Both the position numbers and the translations under genes were made by a program. From positions 1,188,501 through 1,252,500 of the forward strand of contig OX359193.1 of the NCBI GenBank assembly GCA_947172415.1: a DNA stretch of 64,000 nucleotides, in the 5' to 3' direction. Below the pieces are notes generated by a model, which worked only from the letters and a program-made list of their open reading frames with translations, made no database searches and had not been told where the DNA came from. The DNA is from Chondrosia reniformis (Eukaryota; Porifera; Demospongiae; Chondrillida; Chondrillidae). Below are positions 1-64,000 of this stretch, in pieces (positions within the stretch are counted from its first letter, which is position 1; every line of letters starts with the position of its first letter).

Positions 1-3000
1 CTATAACACAAATTGACATTACTTTTAATCAGTAATTTACATTTTCTTTCTCATTCAGAAATTACGGGCATATACGTAAACCTTACTCACTGGCATATGT
101 TTCAGCACTTGAAGTCTCACTCCATGCTCCATTTCCAACATCAGACACAGCTCTCACTCTCACTTCATAAGTAGTTCCAAGTTGGAGGTTCTCCAATGTA
201 GTTGACGCAGTAGTTGGGTTGGGTGACATAGTACTCCAAGTAGTACTACCACTGACCCTATAGTCTACTTGGTAATACTGTATTGTACGGTCATTTTGAG
301 GAGCAGTCCAACTAACATTTAGAGATGGCTGGTTGGTGATCACTGTTTTAGTTAATGTTACAGCAGTGACCTGATCAGGAACTAACGATAGAAATAATAG
401 ATATATGTAATTGGTTGTAACTTCCTCAGATACCGGTAGACACTAGACTCCAATTACACAGTTAATTAGCATATTATATATCCTTTAGCTTTTAAGAAGA
501 TTAATCCTACCATCAACTGTTGTTTCACTTGAAGTATCACTCCATGTTCCATTTCCAACATCAGACACAGCTCTCACTCTCACTTCATAAGTAGTTCCAA
601 GTTGGAGGTTCTCCAAAGTAGTTAATGTAGAAGTTGGGTTGGGTGACACTGTACTCCAAGTAGTACTACCACTGACCCTATAGTCTACTTGGTACTGGAG
701 GCTCAGGTCATGCTGAACAGTCGTCCAGCTCACAGATAGAGATGGCTGATTATTGGTGACACTGCTAGACAATGCTAAGCCAACAACCTGACCAGGAACT
801 AAAGATAAAATAAAAGAAAAAAGGAGTGACTCAATTAGGGAGGTTGATAATTGCATTTTCCTTCTCATTCAGAAAATACGGGCATACGTATACCTAAACC
901 TTACTCACTGGCATATGTTTCAGCACTTGAAGTCTCACTCCATGTTCCATTTCCAACATCAGACACAGCTCTCACTCTCACTTCATAGGTAGTTCCAAGT
1001 TGGAGGTTCTCCAAAGTAGTTAATGTAGAAGTTGGGTTGGGTGACACTGTACTCCAAGTAGTACTACCACTGACCCTATAGTCTACTTGGTACTGGAGGC
1101 TCAGGTCATGCTGAACAGTCGTCCAGCTCACAGATAGAGATGGCTGATTATTGGTGACACTGCTAGACAATGCTAAGCCAACAACCTGACCAGGAACTAA
1201 AGATAAAATAAAAGAAAAAAGGAGTGACTCAATTAGGGAGGTTGATAATTGCATTTTCCTTCTCATTCAGAAAATACGGGCATACGTATACCTAAACCTT
1301 ACTCACTGGCATACGTTTCAGCACTTGAAGTCTCACTCCATGTTCCATTTCCAACATCAGACACAGCTCTCACTCTCACTTCATAAGTAGTTCCAAGTTG
1401 GAGGTTCTCCAAAGTAGTTAATGTAGAAGTTGGGTTGGGGGACATAGTACTCCAGGTAGTACTACCACTGATCATGACCCTATAGTCTACTTGGTAATAC
1501 TGTATTGTACGGTCACTTTGAGGAACAGTCCAATCAACATTTAGAGATGGCTGGTTGGTGGTCACTGTTCTAGTTAATGTTACAGCAGTGACCTGACCAG
1601 GAACTAATGATAGAAATAATAGATATTACATGTAATTGCAAGAGTTTGTAACTTCTTCAGATACCGGTAGACACTAGACTCCTATTACACAATTAATTAA
1701 CATATTATATATCCTTTAGCTTTTAAGAAAATTAATCCTACCATTAACTGTTGTTTCACTTGAAGTATCACTCCATGTTCCATTTCCAACATCAGACACA
1801 GCTCTCACTCTCACTTCATAAGTAGTTCCAAGTTGGAGGTTCTCCAATGTAGTTGATGCAGTAGTTGGGTTGGGTGACATAGTACTCCAAGTAGTACTAC
1901 CACTGACCCTATAGTCTACTTGGTAATACTGTATTGTACGGTCACTTTGAGGAATAGTCCAACCAACATTTAGAGATGGCTGGTTGGTGGTCACTGTTCT
2001 AGTTAATGTTACAGCAGTGACCTGACCAGGAACTAATGATAGAAATAATAGATATTACATGTAATTGCAAGAGTTTGTACGTACCTTCTTCAGATACCAG
2101 TAGGTCGACACTAGATCGACTCTTATAACACACTTAATAATTTAACATATCACATACTACATACTATTCTTTAACCTTTTGATTAATCTTACCATCAACT
2201 GTTGTTTCACTGAAAGTATCACTCCATGTTCCATTTCCAATATCAGACACAGCTCTCACTCTCACTTCATAGGTAGTTCCAGGTAGGAGGTTCTCCAAAG
2301 TAGTTGATGTAGTAGTTGGGTTGGGTGAAACTGTACTCCAAGTAGTACTATCACGGACCCTATAGTCTACTTGGTACTGGAGGCTCAGGTCATGCTGAAC
2401 AGTCGTCCAGCTCACAGATAGAGATGGCTGATTATTGGTGACACTGCTAGACAATGCTAAGCCAACAACCTGACCTGGAGCTAAAGATTGTAATAAAAGA
2501 AAAAAGGAGTGACTCAATTAAATAGGATTGAAAAGAAAGGATAGTCGATATATGTAGGTACGTATATACACACCTACATACTTGACAATCTGACCTGTCT
2601 TTAGACAGGATCCCAGATCTAACTTGTTTTTAACATTGAATTTGATTTTATTCAGAGGTGTTTGTAATATTCCAATATTTTCAAGTGACCAATCAAAAGA
2701 AATAGAAATATAGTAGACCGGGGCCCTCACTTATTTAAACCTGACAGATATGCCCTAGATTCAGATGTGTAAAATGACTGCAAAAGTGAAGCAATATAAG
2801 ATAGTACTGGAAATTTATGCATGTCCTCAAGGCGAGTATAATTCTGGTTGCATAATATAGAAATACACACACTATACATATACGTGGTTTACAAAATGAA
2901 GCTTATGGTAAAAGTTTAACATCTGCTACTTGGAACCTCTTCTAAAACATCTACAATGAAATGTTTTCTAATATTCAGTATAATACGTAGGTACTTAATT

Positions 3001-6000
3001 AATACACTGGGTGTAATAATTAAAAAATACCGAATAAAAAACCTTGTGGCTATTCAGAGTTGTCTTAATAATACAGATGCTTTAGTATCTTCTTTACAAA
3101 ACCTATTTGCATGTAGTGCTCTTATAAATCACTTATCGTCAAAAGAAAACTAGAAATTATTGACTGCGGATTCAAATTATGTGGATTGCACTGTATGTAG
3201 TAGTTACATATGATTTAGCTGAAACACCTAAAGCTACATCTATTATTATTATACGTACGTGTATTGTACATACGTATGGGATACATCTGGATATAGATTT
3301 TGCTGTCAATTAATGAATAAAATGGAAGCCACAAAGGTGTGGGTTTCCAAAAAACATGTTTAGTCCTGCAGAAACATTTCAATCTTAATTACTCACTGTT
3401 GTATGTGGTTTCGCTTATGGTATCACTCCATGTTCCACTTCCAACATCAGACACAGCTCTCACTCTCACTTCATAAGTAGTTCCAAGTTGGAGGTTCTCC
3501 AAAGTAGTTGATGTAGTAGTTGGGTTGGGTGACACTCTACTCCAGGTAGTACTACCACTGACCCTATAGTCTACTTGGTAATACTGTATTGTACGGTCAC
3601 TTTGAAGAGCAGTCCAACTAACATTTAGAGATGGCTGATTGGTGGTCACTGTTCTAGTTAATGTTACAGCAGTGACCTGATCAGGAACTACATAAAATAG
3701 GTTCCATACATGCATATTTCTTAAGATAGGACTAAGTTCTATTTTTATACTGCTTTCATTTTTACTTCTGGTTACTATGCTCATCTCATTGATATATACA
3801 TACTGTACATACATTCGTAGATATACGTATATGAATATACTGTATTTGTCCGTATAGAGGTCGGGATAAAAATTAATGGCCAGGTCTCGTTTAGAGATTG
3901 GGCTATTCTTAAATAAAAACTGGGTCTTAAATAGCGGCTGAATCTCTCTAATCGACACGCCAGGTGAGGTGTGAACCGATCGCGACATCTGACCAGTTTC
4001 CGTAGCAGTAGCGATGTTAAAGCTGTAATTTTAGGCTTTCCTTTTACTGCCGTTCCTTATATTGATTACCTATTATTGAGGTAATTAAGGGTCACAATCA
4101 TTGATATTACGAGTATACATAAACCCTATAGAGTGAACAAGTAATGGTGTGTGGTCAGAGAGCCCATGAGTTTTAACTAGAAGTACTTGTTCGTTTTGTT
4201 TCCATGAAATTAGCTATAATATTATAATTCACCTATAAATATCACATCCTGACTTTCGCATAGAGGTATATAATTGTATAAATCATACTTTCATATGTGT
4301 CAGCACTTGAAGTATCACTCCATGTTCCATTTCCAATATCAGACACAGCTCTCACTCTCACTTCATAAGTAGTTCCAAGTTGGAGGTTCTCCAATGTAGT
4401 TGAAGTAGACGTTGGGTTGGGTGAAACTGTACTCCAAGTAGTACTACCACTGACCCTATAGTCTACTTGGTACTGGAGGCTCAGGTCATGCTGAACAGTC
4501 ATCCAGCTCACAGATAGAGATGGCTGATTATTGGTGACACTGCTAGACAATGATAAGCCAACAACCTGACCTGGAACTAAGAGCAAAAATTAAATACTTA
4601 ATAAATAAAAACAACTAAGCTGGTTTGAAATTCATAAATGCTAATTATATAATAGAACATCTATATGACAAAATGGTTCAAATAATCAATGTAACTTTCA
4701 TTGCTACTTACGTACATATAAAAAATTAAACAAATGTCATGAAAGTCCGTGAGTAATAGGTCAACAAACACTTTAAGTATTTAATATATACAAATCAAAG
4801 TATTTTGAGGTTAGAAAGGGATTGAGACAGGATTGCAAGCTTTCCTTATGGCTATTTTACTTAGTGAGTGATAGACAAGTGATAGACAAAGGTAGTGGCT
4901 GAATCCAATAAGGTATAAAGATATCAAATGACACTTTACATATAGAAGTATTGTAATTCACAACTATACCACAATATGGGTGGACTAAAGAATGAAGAAA
5001 TTTAGAGACAGACTGCTATACGTAGATGTGGAGTGCTGGAAAAAGTAACAAGAAATCAGCTGAGTTGTAGAGAGCAATTACTAAAGAAAGTAAAGTGATA
5101 CAGGTAGGAGAAATAGATTAGAAATAGTTTACTATATATACTGAATATACTATGTAACTATATAGGATGGCCACGTACATATGTTTATTTTGTGGGAAAT
5201 ACTTTTTAATTAGGTAAATAGATTTACAGATTAATGCCTACATTAACATTCAAATACTCACTGGCATATGTTGTGGCACTTGAAGTATTACTCCATGTTC
5301 CATTTCCAACATCAGACACAGCTCTCACTCTCACTTCGTAGGTAGTTCCAAGTTGGAGGTTCTTCAAAGTAGTTGATGTAGTAGTTGGATTGGGTGATGC
5401 TCTACTCCAAGTAGTACTATCACGGACCCTATAGTCTACTTGGTAATACTGTATTGTACGGTCACTTTGAGGAGCAGTCCAACTAACATTTAGAGATGGC
5501 TGGTTAGTGGTCACTGTTCTAGTTAGTGTTACAGCAATGACCTGATCAGGAACTAATGATAGAAATAAAACATTAAAAAATGAAGTTAGAAGCAGAGAAG
5601 GCATTGCTTGCAACAGTGACTAGTTATGAAGCAAGACTGAGAACATTTGATACGTAAGTCTTACCATACAGAAGTGGCATAACAAAATTCCTTAATCACA
5701 CACATCACTTCTATGTTTAGGTACCTGAAGTAGGGATGATGCAACCAAACATAGAAGTGATGTGTATAGTTACGTACGTATGTAACTGAAAATTGCATTG
5801 TGTATATATATAAGGTGAATGCTGTGAAGACTGAAACATCGGGCTGAAACGTCCAAATTTGATAAAATTGTGTTGCTGAGACTCATTTGAATGCCTTTAT
5901 ATATATGACTGCAACAAATAATCTGTATCATTTCATATACGTATAAGGTGATAATTGCTAATACATTGAATAGGGTAGCCATGTTTTTTCTGCCACCCTA

Positions 6001-9000
6001 TACTCTTAATTGTCTGTAGAGTGATATCAGGAATTTCACTGTACTGTCAAAGTAATATTTTGACTTCAAATGTTAAGAAATGCAAGTGGAAGTCTTATAA
6101 AATGGGTTTGTTGTCTGTAAGGCAGCCACTATCTGTCCTGGTTTCCCCAATTCCAATGCATATACTGACAGCCACCCAGCTGGGGAAGTACGTACATTGA
6201 CTCGAAAAGTCCTCTTTCTGAGTCGTTGGTGGCTGCCAACTTTGACAAGCCTAAGCATAGGGATAGTATGGAGGGGAGGCACTTCCCTATTAAACATCGA
6301 TATCCCCTGTAACGGGCATTACCTTTCTCTTTTTATGTAACGGGCTCTACTCTACTCAAAGGCCCTACTCTACTCTAAGGCCCTATCATTGGCTAAGGCC
6401 CTACTCACCTATTTCTATATCATTGTGTGCATGGCAAGGCAGGGTTGACCAGGTATGTGGCTAGGCTATGATAAGGGCCATTGAGTAGAGTAGAGGCTGT
6501 AGCCATCAACTCTTCCCTCCAGTGGGATGGGCCCTGGGACGATTGGTTAAGATGGCCCCTCCCACTGGAAATGGGCTGGGTCTCTGATTATCAGCTAGTT
6601 CTGATAAAATCACCACAAATGATTTAAATGGTTGTACACTTAGTTTGTATATAGGTATAGGTATTATAGGTGTTATAGGCATTTTACGTAGGTATTATAG
6701 GTATTATAGGTGTTATAGGCATTATAGGTACATTATAGGTATTATATGTAGGTATTATAGGTAGTATAGGTGTTATAGGTATTATAGGCATTATACGTAG
6801 GTATTATAGGTATTATAGGTATTATAGGTATTATAGGTATTATAGGCATTATAGGTATTATAGGTATTATAGGTGTTATAGGTATTATAGGTATTATAGG
6901 TATTATAGGTATTAACATGAATGGATAATTGCCATGGCAATCGTAGGAACACTGGTGGTCATAACCACAGTTTTGGGGTTGATTCTCAGCAATTCTTTCT
7001 TCCCTCTTTGCTTCATGATGTTTTTTATGTGATTACTTGTGGTTTGATTATCTCCAGGTAATAAATTTGATTCACAGTCCAAACATTAACTGTTGTAACA
7101 CTTCTAGTATATATATTTGACATGTAATGTATAAATAAGTTTGCAAAATTAAAGGCCCATACGTACACGTACTTTAGGTAAGTATTTTGTAGCAAATAGT
7201 TTTATCTAGTGACTGCAGTTTCATCAAACAAATCTTACTATCAACTGCCGTTCTACTTAAAGTATTACTCCATGGTCCACTTCCAACATCAGACACAGCT
7301 CTCACTCTCACTTCATAAGTAGTTCCAAGTTGGAGGTTCTCCAAAGTAGTTGATGTAGAAGTTGGGTTGGGTGAAACTGTACTCCAGGTAGTACTACCAC
7401 TGACCCTATAGTCTACTTGGTAATACTGTATTGTACGGTCACTTTGAGGAGCAGTCCAACTAACATTTAGAGATGGTTGACTATTAACAACATCTGCTGT
7501 AATTGACAATCCAGTGACTTTAGAAGGAGCTGCATATGTATATAGAATTACATAATATATAATTATTACTTATTTACGTAGGTATTGGTGATTAATGTAT
7601 ATAGAACAATCTAATAGAGTACCTCAATGATGGATGTATACATTTCAAGTTAATTTCAAATTCTACTGATTCTAATACAGAAATGCAGTTTATCTTACGT
7701 GCTAACGTGGATACACTTGATCTTGTACTGTATGTTCCTCTGCCATCAGAGGACAAAGCAGCCACCCACACATTGTAACTTGTGCTAGACGACAGTCCTG
7801 TCAGAGTGGTTGTTGTGCCAGTGATTCCTGACACACTATTTGCTCCACTTGGAGGTATTTCTGTTGAACCATTACTAGTTGAGTACCACACTGTGTAAGA
7901 TATACCAGATCCTGACACTGAACTCCAGGACACAATTATGCTAGATATTCCACCAGTTAACGTTACCCCTTCAACTTGAGCAGGCAGGTCATTTGCTGAG
8001 AATCAAGTGAAAACAATGTGTATCTTGACAATTTTTCTTCAAAATAATATTTCCAATTAAAAGAGTGCAGTGTACTTTTAATTGGGAGAAAGGCAGATTA
8101 ATGTTTTTCATTCAAAGTGCACTGCACTCATTGCAACATGTCCTGTGACTACATATATCACCAGACCATTTTCTGCCCATTAAAAATGGCTGACAGAAGT
8201 TGGATGTGAATGAGAAACCTAGCTGTTTACATTTCTTATTTTAATGGCAGCATACACTGTATTAATGAAATGGTCATGCAAGAATTTGATACGTACCTTC
8301 ACAAACAACTCCTGAATCTTCTTCATGACCACAAGATAATCGTAAATCATCTTCATGAGTACAGTTGTACAGAAAGGTCTCACTTCCACCACATTGGTAC
8401 TCTCCAGATATACCACCTGTTCCTTCACCAAAGTAAGCTGTCGTTCTCACTTGTAATGCATTACTGTACCCCAACTGGCGACAAGCTACTCTGCCGTCAT
8501 TAATATCCCAGAGATCGTCACAAATAGTGTTCCACTGATCATTGAAATGTATTTCAATTCTACCCTCAGCACTGTTACGACCATTAACAAGACGGAGATT
8601 TCCTAAAGAAACACACTTGTAGTATAGAATTGTACGATTTAACTTCAAACTTATCATATGTACCTCCACACACAGCACTTGCATCCTCAGTGTGGTCACA
8701 GAAAATGTCTTGATCCACAAAGGTACAATCTGACAGACCCTCTTCACTACCATCACAGTTGACTTCAGTTAGTCCGACTGTCAAGCCTATACCTTGTCCA
8801 AAATGGGCCCTTAATGGTGCCTGTATGGCCGCTTCGTATCCCAGCTGACGGCAAATGACCAAAGCATCTTCAATATCCCAGGAATCATCACATATGGTGC
8901 GCCAAGCATCATTTAAGTACACTTCAACACGTCCTTCACTCTCATAATCCCCATCACGTAAACGCACAAGTACTATACATAACAATATATTTAGTGTATA

Positions 9001-12000
9001 CTGATTTTGTAATAAGTCATTTAATTAGAATAACTTACTTTGTGGAGAAGGTGTGGCTGTTGTGGAAGTTGGGGAAGGAGTGGCAGATGAAGAAGATGAT
9101 GTTGTAGTGGCAACTGAGGAAGATGCTACTGCTGTGGTTGATGAACTGGCAACAGTAGAGCTGCTTGTTGTAGGACCTTAACATCAAGAAAGCTTATAAC
9201 TCATAGTATAATTGATGGCTGCATTTAGGGGTGTGGTCTTACCTGTATAGCCTGGACACACAACTCCTGCATCCTCGCTATGCTGACATACATCTGTGTT
9301 AGTTTCGTGGCTACAGTTTGCCAATATGGCTTCAATTCCTGTACAGGCAACTCGTCTGAAATGAATAGGATCCGAGCCTTCTCCAAATGAGGATACTCTT
9401 GGTGTCTCTGGACCAGTAAGTCCCAATTGATTACAGACAACTAGAGCATCGGTAGCATCCCACCCATCATCACAAACAGTACCCCATGCTCCATTAATGA
9501 AGATCTCCACACGACCAGCATATTGACTATTGGCACCTCTAAGTCTAATGTTACCTAACCAAAAAGAAATGATTTATTTTATTCTTAAACTTTTACAGAA
9601 AACTAACTTATATTTTAGATTGAAATGTCAAATGTCAATAGACACTAAAGAACTCAAATATAAAGACACTATACTATTGTTAGCCAAATAAAGTATGTGA
9701 TTGTCTGCTTTGTCACATTGTAACATATATATAGATTGATAGATAGAAAACTACATGGTTAATTGGTTAATAAGAACACCACAGAATGGTATACTGCATG
9801 TTATGCGAATCACATCTACATATATCTGTACATACCTCCACAAACCACTCCAACATCTTCATCATGTCCACAAAAGTTATCAGCAGCGTAGGAACACTGT
9901 AGTATGCTATCTTCTGTTCCTGTACAGTCAACTTCACTTAGCCAAATTCTACCAGATCCTTGCCCAAATGAATTGGCTTGATTGGCAGATGGGAATCTAA
10001 TTACCTGTTCATACCCCAGCTGACGACAGACAACAGTAGCTTCCTGCAAGCCAAAGTTATCATTACAGATAGTACCCCATACTGACTGCATGTATATCTC
10101 CACACGTCCTTCAGAACTGTAGGAGCCCCCTTCTAGTCTCAAGTCACCTACAGGGTATTACTAAGTGTAAACGTTTATTATGACACATGTTAAGGTATAT
10201 AATCAGGATCAGTAACTGAAATTGGTAATACAAAATGCGGGTAATGATTAAGAGCATTGCTATTTGAGTAGGGAGGGAGGGAGGGTTATGTTGTTATGTC
10301 TATAGTCTTCTCTCAAACACTTTACCTACAGACTTATACTATTATAAGACTATTTAATATGTACGGAATGCATACGGAATGCATACGTACTTAGCTAGGC
10401 GTATAGGAATGATTTATCGCTGTGAGAGTCAAGCTATGTGCAGTACATAGTTTTGGGGGAGTGTCGACTGAAGCTATACATGTGCAGCTGTTATAATAGC
10501 GTTGAACTAAAGCGTTAAGTGTAGGAGCCCCCTGATAGTCTCAAGTCACCTACAGGGAAAGCACCAAAAACTGAGCCTCTACATTTGACTCTGTATACCT
10601 ATGGTGTGTTGACATTACAAATACAGCAAAATTCAAAATGTCAACTAAGATGCAATTTTATATGTCTGGGCTTATAAAAACAAATTTTAAAAAGGTCACA
10701 TTTACCTTGAACTGGCTGTCATGAATACAGGTAACACATATAGGTAGTATATAGGTAGAAGGAAAAACTTCATGCATACGTAATGCGTCATAGTAGTATT
10801 TTGGAGTAACTGTCAAAAATTAGCCTGATTTAGTTATATACGTACACTATTGTCAGTAAGGATTTTTAAAGACATTATATTAATATCTTGCATCAATTTG
10901 GGGTAGTCCTTGGTAGCAGGTTCTACTGAAATCGTTTCTTCAGGTGGCAAAAATGGAATTAACTAGGCCTTTTTAGGCATTGGCTTCTATTAGGATCTGT
11001 ATTGAAAATTAATACTACAATGTATGCCATGTCATTATTAAAATAGAAGGATATTCAAAAATGATACATGTACAGTATAAGTTTACATCAGGAAGTACAT
11101 TGTAGAAAGCCTTTATTTTAAAATAATGAGTGGAAATATCAAAAATGTTGATCTTATTGGTACGTACTTGTAACTAATCATGAGTAATCAATATAAAACA
11201 CTATCTTCCTATGCCGATAACCACAGACTCTACTGGCCTATGAGAGTGGCTGAGAAATTATAATACAAAAGTAGTATACACATCCAGAGCTCTCCATTAG
11301 GTTTAGTTCTCTATAGGCCTTTACTCTAGAGCAGATCTAGCATGGTGTATTAGATTATTTATATCTACATGCTAAGGCATTGCAAGTGGCAGAATGATCC
11401 AGGGTCAGAGTGAACCACTGCTTCCCAAGTGAAAAGGGCCAGATATAGGGTCATATGACAAAACTGAAGTTTTCTGCTATCAATAAAGTTCCTGAAGGAA
11501 TGCATAATTTGAAAATGAAATTTCACTGAAGCATGTCAACGAATTAGAGATCCTTAAGTTTACAAAACATATTCACACATACAACATCATTTCAGAATCA
11601 CTTTCAAGGTTCCTATATATCCACAGGCATGCACTAAGCATATGTAACCTTATTGGTATAAGTGTAGGAATTATAACATACTCTGACACAAGATAGTAAT
11701 GTATAAGCTCAAAGCTGCTATAAGCTACTGTCATAGCTATCGAAGATAATATCCACGTATTCGATTCACTCGCCTTAAGTGGTGTAATACTTAGTATGAC
11801 ACATTCACTTTCTTTACGCTAATCAAACTACTACTAAGAATCCATAGTGTACGGTAGTGATTAAAACCGCATTTGGAGGAGTGAAGCCATTTCCGTAGGG
11901 AGGGAGGGCTTGTTGTATGTTTCGATCACCCCCCTTCTCGGTCTCATAAACATCTTACTTAAACACTCGTACATATACGGAATGCATATGTACAGAACTA

Positions 12001-12361
12001 GACGCATATATATACAAAGATAAATAATAGATTTATCGCTACAAGATCGAGCCCAAATTGTGCAGCAAATTTTGGGAGTGGCGGCTGTAGTTGTACGGCT
12101 GCCTTGCATACGTATAAAACGACAAGTATTAATGAATACGAATTACTACAAACCTTCTGATTGTCCTTGCACTAGTGTTCGCAACGTTGTCGACAGCAGA
12201 AGGGACCCAAATACGAAGGCTACGAGAAAAATAAGTGGTCAGGTGTACTACATGTATATCTAGCAAGTGCACGTGCACTAACAGGCTTAAGATGGCTAAG
12301 GATGAAGCAGGAAGCATATACTGCAAAAATATCACTAACTTATTAGAATTTGGTTATCCAT
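1..12361 (-). CDS. Gene E: SRCR x4 - FN3 array protein, 3' end outside window
   Basis: A secreted or membrane-anchored multidomain protein is inferred. Exon 1 (12340-12361) gives MDNQILI and exon 2 (12154-12219) completes a hydrophobic leader ending LVQGQSEG, joined in phase 1. SRCR exons follow at 9836-10147, 9243-9554, 8664-8972 and 8297-8602, with a Ser/Thr/Pro linker exon (9039-9176) between the second and third. An FN3 divergent in sequence (7699-7995) and ten more FN3 exons then run to position 91. Every exon starts and ends in phase 1. The last donor at 91 shows that the gene continues outside the window, so the C-terminus and any membrane anchor are unknown. It is a tandem paralogue of gene D: exon order, exon lengths (22, 66 and 312 nt) and many intron sequences match. 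SRCR and FN3 modules normally bind extracellular protein or microbial ligands; the ligand here is unknown. Confidence 0.75.
541..1313 (-). repeat. Recent 398-bp tandem duplication covering one FN3 exon
   Basis: The stretch 541-915 recurs 398 bp away at 939-1313 almost base for base, including the intron sequence upstream of the exon. It differs at positions such as cataagtag versus cataggtag. The copy number of this exon has therefore changed recently, or the copies were recently homogenised. Confidence 0.8.
5645..5775. repeat. Short inverted-repeat element in gene E intron
   Basis: A stem is formed by cacatcacttctatgttt near 5700 and aaacatagaagtgatgtg near 5745-5763. A related sequence, including the upstream text around agaagtggcata, occurs at about 46500-46580 in a gene A intron. 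This suggests a dispersed MITE-like element; no target duplication was resolved. Confidence 0.5.
6650..6915. repeat. Minisatellite of 9-bp units (ggtattata)
   Basis: About 265 bp of near-uniform 9-bp repeats with variants ggtgttata, ggcattata and an expanded ggcattttacgta form. It lies in the gene E intron between the FN3 exons at 5552 and 7239. Confidence 0.9.
8297..10147 (-). other. SRCR block of gene E (four domains plus Ser/Thr/Pro linker)
   Basis: Four scavenger-receptor cysteine-rich domains, each in one exon. Hallmarks visible are GRVEI or GRIEI, W.T(I/V)C(N/D)[19 protein letters not shown] and C.H.EDVGVVC. The C(N/D)D, CRQLGY and final C.H.EDxGVxC cysteines are present in all four, so folding should be intact. 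The linker exon at 9039-9176 is Ser/Thr/Pro-rich and probably O-glycosylated. Confidence 0.85.
10256..12110 (-). pseudogene. Duplicated 5'-intron and SRCR-edge relics inside gene E intron
   Basis: The intron between exon 2 and the first SRCR exon holds old duplicates. Positions about 10256-10510 match the equivalent gene D intron at about 28848-29100. Positions 10522-10556 repeat the start of an SRCR exon with its splice acceptor (ccccctgatagtctcaagtc), cut off after a few codons. That fragment matches the gene D copy better than gene E's own first SRCR exon. A more diverged copy of the same intron lies at about 11900-12110. This looks like partial re-duplication of the exon 2-SRCR junction; it is not coding. 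Confidence 0.55.
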
Positions 12362-12899
12362 GACTTGGCAAACCTTCTTCTTTGAGAGAATCGAGTTCTC
12401 GCTCCCATATATGGCAAGCACTTCCTATCGATCGATATTAAAATATAATACCAAGCTCGCGAGGAATAAACAATATATCTACCGACTGTGTACCGATCGC
12501 GATATACAGTTATATATACCGTCGATCGTATACCTAATAAGCATGTTGTTGAGTTAGTATATCAATTTAAAGTGAATATGATCAAATAGTTATATACTAC
12601 GTATAAATGCTAACTTAAAATTCCTTTGAATTAATGTTTTGAGAAAGTTTTAAGATATGCGGAGTGCATGCTTGTACCTTTCCATAGAATTTGAATTCAT
12701 TCCAAGAATATTGCCCTCTTATTTTGAAAGTGTATAGTCTAGCTATATAGCTGTGTATATAAGACATAAATGGAAATTAATATCCTTATTTATACATGTA
12801 TATATATATAAGGAGGAAGGTGAGCATATACATGTTGACGAAGGAGGTACAAAGCTGGGTATAATGAAGGAAATTGCGAGCCTTAATTGAGTTTGAGTC
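12362..12899. other. Intergenic, upstream of gene E
   Basis: Upstream flank of gene E. No coding sequence, TATA box in a convincing position or repeat recognised. Confidence 0.4.
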
Positions 12900-13150
12900 G
12901 AGTTGTGCAGTCTTGAAGAGGAAGAGAGAATGATGATGATCAGGTTAAGAGGGGACACAGCAGCATTCCAGATAGAGCTGGGAAGGTGGGGGAGAGAGTA
13001 TATGTAAGGAATGTCAGAGTGAAGAGGTTGAAGACGTTTGCCAGCTGGATATGATGTGACCTGGGACCACCTCAGGCTGCCCCTGGTGGAATTAAGAAGT
13101 CAGTCAATGGTTTTCAGGACAGAGTCTCGACAAGCAGGCTGCTTTTGTAT
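12900..13150 (+). mobile_element. Decayed 3' end of a LINE-type reverse transcriptase ORF
   Basis: Across shifted plus-strand frames the translation gives IRLRGDTAAFQIELGRWGRE followed by CKECQSEEVEDVC. This is the arrangement seen just before and at the terminal zinc-knuckle region of many non-LTR retrotransposon ORF2 proteins (a hydrophilic RWxRxxREE-like block, then CxxCxSxxVED). It has stops and frameshifts, so it is dead. Confidence 0.5.
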
Positions 13151-13664
13151 GGCATGCATGTTAATTGGTCCAAACCAGCTGTGTACATGTTAATGTTATA
13201 GACATACGTATATTTACTGCCCATGAGAGATAATAATTTGCCTAACCAATCAAGTATAAGCAAAGCCATATGTTGGTTGAAAGATCAATGCAAAGTCCTC
13301 CGTCATCCAAGATGACAAAAATCATCAAAAGAACCACATGAGAGAGAGCTGTTTTGTCTCATTATGTAGGGCTTATCAGTACTATGTACTTAAGTTAAAA
13401 TTAAATAATCGCAAATTAAAAATGTATGTATAACATACCTACAATACCTGTATATATGTTGTATGTGGTTGGCTTACATATTATGTAAATCTAATCTACA
13501 TCAATAATTCAAAATGGCCACCACTTTTAATGTAACACATTTTCCATCACCAATAATTCTATAATAATAAATGGTCAGTCAAATACCTACATACATAATA
13601 CAATTGTAAAGTTACAACCTTCTTTGAGAGATCTATTTAGATGTACAAGCTATCTAGAAATTAA

Positions 13665-13670
13665 TTTATT
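13665..13670 (-). promoter_or_regulatory. Poly(A) signal AATAAA just after gene D stop
   Basis: AATAAA on the minus strand begins 5 bases after the TAG stop of gene D. If used, the 3' UTR would be extremely short. Confidence 0.4.
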
Positions 13671-13675
13671 ACACA

Positions 13676-16600
13676 CTAAACATATTTTTCGATTCTCCAA
13701 GTCATTGCCTCTAATAGAGATGTTTCTATGGTAATCTTGTATATGAGTTCTCCAAAATCAACCACGTAACCTGTTGCAGTTTCAAGCTCTTTATAGAATA
13801 GATCTTTAGGATTTGTACCTTTCCATAAAGACACCAATTGCAAAGCTTGATTTCTTGTCATTGCTGTAGACATTTCATCCATCAGTTCTAACTGTGTTAG
13901 GTCAGGTCCTATATAATACAAATAATATCATGACATTCAAACCCCATATACATCACAAAGGGGGAAATGGTAGTCTAGTACATAGTTTTATAAAACACTA
14001 TAAAGTTCCTCTACTCATGATGAGGTTTGAATTTCTAGAAACAACTGCCTGGCCCAATGAAAAAAACATTGGCATGAGAGAGTATCATTGACTAAAGCTA
14101 CATAACCTTTCCCTAAGTAATAAATCAAAAGGAAAACAGTCTTTTCTATTTGTATTCTTTCTTAGCCCCATATATGAATATAAAAAAAACATATCCATTA
14201 ATTATATAAGGAAATGTTTTTTTTGATTATTCATGTATTAATTTATTGCATATATGGTGTATATACGAATACCTTCTTGACATCTGTCTCCACTGTACAC
14301 CTTGGAACATTCACATATGTATTCATCACCTTGTGTCATACATATACCCCTGACATTACAATACCCTTCAGGACATGGAGCTAATGATTCAGAAATACAA
14401 ATATAGTAGAATAAAAGAAATAGACTATACACTATATACATACATGTACAGTACTTGCAATTAATGGGAAATTTAATTATAAGGATTAAAGTGGAAAGTG
14501 ATCTTATAAGCCTCCAAGGGTAACCTAGCATGCATTTACAAAATTCATCAAATTTCCTAGCTTCAGAAGCACATTTACTCTTGTACAGCATCCTGATACA
14601 TTTAAACAACTACAAAGCTGATATCTCATATTGTTAACGTTACTGCTACTAGCGGCCACTACATAGATAAGTTTTGCATATTGAGTCACGTTTCTTATTT
14701 TTCAAGACCACTAAGAGAATTCAAATCTACCAGCCCAGAATAAGCAGCCGGTACAGTAGCCAACAGAATACGTAGATTATGAGTAAAATAGTAAGAATTG
14801 TATTACCATTCAAAGTTGTAGCACTTGAAGTGTCACTCCATGCTCCCTTTCCAACATCAGACACAGCTCTCACTCTCACTTCATAGGTAGTTCGAGATTG
14901 GAGTTTCTCCAAAGTAGTTGATATAGTAGTTGGGTTGGGTGAAACTGTACTCCAGGTAGTACTACCATTGACCCTATAGTCTACTTGGTACTGGAGGCTC
15001 AGGTCATGCTGAACAGTCATCCAGCTCACAGATAGAGATGGCTGATTATTGGTGACACTGCTAGACAATGTTAAGCCAACAACCTGACCAGGAACTAAGA
15101 GCAAAAATACAAACTCAATAGCAAACTGGGACAAGTATGATTCTCCTTATGTTCTCAAATTAAAACTCTGCATTAATACTCCAAATTAATACCTACCATC
15201 AACTGTTGTTTCACTTGAAGTATCACTCCATGTTCCATTTCCAACATCAGACACAGCTCTCACTCTCACTTCATAAGTAGTTCCAAGTTGGAGGTTCTTC
15301 AAAGTAGTTGATGTAGTAGTTGGGTTGGGTGAAACTGTACTCCAAGTAGTACTACCACTGACCCTATAGTCTACTTGGTAATACTGTATTGTATGGTCAC
15401 TTTGAGGAGTAGTCCAACTAACATCTAGAGATGGCTGGTTGGTGGTCACTGTTGTAGTTAATGTTACAGCAGTGATCTGATCAGGAACTATAGATTTATA
15501 ATGAAATAAAACATTAAGTGGTACAGCACTATAAGCATTAAAAATGTGCTATATATACAGTTTGCTACTCTTAGTTACTTACATATTACAAGTTTGCATA
15601 ATTATCTTTGTTTATGGATTCATTGTATTGTTTACTTTCATATTACAGATAATTATGAAAAGTTTTTTTACTTTATCTTTAGTCTTTCATAAAAGTAAAA
15701 CATGTTTTTGGCCTAGTTATGTAACTCTTGAATTTGGCAATTTCATATCCTATTGCCCTATATGTACGTATATACAGTAAAGCGTTTATACACCCTGCGA
15801 GGTGATAACGTGCTGCGAGCGCTCGCGAGGCCTCTCGAGGCCTCTCGAGTGGGTAGGAGACCCTCGTGGGGACTCTCACATTACTTTCAATCAGTACAGT
15901 ACATTTCATTAAATATGTGCTTTCATGCTCAAGTAAATATACAACTCCAAGCAATGTGTCATTTACAGTCTATTGTATATATAAATAAACAACGAAAATA
16001 GAATTAATGAGTATCATATAGTTGTATATTTAAACTGGTACATACTGTAAGTAATTTGATTTTGATTTGAATTTGATTTGTTTTATTCATGTTTCCTCTC
16101 ACTTATTTCACTACTGATTGTGCAATTAAAATTGCTTCCTATTCATATTTATAGCACTTACTATTTGGCAGATTTGAAGGGGCCGGGGATGAAGAAAATG
16201 GAGGAATTCTTGAAGTTACAACCAATGATGATGATGTACCAGTCAAGACATCAGAGGAGGATGGTTGAATGACCACAGAAGAAGATGTACCAGTCAAGAC
16301 ATCAGAGGAGGATGGTTGAATGACCACAGATGAAGATGTACCAATCAGGACATCAGAGGAGGATGGTTGAATGACCACAGATGAAGATGTATCAATCAGG
16401 ACATCAGAGGAGGTTGGCTGAATGACCACAGATGAAGATGTACCAATCAGGACATCAGAGGAGGATGGTTGAATGACCACAGATGAAGATGTACCAATCA
16501 GGACATCAGAGGAGGATGGTTGAATGACCACAGAAGAAGATGTACCAGTCAAGACATCAGAGGAGGATGGTTGAATGACCACAGATGAAGATGTACCAGT

Positions 16601-19600
16601 CAAGACATCAGAGGAGGATGGTTGAATGATCACAGATGAAGATGTACCAGTCAAGACATCAGAGGAGGATGGTTGAATGACCACAGATGAAGATGTACCA
16701 GTCAAGACATCAGAAGAGGATGGTTGAATGACCACAGATGAAGATGAACCAATCAGGACATCAGAGGAGGATGGTTGAATGACCACAGATGAAGATGTAC
16801 CAGTCAAGACATCAGAGGAGGATGGTTGAATGACCACAGAAGAGGATGTACCAATCAGGACATCAGAGGAGGATGGTTGAATGACCACAGATGAAGATGT
16901 ACCAATCAGGACATCAGAGGAGGTTGGCTGAATGACCACAGATGAAGATGTACCAGTCAAGACATCAGAGGAGGATGGTTGAATGACCACAGAAGAGGAT
17001 GTACCAATCAGGACATCAGAGGAGGATGGTTGAATGACCACAGATGAAGATGTACCAATCAGGACATCAGAGGAGGTTGGCTGAATGACCACAGATGAAG
17101 ATGTACCAGTCAAGGCATCAGGAGAGGATGGTTGAATGACCACAGATGAAGCTAAAGAACAGAAAAATCATTTCACAAAAACTAAAATGCATCACAAATG
17201 CACATGCTACGTAATATAGGACTATTACATGCAGTAACAAGAGTACCATAAGTACACAAATAATTAGACTATTACAGTACGTATGTTTTAAAACTAGTAA
17301 CACTGTTTGTTCAGGCATAAGTGTGAAAAAGATTGCTTCAACAGCTCACCTGTGCAATTTCTTCCATTCTCATCAAGTTCATATCCATCAGAACACGAAC
17401 ACTCATACGATCCTTCTAGGTTTAAGCATATTTGCTCACAATCATCAGCACCAGTTTCACATTCATCCATATCTAAAGTATGAAAGTCCAAATCTTTTAA
17501 ACGCCATTACTTACAAAATAAAAAGTGTGGAAACGATTGCTTCAACAGCTCACCTGTGCAATTTCTTCCATTCTCATCAAGTTCATATCCATCAGAACAC
17601 AAACACTCATACGATCCTTCCAGGTTTAGGCATATTTGATCACAATCATCAGCACCACTTTCACATTCATCCATATCTAAAGTATGAAAGTCCAAATCTT
17701 TAAAACGCCATTACCTACAATATAAAAAGTGTGGAAACGATTGCTTCAACAGCTCACCTGTGCAATTTCTTTCATTTTCATCAAGTTCATATCCATCAGA
17801 ACATGAACACTCATACGATCCTTCCAGGTTTAAGCATATTTGCTCACAATCATCAGCACCACTTTCACATTCATCCATATCTAAAGTATGAAAGTCCAAA
17901 TCTTTTAAACGCCATTACTTACAATGTAAAAAGTGTAGAAATGATTGCTTCAACAACTCACCTGTGCAATTTCTTCCATTTTCATCAAGTTCATATCCAT
18001 CAGAACATGAACACTCATACGATCCTTCTAGGTTTAAGCATATTTGCTCACAATCATCAGCACCACTTTCACATTCATCCATATCTAAAGTATGAAAGTC
18101 CAAATCTTTTAAACGCCATTACTTACAATGTAAAAAGTGTAGAAATGATTGCTTCAACAACTCACCTGTGCAATTTCTTCCATTTTCATCAAGTTCATAT
18201 CCATCAGAACATGAACACTCATACGATCCTTCCAGGTTTAAGCATATTTGCTCACAATCATCAGCACCAGTTTCACATTCATCCATATCTAAAGTATGAA
18301 AGTCCAAATCTTTTAAACGCCATTACTTACAATGTAAAAAGTGTAGAAATGATTGCTTCAACAACTCACCTGTGCAATTTCTTCCATTTTCATCAAGTTC
18401 ATATCCATCATAACATGAACACTCATACGATCCTTCCAGGTTTAAGCATATTTGCTCACAATCATCAGCACCAGTTTCACATTCATCCATATCTAAAGTA
18501 TGAAAGTCCAAATCTTTTAAACGCCATTACTTACAGTGTAAAAAGTGTAGAAATGATTGCTTCAATAGCTCACCTGTGCAATTTCTTCCATTCTCATCAA
18601 GTTCATATCCATCAGAACATGAACACTCATAGGATCCTTCTTGGTTTAAGCATATTTGCTCACAATCATCAGCACCAGTTAAACATTCATCCATATCTAA
18701 AGTATGAAAGTACAAATCTTTTAAACGCCTTTACTTACAATGTAAAAAGTGTAGAAATGATTGCTTCAACAACTCACCGGTGCAATTTCTTCCATTTTCA
18801 TCAAGTTCATATCCATCATAACATGAACACTCATATGATCCTTCCAGGTTTAAGCATATTTGCTCACAATCATCAGCACCAGTTTCACATTCATCCATAT
18901 CTAAAGTATGAAAGTCCAAATCTTTTAAACGCCATTACTTACAGTGTAAAAAGTGTAGAAATGATTGCTTCAATAGCTCACCTGTGCAATTTCTTCCATT
19001 CTCATCAAGTTCATATCCATCATAACATGAACACTCATAGGATCCTTCTTGGTTTAAGCATAATTGCTCACAATCATCAGTACCAGCTTCACATTCATTA
19101 ATATCTGGAGATAGAAATCAATGGATAACATGTACATAACTAACGGTGATGGTGCTGCAAATGAGACGTCTCCAAAGTTCTAATGTTTGATAAATAGTTT
19201 TGTGGTACTATGGTTTATGGTTTTCAATCAAAGAATTTATGGAGAGTAAAGACACTATGTTAATTAAAGAACCCAATGGATTGATGGGGATGGTGATTTT
19301 ATATATGTAGTTATGTAATATTGACCAGGAACTGCAGTTAGTGACAAAAAGAATAAAGTGGAAGCTAGCTCTGTCAGCAGTCACTTGAGTAAGTGGTTAC
19401 TGAGTGTATAAGCTAGTCAATAGGAAAAGTACCAAAATTCCTGTTATGCTGCCTATATATCAACACTGTAGTAACGCTCACCCTGTAATGCACTAAACGG
19501 CCACACTACGTAAAGTACAATAAAACCAAATATACTTTTAATAGCAGTCAATACAATCATTTACTACAACAAGAGGTTCTTCAGTCTCTCTATATAGGCT

Positions 19601-22600
19601 GTGTGTCTATTAAACTGATATACATATGGAATTTCCAGGTCTAGTCATTAATCCTGCTTCTACAGTCACTTCACAGAAGCCTACACATTCACTGTTACAT
19701 ATTCTCACTGTATACTGTTGCAAAGACCTGTTGCAAATGATATACGTATGTATATACAGTATGTCCATTATTATATTGATATGTTTTCATAAGCAGGTCA
19801 CCTCTGTATAACAGCCACTTGATCAGGTTCCAATATTAATGGTGACCGTCTAACATATGTAGGCTATGTACTGTGATGGGGTCTCTTGTATACGGACTGT
19901 CTATGTGATGGGGTCTCTTGTATACGGACTGTCTATGTGATAGTGTCTCTTGTATACGGACTGTCTATGTGATGGGGTCTCTTGTATACTGACTGTCTAC
20001 GTGATGGGGGCTCTTGGCTGTAATATAATATAGAAAAGGCTGTCACCATTCTAAATTACCCAAAAAATTATGCATCCCTCTAACAAATGTGTAAACTTGT
20101 AAGAATGCTTACCATCGGGACATACATCTGCACCAGGAAGAGTTATCATATCTGGGCTAAAGAATCCTCGCCTTATTGAATGATAACCAATATTTACTGG
20201 ATTCGTGCTGCTAATAGAGCCACCATAAGCAAAGAGAATGTATGTGGATTGATCTAGTGCAACATCATTACTGTCTCCAGTAACTCTAAATCTCTCAAAT
20301 CTCACTACTGTTCTACCATCCTCCACGGAAACCTCATAATTGAACACATCTTGTTGACTGTCACTAGGAGGCTGGCTGCGACTAGATGCATATCTGCAAA
20401 AGAGTGTTCATATTAACAAACTTTCACAATTTTTCATCTCATCACTTACGCATCAGTTACAAAGTCCTCTCCCGATATTCCACCAATCACAACATCTGAA
20501 TTTGGCTAGATAGGGAACAAGAAGGAAGTTCAACTTAAAGACTGCTATTCATGTACCTTTTCTTACAAAATTCTCTTACAAACAGTGGGGTCTTACCATG
20601 CTCCTGGTCAGGGAGAATCCAATGCCAACCCAACCACTGGTAAGTGCTGAGATCTCAAAGGAAATCACATCTCCTCTCACCCATATATCAGCTGTATAGT
20701 CACCTCCATCAAGTGAGTACTCAAGGTGACAAGGAACTGAATAGGATCAAGCAGCAGTCATTCAATCATGATATAGGCACATTGACATACTAATATGAGA
20801 GGGACATTTCACATTTCCTAGATTTAGTTGACCTGTGCAATTTCTTCCATTCTCATCAAGTTCATATCCATCATTACATGAACATTCAAAGGATCCCTCT
20901 AAATTCAAGCATATTTGCTCACAATCATCAGCACCAGTTTCACATTCATCGATATCTAAATTAAATGAGTACAGATCTTTTAATCTCATTAATTACAATG
21001 TAAAAAGTCTTAGATAATAACACACTTAGTAAAAATACATTTTACTCTTGTGCTGATAAGTGTGAAAATGATTTCTTCAACAGCTCACCAGTGCAATTTC
21101 TTCCATTCTCATCAAGTTCATATCCATCATTACACGAACATTCAAAGGATCCTTCTAGGTTTAAGCATATTTGCTCACAATCATCAGCACCAGTTAAACA
21201 TTCATCCATATCTAAAGTATGAAAGTACAAATCTTATAAACGCTATTACTTACAATGTAAAAAGTGTGAAAATGATTTCTTCAACAGCTCACCAGTGCAA
21301 TTTCTTCCATTCTCATCAAGTTCATATCCATCATTACACGAACATTCAAAGGATCCTTCTAGATTCAAGCATATTTGCTCACAATCATCAGCACCAGTTT
21401 CACATTCATCCATATCTAAAGTATGAAAGTACAAATCTTATAAACGCTATTACTTACAATGTAAAAAGTGTGAAAATGATTTCTTCAACAGCTCACCAGT
21501 GCAATTTCTTCCATTCTCATCAAGTTCATATCCATCAGAACATGAACATTCAAAGGATCCCTCTAAATTCAAGCATATTTGCTCACAATCATCAGCACCA
21601 GTTTCACATTCATCAATATCTAAAGTAACGAAGTACAGATCTTTTAATCTCATTAATTACAATGTAAAAAGTCTTAGATAAAAACACACTTAGTAAAAAT
21701 ACATTTTAATCTTGTGCTGATAAGTGTGAAAATGCTTCAACAGCTCACCAGTGCAATTTCTTCCATTCTCATCAAGTTCATATCCATCAGAACATGAACA
21801 TTCAAAGGATCCTTCTAGATTCAAGCATATTTGCTCACAATCATCAGCACCAGTTTCACATTCATCAATATCTAAGGAAGTACAGATCTTTTAATCTCAG
21901 TATTTACAATGTAAAAAGTGTTAGATAAAAACACACTTAGTAAAAATACATTTACGCTTGTGCTGATAAGTGTGAAAATGATTTCTTCAACAGCTCACCT
22001 GTGCAATTTCTTCTATTCTCATCAAGTTCATATCCATCATTACACGAACATTCAAAGGATCCTTCTAGATTCAAGCATATTTGCTCACAATCATCAGCAC
22101 CAGTTTCACATTCATCAATATCTAAGGAAGTACAGATCTTTTAATCTCATTAATTACAATGTAAAAAGTCTTAGATAATAACACACTTAGTAAAAATACA
22201 TTTTACTCTTGTGCTGATAAGTGTGAAAATGATTTCTTCAACAGCTCACCAGTGCAATTTCTTCCATTCTCATCAAGTTCATATCCATCAGAACATGAAC
22301 ATTCAAAGGATCCTTCTAGATTCAAGCATATTTGCTCACAATCATCAGCACCAGTTTCACATTCATCAATATCTAAGGAAGTACAGATCTTTTAATCTCA
22401 TTATTTACAATGTAAAAAGTCTTAGATAAAAACACACTTAGTAAAAATACATTTTAATCTTGTGCTGATAAGTGTGAAAATGCTTCAACAGCTCACCAGT
22501 GCAATTTCTTCCATTCTCATCAAGTTCATATCCATCAGAACATGAACATTCAAAGGATCCTTCTAGATTCAAGCATATTTGCTCACAATCATCAGCACCA

Positions 22601-25600
22601 GTTTCACATTCATCAATATCTAAGGAAGTACAGATCTTTTAATCTCAGTATTTACAATGTAAAAAGTGTTAGATAAAAACACACTTAGTAAAAATACATT
22701 TTACGCTTGTGCTGATAAGTGTGAAAATGATTTCTTCAACAGCTCACCAGTGCAATTTCTTCTATTCTCATCAAGTTCATATCCATCATTACACGAACAT
22801 TCAAAGGATCCTTCTAGATTCAAGCATATTTGCTCACAATCATCAGCACCAGTTTCACATTCATCAATATCTAAGGAAGTACAGATCTTTTAATCTCATT
22901 AATTACAATGTAAAAAGTCTTAGATAATAACACACTTAGTAAAAATACATTTTACTCTTGTGCTGATAAGTGTGAAAATGATTTCTTCAACAGCTCACCA
23001 GTGCAATTTCTTCCATTCTCATCAAGTTCATACCCATCATTACATGAACATTCAAAGGATCCTTCTAGATTCAAGCATATTTGCTCACAATCATCAGCAC
23101 CAGTTTCACATTCATCAATATCTAAGGAAGTACAGATCTTTTAATCTCATTATTTACAATGTAAAAAGTCTTAGATAAAAACACACTTAGTAAAAATACA
23201 TTTTAATCTTGTGCTGATAAGTGTGAAAATGCTTCAACAGCTCACCAGTGCAATTTCTTCCATTCTCATCAAGTTCATATCCATCAGAACATGAACATTC
23301 AAAGGATCCTTCTAGATTCAAGCATATTTGCTCACAATCATCAGCACCAGTTTCACATTCATCAATATCTAAGGAAGTACAGATCTTTTAATCTCAGTAT
23401 TTACAATGTAAAAAGTGTTAGATAAAAACACACTTAGTAAAAATACATTTTACGCTTGTGCTGAAAAGTGTGAAAATGATTTCTTCAACAGCTCACCAGT
23501 GCAATTTCTTCCATTCTCATCAAGTTCATATCCATCATTACACGAACATTCAAAGGATCCTTCTAGGTTTAAGCATATTTGCTCACAATCATCAGCACCA
23601 GTTAAACATTCATCGATATCTAAAGTAAGTGAGTACAGATTTTTTAATCTCATTAATTACAATGTAAAAAGTCTTAGATAAAAACACACTTATTAAAAAT
23701 ACATTTTACGCTTGTGCTGATAAGTGTGAAAATGATTTCTTCAACAGCTCACCAGTGCAATTTCTTCCATTCTCATCAAGTTCATATCCATCATTACATG
23801 AACATTCAAAGGATCCTTCTAGATTCAAGCATACTTGCTCACAATCATCAGCACCAGTTTCACATTCATCAATATCTAAGGAAGTACAGATCTTTTAATC
23901 TCATTAATTACCATGTAAAAAGTCTTAGATAAAAACACACTTAGTAAAAATACATTTTACGCTTGTGCTGATAAGTGTGAAAATGATTTCTTCAACAGCT
24001 CACCTGTGCAATTTCTTCTATTCTCATCAAGTTCATATCCATCATTACACGAACATTCAAAGGATCCTTCTAGGTTTAAGCATATTTGCTCACAATCATC
24101 AGCACCAGTTTCACATTCATCAATATCTAAAGTATGAAAGTACAAATCTTATAAACGCTATTACTTACAATGTCAAAAGTGTGAAAATGATTTCTTGAAC
24201 AGCTCACCAGTGCAATTTCTTCCATTCTCATCAAGTTCATATCCATCATTACATGAACATTCAAAGGATCCTTCTAGATTCAAGCATACTTGCTCACAAT
24301 CATCAGCACCAGTTTCACATTCATCAATATCTAAGGAAGTACAGATCTTTTAATCTCATTAATTACCATGTAAAAAGTCTTAGATAAAAACACACTTAGT
24401 AAAAATACATTTTACGCTTGTGCTGATAAGTGTGAAAATGATTTCTTCAACAGCTCACCTGTGCAATTTCTTCTATTCTCATCAAGTTCATATCCATCAT
24501 TACACGAACATTCAAAGGATCCTTCTAGGTTTAAGCATATTTGCTCACAATCATCAGCACCAGTTTCACATTCATCAATATCTAAAGTATGAAAGTACAA
24601 ATCTTATAAACGCTATTACTTACAATGTCAAAAGTGTGAAAATGATTTCTTGAACAGCTCACCAGTGCAATTTCTTCCATTCTCATCAAGTTCATATCCA
24701 TCATTACACGAACATTCAAAGGATCCTTCTAGGTTTAAGCATATTTGCTCACAATCATCAGCACCAGTTAAACATTCATCGATATCTAAAGTAAGTAAGT
24801 AAAGATCTTGTACATTAAATGTAAATTTTAAAAAGTGTTTTACATTGCCATGACATTAATACATTTTATAAGTCAAAAACATATCTCACCATTAACTGTG
24901 GTTTCGCTTATGGTATCACTCCATGTTCCATTCCCAATATCAGACACAGCTCTCACTCTCACTTCATAAGTAGTTCCAAGTTGGAGGTTCTCCAAAGTAG
25001 TTGATGTAGAAGTTGGGTTGGGTGATGCTCTACTCCAGGTAGTACTACCACTGACCCTATAGTCTACTTGGTAATACTGTATTGTACGGTCACTTTGAGG
25101 AGCAGTCCAACCAACATTTAGAGATGGCTGGTTAGTGGTCACTGTTCTAGTTAGTGTTACAGTAGTGACCTGATCAGGAACTATAGATTATAATGATATA
25201 AAGAATGCATTGGTAACCTACATTTCATGTTGGAAACTCACACTGGAAACAATGAGAAGGCATTATACGTACGTATATGTACATTTGATATGAAAATTAA
25301 TGGGATCATGAGTCAGCAAACTTACATACTGTAGTAAAGCATTTTTTAGCATGGTTTTATTTAGTGGCTATGTATATACGTAGCAGGTTGCTATAACATG
25401 ATGATCTTGCATGCATTCACATCAATTTTTAGAGCTATATTTAACAAGTCTTACCATCAACTGTTGTTCTACTTGAAGTATCACTCCATGTTCCACTTCC
25501 AATATCAGACACAGCTCTCACTCTCACTTCATAAGTAGTTCCAAGTTGGAGGTTCTCCAATGTAATTGATGTAGTAGTTGGGTTGGGTGAAACTGTACTC

Positions 25601-28600
25601 CAAGTAGTACTATCACGGACCCTATAGTCTACTTGGTAATATTCTATTGTATGGTCACTTTGAGGAGCAGTCCAACTAATGCTTAGAGATGGTTGATTAT
25701 TAATAAATTCTGCTGTGATTGCCAATCCAGTGACCATAGATGGAGCTACATAAAGGTACAATTAGGAGAGAGATTTTAAGCTACTTAGTTTCAGTATAGT
25801 ATTCAGAATGTCTCTGTATTCATGGTAAATTCATTAGCACTGCCCTAGAGTGCATACAATAATGTACTACTTTACTGATTCTCTTTTTCTGTATGAATAT
25901 ATACTGTACAAATGAAACATATATGTATATACATATTGAGATACAACGTTAACTTATCTTACGTACGTGCAATCTAATAGAGTACCTCAATGATGGATGT
26001 ATACATTACAAGTTAATTTCAAATTCTACTGATTCTAATACAGAAATGCATTTTATCTTACGTGCTAATGTGGATACACTTGATCTTGTACTGTATGTTC
26101 CTCTGTCATCAGAGGACAAAGCAGCCACCCACACATTGTAACTTGTGCTAGATGACAGTCCCATCAGAGTGGTTGTTGTGCCAGTGATTCCTGACACACT
26201 ATTTGCTCCACTTGGAGGTATTTCTGTTGAACCATTGCTAGTTGAGTACCACACGGTGTAAGATATACCAGATCCTGACACTGAACTCCAGGACACAGTT
26301 ATGCTAGATATTCCACCAGTTAACGTTACCCCTTCAACTTGAGCAGGCAGGTCATTTGCTGCAAATCAAGTGAAAACAATGTGTATCTTGACAATTTTTC
26401 TTCAAAATTATATTTTCTATTAAAAGAGTGCAGTGTACTTTTAATTAGGAGAAAGGCAGATTAATGTTTTTTATTCAAAGCACTCATTGCAACATGTCTG
26501 GTGATTACGTATATCACCAGACCATATTCTGCCCATTAAAAATGGCTGTCAAAAGTGGGAGGTGAATGTGAAACCTAGCTGTATACATTTGTTATTTTAA
26601 TGAATGCGTATATACACTTTGATCATATCAATGAAATGGTCATTCAAGAATTTGATACCTTCACAAACAACTCCTGAATCTTCTTCATGACCACAAGATA
26701 ATCGTAAATCATCTTCATGAGTACAGTTGTACAGAAAGGTCTCACTTCCACCACATTGGTACTCTCCAGATATACCACCTGTTCCTTCACCAAAGTAAGC
26801 TGTCCTTCTCACTTGTAATGCATTACTGTATCCCAACTGGCGACAAGCTACTCTGCCGTCATTAATATCCCAGTCATCATCACAAATGGTGTTCCACTGA
26901 TCATTGAAATATATTTCAATCCTACCCTCAGCACTGTTACGACCATTAACAAGACGGAGATTTCCTAAAGAAACACACTTGTAGTATAGAATTGTACGAT
27001 TACTTTAACTTCAAACTTATCATATGTACCTCCACACACAGCACTTGCATCCTCAGTGTGGTCACAGAAAATGTCTTGATCCACAAAGGTACAATCTGAC
27101 AGACCCTCTTCACTACCATCACAGTTGACTTCAGTTAGTCCAACTGTCAAGCCTATACCTTGTCCAAAATGGGCCCTTAATGGTGCCTGTATGGCCGCTT
27201 CGTATCCCAGCTGACGGCAAACGACCAAAGCATCTTCAATATCCCAGGAATCATCACATACGGTGCGCCAGGCATCATTTAAGTACACTTCAACACGTCC
27301 TTCACTCTCATAATCCCCATCACGTAAACGCACAAGTACTATACATGACAATATACGTATTCATTGTATACTGATTTTGTAATAAGTCATTCAATTAGAA
27401 TCTAACTGTCGGCGTAGCTTACTTTGTGGAGAAGGTGTGGCTGTTGTGGAAGTTGGGGAAGGAGTGGCAGATGATGAAGATGTTGTAGTGGTAACCGAGG
27501 AAGATGCTACTGCTGTGATTGATGAACTGGCAACAGTAGAGCTACTTGTTGTAGGACCTTAATATCAAGTAAGTTTACAACTCATAGTATAATTGATGGC
27601 TGCATTTAGGGGTATGGTCTTACCTGTATAGCCGGGACACACAACTCCTGCATCCTCGCTATGCTGACATACATCTGTGTTAGTTTCGTGGCTACAGTTT
27701 GCCAATATGGCTTCAATTCCTGTACAGGCAACTCGTCTGAAATGAATGGGACCCGAGCCTTCTCCAAATGAGGCTTGTAAACGGGCCTCTGGTGTCTCTG
27801 GACCAGTAAGTCCCAATTGATTACAGACAACTAGAGCATCGCTAGCTTCCCACGCATCATCACAAACTGTACCCCATGCACCATTAATGAAGATCTCCAC
27901 ACGACCAGCATATTGACTATTGGCACCTCTAAGTCTAATGTTACCTAACCAAAAAGAAATGATTTATTTTATTCTTAAACTTTTACGGAAAACTAACTTA
28001 TATTTTAGATTGACATGTTAAATGTCAATAGACACTAAAGAAGTCAAATATGAACCTTTAAAGACACTATTATTGTTAGCCAAATAAAGTACATGATTGC
28101 CTGCTTTGTCACATTGTAACATATATAGATTGATAATAGAAAACTACATAGTTAATTGGTTAAATTGAGAACACCACAGAATGGTGTACTGCATGTCATG
28201 AGAATCATATCTACATATATCTGTACATACCTCCACAAACCACTCCAACATCTTCATCATGTCCACAAAAGTTATCAGTAGTGTAGGAACACTGTAGTAT
28301 GCTATCTTCTGTTCCTGTACAGTCAACTTCACTCAGCCAAATTCTACCAGATCCTTGCCCAAATGAATTGGCTTGATTGGCAGATGGAAATCTAATTACC
28401 TGTTCATACCCCAGCTGACGACAGACAACAGTAGCTTCCTGCAAGCCAAAGTTATCATTACAGATAGTACCCCATGCTGACTGCATGTATATCTCCACAC
28501 GTCCTTCAGAAATGTAGGAGCCCCCTGATAGTCTCAAGTCACCTACAGGGTATTACTAAGTGTAAACGTTTATTATGACACATGTTAAGGTATATAATCA

Positions 28601-29330
28601 GGATCAGTAACTGAAATAGGGGGGGGTGGTGAGGAGGTGAAGAACGCCCTTTGAGTTTGATTTCGTACTTTCTATAATCTTTCTGAGGAATTTATCCCTA
28701 ATTTTATCCATAACTGTAGCCAGTCATGACAGCGAGATGTATATTGCCTTTGAATATATCACCCAATCTTGCAGAGGCCAATTGACCATTCTCAGTTCGT
28801 GTTAATCTCGATGGTAATACAAAATACGGGTAATGATTAAGAGCATGGCTATTTGAGTAGGGAGGGAGGGAGGGTTATGTTGTTATGTCTATAGTCTTCT
28901 CTCAAACACTTTACCTACAGACTCATACTATTATAAGACTATTTAATATGTACGGAATGCATACGTACTTAGCTAGACGTATAGGAATGATTTCTCGCTG
29001 TGAGAGTCAAGCTATGTGCAGTACATAGTTTTGGGGGAGTGTCGACTGAAGCTATACATGTGCAGCTGTTATAATAGCGTTGAACTAAAGCGTTAAGTGT
29101 ACGTTTATAACGAATCCTACTAACCTTCTGATTGTCCTTGCACTAGTATTCGCATCGTTGTTAACAGCAGAAGGGACCCAAAAACGAAGGCTACAAGAAA
29201 TGAGAGATGAAACAAGTTGCAATTTGCAAGTGCACCGCAGTATCAAGTGGGTCTCCAATACATAACTAACTCATACAAGTACATACTCTGAGATGAAAAT
29301 CAACTAACTGAAAGTGCAGCAGCTACCCAT
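13676..29330 (-). CDS. Gene D: SRCR x4 - FN3 - cbEGF - DOMON - cbEGF - Ser repeat - FN3 protein
   Basis: A giant extracellular protein of about 2644 residues; the proposed exons sum to 7935 nt, an exact multiple of three. Exons 1 and 2 (29309-29330, 29125-29190) encode a leader [20 protein letters not shown] ending QGQSEG. Then come SRCR, SRCR, a Ser/Thr linker, SRCR, SRCR, three FN3, 17 cbEGF, DOMON, 9 cbEGF, a Ser/Thr repeat exon, two FN3 (14807-15094, 15197-15487), one EGF (14273-14380) and a 77-residue terminal exon (13676-13908) resembling no family I know. No transmembrane helix was found, so secretion is likely unless an exon was missed. cbEGF repeats with D.DEC suggest a rigid calcium-dependent rod. 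All module exons are phase 1-1. It could be two genes, but no second leader exon was seen between the arrays. Confidence 0.72.
16162..17151 (-). repeat. Coding minisatellite exon of gene D: 51-bp/17-aa Ser-Thr repeat
   Basis: One 990-nt phase 1-1 exon encodes about 19 tandem copies of [17 protein letters not shown] with T/I and S/T variants. Copies differ by few bases, indicating slippage or unequal exchange. The Ser/Thr density suggests an O-glycosylated, extended stalk between the second cbEGF array and the FN3 pair. Confidence 0.85.
17350..19104 (-). other. cbEGF array 2 of gene D (9 exons, about 204-bp period)
   Basis: Nine 123-nt phase 1-1 exons separated by about 81-bp introns, the whole unit repeating every 204 bp. 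Each encodes D(M/I)(D/N)EC..G.DDCEQ.C followed by [18 protein letters not shown] and a final NCTG: six cysteines plus the Asp/Asn-Glu calcium site and the aromatic residue of calcium-binding EGF. The most upstream member (18982-19104) is the most diverged. Confidence 0.9.
19858..20010. repeat. Short tandem repeat of about 32 bp in gene D intron
   Basis: Four to five copies of gtgatggggtctcttgtata plus cggactgtctat lie in the intron between the DOMON exons and cbEGF array 2. Confidence 0.75.
20113..20736 (-). other. DOMON domain of gene D (three exons)
   Basis: Exons 20597-20736, 20450-20505 and 20113-20393 encode [13 protein letters not shown], then [18 protein letters not shown], then [20 protein letters not shown], then an R.TGDS...D hairpin with ILFAYG. 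The GWVGIGFS core and the following NSDVVIG strand are characteristic of DOMON beta-sandwiches (dopamine beta-monooxygenase N-terminal type), which bind haem or sugars in known members. The intron positions match the DOMON of gene A. Confidence 0.8.
20833..24785 (-). other. cbEGF array 1 of gene D (17 exons)
   Basis: Seventeen 123-nt phase 1-1 exons, each encoding one calcium-binding EGF with consensus [19 protein letters not shown] then [19 protein letters not shown] and NCTG. Spacing alternates between about 204 and about 250 bp because two intron types (about 81 and about 127 bp) are interspersed. Exons are nearly identical; changes cluster at a few sites (ETG/LTG, N/S before DGYEL, G/R before RNC). 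The last exon (20833) uses a weaker GTCAAC donor. Confidence 0.9.
24890..26358 (-). other. FN3 trio of gene D
   Basis: Exons 26062-26358 (297 nt), 25455-25745 (291 nt) and 24890-25180 (291 nt). The first is the divergent FN3 ([30 protein letters not shown]) also found in gene E at 7699-7995. The other two match the gene E FN3 family ([14 protein letters not shown]). Confidence 0.85.
26659..28542 (-). other. SRCR block of gene D
   Basis: SRCR exons at 28231-28542, 27624-27944, 27030-27338 and 26659-26964, with a Ser/Thr linker exon at 27423-27557. The order and intron positions equal those of gene E. The second domain carries an extra PEARLQ insertion relative to gene E. All CxD, CRQLGY/CNQLGL and terminal C.H.ED cysteines are kept. 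Confidence 0.85.
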
Positions 29331-30003
29331 GATGGTCAGCTCTGACTTTTAGGGGGTGTAATGTTGATGCCTTAGGAATCGGAGCGAAAACAGGATCACG
29401 TGTTTGAGCTTATATATAAAGGAATGTACACCTTAAATAAACAATCAATATTTAACACTACGGAGGTATATAGACTGCATGCTTGAAGTGCTCAATAACA
29501 ACACCTGACCATCTCCTCCTATCTAAGCTGTCAATTTATGTTGTGTCTGGTTCTTCGAATTAGTTAAATGGAAGATATACGTACGTACATGAAGTTGGTA
29601 TATACCACTATTGTACATTTAGTGTTGCAACTCTCCCACATTCCTCCTTGCTCTGCTCTTCTGCTGACATGATGATGAACAACTTCTGTTACTAGATAAC
29701 TCTTCTTTGTCTTGTTAACTTAGTGTAAACATATAAGACAGAGCTTCGTGCATACATGTGCTATGTACTTGTCCTGTTATATCTATCTACGTATGTATTT
29801 TTAAGTACATTTTATTTATTGTACGTATAATGCGACTAGCATTCAAACATTATATTCAGATAAATTATTACTAAATGAAGTATATAAAATTATAAAACTC
29901 AAAAAAACTATTCCAACTATTAAGTAACTATATGTTCTACGTAGATATATATAATAGAGTCTATCAGCGCATCCCAATAATGTTTTATACAGTGGGTTTA
30001 TCA
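29331..30003. other. Intergenic between gene C and gene D
   Basis: 673 bp holding the 3' flank of C and the 5' flank of D. No gene, RNA or repeat recognised. Confidence 0.4.
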
Positions 30004-33000
30004 TTACAATGTAGAAGTGTGCTTAACAGTATCATTTTCAAAAATGGTCTCGTTGACCCAGCTAGGACTGCTCATTGCAACAGCATAGCTACGTGTGTGT
30101 TTCTTCTTGTAGCTAAAGTCAGAAAGAGAAGGGAGAGTACAGGTATATGTCAGGTACTATAGAAGACTTATATTATATTACCGTATATCGGGAATAATGC
30201 GTGTGTCAAAAGAATGCGAATTGCGAGTTTTGACTGTATGCGCAATCTTTTGACACGTATTGATTTGACACCTCATAATTTCGTATACACGTCCCGTACA
30301 CCCAAGCTTTATCTCGCATTCTTTTAACCACAATATTTACTTATACCCGTAATAGAGGATATGCATCGGTTGCGATGATCCTTTTACAGCCCTTTTCCTA
30401 TGTTAACATACAGAACCAGATTAACTATTCCCCTTAACCACAGAGTGGGCGTAACTTTGCATATCGTCTATTCGCAATCTTTAACTCTCGCATTCATATC
30501 CCGATATACGGTATAATAAATATAATATATTATGACTGAAGTATACTTTATACAAATAGGAATGTCAAACTCACGTTACAATGACAACCATGATAATGAT
30601 GGCAATAGCAAAGATCAGAGTTATTCCAAGTACTATTGGTACTACAATTACAGCAACATTAACGGTACCAGGTGGTACCTGGGTTTCCTCATCAACCTAT
30701 ATACGTACATAGGTCATCAAGAATGAAAATGTCATTACTTAGATTGGAGAAATGACTTGGGCACTTAAATGTCTTACCTCAATAGCTGCAAATGTACTAA
30801 GGTGATTACAAGCACACTCAACTTTTTCTTCATTTTCAAACATCATACGACAGCCTTTTTGTGACCAGGCACCATTGCCATCTAAAGGACCAGGCACTCA
30901 TTAAGGTGAATAAATGAAACAAACATCAAGATCAAAACAATACCATTCATATTCTCATCCCAAAAAGCACATCTACGAACTTTTCCACGTTGCTCACTAG
31001 GCTACATAAAAAATATAAAAAATATAAATCATTAAATTATACAGGAAATATAAATGATATTAATATACCCTTTGTTTCTTCATTGACATTGTAATCTCCT
31101 CTGGAGCATCAGAAACAGAAAAGTCTATTGGATTAATGATGAGAACGGCTGTAGAGAGAACAATTGAACTACTTCTGGTAGCATAAAGGCCAGTATTTTT
31201 GATCAGTCCAAACGAAAACCGGGAACTAGCACCTCCAAGAGCAGAAACAGTTTGTGGAATCATTGCAAAATTCACTGGATCGTCTTTAAAATCAGCCACA
31301 TAGTCTGAGTCTTGTGGGGGGATTGCAACTTCTATTGAGAAACTTTCACGATCAAAATTTAGAGTAACCTCTCCCCCGAGATCAATATCTTCACCAAATG
31401 TAGATGTAAAACCATCAAATCTGGAAAAAAGAAAAAGATTACAAGAGTTTTGGACAATTTATTTGGAACCGGAGCATCACTAACAGAATGCAAGTCAAAA
31501 CTGGACTGGCACAAAATTCAAACCACTTTCTAATATGACCCCAACTCTATAACTCTACAGTCACACATGTATGCTACATCTTGTATATCAAGCTTACAAA
31601 TCTGCATAATTTCCACTCTCACTGGCTTCTTCAAGTGTACTTTCAGACACTGAGAATATTGTATTTACAACATCCAATACACCATCTCTCTCCTGAATAT
31701 AAAAAGATAGCCTTTTAAGACAGCCTTTTAATCATTCCAATGCAGGATGAATACTTGATTACTCACTGCTTCATTGTTGACAATCTGAGGAGTTAATTCT
31801 GAAGCAATAACTTCAACTGCTATTGCTATATCCCCAGTAGTTATATTATTAGGATCTGATATACCATTAAGGACGGCTGCAATAGGGTCTTCCCCATCCT
31901 ATAGCAACAGTAACTATGAGACATAATGTAAACCCTAAACAGAAAGAAAGCAGAGCTTACCACACAGATGTTTCTTCTAATGTCTGAAACACAAGAATCT
32001 TCATTAATATTACCCCAAATGTTAGGAGGATTACAAACTCTAGTAGCAAAAATATCGCCCACTAATACAGGGAACTTGGAACAAGGACATTCTATTCTAG
32101 CTTCATTTCCAGCTTGAATTGGCATCCACAAGAATCCAGACTCCTCCACTCTTGGACATGCTAACAAAAACAAGTTAAACTTTCTTTATAAGCGATTTAT
32201 AGAGTCTTTGTCTAAAGTCATCCTTGAAAACAAAAATTGCTTCTGTTTTAAGACACCATTTTCATCTATAGTCTGTTACAACATTTAAATAGGTAGGATG
32301 GGACTGAATTTTATGAAGTGATTATCAAACCACAATTAAAAACATGTATAAATGAATTGCCATCACTGAGGAACAATTGCCACAGCAATGCTCCATTATA
32401 TAGGTACGTATATTGGGCAGATCAAATAATAAAGGATATATACAAAACTTACAGTCACTTGGCAGAGGTGTTGAGCTTGGAATAACTGTCTCACTAGATA
32501 CAGCTACAGGTTCTGTTGACGTGAATGCTGATGCTGCGTATATATATTGTTATACAGATGTACATGCATAACAATACTACAATACAGCCACTTACATTCA
32601 CTTGGCAGAGTTGTTGAGCTTGGAATAACTGTCTCACTAGATACAGCTACAGGTTCTGTTGATGTGAGTGCTGATGCTATATACGTATATATTGTTATAC
32701 AGATGTACATGCATAACAATACTACAATACAGTCACTTACATTCACTTAGCAGAGTTGTTGAGCTTGGAATAACTGTCTCACTAGATACAGCTACAGGTT
32801 CTGTTGACGTGAATGCTGATGCTATATACATACGTATATTGTTATACAGATGTACATGCATAACAATACTACAATACAGCCACTTACATTCACTTGGCAG
32901 AGTTGTTGAGCTTGGAATAACTGTCTCACTAGATACAGCTATAGGTTCTGTTGACACGAGTGCTGATGCTATATACGTATATATTGTTATACAGATGTAC

Positions 33001-36000
33001 ATGCATAACAATACTACAATACAGTCACTTACGTTCACTTGGCAGAGTTGTTGAGCTTGGAATAACTGTCTCACTAGATACAGCTACAGGTTCTGTTGAC
33101 GTGAATGCTGATGCTATATACATATATATTGTTATACAGATGTATATGCATAACAATACTCAATACAGTCACTTACATTCACTTGGCAGAGTTGCTGAGC
33201 TTGGAATAACTGTCTCACTAGATACAGCTACAGATTCTGTTGACGTGAATGCTGATGCTGCGTATATATATTGTTATACAGATGTATATGCATAACAATA
33301 CTCAATACAGTCACTTACATTCACTTGGCAGAGTTGTTGAGCTTGGAATAACTGTCTCACTAGATACAGCTACAGGTTCTGTTGACGTGAATGCTGATGC
33401 TGCGTATATATATTGTTATACAGATGTATATGCATAACAATACTCAATACAGTCACTTACATTCACTTGGCAGAGTTGTCGAGCTTGGAATAACTGTCTC
33501 ACTAGATACAGCTACAGGTTCTGTTGACGTGAATGCTGATGCTGCGTATATATATTGTTATACAGATGTATATGCATAACAATACTCAATACAGTCACTT
33601 ACGTTCACTTGGCAGAGTTGTCGAGCTTGGAATAACTGTCTCACTAGATACAGCTACAGATTCTGTTGACGTGAATGCTGATGCTACGTATATATATTGA
33701 TATACAGATGTATATGCATAACAATACTACAATACAGCCACTTACGTTCACTTGGCAGAGTTGTTGAGCTTGGAATAACTGTCTCACTAGATACAGCTAC
33801 AGGTTCTGTTGACGTGAATGCTGATGCTATATATATTGTTATACAGATGTACATGCATACCAATACTACAATACAGTCACTTACGTTCACTTGTCAGAGT
33901 TGTCGAGCTTGGAGTAACTGTCTCACTAGATACAGCTACAGGTTCTGTTGATGTGAATTCCACTCCAGATGGACATATCCTTACTGTTACTATTGTAGGA
34001 CATGATTCTGTAAAAAGGACGCTTTGGATTTGTGTCATGTCGATGGAATCACTCATTTCAAATGACACGTCCAGAGAGAAGCTGGGCTCACTTGATGACA
34101 GTTGGAGATCATCCGAAGAAGACATGTCAATGGAATCACTCATTTCAAACGATACGTCCAGGGAGAAGCTGGGCTCACTTGATGACAGTTGGAGATCATC
34201 AGAAGAAGACATGTCGATGGAATCACTCATTTCAAACGATACGTCCAGGGAGAAGCTGGGCTCACTTGATGACAGTTGGAGATCATCAGAAGAAGACATG
34301 TCAATGGAATCACTCATTTCAAACGATACGTCCAGGGAGAAGCTGGGCTCACTTGAAGACAGTTGGAGATCATTTGAAGAAGACATGTCGATGGAATCAC
34401 TCATTTCAAATGATACGTCCAGGGAGAAGCTGGGCTCACTTGATGACAGTTGAAGATCATTTGAAGAAGACATGTCGATGGAATCACTCATTTCAAACGA
34501 TACGTCCAGGGAGAAGCTGGGCTCACTTGATGACAGTTGGAGATCATCAGAAGAAGACATGTCGATGGAATCACTCATTTCAAACGATACGTCCAGGGAG
34601 AAGCTGGGCTCACTTGATGACAGTTGGAGATCATCAGAAGAAGACATGTCAATGGAATCACTCATTTCAAATGATACGTCCAGGGAGAAGCTGGGCTCAC
34701 TTGATGATGACACAGCAACAGTCTCTGTCAATAGGTCAATAATAGAGTCACTGAAGCTTTCAGAGAGGATCATGCCAAATGAAGAGGAGAACATTTGGGA
34801 AGGACACACAGTAACAGTTACTGTACACTGCTCTGCAAGAGAATAACCTGCAAATTAAAAACAAGCTATGCAAGCCAGTCATGTCTGAATATAATATCAC
34901 ATGTAGGACCGTCACATACTCAGAAGCAACATTATATATATATATATATATAGTACTACACAGTGCAAGTTACAAATTTATACACGGATGCAAGTGACTC
35001 CCAAGATAATCACACTGAGGTATATAATATAATACGAATGCAAATGACTCCCAAAATAATCACAATCAGGTATATTAAACGCTACAAGACTTTAGCCACA
35101 CTGAAAAACTGCTGCATACAGAGTAGTAGTCTCTACAGATCATATAAGGTTAAACGCATGGCCTTCCAATTACCTTTTCACACCTTAGTATAGACTGAAG
35201 ATGATGCATCTGCATGCCATTATCAGCAAAAATTCCAGTCTCAGGCAGGGGGTCTCAGCCAATAATCACCGCAGATTTGACTTGCCTTGAGTGTGAGCTA
35301 GGAGTACCGTTGGTTGCTTGCATGCATTCACATAAACAACAGGGTGAGAGACAATTTGGTAACTTGCACACAAGGGACATAAAGGCTGGGGCCTTTAATT
35401 TATTTCATGAACAATGTCCCTTGTGTGCAAGTTACCAAATTGTCTCTCACCCTGTTGTTTATGTGAATGCATGCAAGCAACCAACGGTACTCCTAGCTCA
35501 CACTCAAGGCAAGTCAAATCTGCGGTGATTATTGGCTGAGACCCCCTGCCTGAGACTGGAATTTTTGCTGATAATGGCATGCAGATGCATCATCTTCAGT
35601 CTATACTAAGGTGTGAAAAGGTAATTGGAAGGCCATGCGTTTAACCTTATATGATCTGTAGAGACTACTACTCTGTATGCAGCAGTTTTTCAGTGTGGCT
35701 AAAGTCTTGTAGCGTTTAATATACCTGATTGTGATTATTTTGGGAGTCATTTGCATTCGTATTATATTATATACCTCAGTGTGATTATCTTGGGAGTCAC
35801 TTGCATCCGTGTATAAATTTGTAACTTGCACTGTGTAGTACTTGATTGTATTTAAACATGCTTAATATAGCACTCCTTATTCCTACACATGGACAATTAT
35901 ATACCCCTACGTATCCAATTACACTCCTGCACACGTACACACATGGATAAGTAATAGAAAACATAAGCAGAGATGACGGAGCTTAAAGTACCACAGTTTT

Positions 36001-37361
36001 ACTACGGTCGTCTAAACGAATTTCTTTTATTTCTTTACATCAATATATATAGCAACACTTTTGGCTTAAACTTAGCATGAACGTATACAAATACGTTTTA
36101 TCTAACCTTCGCTACAACTCGCTTATTCGGTAGCTCCTTCTCGTAGGAGAGCGTCGACTTGTCATAGCCGTTCTCGAAAGATGATCTTCTTTAGCAACGA
36201 GTCGGTGACGTTTACGCAACGTCACATGATTCACAAAATGTGTGTACGGAGCGACATACGAAGGTGTTGGTGACGCAATAGAAAAACATCACAATACATC
36301 ACCAGCTTGCGCAATCGTAACTTTGAATTCTTCATTATATCTTGATTATTTTGCTCATTTAATTAAGCAAAACTTCGCCAGACGTTTCTTATACACATGT
36401 ACCATGATATATGTTGATTTCACAGTTATCTGACAAACTGACAATTTTTATCAATATAACACATGGTTTGCATATAAATTTCCCATAGGTTTTCTATAGT
36501 CCTATGGCCTTTTATATGCAAACTTTGTCCTCCGTTTTCTAACAAACGGAGGCCTAAATAAAAAATCCCTTCAATTTAAAATGAGTTTTATACCCTAAAC
36601 TTTATGATGATGTGCCCATTTTGTTTCTAGGTCCTTTCTTGGAGCCATATGAATTAATTACATTACATTATATTATATTATATTATATTATTTATATTAG
36701 ATTACCTTAGTATATTGTAACTTGCACTGTATATATATTAGTATATTGTAACTTGTACTGTATATATATATCATAGGAAGTGCTTAGAATGAGTGTCTTG
36801 TTCTGTAATCTAAATATTCTAGCGTTAAACTTAACTTCAAGGTTATTGCCATAAATATAATATATTTATGGTACGTAATACTGCAGGGACGAATGAAGCC
36901 ATAACAACTCTCATACATTAATGAATTACAACTTACGATTGATGGATCGGCCACATCACATAATAGAAACACACGACAGACCTACTTAAACCATAGATTA
37001 TATATGGAGGACGGCATAGAGTATCTATACTGGTAGCCTTGCAAATGGCGATAGCTTATACGTGCCCAGGTGCTGCCCTGTGCCCCTATATAGTGGTTGG
37101 CTATTTAATAATATTTTGCTACATAGTCGCATATAGCTATTCAATGTAAATATGCGGATTTCGACAGACTTTAGCTTGAAAAGCTTGATCGAGCGAAGAT
37201 CGACATAGCATACCTTCATCTTGTCCTTGTGCTAATGCAGCAAGAATTATAAAGCAACACCAGCTAACGCCTGAAAGTAACACAGATTATAATTAAATAT
37301 AAATCCATTTGATTACAGATTTATATAACTTACTAAATACAGAGAATTTGTTCTGAATCAT
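30004..37361 (-). CDS. Gene C: Ser-rich stalk - HRM-like - GAIN/GPS - single TM receptor-like protein
   Basis: The proposed exons sum to 3030 nt, giving 1009 residues with no frame conflict. Exons 1-2 (37334-37361, 37214-37270) encode a leader with CCFIILAALAQGQDEG. Exon 3 (33885-34847) holds eight 29-aa Ser/Asp-rich repeats. Ten 81-nt exons (32453-33826) add 27-aa Ser/Thr repeats. HRM-like, GAIN, GPS and TM exons follow (30575-32160), then a tail exon (30004-30112) reading TYKKKHTRSYAVAMSS... and ending TSTL, which fits a class I PDZ ligand. GAIN/GPS domains of adhesion GPCRs self-cleave at HL^(S/T); here the site is CNHL^STF. There is only one helix, then basic residues and a stop, so this is not a seven-helix receptor. 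Mucin-like extracellular stalk and surface location are inferred. Confidence 0.8.
30181..30511. mobile_element. MITE-like element with terminal inverted repeats
   Basis: A 331-bp segment bounded by ccgtatatcgggaat at the left and its inverse ending atatcccgatatacgg at the right, flanked by TA on each side. Internal subterminal repeats of cgcaatctttt and aaaagaatgcg types also pair. TA target duplication and terminal inverted repeats suit a non-autonomous Tc1/mariner-like element. It sits in the last intron of gene C, between the TM and tail exons. Confidence 0.65.
30575..32160 (-). other. HRM-like, GAIN, GPS and TM cassette of gene C
   Basis: The HRM-like exon 31961-32160 has ACPRVEESGFLW, GNEARIECPCSKF, AT.VC and W....DSC. 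GAIN exons are 31767-31898, 31598-31692, 31069-31420 and 30944-31001 (ending RCAFWDENMN). The GPS exon 30778-30881 has GAWSQKGCRM...VECACNHLSTFAAIE. The TM exon 30575-30696 has VNVAVIVVPIVLGITLIFA followed by a run of Ile/Val. All canonical GPS Cys and Trp residues are present. Confidence 0.85.
32453..33965 (-). repeat. Tandem array of 81-nt exons in gene C (about 142-bp period)
   Basis: Ten separate 81-nt exons start at 32453, 32596, 32741, 32888, 33033, 33177, 33319, 33461, 33603 and 33746. An eleventh copy is fused to the 3' end of the large Ser-rich exon. Each encodes about SSAFTSTEPVAVSSETVIP plus SSTTLPSE, 27 residues, bounded by a tatatag acceptor and a GTAAGT donor. The introns of about 60-66 bp are also near-identical. 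The array is phase 1-1 throughout, so any number of copies stays in frame. Confidence 0.88.
34040..34720 (-). repeat. Coding 87-bp tandem repeat in gene C exon 3
   Basis: Eight copies of a 29-residue unit containing EPSFSLDVSFEMSDSIDM and SSSDDLQL. Variation is minimal (D/N in the last block). The Ser/Asp-rich, cysteine-free sequence suggests an extended, acidic stalk. Confidence 0.9.
34952..35842. repeat. Near-perfect 429-bp inverted repeat with 33-bp spacer
   Basis: Arm 34952-35380 is the reverse complement of arm 35414-35842 with no indel seen; translations read from opposite strands of the two arms are identical. The spacer 35381-35413 contains aaaggctggggccttt, itself a small palindrome. 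It lies in the gene C intron between exons 2 and 3, so the pre-mRNA would form a long hairpin. No clear target duplication or transposase was found. A very recent foldback element, inverted duplication or assembly artefact are all possible. Confidence 0.9.
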
Positions 37362-37687
37362 CTCTTCTGCAGCTGGCTCACGATCGACTTGTACACTCCC
37401 ACTTCCTCTACTATGAGATTATATAAACTTCGACTGACCTATGATTACCTTTAAACCTGTGACACCTTATTGGTGCAGTAAATGGTAATGCAACCTGACC
37501 TTTGTCAAGTAATTCAATTAGCAGTCCCCTAGTCACACCCAAGATATAAATATCAGACACATTCTGCAAGGTGTACATACATTGAGCATTGTATTCAAGT
37601 AAAAGTAGTTCAATTTCCTTTTGAAGAACAAAACATTAAGTATAGGTTTACATGAAAAATCTAAGATGCATGCATGCTAAGCATGCT
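37362..37687. other. Intergenic between gene B and gene C
   Basis: 326 bp; presumably the gene B 3' flank and gene C promoter. A gcatgcttagcatgc inverted repeat lies just downstream of the gene B stop. Nothing else recognised. Confidence 0.4.
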
Positions 37688-40315
37688 TCATAGTTGTATT
37701 TCTCCTTGTTTAGAATAGTTTGTCTCATGAAGGGTATAATCTTCAGCTTCTGCAAAGCTGTGCTCTAAAGACCAGTTTAGCACTTTCTGTCGTGGATCAG
37801 TTTGAAAGTCTCTAGCTGATCTGGGTGCTTCAACAGCATATGTAACTTTATGTTGGGCTCTAGAACCATGTAAATCACATATTATACACATTGTACATGT
37901 AGGCAACATATACAAGAGAGCCCATTTACAACTTACCCTATGTATATTATAACAATCACTGCTACTACAATGAAGAGAAGAATTATTATGCCAAATACAG
38001 CAATTACAGCAATAGCTGCAATTGGAAGTGCCAATGGAGGATTTGTACTGGGTTCTGTTGGCTGATTCCCTACTCCGGGACCAGTTGTACTGGTTGATTG
38101 AGTAGTAGTACTTGCTGATTTAGTACCAGTTGGTGATTGAGTAGTAGTACTTGCTGATTTAGTAGCAGTTGCTGATTGCGTACTAGAGCTTGTTGACTTA
38201 GGGACAGATGAACTGGTTGGCTTTGTAGTAGATGATTTTTCTGCTCCATTTGTGGATAAAATGCTACTGCTAGTAGTTCTACTGCTACTGCCTATATACA
38301 TGAAGAACAAAATGCTAAAACTTGAATAATAGTATTAAATAAGTCTCAGCAAAACTGTTTTAAATGTTAGTCCATAATTTTGCATATTTACTATAATAAG
38401 AAACACTTTGGCCTCAGTGCAATATCCCATTGATAACTCAGTAAACACCTAAAGCTTGTGTTATCCTGTGAAAAGCCTAGGGGCTGAGTGTTACATATAA
38501 TGTCACTTTGTGGTGTTTGAGCCCAAGGGCGAGTGCATGTATAATCAATACACCGCAAAAGGACATTGTATAACATATATATTCTGTATATTGGTGTATC
38601 AGTGACACACAGTGCTACTAATAGTAATTTACAGCTATGTATACATACATATGTAAGGAGGACATCCTGAATAAAAAAGAGATTTCATAAGTGCTTACTT
38701 GGAATATTTGAGGAAGAATCTCTTCTGCTAGATGTTGTTGAAGTAGAAGATGTACCAGTTTGTGTACTACTTAGAATAGCTAATGATTAAATTTCAAAGA
38801 GAAGTAGACACTATTATTATACAATAAATGTGTTAACTTTTGAAAAATCTCAGTCTTTAGCACCAACATGCATATGATCTACCACATGAAAAATCTAATA
38901 CACCATTTTCCTACATGCTAGGCCTACTCTGTAAAAAAGTCTATAGGGAACTAAACCTGTAGAAAACTAATTCACATGCACATCTAACCTGTCACTGAGG
39001 GACACACTACACCAGCATCTTCACTATGGTCACAGGAGGCTGGTGTGACCTTTTCATATGTGCAGTTCGCTAGCAACATTTCTTCACCTGAGCAAGCTAC
39101 ATTTGTTATCAGAATGGTGTCAGTGCCTTCACCAAAGAAAGCTTGACGACGAAACTCTACTGCTCCATCAGTATATCCCAACTGATTGCAGACAACTTGT
39201 GCATCCTCAATTTCCCAACGATCATCACAAATAGTCCCCCACCCTCCATTAAGAAAGATCTCCACACGACCCTCAAATCGACTATTACCACCAACAAGTC
39301 TGATATTGCCTTGTAAAAACATTTTTTTACAGTAATCAATACTTTCTACATACAAATATCTTATATCTGTACCTACGTACCTCCACAAACCACTCCAACA
39401 TCTTCAACATGTCCACAAAAGTTATCAGGAGCATAGGAACACTGTAGTATGCTATCTTCTGTTCCTGTACAGTCAACCTCATTTAGCCAAATTCTACCAG
39501 ATCCTTGCCCAAATGAATTGGCTAGATTGGCAGATGGGAATCTAATTACCTGTTCATACCCCAGCTGACGACAGACAACTCTAGCTTCCTCCATGCCAAA
39601 GTTATCATTACAGATGGTACCCCATTCTGACTGCATGTATATCTCCACACGTCCTTCAGTAGGATAGGAACCGCCCACTAGTCGCAACTGACCTATGAAT
39701 ATACATATATGTACATTCATTATACAAAAAATACATCACCACATTATTTTAATATTACTATATAGGTTAGATTAGATAAGAGTTACTATTACTGATATGT
39801 CACATTTTATCTGCAAGTAAAATTAAATAGACTTACCGGATACCTGACCGAAAACATTCCCGTTTTGTGATACACGTAAGATCAGTAGGAAAAAAGAAAG
39901 TAGTAACCTTATATCTAGTTTAATAGAAAGGATGAAACAAAATGAGAGAGACACTATTAAGTAAACCACCAGAATATTAATTATTTGCAACACAAAATGG
40001 AAAGGGGGTAGCTATATAGAGGAAAGGAAGGTTTAAACATATGCTAAGATTATGATTGCAACCAGCTGCTCCTGTTTATAATGATTCAAAAGTATTTTAA
40101 TGACGAGCCAGGTAAACAATTGCAGAACTGTGTGTAATTCTGATTCAGCAATGAGTTTTCTACGTACATACTGCCACTTTTATAGATTGATGAGCCCCTA
40201 TATTAACTAGCCCTATGGTAGTATAAAGTTGCGTTATTAAATAGATTTTGTAGCTGTTTGCAATTCCTATGGACTTACGTGATGCTACGCTTAGGGTTCT
40301 ATACGAAAATAACAT
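37688..40315 (-). CDS. Gene B: 2 x SRCR single-pass membrane protein
   Basis: The proposed exons sum to 1356 nt, 451 residues. Exon 1 (40279-40315, MLFSYRTLSVAS) and exon 2 (39837-39914, IRLLLSFFLLILRVSQNG) form the leader. SRCR 1 is at 39381-39692 and SRCR 2 at 38989-39309, both with full cysteine sets (C(N/D)D, CRQLGY/CNQLGY, C.H.ED.GVVC). A short Ser/Thr exon (38699-38779) and a Ser/Thr-rich exon (37937-38291) follow; the latter ends in the helix LALPIAAIAVIAVFGIIILL. The tail (37688-37859) has tyrosines in TYAVEA, DYTLHE and NYSKQ and ends EIQL. Its SRCR 1 is closely related to the first SRCR of genes D and E. A surface receptor role is inferred from architecture only. Confidence 0.82.
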
Positions 40316-40494
40316 CCTTTTCGACCGACGTTTAGCTGGTTCCGCCCCTATAAGTAGGCGTGCATATGCATGGGGCGCACGTGATCAAAAGTACAGCCAA
40401 CAACACAAATAAATTTATAAGGGCATACGTATAACCATACATACTGCATGTGAAGACTATATATAAGGCTTCCAAATATAGTTTGTTATATTTT

Positions 40495-43400
40495 CTATTT
40501 CTCATCACTGTCAAGGGCTTCCAAGTTGATCTTCACACCATCATCCTGATTGTTTACAGCCGCAGGATGGTACCCAACTGAATACTTCCCCCTTTTTTTA
40601 GTTCTAAACAGTCAAGAGGAAAAGAACCTTCATTAGAGGCAGAAATGTATCTTTATCAAGTTCTAATAATAGCTATATAGTATTTCTGAAAGCCTACGTA
40701 TATAACAATCCAAAATACCAATACAATAACTCTCAGATAGTTAACGGCCAAAGACTTACAACAATACTGCAATGACTCCAACCACAACCACCACAACGAC
40801 AATCAGAATGATCCCCAGCACTACAGGGACCACAATGGCAGCAACATTAAACCTCCCAGCCTCTGGGGTAGGTGGTGATGTACCAGAGGACCCAGGAGCC
40901 TAAAAAATATACAAAACAAACAATTCTCACTAGCAACACTGCATAAATAATCTTTCTATGGACTTTTACTAACATCAACGTATAAGGTTAATGAATTGTG
41001 CATGATCTCTGCAATCTATTCATGTGCTTATTCTAATACTTGTAGGAAGTACAAATGTTCCTAGAATTATATACACATAAGCTTCTAAGATGTCCAGCTT
41101 GGAGCAGCCATCGACAGCCATTGCTGGCATTTGTCCAGTCCCACACATAAGATGAAGAAGGCACAGCTCACCTACTATCCTGTGCCTGTAGGAACTATAA
41201 CATTTTATCTGTTATTACGTCAATGTGGCATGCTAGTTTGGCTTGACTAAAAAGTTATAGTTAGGAATGCATGTTGTCACCATCTCTCTTTCCTCCATTT
41301 ATAGTCATTCTGTTATGCTACTACTAATCTTAGTCTTCATACTGCACAGATATCCTAGTGTACTCATCAACTGATTATCTCTTTTTTGTTTGCTGTGTGT
41401 AGTGCTACATTGGACCACATTGAGTCCTACAGTGCCACCAGCATGGTGCACTTTAATATTGAATTGAATTGAATTGAATTGATATACTGGTATATGTGAC
41501 TTAGGGTTTGGAAGAAGATGTATCACATTTTTAAATTCTCTCTTTTGGATCAAAACAACTTTTTAAGATTTCCTTCACCAGCAACCTGGCAGTCGTCGTC
41601 TTTTTTGATCTTTGTGAATTCTTGGCATGCACTTCATATATTATGACTAAACATTCAACTCACTTGCACAGCTGCAAAACTAGTAAGATGACTACACTGA
41701 CAGTACAAGAACTCAGAAGTCTCCCTCTCCACTTTGCAACCTTCTTCAGACCAAACACCCAACCCATCTACACAAGCAAACCACAATGTAAAGATCCTGA
41801 GAGAATTATGCAATCAACAAAGTTATAGCAATGTTTACAGTCAATGTTGACCAGGAATTGTTAGATTGGCTCACTAGTAGTATCCCAGAATCTGCATGTC
41901 ATTCTCATACCATCAGTAACAGCCTGTAAATATCAAAGGTGAAAAAAATCAATCTGCAAATACGTACTTGCCAGGTACGTATGTATGTAAGTAGTACAAT
42001 ATGTACAGTATCTACACATTCACCATTTTCTTCCTCAGTCTGAACCTGATGGGATCATTCAAATCAGACACACTCTCTCCCAAGATTGATATAGTGAATA
42101 CTGAACTGGACACAATCAGGCTTTTATTTCTTCCAGAAAAGATAGTTTCAGATATTATGGCACTACTGATGCGAACCGACGTTGTACTCAAGCTTCCAAA
42201 CACAGAAGGAGGAATGGTAGCCTCAGCATCATTTCTTCCTGGATGGCTCACAGAGAAACCAGCTGAAGGTATGTTTCCAACTTCCATCTCAGTGGCAATG
42301 AGTGAAAACTTTGACTGACTCACTGAAAAAGTCATACCACCTGTCAAAGTAATGCTGCTGCTAATGCTTTCAAATATACCCACAATTCTAAAGCATTAAA
42401 GTAAGTACATACACATACGTATACTTATATGAAAGTATATAAAGTAATAAAGTTCCCTTCACCGACTCACTTACCTATTAGATGTCTCAGATACTTCACT
42501 GGTTTCCCGTAAAACACTCATATTTACAGAGAGAAGAGAATCAATGATGCTGAGCACACCACCTCTTATCTGTCAATGTAAATAAATATAAAAGTACAAT
42601 AAACCGAAAGAAATAAACCTTATGGATGGCATTGTAGCAGAGACAATTTATAGGGACGGCGGCAGCTCTTAAAAAGTGGGAAGAGATCCATCTTTCATGG
42701 AACTGGGTGGCAAAACATTTTTACTACCACTACACTACTACTACTGAATTTGTTGAAGAGTCTCATTAGTGGGAGCCTGAGCTAAACTTCAGAATGTAAT
42801 ATTTTTTGTCAACATCTGTGTTTATAAAGCATAATACACTCACATGGCATGGGAGCCATGTTTTCTTGCCTATTCTACTTATAGTATTAGGGTATATTAG
42901 ACACCATTTTACTGTAATCTGTAGTTTGTGAGGCTAATTATATATCAAGCATGACAGTATACATATAAATAGGAAGGAATTTGTATGTACATCTATGATG
43001 ATAGTTGTAACATTATTTGTAAAAATTTAAGTCTTACTGTAATTATTGATAATGTGTACTTACAGTGGCATTGTTGATTAAGTTGTCATTCAGTGAACCT
43101 GCAATCACATTAACAAGTGTTGCTACATCACCAGCTTCAAGTTCACTTAGCTGGTTACGGACATTCATAACGACACTTAGTGGATCAGCTACACCCTATA
43201 AATAATGAATGGACGCCATTGGATATTATAACACCCTGTGAAATTAAATGAATTTGTTTGAATTGAAGTACTAATCTATCTAAAACATTAATCTTTCAGA
43301 GACAGTTTAGAGGATCAATCTCAATGTCTTCTACAGAGGACACTTAGCCGGGAAACTTCAATGAAAGTAGTATACTTACATATTAATACTGGGTGCCTAG

Positions 43401-46400
43401 AATAGTAGCCAATGGCTAAAGGCCTCCCCAGTTTAAATAAGATACTTGACTTGACTTGACTTGACATACAATATTATGGTTCTTACATTGCACAGTGATT
43501 CCAGAAACATTCCAGTGCAAGCTTCATAATCTGTATCCATCCACCTTCCACCTTCACCACATCTTCTAAAAGCAAACAGTCCACGTGTCCACTCTGCTGA
43601 CTCCTCGCAAGGACACCTAATTCTTGCTTCATCTCCATAGAATGTCAGTGGCCAACTAAATTGTTCATCTAGCTCCAAGATTTTCTCGGTAACAGCAGGA
43701 CAAGGAATACCTAAAAGAATTGACAAAAATCCCTGAAACACCATAGGCAGAGACAAGTGGATACCTCGTAGCGACAACTAGTTCTAGCATCCTGCTCTGC
43801 ATGCACTAGTTAATTAATGAATGCATATAATGATGACTGAGAGTTTCAGAAAGACTATACTTACTAGGTACAACTGTTGGGGAAGTGCTAGGTCTTACAG
43901 AGGGAAAAACTGTTGATGGGGATAGCGAAGCTGATGTACTAATCACTAGAGAAAATTCAAGTCAAAAAGAGACCAATAACATTTGAATCCTTGAATTTCA
44001 TCCATTTAGCTGTTTGTTATTTATGAACTAAAGTATGTTCTTACAGACTATATCTTCACAAGATGCTCCAGTAAATCCTTTGGGACACAGACAGGCACCA
44101 AGGTCTGTACAAGCACCACCATTGAAACAGGTATAATTACGACATCTTGTAATACAGTCTCGTGCACCTGGCCTACCTGCAGTATGAATCATCAGAGCAC
44201 ATCACTTATATTAGAATATAACAAGGTATGTACGTACGTGCTTCTGCATCAAATGATACCTTAAATGACTCGTCTTTAAAACCTTTTGAGTATCAAGCAA
44301 AGATACAGTTTAGATTTGGAGGTATTCTACCAACAAACTACATTTCTAGCTACGTAGATGCTTAACAAGTTAACAAAATTAAAAAGAACTCATGGGTCTG
44401 CCACCCCTGCACCCCAATAACTTGGTCGTTTCTTAGGATTAAGATTATGTGGTTGCGATCTTTATGATTCTGGACCCTTATTAATTATAAGTATCCTCAA
44501 AATTAGAAAGAATGCTAAAGATAGGCAAAAACGTTTAGTAATTTAAGCTTCCCATGGCCAAACATCACCATTTGCAAATTGAATATGTTAGGTATAAACA
44601 AAGTATTAATATACAGAAAGTAAAAATGAAAACTATATAGAGGTTGCCAGGTACAGGTAGCCCCTGAAAAGTGACCATACAAAGGATTAAATGCATATTC
44701 AATAGTAGACTTACACCGATCACATGCTTCGCCAATGTAGGGCATCGTACAAATACAGACTCCATTTAAGCAGAAACCATTCACACATTCTGGATCACCT
44801 GGAAGAGAGAATCAGTAAAATGTTGAAAAGTAGCACTTAAAGCACTACAGCCTACAGGACACTCTGTACATACGCAATAGGATAATGTACATATATTAAT
44901 TACAAGGGGTGTTTACTTTATCAGATTAGGAGAAGCTAATTTAAGGTAGTGAGATTATGCAATCATTGATAGAGTTGTGTTCTAAGAATTACCTTTTTCT
45001 ACATACAACAACAATAATAAATAACAAAATCTATCAATATTTGTGAATTAAGTGTAGTGTGAAACATTATGTGGAAGGTGGCTTGTATGTTAGTTTTGGC
45101 TCATCATGATCGGAGGTTGTACCCTGTCTAGAGAACTCACATAATGCTACCTCACAGTTTCTGCCAGTGAAGCCCTCTTCGCAGATACACTCATCATCTT
45201 CATCACATTTACCATTATAACAGTAGCAAGCGCCAGCTATTGAACAAATACATAAAAAGATACGTATGTATATACACATGTACATACGTAAGAGAGTGGG
45301 AGTTGATATATACATATATGTATATAAGTGCACAGATAAGCTCTTTATGGTCTTTGGAAAATATGGATTCTTGGATGATTAGAAGAGTTAATCACTGGTT
45401 GCCATTATAATAGTATTTTGGTCTCCCAGCCAAGATAAGACCATGGTCCCTAGGCTGTTTAGGCATCAATTTTAGGGTGATTCATAATTATGTCACTTGT
45501 TGCAGGCATTATAATCATGTATCTTGGTTCCTTGAGCAGCACTTATTGTACTGGTATTAAAAACCTGCCAATCGGTGTTGTGGATACTCAATGAAATCAT
45601 CATAATCACCATAGTCGTCATCATCACCCAGGATTACAACAGCTATAGCCTACCTGTTACATTCCTGCAGCTAATTCCTGTAAAGGGTTCAACACAATCA
45701 CAACTTCTACTTGTTTCATTACAAGTGCCATTGTTGTAACAATAGATACTGGATAGACAGGAGACTCCATTACAGAATTCTTCTCCGCAGGCAGGACCAG
45801 GGGCTGAAAAGAATTAGTAAATTAGTCTATTTACTGTATACAATGGATGAATTACGATGTATGATGCCTCAGAGACTGTATGAAAGTGCAGCTAGGTGTA
45901 GGTATTTCAAACATGTAAGAAATTAGGAAGGAAAGAAACCTATATATTTTCCACAATTCAATTGTGTTTGTTAAGGTCATCTTCTACTGTATGCTCTATT
46001 TACATGTGTACATCTATCTCACCAATTTCACAACTTTCTCCTGAAAATCCCAAATAGCACTGACAGGCCTGCTCATAGCAGGCACCACCAATGCAGGGAG
46101 GGTCACCTAGGTAACGCAGCAAAACAAGGTTGTTTCAAAAGTATAAAATTTAACAATTGACAAACAAAAGCATGGGTGATCATCAAAAATATGTAGTGTG
46201 TAATTCTTACATATGCCTCGTAAATCCATTTCACAAAACTGTCCAGTTAGGTCTGGAAGGCACTGACACACAAAATCATCATCGCACCTCCCTCCATTCA
46301 AACAAGGGCATACTGTGGATTGCAAAGTAATACACTACCAAGTTACTATTGAACAGTGGATATGCTGCATACATATATACAAAGTTAAATAAAAACATTG

Positions 46401-49400
46401 AAAAATGAAGTTAAAAGTAGAGATGGCACTATGACAGTGATTGGCACATCTAGAAAAAGTAACGAAACAAGAAAGTGATCACATGGTAAGGCTAACATTG
46501 CAGAAGTGGCATACTAAAACTTAACTATACACATCACTTCTATGTTTGGGCGCATCATGGATATACTAGAAGTAGGGATCGATAGATTATAGATTATTAC
46601 CTGGCAACCATATTTTGAATCAACTTGGTCAAATTTAGTGTGGCAATAGTGTTGTAATTCACAATTATAGTCCAATAGAAGATATCGGAAGAATTAACAA
46701 ATTCTCGAAATAAAACAGTAATAATTCATAGCATGCTTAAAAGCAGGCAGGCAGTTTCAGTCTTACCAGTAGTAATATTTTCACAGTAAGCTCCAGTATA
46801 TAGAGAAGAGCACCTACAAGTTCCTTTTTCTTCATTGCAAGTACCATTATTGAAGCAAAAGAAGTCTCCACAAGTTGGTCCAGGAGCTACAACATATACG
46901 TACAAGCAAGGCCACTATAGGAGTATCTGCATGATAACAATTGAAGGGGCAGATTGCACAATGCCTGTGCAAGGCTAGGATGTGACATAGATAACCCTTG
47001 ATGTATTGTACCAAAGTCCCACCTACAGTATGAGTGTTCAATGTACGTACGAGACCTACCTATTTCACAGCTGTTCCCTCGGAAGGGATAAGGACAAGAA
47101 CAGTAACCATCATAGCAAGAACCATTGTTTTGACAATCAGGTATACCTGCAGAAGATTTAATGGCCATGTTAAAAAAGTCATATTTCATTATATGTAGGT
47201 CATTTGGAGGACTTTTGGAGGATCTGGTGATGAATGTTGGAATTCTCTGAATCAGCTGTCTGGCCCAGTTGGCCCAGTAAAGAAATAAAATGATAGTTAT
47301 ACCCACTGGCTTATATCCTTATACAAGGTTATATGTACTTATGTGTACAGTATGTGCATAATAAGTAAAAAGTAGTATCTTTGGTGACTTATGTACATTG
47401 GATAACCTACGTACATATAATCTATTATAAGTACTGACCTCATGACACTTGAAATAAATATCTTACATAATATATTAGTGTATACATACAAGGTATGCTA
47501 TGGTACTACACAACATATACATAGTACATTTATACATATACATAGTAATTACTTACACATTCTATTATTGCAGGCAAATCCAGTGTAGTTTTGTTGACAA
47601 ACACATGACTGGGTAATATTGTCACATCGTCCATAGTAACAAGTTTGCTGATTGAAATCACAATACTTTGCTTCTGGAAACAGTAAAACAAGCCAAAAAT
47701 GAAGAAATTACTGCAATATTAGATTAATGTCTTATATATATGTAAAGTATATATACTTATTGTAAGTTCACCGTGCTAAGGTACTTACCAAATTCACAGC
47801 TCTTTCCATAGTAATCAAAAGAACAACTACAGTAGCCATCAAAGCAGGAGCCATTGTTCTGACAGGCTGGTATGCAAGACCTGTATTGGCAATACGGAGG
47901 CTCAAAGCCTTCCTTACAGTTGCACCTCTGCTCATCTACATCACATGTCCCATTAAAACAGTAGTATCCCCCGCATGCAGGACCAGGAGCTAGAAGTAGG
48001 CAATTGAGAAAATAAAAGAGGAGGATTTCAAATTAATTGATTCACTTACGAATCTCGCATCTTCTACCAGTAAATCCAAAAGGACAGTAACACTTTCCAT
48101 TATAACAGGATCCATTATTCAGACAATTTGGATTACCTGTAAAGGTAGAGCAGAATCATGACTATTTAGATTGAAAAATCAAGTAACTAAATTTGCAACA
48201 TAAACTCACAAATTTCTCTTCTACATTCAGGTCCAGTAAACCTTTCTGTACAAATGCAAGTGTCTCTATCACTGTCACATGTTCCATTATTCCAGCAGTA
48301 GCTACCATTACAAGCTGGTCCAGGTGCTATGTTGAGGGATTGAGGAACATTCAGTAATACATAGTTGTACATACGTGTGTACGTATGTATCAAAGAAGTG
48401 TAATATAATATCTTACGAATGTTACATGTTGTCCCATTAAATCCTTCAATACAGACACATCTTCCATCATTACAATAACCATTTTCACATTCTGGTTCAC
48501 CTAACGTTTGGAAAACAAAAAATAGAAAAACACTAATTAATAAACCTTTAATGCATTGGAGTAATGTACAAACATACATATTTCTATTTCACATCTTTCC
48601 CCTGTAACGTTTTCTCGGCAATAACATGTTTCATTCATGCAAGTGCCTCCATTAAGACAGTAATCACAGCCAAACATGTCTATATGTGGAAATGGGTCCA
48701 GAAATAGAATAAGGGAGTACAGTATATATCACTATACATATACTGTATGTACAAGTATGCAATACTCCTTACATGTCTCACAGTATTGCCCAGTGTAACC
48801 ATAGTAACAGGTACAATTCATCCCCTTGCAGATATAACTGCCATTGGGATTACAGTAGGTCTCGCCTGCATAAAGAAAGGATATACCACATTCGTCCGTA
48901 TAGAACCGGGTCTCGATTAGAGACTGGGATCTCTTGAATCAACAAGGTGAGGTGTAAACCTATCGTGATGTGTAGGTTGCAGTAGCAATTCTCAGCGATG
49001 GTCCTACAATGGCTCCTTCAAGTAAAAGGTCATGAATCGTGTTGCAAATAAGACTAAGTAAATGGCTGCTAGGAAGATGGGCACAGACGCCAATCTAATT
49101 ATTTTATAGAGCCTGGCTCAAATAGAGAGGCTGGGCTTGAATTTTGGCCAGGTCAAAAAAAGCTGAAACCAAATACAGGCCTGGACCTCCTATTTGGACA
49201 AATACAGGCCTGGGCCTCCTATTTGGACAAATACAGGCCTGGGCCGCCTATTTGGACAAATACAGGCCTGGGCCTCCTATTTGGACAAATACAGGCCTGG
49301 GCCGCCTATTTGGACAAATACAGGCCTGGGTCGCCTATTTGGACAAATACAGGCCTGGGCCGCTTATTTGGACAAATACAGGCCTGGGCCTCCTATTTGG

Positions 49401-52400
49401 ACAAATACAGTATGTATATACGTATGTACGTACATATGTCTATATCAAAACTATAAAGGTTTATAGACAATGACGGTTAACAGTTACATGAAAGAAGACA
49501 CTTACAAATAGTGTCTTCACAGTTGTATCCAGTGTAAGGATAGGGGCATTCACATTGATCATTGACACAGGTTGCATTATTTCTGCAAATAATTCTACTA
49601 AAGTTACCACCACAAACTTCAAGTTCTACAATAACAAGAATATAAGCAATACATAAATTCAATACAACTTCTTAGAAATGTTAATGCTACTGACCAATGT
49701 CACAAAGCCTTCCAGAAAATCCAAAAGGACACGAGCAGTATCCATTAAAACATGATCCATTATTCTGACAAGGAGGATCACCTGTAGGGAGTGTATATGT
49801 ATGCATTTACTACACTTGAAGAGTATACTTAGAGAACACCTTGTGGGCTTTACCTCATATTATTCTTTTCCAAATTATATACATACCGTATATAAGTAGT
49901 TATATAGTTATTCCTAAGTACGTATTAAACTCTATTCTATTTGTATTTTTCCTTATCCTTTTTTGATGTCAACAGAATATTTAGAGAAAATAGTGTTTAT
50001 TACATATAAAGTTGAAAAGTTTGTTTTTGCACTACTCTTAAATGAAAGTTGGCAACTCTTTGAATAATCTAATATAGAGTACTCACAATCTCTGTATCTA
50101 CAGTAAGGTTGGAGGAATGGTTCCGGACAGTCACAGCCATTACCAGTAGCATTACATGTACCATTATTGTAGCAATATGACCCAGCACACACTGGTCCAG
50201 GTGCTGCATGAATAACAAGGGTACACATTTAAATAAAATGTGTTTATTGTTATATAGATGTATAATAACACAATTCCTATTATTATGTAATAATACTTTG
50301 TTTCCTATACAAAACAGCATTGGAAGTGTTAAGTGCTTAGCTTTACAAATGTAATTTACGTACTTCTTTCACAGCGGCTTCCACTAAATCCAAATTCACA
50401 AGAGCAAAAGTTTTCATAACAACTTCCATTATTTTGACAAGGTGGTTCACCTGTAAATTGAGTTGAACAGTTTATATCGTGTTTGCCCTAATTATTATAG
50501 TGTACTGTTGCGAATGCTTTACCATAATTAATAATCTAACATTACATATCATTCTATCACCTAATTCAACTGTTGGTGCCAAATACGTATGAATGGCTGA
50601 ATATTATATTAACGTTTCAGCCTTTCATGCCTTTAGGAAGTTACAAGTGGTCCATGCATGTGTGCATACATACGTACGTACGTAGTAAATGTGATCATAG
50701 CTAAAGGCACATCAAATCTGTTGTTGTTGTTAACTGAGATCCCAGATTGGCTATTTTTAGAATAAATTAATGAATAGGATCTATTTGTAGCTTGCACTGT
50801 ATATATTGAAACTAATTGGTATTAAACTTATATAGATAGATCTTGCATCGTGAACATCAGGAATGTGAAAGTAAATCAGCTACGTATGTATGTATGTATG
50901 TATGGAAAACCAAACATACGTAAATAAGCAAACCTGGCCTCACCTTCAGTTTCTACTCAAATGTAATGTAGTGACTTTTCATAATTCAAGATCTTAATAT
51001 ATTCTGTTTGCATGTTACATGCATTAGTCAATTAATATATGTTTAACTTTAAAGCAAAAGCAAATATCAACAGGTACAGGGCACACTAAAAAAATTAGGG
51101 GATTTAAGGTCTAAAGCCAATCTCAAAGCTTTGATTGTTTACATCATTTGACTCTGAATTAAAACCCCAGCCAATTATGTCTCCTGAGGTCTGTTCATGT
51201 ATGTACGTATTTAATTGGCATAAGTACGTACTATGACTGTAAAATTTAAAATTTGAATATTAAGTCATGACAGTCTGAGATGTGCTCTAAATAGAATAAA
51301 CTCACAAACACTTATAAGACATTGGGTTCCAGTGAACTGACTAGGACAAGAACAGACACCATTATTACATGTACCGTTGTTGTAGCAGATTGTACGGTTT
51401 GCAGCATTGCAGATGTTTAATTCTGTGAGAAAATTTAAAAGAAATTAAAACACTGTAATTATATTAGATAACTGTAAAAAAGGTAACAGGAGTGCATTGT
51501 GTGTCTTGTCACTGTAAACACATGCAATGCCTTCATCAATTACAATAACATTTTTTTCATGCAACAATGAATAAGCTGCAATGTGCATTAAAATGATCTT
51601 TAATCGTAAGTACAATTTTAAAATGCTGCAACAATTAATTCACATTTACCTCTTTCACATCTGCTTCCAGAAAATCCAAATGGACAGGTACAAGTGTTCG
51701 CATAAGAGCATGTCCCATTATTCAAACATCCCTCTACACCTAATATCAGTAGATGGTAATAACACAACACCTTTTTGCTCACTTTTACTACCAATTTCGA
51801 AGTTACAAGGTAATATCTATCAACAGTAAAAATGTTTTTTTTTTCATGACAATAGATTACTGTAACATTTGTTTTTTGATTTTGTTAATGTATAAAGGAT
51901 GACAAAAATATGTACAGTATGTAGTCACATGTATGTGATCGATTTCTTCTAATTGTGCACTTATCTTTGAGATGGTTCATCTTTAGTCTGTTGAGCATCT
52001 AGAAACGCAGTTGGTTCTATTAGATTTTGACGTTCCGACCCTGGGGGTATCTTCAGCAACTGAATGTTCAGGTCTAAAGAACCAACTGCGTCTCTAGATG
52101 CTCAAAAGACTAAAAGTTGAAAGACATGTGATCGATGGTAAAGACAGGGATCATTTAATGGAAAGAGGTTAACTGATAACAATAAAACAGACCCTTGTAA
52201 CCGGAAGGCTTCATGCTTAGAGTACGTAGAACTTACATATTGGTTCATCACAGTAGATTCCTCTAAATCCATCATAGCAATGACACATTCCATCTCTACA
52301 GTCACCGTAGTTACAGGTGGTGAAATCACACAAATCTGTGTACACAATGACAGAGGGTCAGCTATGAATATAATCATGCAGTATGAATACTATTAAAAGG

Positions 52401-53793
52401 GTGACCTTAACAGTTACACCCACATTTCCTTTATTCTGTATTAGAGCAACTACAGTGTAACCCTTAACTCAAACACAATGATCATTTTATTCTAATGCCA
52501 TATTGATCTCATTAAACTCTGGATATTACCCCTGTCCATATGCAGAGTTTAATGATAATATATCAATGCTTTAAGGTCGGCTTCTGATATTAAAGTTTCT
52601 CTATTTTCCATATTGGTTTGTTTAAGAGAATGTATTGCAGTCAGAGTGACTCCTTACCACTACATGATGAATTCAATGACAAGGAGAGGCTTTTACTGTC
52701 ATCAATTTGTCTGTTTTGATGTCTGCCCAATACTGTGACGTTCTGCTGTTCCATGACAGATCCATCCCATGCAAACAGAAAGTAAAAGGATCTATTAAAC
52801 TGCATGTCCTGAGAATCTCCAGTAAGTCTTGGTCTGGTAAATCGCATGGATGTCACTCCATTTTCTACTGCTGAAGAAACATTAAACAGATTTTGCTCGG
52901 TATCTCTTGCTGGCTGCTGCCTTACATTTCCAACGTAACTTTTTTATGCAAAGAGATATATTAAATGCTCCTTATCAAAATCATCAAATTTGATTGCATT
53001 AAATATAATACTCACCCGTCATACCATTCAAGGGAACCCCCAGTTATCCACCCAATCACTATATCTGAGTTAGTCTATATATATACAAGGAATGTATAAG
53101 AATATCAGAAATACATATTACCAAAAAAGTGCTATATTATAACAGTCATTACTTAAAGTTTGTAAATTACAAAATAACAGTTATATATGATTTACCTTAC
53201 ATATACATAATAATAATAATAATACTTAGGTTTTTTGTTATTAGAAATGTATATATATATCCATTGGCAAATTCTACAAATTCCACTGAATAAATGACAA
53301 CAATCATTGAAAGATTGTGACTAGTTTTACAAACTAAGTCAAGGATAAGATATAATGCAAGCAATTAACATTCTGTTAATTAAACGCTTCAACCTACCAT
53401 AAACATATCATCAGAAAATCCAATACCAACCCAACCTGTTGTTCTAGCCGAAATATTGAAAGTGACATTGTCGTCTCTTCTCAAACAGTAGGTCATGCGA
53501 TAATAGTTGTCTCCCACCGAGTATTCGTAACTGTCATACCTGCAACAAACTAATAAATAAGAAACCAATTTATTTTATTACTTTTGGAAAACATAATTTA
53601 AGAAAGACTCACTTGCGTCGGATGACTGTGATCCAACAGCAACGTCAACTACAGTGTAAAGGAAGAAAATATTTGGTATAGTATTTGCCAGTGTTCCTAT
53701 CTATGATCACTTAGATGGATTTATTTTCCTACCTGATAAAACGGTTACGGTTAGCAGGAACACAAGCCGAAGGGAAGCCTTTAAACCAACCAT
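40495..53793 (-). CDS. Gene A: DOMON - EGF array - HRM-like - GAIN/GPS - single TM protein
   Basis: A large single-pass surface protein, roughly 1400 residues. Exon 1 (53733-53793) encodes MVGLKASLRLVFLLTVTVLS; exon 2 (53613-53648) completes the leader. DOMON exons 53398-53549, 53016-53074 and 52658-52938 follow, then about 22 EGF exons (44045-52335), a Ser/Thr/Pro linker (about 43863-43948), an HRM-like exon (43487-43710), GAIN exons, a GPS exon (41664-41767), a TM exon (40760-40899) and a terminal exon (40495-40603) coding TKKRGKYSVGYHPAAVNN and ending LDSDEK. The GPS reads CQCSHL^TSF, intact for autoproteolysis. After one hydrophobic helix and a basic stop-transfer the protein ends, so it resembles the ectodomain of an adhesion GPCR on one helix. 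The order of some small EGF exons is approximate. Confidence 0.78.
40760..43710 (-). other. HRM-like, GAIN, GPS and TM cassette of gene A
   Basis: HRM-like exon: PCPAVTEKILELDEQFSWPL, GDEARIRCPCEE, AFRRCGEGGRW, ACTG. GAIN exons: 43078-43200, about 42478-42570, about 42012-42390 and about 41851-41930 (ending MTCRFWDTT). GPS: GVWSEEGCKVERETSEFLYC then QCSHLTSFAAVQ. TM: GRFNVAAIVVPVVLGIILIV followed by valines. The NVA.IVVP.VLGI core is shared with gene C, so the two cassettes are paralogous. Confidence 0.82.
49171..49420. repeat. 29-bp minisatellite in gene A intron
   Basis: About eight copies of tacaggcctgggccgcctat plus ttggacaaa, nearly identical, between EGF exons. All frames are open because 29 bp cycles through the frames. 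The 5' side (48889-49000) resembles a dispersed repeat also seen at about 3845-4020. Confidence 0.85.
51992..52110. repeat. Inverted-repeat element in gene A intron
   Basis: gagcatctagaaacgcagtt near 52000 pairs with aactgcgtctctagatgctc near 52085. The loop carries gacgttccgaccctgggggt and atcttcagcaactgaa. Probably a short non-autonomous element. Confidence 0.6.
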
Positions 53794-54169
53794 TCCGCTA
53801 TCATAGATTTTTCAATCTTTGGAAGGTTACAAGTTTGGGAACGAGCGGAAACGGACAGGTTTGTATGTGTACAGTCCCGCGTAGCCAGACCCTTTCTGTA
53901 ATTGCTTATTAACCGGAAACGGAAATTGGATGTATCCTGGAGTAAGTATTTCATCAGAATAAAATAAATAGATAGATAGATACTTCGGTATGGTTTAATA
54001 GCCTTATGACATTATCACTGTCTTTTTGCAGATGTACTATATAGTCACTGGTGCAACTTCTAATGTAATATATAGGTATATTTCCAAGCTACTTATAATT
54101 AAATTGGATACTTGAAAGTTACTCATCAAAATGGAATCTATAGCTACAACTGCAAAACAAGTAATACTA
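53794..54169. other. Intergenic, upstream of gene A
   Basis: Putative gene A promoter side; nothing specific recognised apart from ggtttacggttagcagg-type sequence belonging to exon 1 itself. Confidence 0.35.
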
Positions 54170-54450
54170 TTAATGCCACAGCAATATGGGTACTGGATTG
54201 AAAGGACGAGGTATCCCAATTAAGCCTCTGGAAGATCTCTTGTCTCTTGTCATTGAGTTTGGGACATACTGCCAGGAAATGAATAGCATCCTCAATCTCA
54301 TTTGGATTATTACAAACTCTGCAACATCTGTCATTGCAGGGTTCATTGGAGTACCTTTGGAGTACCCAGTTTCTATTCCCAGTGGTAAAGTTCCCACAGT
54401 CAAAATACATAGGAAGTTACGTAATCGTCTCATGTTCAAGTGCATATGAA
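54170..54450 (-). mobile_element. 3' fragment of a LINE reverse transcriptase ORF
   Basis: The minus strand reads RNWVLQRYSNEPCNDRCCRV then CNNPNEIEDAIHFLAVCPKL, a terminal zinc-knuckle (C..C...EIED..HFL..CP) of non-LTR retrotransposons. The upstream part (RRLRNFLCILTVGTLPLG) continues in another frame, so a frameshift has occurred. Truncated and inactive. Confidence 0.65.
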
Positions 54451-54833
54451 TCGATCAAACGTAACAAACAGAAATAAGAATAATATATACAAACATTCAT
54501 TGCCTGTAACCACATGCACTGAACTAATTATAACTAGTTGTCATTAAATTGTTTCAGTACATGGTCAGTGCAAACACAACTATTGATAATGTGCAATTTG
54601 ATGTAATTCAATAAGTCGTGCCAAGATATTTTGAAGTCTTTTTGAAGACTAGCAATTGTTAATTGAATTTTTCTTCAACTTCTAACTCACAAACACATTA
54701 CAGCATGGTGAATCCAATCAAGTATCTAATCCAGCTAATTATAAGGACCTTATTATATGGTACGTATATCTATTTTGTTGAATATATGATTAAGGTTTTC
54801 TATATATAGTATTGTTTTTCTTTTCTTTGGGAA
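54451..54833. other. Intergenic
   Basis: No coding or repeat signal recognised. Confidence 0.35.
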
Positions 54834-55085
54834 TTAAGGAGTACTATTAGAGCAAACCACAGGAGAAGTACCAAACTGGGAGTACTTTGTTTCATTGATA
54901 TTGTTGTTTTTAACCCCTGTTATAACATCTCTCTTATACTCTTCTAGTTTTGCTGAATCACTAAATCTAGATGTTATTTGAAATTGAAATGTGACAGTAA
55001 ATTTAAATAGTGTATAAACATTAAAAATGCTTTCTTACTCTGGAGAGTTTTTCTTTGCTTCTAGGGCTTTAATTCTTTCGTTATC
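54834..55085 (-). pseudogene. Second copy of the two terminal exons of gene G
   Basis: Exon-like segments 55039-55084 (DNERIKALEAKKNSPE) and 54834-54966 (FSDSAKLEEYKRDVITGVKN ... stop) mirror the last two exons of gene G (EERIEALKEAHEKK..SE and SSDSTKVDELTEDLK). Splice sites and phases (phase 1 in, phase 2 between) match. It could be an alternative 3' end of gene G or a duplicated relic. Confidence 0.45.
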
Positions 55086-55251
55086 TTATTTTTACAGAAA
55101 TATAAGTTTCAATGACATTGTAAAATGACATTAAGCACAATATTTTAACTTACCAATTATTATCAGGTATTATCTATAGGGAAATTTTCCTAAATTTTGC
55201 CTAATCTATTAAGTTATTGTCATGTTATCCTGTTGTCATTCAAACACCACT

Positions 55252-56208
55252 CTATGGTGTCCGTGGATCTTCTTTAATTACACTCTCTTGCTTCTTGAAG
55301 GATCTTTGACTAAATGAGCGACTCATAGCAGGAGGATCAACAAGAGAGTGTAGGGTTTGGTTAAGCTTCTCAACTTCTCTCTTGATGAGCTTAAGGTCTT
55401 CCGTAAGTTCATCTACTTTTGTTGAATCAGAAGATCTACATATTTACATTTAATAGAAATGGAATTTTAGTTTCAGATGTAAAATGGATTCACAGAAGAT
55501 CAAGACAAAGAAAAAGACAGAGACTCCCAGGATCACTGATGAAGGGTGGAATTCCCGGAAACGGCTGTCTGACCCAGTGGAGAAGAAATGAAAGAAGGAA
55601 GGAAGAAAAGACTCCTGTATCTTCATCCAAAGCTCTCTTCAGGTTTAGTTCCCCTATAGGCTCTTTTAACAGAATAGGCATAGCATGTAGGAAAATGGTA
55701 TCTTAGATTTTTCATGCCTTACTCTGAAGACCTTTTCTTCTCATGTGCTTCTTTCAAGGCTTCAATTCTCTCTTCATCTTCATTATTAGATAAACATATA
55801 ACTTGCAGAATCATGCATGCATGTACCTGTTTAACTTACTAATTAGGAGGTACTGTCTATAACACAGGATGAAAGAGTAGGTTTACAGTTGGTTTCAGTA
55901 TTAGTGGAAACCACTGAAACCTACAAGTTGGTGAAGTTATCAGGCTGACTATATATAAGTTTCAGAACTATGCGGATACTTGGCAGAAACCCATGGTTTA
56001 CAGTTGGTTTCAGTATAGTTTAAACATGGTGTATAGTTGGTAAAGGCGATCTTTGTTCTTCACTAGCTGATTCAAGAACGGTTCTCTTTCTCGAGGCAAT
56101 GATCCACTTACCATCTACATAAAACTCCTTTTGATGATCTCTGAAGGTGCGCGAGGCTACGAATTCCCTGCAATGCGGACAAAATTCACGATTTACGCTA
56201 CTAGACAT
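55252..56208 (-). CDS. Gene G: small zinc-finger / coiled-coil protein
   Basis: Three exons (56064-56208, 55723-55777, 55252-55435) sum to 384 nt, 127 residues. The N-terminus MSSSVNREFCPHCREFVASR contains CxxC then TFRDHQKEFY, a CxxC...H...(F/Y)Y zinc-finger-like motif that I associate with the start of transposon-derived proteins in sponges and cnidarians. The middle is a charged helix (EALKEAHEKKRSS); the end is a coiled coil (DELTEDLKLIKREVEKLNQT) and a basic Ser-rich tail with RSFSQRSFKKQESV. The donor at 56064 (GTGAAG) is not optimal, so the exon 1-2 link is the weakest point. Function unknown; possibly domesticated from a DNA transposon or the stub of one. Confidence 0.5.
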
Positions 56209-56623
56209 TTTCTATCGCCGTAATCATTTGATACGTGCACGTACGTGGGCGACCCAACAAAATGGACGACTTTGAAGTGCGGTACCCGAATTGCTCTCAC
56301 AAAGGCCTAAGTTTATGTTTGTATATCACGCATTCGATCTGGTAATTTTGACTCGAAGTCAGGATGGCTGAACATTAATTAGTAAGTATTTACTTTAGAC
56401 TTATTATGCTGACACTGTATACCAATTTTAATTTGTTGTGCGATTTTTGATCGTACACGGTCCGTGAGTGCTAGTAAAGCCTTAAAATAACGTATCATTA
56501 GTTGCTGCCAAGTGAAAGTTCATCCAGTTACTTTAATCCGCTTACAAAGGAAGTTCATAGTTCTGTGCCTAACCTAATGAGTTTGCATCTGTCAAGTTTT
56601 TGTTCAACAAACGGTACGGATCC
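56209..56623. other. Intergenic between gene H and gene G
   Basis: Contains the likely gene G promoter and gene H 3' flank. No motif singled out. Confidence 0.35.
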
Positions 56624-58569
56624 TCACTGGTTTGTTAATAAAAGTTTAAATGTACTGCTCAAGCCACTTGCATTAGGCCGTTTTAGAGGATTGCTATTCA
56701 AACAGTCTGCAGTGGCATTGGTAATTGAAGAAACTGAGCATACCATTTTAATGCGTTTTAGTACTTTTCCAAATGAATAGATGTCTGTTTTGTAATTCTG
56801 GAATATTCTGCCCTCTATTAACTCTGGTGCCAGATGTGAGTGATACAACTTGTATTCCTTTTGCTCTTTGACATTCAAGTTGTACTTTTTAACCTTTTTA
56901 ACTGAGCAAGCTTTTCCAAAATCAATGAGGATAGGAGACAGCTTATGAGTACTAGGGGAGATATCGGAAAGGATTATGTTGTCTACCTTTATGTCATTGT
57001 GCAAGTGTTGACAGCCATGGATGAAGTCCAAAGCTGAGCATATGCCATTGACAATGAATAACCATTGCTTCTCATTGATGCTTTCTAAGGTAATTCTGTC
57101 TCCCCGAAGTAATGTCTGTAAAGTAAGTACTATACCATGAACATCATAGTACTTGTACACTAAATATGGCAGTGATTTCCTGTCTTGGAAGTATATTCCA
57201 AAATAGAATGGTAGGTGAGGGTGTCCTGTACAAAGTTTCTCAGCTATTAAAGCCTCTTTTGTGATAGAATTTACAGTATTGATACCACTCTTGAATACCT
57301 TTACAGCACACAAGGTTGAGCTAACAATTACTTTGTAGCATGTGGCAAATGTTCCACTACCTAGTGATTGGGCTACATATTAACAGCAATATACAATTAA
57401 GCCATATACAGGTAATAGTGATAAAATCAGCTTGCATGCTTGAAGGTATGAGTATAATGTATTTAATAAGCTTACTAAAGCAACCCTATCTGCACTGTCA
57501 CTAGGTAACCTAGAGATTAAATTTAGCGCAAGCAATAAGCCTGCACATAAATGCCATTAGCCGCTCCCAGCATATACTGGGGTACCAGGTGCAATTACCC
57601 AAATATTTTGGATGTCCCGGATTCTGGACCAATGGTACTTTATATGCAGGATATACATTATGGTAAGAGAAACGTTTTTACAGTTACCTCCTTAGTTGGA
57701 ATAGGTTGCTTTAGACCATATTGTACAGTTAAATCATTCCTAAATTATATTGTATTGTTATACATTTTGTAGGTCATGAATGCTATCGATAGTCTGAAAT
57801 GCATGGAGAAGTTTAAAATGGAAGTTAAATCATTCCTAAATTAGTGTTAACATATTCTAACATATATTCTATTCTTATACATTTTGTAGGTCATGAATGC
57901 TACCGATAGTCTGAAATGTATGGAAAAGTTTAAAATGGAAGTTAAATCATTCCTAAATTAGTGTTAACATATTTTAACATATATTATATTCTTATACATT
58001 TTGTAGGTCATGAATGCTACCGAGTCATCAACGACTACAGCATACTGACAGACACATGGATACCATCAGACAGAACCTCAGGCTCTGTCCACAGCACAAT
58101 GTACTGTTTAACTGTATGTGCATATAATGTTCTATGAGTGTGGATGTTTTTTACATATGTAATTAATTAAGATGAAATTTAATGAACTGCACTGTTTGAA
58201 ATGCAAAATTCTAGATTGACCATAAATCAACTTGCCAAATACTACGTGTACCAGTCACTTACCTGCTGCAGTGATGCTACCACAAATTGCTAGCTTATCT
58301 AGCACAAGCGTTGGTTGGATCTTGCATAATTTAGAATTAGAAGTGGCCAATTGACAAGTGGCAGCAACTGGTAAGGTTTTGGCCACAGTTTTACAAACAT
58401 TCCGTAAAGTTAATAGGTCTGTTTTGACTTGCTTTAATTGCTGCTGCTTCAGGTGCAGCTCTCTCAACTTCTGTGCAGTCTTAGCCCTTAGTTGTTTCTT
58501 CCTCCGACGATTTTTCATTGTTTTAGATCTTTTCACTACAAAAGAAGTTTTCTGTAGCTGTCTATCCAT
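56624..58569 (-). CDS. Gene H: coiled-coil protein kinase
   Basis: Two exons (58263-58569, 56624-57372) joined in phase 1 give 351 residues. Residues 1-75 are basic and coiled-coil (KNRRRKKQLRAKTAQKLREL then HLKQQQLKQVKTDL). The kinase domain has a glycine loop GSGTFATCYK (107-116), VAIK lysine in CAVKVF (K127), catalytic loop HNDIKVDN (D229, N234), DFG (253-255) and APE (284-286); the catalytic Arg of HRD is Asn here. The key catalytic residues are kept, so activity is plausible; lack of the HRD Arg suggests no activation-loop phosphoswitch. The C-lobe is short. The start is the first ATG in frame. It diverges from gene I with only 209 bp between the two ATGs. Confidence 0.75.
57724..58015 (+). 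repeat. Tandem copies of an acceptor-like segment in the gene H intron
   Basis: About 120-bp units containing ttttgtaggtcatgaatgct and gttaaatcattcctaaatta are repeated two to three times. On the plus strand 57551-57660 and 58006-58136 could be two exons joined in phase (…QDIHYG then HECYRVINDYSILTDTWIPS), while the intervening copies reach a stop at once. No family recognised; it may be a duplicated gene fragment. Confidence 0.35.
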
Positions 58570-58778
58570 GAATTCCACGTCTTTTTACGTTGCCCGCGCC
58601 CGCGATTTATGTGACTTCATTCGTGGAGCTCGTGATATTAAGGTTTCAGCAGTTTTTGTGATGTAATCCTAATGATTTCATTGATATGAAAACTGAAAAG
58701 CGCGGTAAAGTCAGTTTAGCTGAATCGCCCCTTTTTTAAAGAAACAGTGAGCGATTTTTTGATCGTTAAATTGGCATC
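58570..58778. promoter_or_regulatory. Head-to-head promoter region shared by genes H and I
   Basis: 209 bp separates the start codons of two divergent genes. It is richer in CpG (cccgcgcccgcg, aagcgcgg) than the surrounding DNA. No clear TATA box. Bidirectional promoter use is inferred from geometry. Confidence 0.45.
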
Positions 58779-61168
58779 ATGTCTGCTACCCCGGATTTGC
58801 TATCCTCTAATGAAGAACTCGCAACTCTATTGCAACAAAATATGGCACAAATGAGAGGGCTAGTTGAAGAAACAAAACGATTAAAAGAGCAGCTGCAGAA
58901 TCAGCAACTACAACTCTCCCCAATTGCTGCCAGTTCACCTAATAATTCAGTGGTTCAAAGTTGCAAGCCAAGCTTAAAAATTAAAGTAGGTACATTACTA
59001 AACTATACAATGCATTAACTGCAACTAATTTTAACATCTATATGCCTTGTCAAAGTTCGACTTTAACCGTTCTACCATTTGATATTATATTGACTTATCA
59101 TTTAGTACACGCTATAATTGAAAATCAACGCCTATAATGTCTTAAGATACAAATCACACTTCTGTCCCTCAATATTGATATTACGTACGTTATTACTCAC
59201 TACAAGAAAGTCATAGTCGTCCTACAAAAAAAACGTTCCTCGTTCCGCCTTTACAAATTTCGTCAGATCTACTTGACGGCAGGCACATCGATCTTCAAGA
59301 CTATATACGTTTACTATATTACGTAATCAGACTAAGTCTCGAGGTGATTACGTCATATAAATAACATCATAAAACGTAATTAACAATGGATTATAAATTC
59401 GTCGATTTTTCTAAAGAATTCAGAGACATTTAAATAGCCTATTGAATGCTTACATTGTTAAGAGATTTTATCTAAAAAAGATTGTCATAATCTGTTGTGC
59501 GTGACGCAAGATGTCTACGTGTGTCTGAAGAAAATGGCGTCCTAAAACGTCAACAATATTCTAGCCTAAAATCGACAGCAAAAACTACTAAAGGCTCTTT
59601 TGTATTGCTAATCGTCTTAGCATAAATATTTAAAGTTAAAAATGTAGGCATATTAGCAAGGAAATGGCATTATCTATCAAAAGCGCTTAAAAGACTATCC
59701 TGCCTTAAACCCGCCATTTTACTATTTCGTAGGTAACCGGAAGTCAGTATATTAGCCATATGTACATATTAGATGACCCTATAATTGCTACATAAGCATT
59801 GCAAGCTTGTTTTGGATGCTAAAAAGCATCCAAGTAATTTGAGTAAACCTCTCCAGTGCGGCCACAAGTTTTTTTTAACAGAAATTACTTGTTTTAACTT
59901 GAATTATTTGTTTTCTGAAAATGTTTGTGTAGATTTTTAATTAAATTGCATCATCCAGTTATATACACTGCATAAATTGTCAATTATGTAGTCAGTTGAA
60001 AAGCTCAACTAGGTGGCCAGCAGTGACATGACTACTATTAGGGACCTATAGCTTTACTCCAGTAGGCCTTATGTTTAGCATGTTTTCAAGACATACCTAT
60101 AAAGTAAATAGGCATATATCTTCATGTTCTGTGAAAATATATATACTGGCCTATAGTTGTACTTTTTGGTTTACAATAAATTCAAGTAAAAGATATATAT
60201 AATTAATATATAATTCATATAATAACTATATGCTAATGTGCTATATATAGCACATTTCTTCCTGAATTTATTAACTCTTTTGATTCTAATATAATTCTGT
60301 TTTGTAGGCAGCTGTGCACACTGTTTACAGACAGCTAAGTAATGATCAAGAAAATCAAGTATGGGATTTTGAACTAATGTGAGTATAAATTACATATTCT
60401 ATACTCATCAACAGCATACTAGAAATTCCTTATTTTGTTGTAGTTTTTCAGGACCACAAAACATCCAGGGAACCCAAAAGCTAATAAAGAAACTCGTGCT
60501 TTCCTGGACTGTAGTGAAATCAGTGAATCTGAAATTAAAAGTAATTGATCGTAATTTGATCTATATACATTGTGTAAATTATTTATAAATTATATATACT
60601 GTTAGCTGCTTGTGCAACCTACTTTAAAAGTTTAAAGGAAGATTTTAAAAGAAAAAATGAAAATATCATTGATTCTAATAGAGAGAAGAATAAGAAAAGG
60701 AAGAGGCTCAGAAATGTATTTATGCTTTCTAAGTTATCAAGTGTAATTGATTAAGTTTTTTATCTGCTTTTATTGCAAATTCCAGAAGTTAAAACAGAGG
60801 AAGACAATGCTGAGCAAAACAGCCATTTTGCATAAGTGGGACAATACCATGATGGAGCAGGTCCAGTCTTTGATGACATGTGATTACATGTCATCAGAGG
60901 AATCGGGAACAGAAGGTGGTCAGCCAGTGTTTTTTAGGAAGAAGCTTTTGTGGCTTAAGAAGAAGTACCGGAAGGCTTTTAGAAAAATAGACAATGTTAC
61001 TCAAGCTGGTAAACTAAATTAAATTTCTATCTAAATGAGTAGTATTATATATATCTAAATTTCTATGTAGAAAAGTCCTCTGTTTCCAGAAAAAAAATGC
61101 TGAAAAGAGTGAACAGGCAGGTTGCAAGTGGCAGACCCAAGCCAGCTGATGCCCTAGTTGGGCTGTAG
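58779..61168 (+). CDS. Gene I: coiled-coil, basic nuclear-like protein
   Basis: Six exons (58779-58985, 60308-60378, 60452-60540, 60606-60715, 60786-61008, 61071-61168) sum to 798 nt, 265 residues. The N-terminal coiled coil has ELATLLQQNMAQMRGLVEET and KRLKEQLQNQQLQL. Then come TTKHPGNPKANKETR, the basic block REKNKKRKRLRN, an acidic SSEESGTEGG and FRKKLLWLKKKYRKAFRKID, ending RPKPADALVGL. The pattern acidic-EEG followed by a basic LLWLKKKYRKAF block and RPxPADA recalls uncharacterised sponge and cnidarian proteins, sometimes transposon-linked. An open acidic extension (PSWAVVEEETQIEDEEASEL) lies in the next frame, see findings. DNA or chromatin binding is only inferred from charge. Confidence 0.65.
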
Positions 61169-61369
61169 TGGAGGAAGAAACACAGATTGAAGATGAAGAA
61201 GCCTCTGAATTGACCCAAATAACTGATCATGAGTAACTTAAAACGCTTCTATATATCTATATATTTGTCTGTTTTCATTGCATGTGGTTTATGCATTATT
61301 ATATCTTTTTCTGAAACTGATGGTACGCAAATAAATATTTAAAGTTTATGTATAATTATATAAGGTAAA
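61169..61369. other. 3' flank of gene I
   Basis: Carries the out-of-frame acidic extension to about 61235 and then AT-rich sequence with an AATAAA at 61332 on the plus strand that could serve gene I polyadenylation. Confidence 0.45.
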
Positions 61370-61690
61370 ACCTATGAAGAAACCTAAAGGATTATGAGGT
61401 ATCTTCAAAGTTTCCTCTTCTTAAAGCCATTTAAACCAGTTGAAACCTATAAAGAAACCTGAGGTATCTTAAAGTTTCTTCTTCTTAAACCCATTCAAAC
61501 CATAGGTTTCTAGCTTGCAGAAACTGCTGGATTTGGCGGATGCACTTGCAGACACCTTTGCAGAAACCTCTGAAACCTAACTTTTTGAAGGTTTCAGCAA
61601 TTACTGATATGTTACTGAAATCAAGTGGATTCTTATGAGATCTGATAGGTTTCAGTCGGGTTCATTATGGCAGAAACCTGTCAACACATC
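61370..61690. repeat. GAAACC-rich degenerate repeat
   Basis: Many copies of gaaaccta, gaaacctg and ggtttc on both strands. A related piece with the same words lies at about 55865-56030. Probably a decayed dispersed element between genes I and J. Confidence 0.5.
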
Positions 61691-61855
61691 CTGTGTAAGG
61701 TAATTCCCCCAAATCTTGTCTATATCTGTTTAGTTGTCTGGCTAAAACTTGATAATATTTAGTGTTAACTTCCTCTGTAGTATGGCAGCCACCTAAAAGT
61801 AAATGAAGTACCAAAGAATTCCCCTAAATGTTAAAATTAATGGAAATATGCTTAC

Positions 61856-64000
61856 GAGAATCCAATGTATGTTCCTGTGCTATCAGTTGCAAAATAATCA
61901 TCCAACAGTCCTCCACCCTCGATTAGTGTATGTATCCCAAAGAATAGAGTGTGCCAAGGATAGCTATGTATATGAAGAAAATATGCATAATGTGGAATAT
62001 TGTACATTTTACTTTTATGATGAAAATATTATAACCAACACTTACAGTGTGTCTAGAGGATGTATGACCTGATCTGGTCTGATATTTCCATTGTCCTCAA
62101 TCCTTATTCCAGACCTTAGTGCAAGGTAGAATGAACCCACAAAGACATAGAGGACCACAATGAAAAACACCAAAAATCTACATATATCTTTTCTCAAAAT
62201 TTCCCACAAGGCATATATGTGTAAACTCCAATAAACCTGTAAACACAAAATAATGATTACTGAACATTGAGCTATGATCATGAACAGAAAGGTTACACTA
62301 ACGTTTACGTTTAGTTCCCTATAGACTTTTTTACAGAGTAGGCATATATAGCATGTAGGAAAATGGTGTATTAGTGAGTGCCACCAGTAGTCGAAATTGC
62401 AGAAGATGGCACCCCAACCAAAATGGACTTTCTTAGCAAACATCTACATGTACAAGGCCCATACAAATTAAGCTCATGTACTAAGTTTGAGCAAATTTAA
62501 ATTCACTTAATTACGAAGGAGACACATATAATGAATCAATTAAAATATTGAACCATATACATTTTTATCTGACTCCCATATTCTTAATAACTATCTATGG
62601 CCATTTTCTGTTATTTATACTGCGTGGCAGCACTCACATAACAAAATATAATTACTCACTTGTAAACTGATATAAACTCAAAAATCAAAATTGCATTGAA
62701 GAAATAGGCCAGAGAGACAAACACCCATTGCCATGTTGATGGAGAAACACACATATAATTGATCTCAGTATTGTTTGGTGTACAACTGCTACAATAGTCA
62801 ATGCCAGTTAATGCACACCAGGTTGTAGCAGCCCTCAAAGGAACCACAAACAGTAATGGGATTATTATAGAAAATATCTGTAGCCAGTTGAGATTGTCCT
62901 TAAAGTACTGTTTCCATCCACTAAAATACAAAACAAATTAGAGGAGGATGTGTAGTAATCTTTTTAAATTTAATCAGAGGCTTACGTTTCTTTTAGCTCT
63001 ACTACTTCATCAAATAGCTTCCAAATAAAGTACATCAATGACAATATCTCAAAGGCAAGTCTAGCCCAATCCCAGCTGTCCACATAGCACCCTGGATTGG
63101 GGCGGTCTGGTCTGCTACCTATGAGGAAAGCCATGGTCAAAATTGCCATTCTAATCAGATAGAAGAAAAACAGCTTCCTGTAGAGAGAAAGAGAGGATTT
63201 AATGGAAACTATATATGACAAATATAGGTATGAATATCTATAGTACTTAATTGGAATATTGATGGTCTTCTTACGTGTGGTAAAAAAATAAAAAGTTCCA
63301 CTTGTAATCCAGTAATGTTTGAACAGCAGGATGAGAAGCAACTGTCTACAATAAACCAAGTAAAAACTACGTACTACGTATATAGCTGTATTATACTAAC
63401 AAAGTCTAACTTTAAATAATTCTGCAAGTCAAATTCCTAAGAAGGCATTGCTAATAAAATTGTACTACTATATTACAAAGGCATATATATATATATATAG
63501 ATCTATATACGTACGTATATGTTGCATTTGTCATTTTGTAAAAGATATAAAAGTCCATACAATACATGCACACCCCTAAATACCCCCTGTTGCTAACACC
63601 CTTTCACAGGGGGTGCATGTATCCCGAAAATCCATTTTTAACATACCCAATTTTGAGCCCAACGGAAGAAATTACTCTCTTCACTGTTCTGTTTTTTCTC
63701 AAATATTTGAAATGGCCTTTTGCAAATAATCCAGAGGTTATTAACAATTCTAATCAGGAAATTTGCAAATTGATTGGATTTTTGATTATGATGTCTCCTA
63801 GTCACAATTTTGTCCATACAACTTTGTTTTTTTTTCCTCATTCTCCTCATTTTGTTTTTTTCCTCATTTTCTTTGTAACTAGGGCTATCAGTGTCAAGGG
63901 CCTCACAGTTAACCACTCTATTTCCAACAACAAACTTATTCAATGCAGCATCAGTCAGATTCTTTATATTTGCCTTTAATTCAAACAAATAACAAAAATG
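61856..64000 (-). CDS. Gene J: TRP-like cation channel, 5' end outside window, last helix exon not found
   Basis: Exons 63820->64000, 63275-63341, 62986-63177, 62660-62920, 62046-62225 and 61856-61963 join with matching phases. The rightmost ends in a basic stretch, then ASHPAVQTLLDYKWN (a pre-S1 HPxxxxLLxxKW motif of ankyrin-type TRP channels). S1 KLFFFYLIRMAILTMAFLIG; S2 WARLAFEILSLMYFIWKLF; S3 NWLQIFSIIIPLLFVVPLRA; S4 WVFVSLAYFFNAILIFEFIS; S5 ICRFLVFFIVVLYVFVGSFY; pore exon YPWHTLFFGIHTLIEGGGLL. The S4-S5 acceptor (attggag) is atypical but is the one that keeps frame. The pore exon ends with a good GTAAGC donor, yet no S6-coding exon is visible before gene I. It is either truncated or continues beyond recognisable exons. 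Confidence 0.7.
62308..62375. repeat. Dispersed short repeat, one of four copies
   Basis: tagttccctatagactttttt then acagagtaggcatatatagc and atgtaggaaaatggt. Related copies at about 11299-11352, 38891-38957 (opposite orientation) and 55640-55707. All sit in introns or intergenic DNA. Confidence 0.65.

Follow-up and report, generated by a model that had tools for sequence, protein, structure and literature searches.

Receptors in which an HRM-like domain, a GAIN domain and a GPS follow one another are described among the adhesion GPCRs, including the SRCR-bearing Amphimedon receptors Aq712029 and Aq715659 (PMC4302439), and a 2025 paper names polycystin-1-like proteins as the only other family with a GAIN fold (PMC12488864). 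The same paper describes an engineered one-helix EMR2 that is cleaved and reaches the surface, with cleavage that could not be quantified (PMC12488864). Among sponges, Aplysina aerophoba was reported to have one SRCR gene and one gene, termed a GPCR from its GPS motif, that responded to signals from microbes (PMC6208332), and in the report on Halichondria panicea individual-specific expression accounted for the largest share of receptor genes (PMC8242945). Here we describe a stretch of 64,000 nucleotides (the window) from chromosome 5 (C5) of Chondrosia reniformis, which holds five consecutive minus-strand genes, A to E. They probably form a tandem group encoding mosaic extracellular proteins, at the centre of which stand single-pass receptors with predicted self-cleavage. 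The genome also has an alternate haplotype assembly, GCA_947172445.1, and public RNA reads of the specimen are named as ERR10177766 (PMC12181767).

Anatomy of the gene cluster

Initial gene-finder runs fused genes or dropped small exons, and a second-order model recovered more exons with neighbouring genes still fused; the ends of A to E were set by stops, helices and signal-peptide-like exons. Exons in the resulting models are bordered by AG and GT and keep phase throughout, a stop occurs only in the last codon where the end was found, and the sole flags were the expected absence of splice sites at first or last exons. No start codon was located for B, C, D or E, and ATG-based scans missed the signal-peptide-like exons of C, D and E, which were identified by homology; a signal-peptide exon was looked for in B and none was found. 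The spliced models contain one helix each in A, B, C and E and none in D. The Pfam scan (stops as X) covered minus-strand positions 10,201-16,200, 19,101-24,850, 28,301-39,000 and 39,701-54,000. The anatomy of the cluster, meaning its genes, modules and units, can be given with high confidence:

89.8-72.0 kb, upstream and outside the window: further gene A′, which repeats A
40495..53793, minus strand: gene A, intact stop-free model of 36 exons and 1,419 aa from ATG 53793 to stop 40495, with Pfam EGF exons, DOMON, GPS and HRM; order signal peptide, DOMON, ~23 EGF-like, Ser/Thr linker, HRM-like, GAIN, GPS, one TM, 35-residue tail
52658..53549, minus strand: A DOMON, Pfam 2e-25, three exons of 152, 59 and 281 bp with phases 1-0, 0-2 and 2-1
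40495..43710, minus strand: A 3′ unit, with HRM-like 43710-43487, GAIN 43195-41875, GPS 41767-41664 (HL then T), TM 40899-40760 and tail 40603-40495
37937..39692, minus strand: gene B, 355 aa in four conforming exons, open at both ends (5′ end and tail not resolved); two SRCR 39692-39381 and 39309-38989 (Pfam 5.3e-61 over two stretches), Ser/Thr stalk, one TM helix
30004..37270, minus strand: gene C, 20 exons, ~1,000 aa; signal-peptide-like exon 37270-37214, Ser-rich repeat exon 34847-33885
33826-32453, minus strand: C Ser/Thr array, ten 81-bp exons in the spliced model
Minus strand: C 3′ unit, with HRM position 32160-31961, GAIN, GPS 30881-30778 (HL then S; Pfam 1.5e-15), TM 30696-30575 and tail 30112-30004 with C-terminal TSTL
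13676..29190, minus strand: gene D, stop-free model of 43 exons and ~2,640 aa with Pfam matches and no helix; order signal-peptide-like exon 29190-29125, SRCR x4, FN3 x3, EGF_CA x17, DOMON, EGF_CA x9, Ser/Thr stalk, FN3 x2, EGF, conserved C-terminal exon
20833..24785, minus strand: D first EGF_CA array, a tandem array of 17 exons of 123 bp, Pfam 3.9e-78, dN/dS 0.19
20113..20736, minus strand: D DOMON, Pfam 1.3e-23, three exons of 140, 56 and 281 bp with phases as in the A DOMON
17350..19104, minus strand: D second EGF_CA array, 9 exons
16162..17151, minus strand: D Ser/Thr stalk, 51-bp repeat, 43% S+T
13676..13908, minus strand: D C-terminal exon, 77 residues, 69% identity to C5:572201-572431
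1..12219, minus strand: gene E, cut by the window edge, in-window part of a model of 32 exons and ~2,860 aa in all; signal-peptide-like exon 12219-12154, SRCR x4 10147-8297, FN3 x11
7607..10225, minus strand: E segment, exons and introns together, with 93.9% identity to D 25970-28620 over 2,670 aligned columns
Beyond the window to ~-7.0 kb: rest of E, with FN3 x6, Ser/Thr stalk, HRM-like, GAIN, GPS, TM and a tail ending TSSM; GAIN/GPS-TM unit at -4.6 to -7.0 kb (Pfam GPS 1.4e-13, HRM 0.0011)

In agreement with the initial annotation, which had proposed five consecutive minus-strand genes built from these modules, all of them were present in the spliced models and Pfam matches (FN3 at 5.8e-24 in the window domain scan). 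The same holds for the sharing of DOMON by A and D and of SRCR by B, D and E, the D copy matching at 7.3e-21 in its first domain and the E copies being recognised by DNA identity to D. Downstream of A, two more hydrophobic raw frames occur within 0.8 kb, and the first exon seen of the adjacent gene lies 0.8 kb away.

An adhesion-GPCR extracellular core on a single helix

The GAIN/GPS-TM unit had been given as one of several shared modules, carried by A and C. Both do carry it, and that list was incomplete, as E and the upstream A′ carry it too; a further copy, P, lies at C5:580k, 0.6 Mb away. None of the five 3′ units (A, A′, C, E and P) is interrupted by a stop, and their exon phases agree, in A′ after the correction of one exon start. 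Pfam GPS scored above its curated cut-off in all five, while HRM fell below the cut-off in four and gave no match at E<=0.01 in the unit of C, so the earlier wording "HRM-like" was the right one.

A profile of the five units retrieved only adhesion GPCRs from the PDB (23 sequences at E<=0.01), with the best match to ADGRG6 (2.4e-23, positions 76-364). Some of the matches bear older names (BAI3, latrophilin-1, CELSR1). Eight GPS columns were invariant in the alignment (C281, W284, W293, C298, C310, C312, H314 and L315), and HL followed by S or T, the cleavage consensus, was kept in every unit; from this, we infer self-cleavage between HL and S or T. Spliced models give A, C and E one helix each, followed by a tail of 32-41 residues and a stop. 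No known signalling motif was seen in the tails of the units, and those of C, E and P end in S/T-x-hydrophobic.

The unit is thus an adhesion-GPCR extracellular core on a single membrane helix: the GAIN domain and the GPS H-L-S/T consensus of adhesion GPCRs are present, and the seven-helix 7tm_2 domain is not. It is the core of membrane receptors A, C and E, whose ectodomains differ, with DOMON and EGF in A, Ser/Thr repeats in C, and SRCR and FN3 in E. The same modules recur in B, on a simple SRCR anchor, and in D, which is apparently a secreted protein.

Genes D and E and the exchange of modules

D, which has no membrane helix in its spliced model, appears to be secreted. Its 5′ end closely resembles that of E, three SRCR exons of E sharing 97.4-98.7% DNA identity with those of D, and its final two exons have matches of 63% and 69% in another gene, so that D is a chimera of an E-like 5′ end and a 3′ end like that other gene. 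The C-terminal exon gave no match in the Pfam scan, and its AlphaFold model from single-sequence input had a mean pLDDT of 53.3. The D-related gene at C5:572k combines a stalk, EGF and a part that we take to be Reeler-like.

The first SRCR exon of E is near-identical to its counterparts (97.4% to D and 92.6% to B at the DNA level), whereas the E 3′ unit shares only 24.5-33.7% identity with the other four units, and modules have therefore moved between anchors. D and E were also considered as a single gene, a candidate rejected on their separate signal-peptide-like exons and the conserved stop exon in which D ends.

Turnover of exon arrays and selection

The homogenisation of the arrays that had been proposed was borne out: mean identity is 93.3% among the 26 EGF exons and, for 22 of their 24 introns, 92.6-100% within classes of like length. 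Copy-number turnover likewise found support in the 93.9% identity of the D and E 5′ segments, in arrays with near-identical introns and in the repetition of A as A′, and the exon arrays are recent duplicates.

The further suggestion of recognition under diversifying selection did not fit the dN/dS values among copies. The 26 EGF exon copies gave 0.18, indicating purifying selection and therefore not supporting diversifying recognition, and FN3 copies gave 0.64-0.65 (19 of 22 FN3 exons, same length classes); only the ten Ser/Thr stalk exons exceeded 1 (1.47). Between D and E, pN was below pS in all five exon pairs compared, marginally so for SRCR1 (0.025 vs 0.029), SRCR2 being excluded because its lengths differ. 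On these dN/dS values, we rejected the idea that diversifying selection produced the arrays.

Genome-wide survey of GPS and 7tm_2 exons

Across the genome, a 7tm_2 match lay within 5 kb downstream of 61 of 92 GPS exons, leaving 31 without one, and none of the 95 7tm_2 matches in the genome (150 of 153 candidates scored) fell on C5. We inspected 22 of the 31 loci and found a strong helix soon after the GPS in each; at the 17 further loci among these, this helix (2.5-3.7) came within roughly 0.6 kb of the GPS in every case. The raw-frame helix scan was noisy, with extra peaks at 10 of these 17, among them a second strong peak at L030 and a second copy of the same helix at L021. A looser scan gave 5, 5 and 7 peaks (highest 2.88) in three 7TM controls and 2 to 4 peaks (highest 2.76-3.68) at seven of the 17 loci, so peak number alone cannot separate the loci from the controls. 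Some of the 31, such as C11:5898872 beside its 7TM siblings, may hold missed helices. The genome list of SRCR exons comprised the best 150 of 893 candidates apart from the window's own, and SRCR counts are thus lower bounds.

Discussion

We consider the receptors most likely to be cleavable, sheddable adhesion or recognition receptors, with cleavage, shedding, expression and function all putative. The GAIN domain of A, C and E would cut itself near the ER membrane, and the two halves would remain non-covalently joined while the modular arm bound cells, matrix or microbes; force or ligand would then detach the arm, so that adhesion ends and a soluble binder is set free. Signalling, if any, would run through partners such as PDZ scaffolds or an adhesion GPCR with seven helices that shares the membrane, the scaffolds being suggested by the S/T-x-hydrophobic tail ends of C, E and P. 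Such shedding is plausible, at slightly less than an even chance, and the partners and ligands named here are likewise putative.

It is rather unlikely that these are adhesive or matrix proteins with no recognition role, long mesohyl rods of FN3 and calcium-binding EGF domains whose homogenisation is a by-product of repeats. The helix-less D with its 26 EGF_CA and 5 FN3 domains, the purifying selection on EGF exons and the D-related C5:572k gene with its stalk, EGF and presumably Reeler-like part would all suit such proteins, but this reading does not account for the GPS site that A, A′, C, E and P have kept intact or for the exchange of SRCR between membrane and secreted forms. A hypervariable locus for self/non-self or microbe sorting, with arrays that differ from one individual to another through balancing or diversifying selection, is unlikely: it draws on the tandem genes, the SRCR domains, the recent exon turnover, the microbe-responsive genes of Aplysina aerophoba (PMC6208332) and the individual-specific receptor expression of Halichondria panicea (PMC8242945), yet the EGF dN/dS and the excess of pS in the D/E pairs argue against it, and turnover alone is also consistent with unequal crossing-over in repeats.

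The gene models bear on two further readings. That D and E, or A and B, form one transcript is improbable; the gene finder did fuse genes, and start codons of B to E and a signal-peptide exon of B were not located, but D and E have separate signal-peptide-like exons that are homologous to each other, the stop exon of D has a paralogue and A terminates in a stop. That the units belong to degenerate or alternatively spliced adhesion GPCRs, their seven helices lost or still hidden, is very improbable. Its appeal lies in a GAIN domain of adhesion-GPCR type, in the one-helix variant reported for Drosophila Cirl beside a 7TM receptor (PMC13197933) and in the two hydrophobic frames downstream of A; against it stand stop-bearing tail exons in the same phase in five genes, the lack of any 7tm_2 match on C5, and the gene adjacent to A, whose first seen exon comes only 0.8 kb past it.

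Returning to cleavable single-pass receptors, it is conceivable, though less likely than not, that sponges hold a third GAIN class in addition to the adhesion GPCRs and the polycystins. This would be a large family of gene-encoded receptors that cross the membrane once, cleave themselves and exchange their recognition arms by exon shuffling; they would serve as mechanically sheddable adhesion or microbe-binding receptors and may pair with the sponge's own seven-helix receptors. If so, the statement of the 2025 paper that there is only one other GAIN family (PMC12488864) would no longer hold, and laboratory one-helix constructs would have a natural counterpart. A self-cutting receptor part on a single anchor in place of the usual seven is a little-described receptor form, and such a family bears on whether GAIN first served adhesion and shedding or a GPCR. 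The cluster also offers defined gene units with which to test how a sponge cell attaches to neighbouring cells, to matrix and to bacteria.

Sponge aggregation factors are characterised by Calx-beta, VWD and Wreath domains, none of which gave a Pfam match in the part of the window and the 3′ units scanned, and the cluster does not group with them. Nor does it belong to the polycystin-1/REJ family, whose members have up to 11 helices: REJ, PKD and PLAT had no Pfam match across most of the window and the 3′ units, a tail of 32-41 residues is too short to hold PLAT, and in the PDB the sponge GAIN profile matches adhesion GPCRs only. Sea urchin SpREJ1, 8 and 9, of the PKD1 family, are similar in being GPS-family proteins with a single predicted helix, but are described as carrying full or partial REJ domains (PMC1934368). 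The SRCR domains of B, D and E place these genes in the SRCR superfamily, whose sponge members likewise include tandem SRCR genes, with EGF_CA as the commonest partner domain in Amphimedon; the main text of that account, however, does not use the term "GPS" (PMC10855680). The Cirl variant (PMC13197933) and EMR2-1TM (PMC12488864) share the adhesion-GPCR extracellular core on one helix, but are presented as a variant of a 7TM gene and a construct, respectively, whereas C. reniformis has separate genes and 31 of 92 GPS exons without a nearby 7tm_2. With the adhesion GPCRs themselves, including those of Amphimedon (PMC4302439), the sponge units share the order of HRM-like, GAIN and GPS, the cleavage consensus and ectodomains of SRCR, EGF and FN3, and they differ in carrying one helix and a tail of 32-41 residues, with no 7tm_2 nearby or on C5.

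Gene Models and Domain Content

We scanned 15 contigs (117,379,552 bases), with the window at 1188501-1252500 of contig 5 (C5; 8,804,818 bases); chromosome 5 is described as 8.8 Mb in the odChoReni1.1 assembly of Chondrosia reniformis (PMC12181767). Long minus-strand frames and tandem arrays were directly visible in the window sequence, to which we added the adjoining host stretches L009-L014 downstream and L015-L017 upstream. Exon borders of genes A to E were set by hand after a small self-written gene finder, which merged neighbouring genes, had been run. All five models have AG/GT borders and unbroken phase, and in A, C, D and E the sole stop is the last codon. A signal-peptide-like exon ending QGQ(S/D)E, in identical phase, was found by homology in C, D and E, whose ATG sits in an earlier, unseen exon.

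Spliced gene models and further copies of the 3′ unit
Gene A: ATG 53793 to stop 40495, (-), 36 exons, 1,419 aa
Gene B: (-), 4 exons, open at both ends
Gene C: (-), 20 exons
Gene D: (-), 43 exons
Gene E: (-), 32 exons
A′: 89.8-72.0 kb, upstream of the window, another gene like A, in which an EGF block is duplicated
P: C5:580k, fifth copy of the unit

Pfam matches to DOMON were obtained for A (2e-25) and D (1.3e-23), whose three DOMON exons follow an identical phase pattern, and to GPS for A, C and E. SRCR is present in three genes (B, D and E) and FN3 in two (D and E). In E all exons of both kinds, and in D some of them, were assigned via high identity to Pfam-scanned exons. D also has two EGF_CA arrays, one of 17 exons and one of 9. 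The initial annotation had proposed that B, D and E have SRCR in common and A and D DOMON, and both proposals hold (SRCR by Pfam in B and D, by exon identity in E). Its statement that A and C share GAIN/GPS-TM is correct for both genes but incomplete, as E carries the unit too: downstream of the window, E adds a further six FN3 exons and a Ser/Thr stalk (353 residues, 56% Ser/Thr) before its HRM-like, GAIN, GPS, one-helix and tail parts.

Between modelled exons, tandem repeats with 9-, 32- and 29-bp units lie at window 6656-6914, 19872-20016 and 49170-49410, respectively. Near-identical hydrophobic exons, possibly TRP-like, lie upstream of both A (window 61856-64000 (-), on into L015) and A′ (L017, 91.0-93.1 kb in window numbering). 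An ankyrin exon in L015 (Ank 2e-12) adjoins the first set, three frames of which within the window had no Pfam match. An open frame at 56627-57379 (-) matches protein kinase (4.2e-21), and a frame with a C..C..H..C pattern at 54147-54454 may be a retrotransposon end.

A Shared Unit with One Helix

The 3′ unit of A, A′, C, E and P (HRM-like, GAIN, GPS, one helix, short tail) measures 378 to 417 codons, stop counted, and follows one exon-length pattern (200-251, 126-132, 95-98, 313-373, 49-58, 101-104, 122-140 and 100-127 bp). Pairwise identity is 63.8% for A-A′, 34.8% for P-A′, 33.7% for E-C and 33.6% for P-A, with the six remaining pairs at 24.5-29.9%. A five-unit profile matched 23 PDB sequences, every one an adhesion GPCR, and S or T follows HL at the GPS in all five units. 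HRM was matched under the Pfam cut-off in four of them, and none was seen by Pfam in that of C. By eye, the GAIN exon centres of A (42387-42024) and A′ (73955-73607), both (-), are almost identical, against 64% for the units as a whole, a pattern suggestive of gene conversion. On inspection by eye, none of the five tails showed a tyrosine signalling motif or domain; three of them have an S/T-x-hydrophobic C-terminus, a possible PDZ ligand.

Tails with an S/T-x-hydrophobic end (negative coordinates lie downstream of the window)
C: 30004-30112, ends TSTL
E: -6999 to -6891, ends TSSM
P: C5:579581-579680, ends TTLL

We considered whether such genes might encode seven helices. Among 92 GPS exons genome-wide, 61 are followed on the same strand, at 5 kb or less, by a match to 7tm_2, the Pfam seven-helix domain, and 31 are not; contig 5 holds 12 GPS exons and none of the 95 7tm_2 matches, for which 150 of 153 candidates were scored. 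The spliced models contain one helix each in A, B, C and E and none in D, further hydrophobic stretches being the leader of A and one weak stretch in E (1.64). Counting A, A′, C, E and P, 22 of the 31 loci were inspected, the other 17 by reading raw frames; each of those 17 has a strong helix (2.5-3.7) that begins no more than about 0.6 kb past the GPS. Ten of these, including L030 and L021, have extra hydrophobic peaks, and a looser scan gave 2 to 4 peaks at seven of the 17, against 5, 5 and 7 at three 7tm_2 control loci. Peak counts thus carry less weight in the case against seven helices, which is made by the spliced models, the absence of 7tm_2 matches and the stop that follows the tail. 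At L021 (C5:742731-746000) one helix sequence is present twice, 2.25 kb apart; at L030 (C10:6594897-6598100) a second strong hydrophobic frame lies 0.4 kb past the first.

Module Exchange and Selection

D and E are 93.9% identical over 2,670 aligned columns, introns counted, spanning four SRCR and the first FN3. Beyond this stretch, EGF and DOMON follow in D, FN3 and the GAIN unit in E. The last two exons of D are 63% and 69% identical to exons near C5:572k, which belong to a gene that has stalk and EGF parts, and SRCR1 of B, D and E retains 91.3-97.4% DNA identity with anchors unrelated or absent. Together, these three observations show recent movement of modules between membrane and secreted proteins. 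The conserved 77-residue C-terminal exon of D (13676-13908 (-)), for which no Pfam match was found, is present in further copies, at C5:572201 (69%) and at C1:9100036 and C1:9088580 (38-39%).

Upstream of GPS (25 kb at most, stopping at any other GPS), SRCR exons occur at no fewer than 9 of the 31 loci that lack 7tm_2 and 5 of the 61 that have it, counted from the best 150 of 893 candidates, a list without the window's own SRCR exons; for DOMON the counts are 5 of 31 and 2 of 61. Thirteen DOMON exons at ~1,004 bp spacing (33.7-34.4 bits; G000:C5:1073181-1085414 (+)) are directly followed by a GPS without 7tm_2 (C5:1088785). Among the matches listed, 25 SRCR exons at ~545 bp spacing, many with equal scores (G000:C3:6337224-6350581 (+)), precede another at C3:6358058.

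Nei-Gojobori-style counting among exon copies gave dN/dS of 0.18 for EGF (26 exons), 0.65 and 0.64 for FN3 (11 and 8 exons; 19 of 22 taken in) and 1.47 for the stalk (ten exons). Introns of the EGF arrays (22 of 24 compared) have mean identities of 92.6-100% by length class, bearing out the homogenised exon arrays initially described. The arrays reflect fresh duplication with EGF under constraint, rather than diversification.

Comparison with Known Systems

In adhesion GPCRs, cleavage at the GPS is carried out by the GAIN domain, and the two halves remain together afterwards. An EMR2 construct with the first helix only is described as cleaved, to an extent that was not quantifiable, and as the sole shortened form delivered to the cell surface (PMC12488864), and the one-helix variant of Cirl known from Drosophila appears to form pairs with the seven-helix form (PMC13197933). 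By analogy, the sponge one-helix GAIN proteins may be cleavable adhesion or recognition arms.

Seven-helix adhesion GPCRs bearing SRCR are already known from Amphimedon (PMC4302439), as are tandem SRCR families (PMC10855680), and sea urchin SpREJ1, 8 and 9 are polycystin-family members with one helix (PMC1934368). A Halichondria panicea screen for GPS plus seven helices reports 57 carrying both (PMC8242945). Titles and abstract openings among the matches listed, a scope outside which preprints and most subscription papers fall, held no description of sponge single-pass HRM/GAIN/GPS receptors. With one helix, the sponge unit stands outside the seven-helix adhesion GPCRs, and it is their extracellular half that it resembles.
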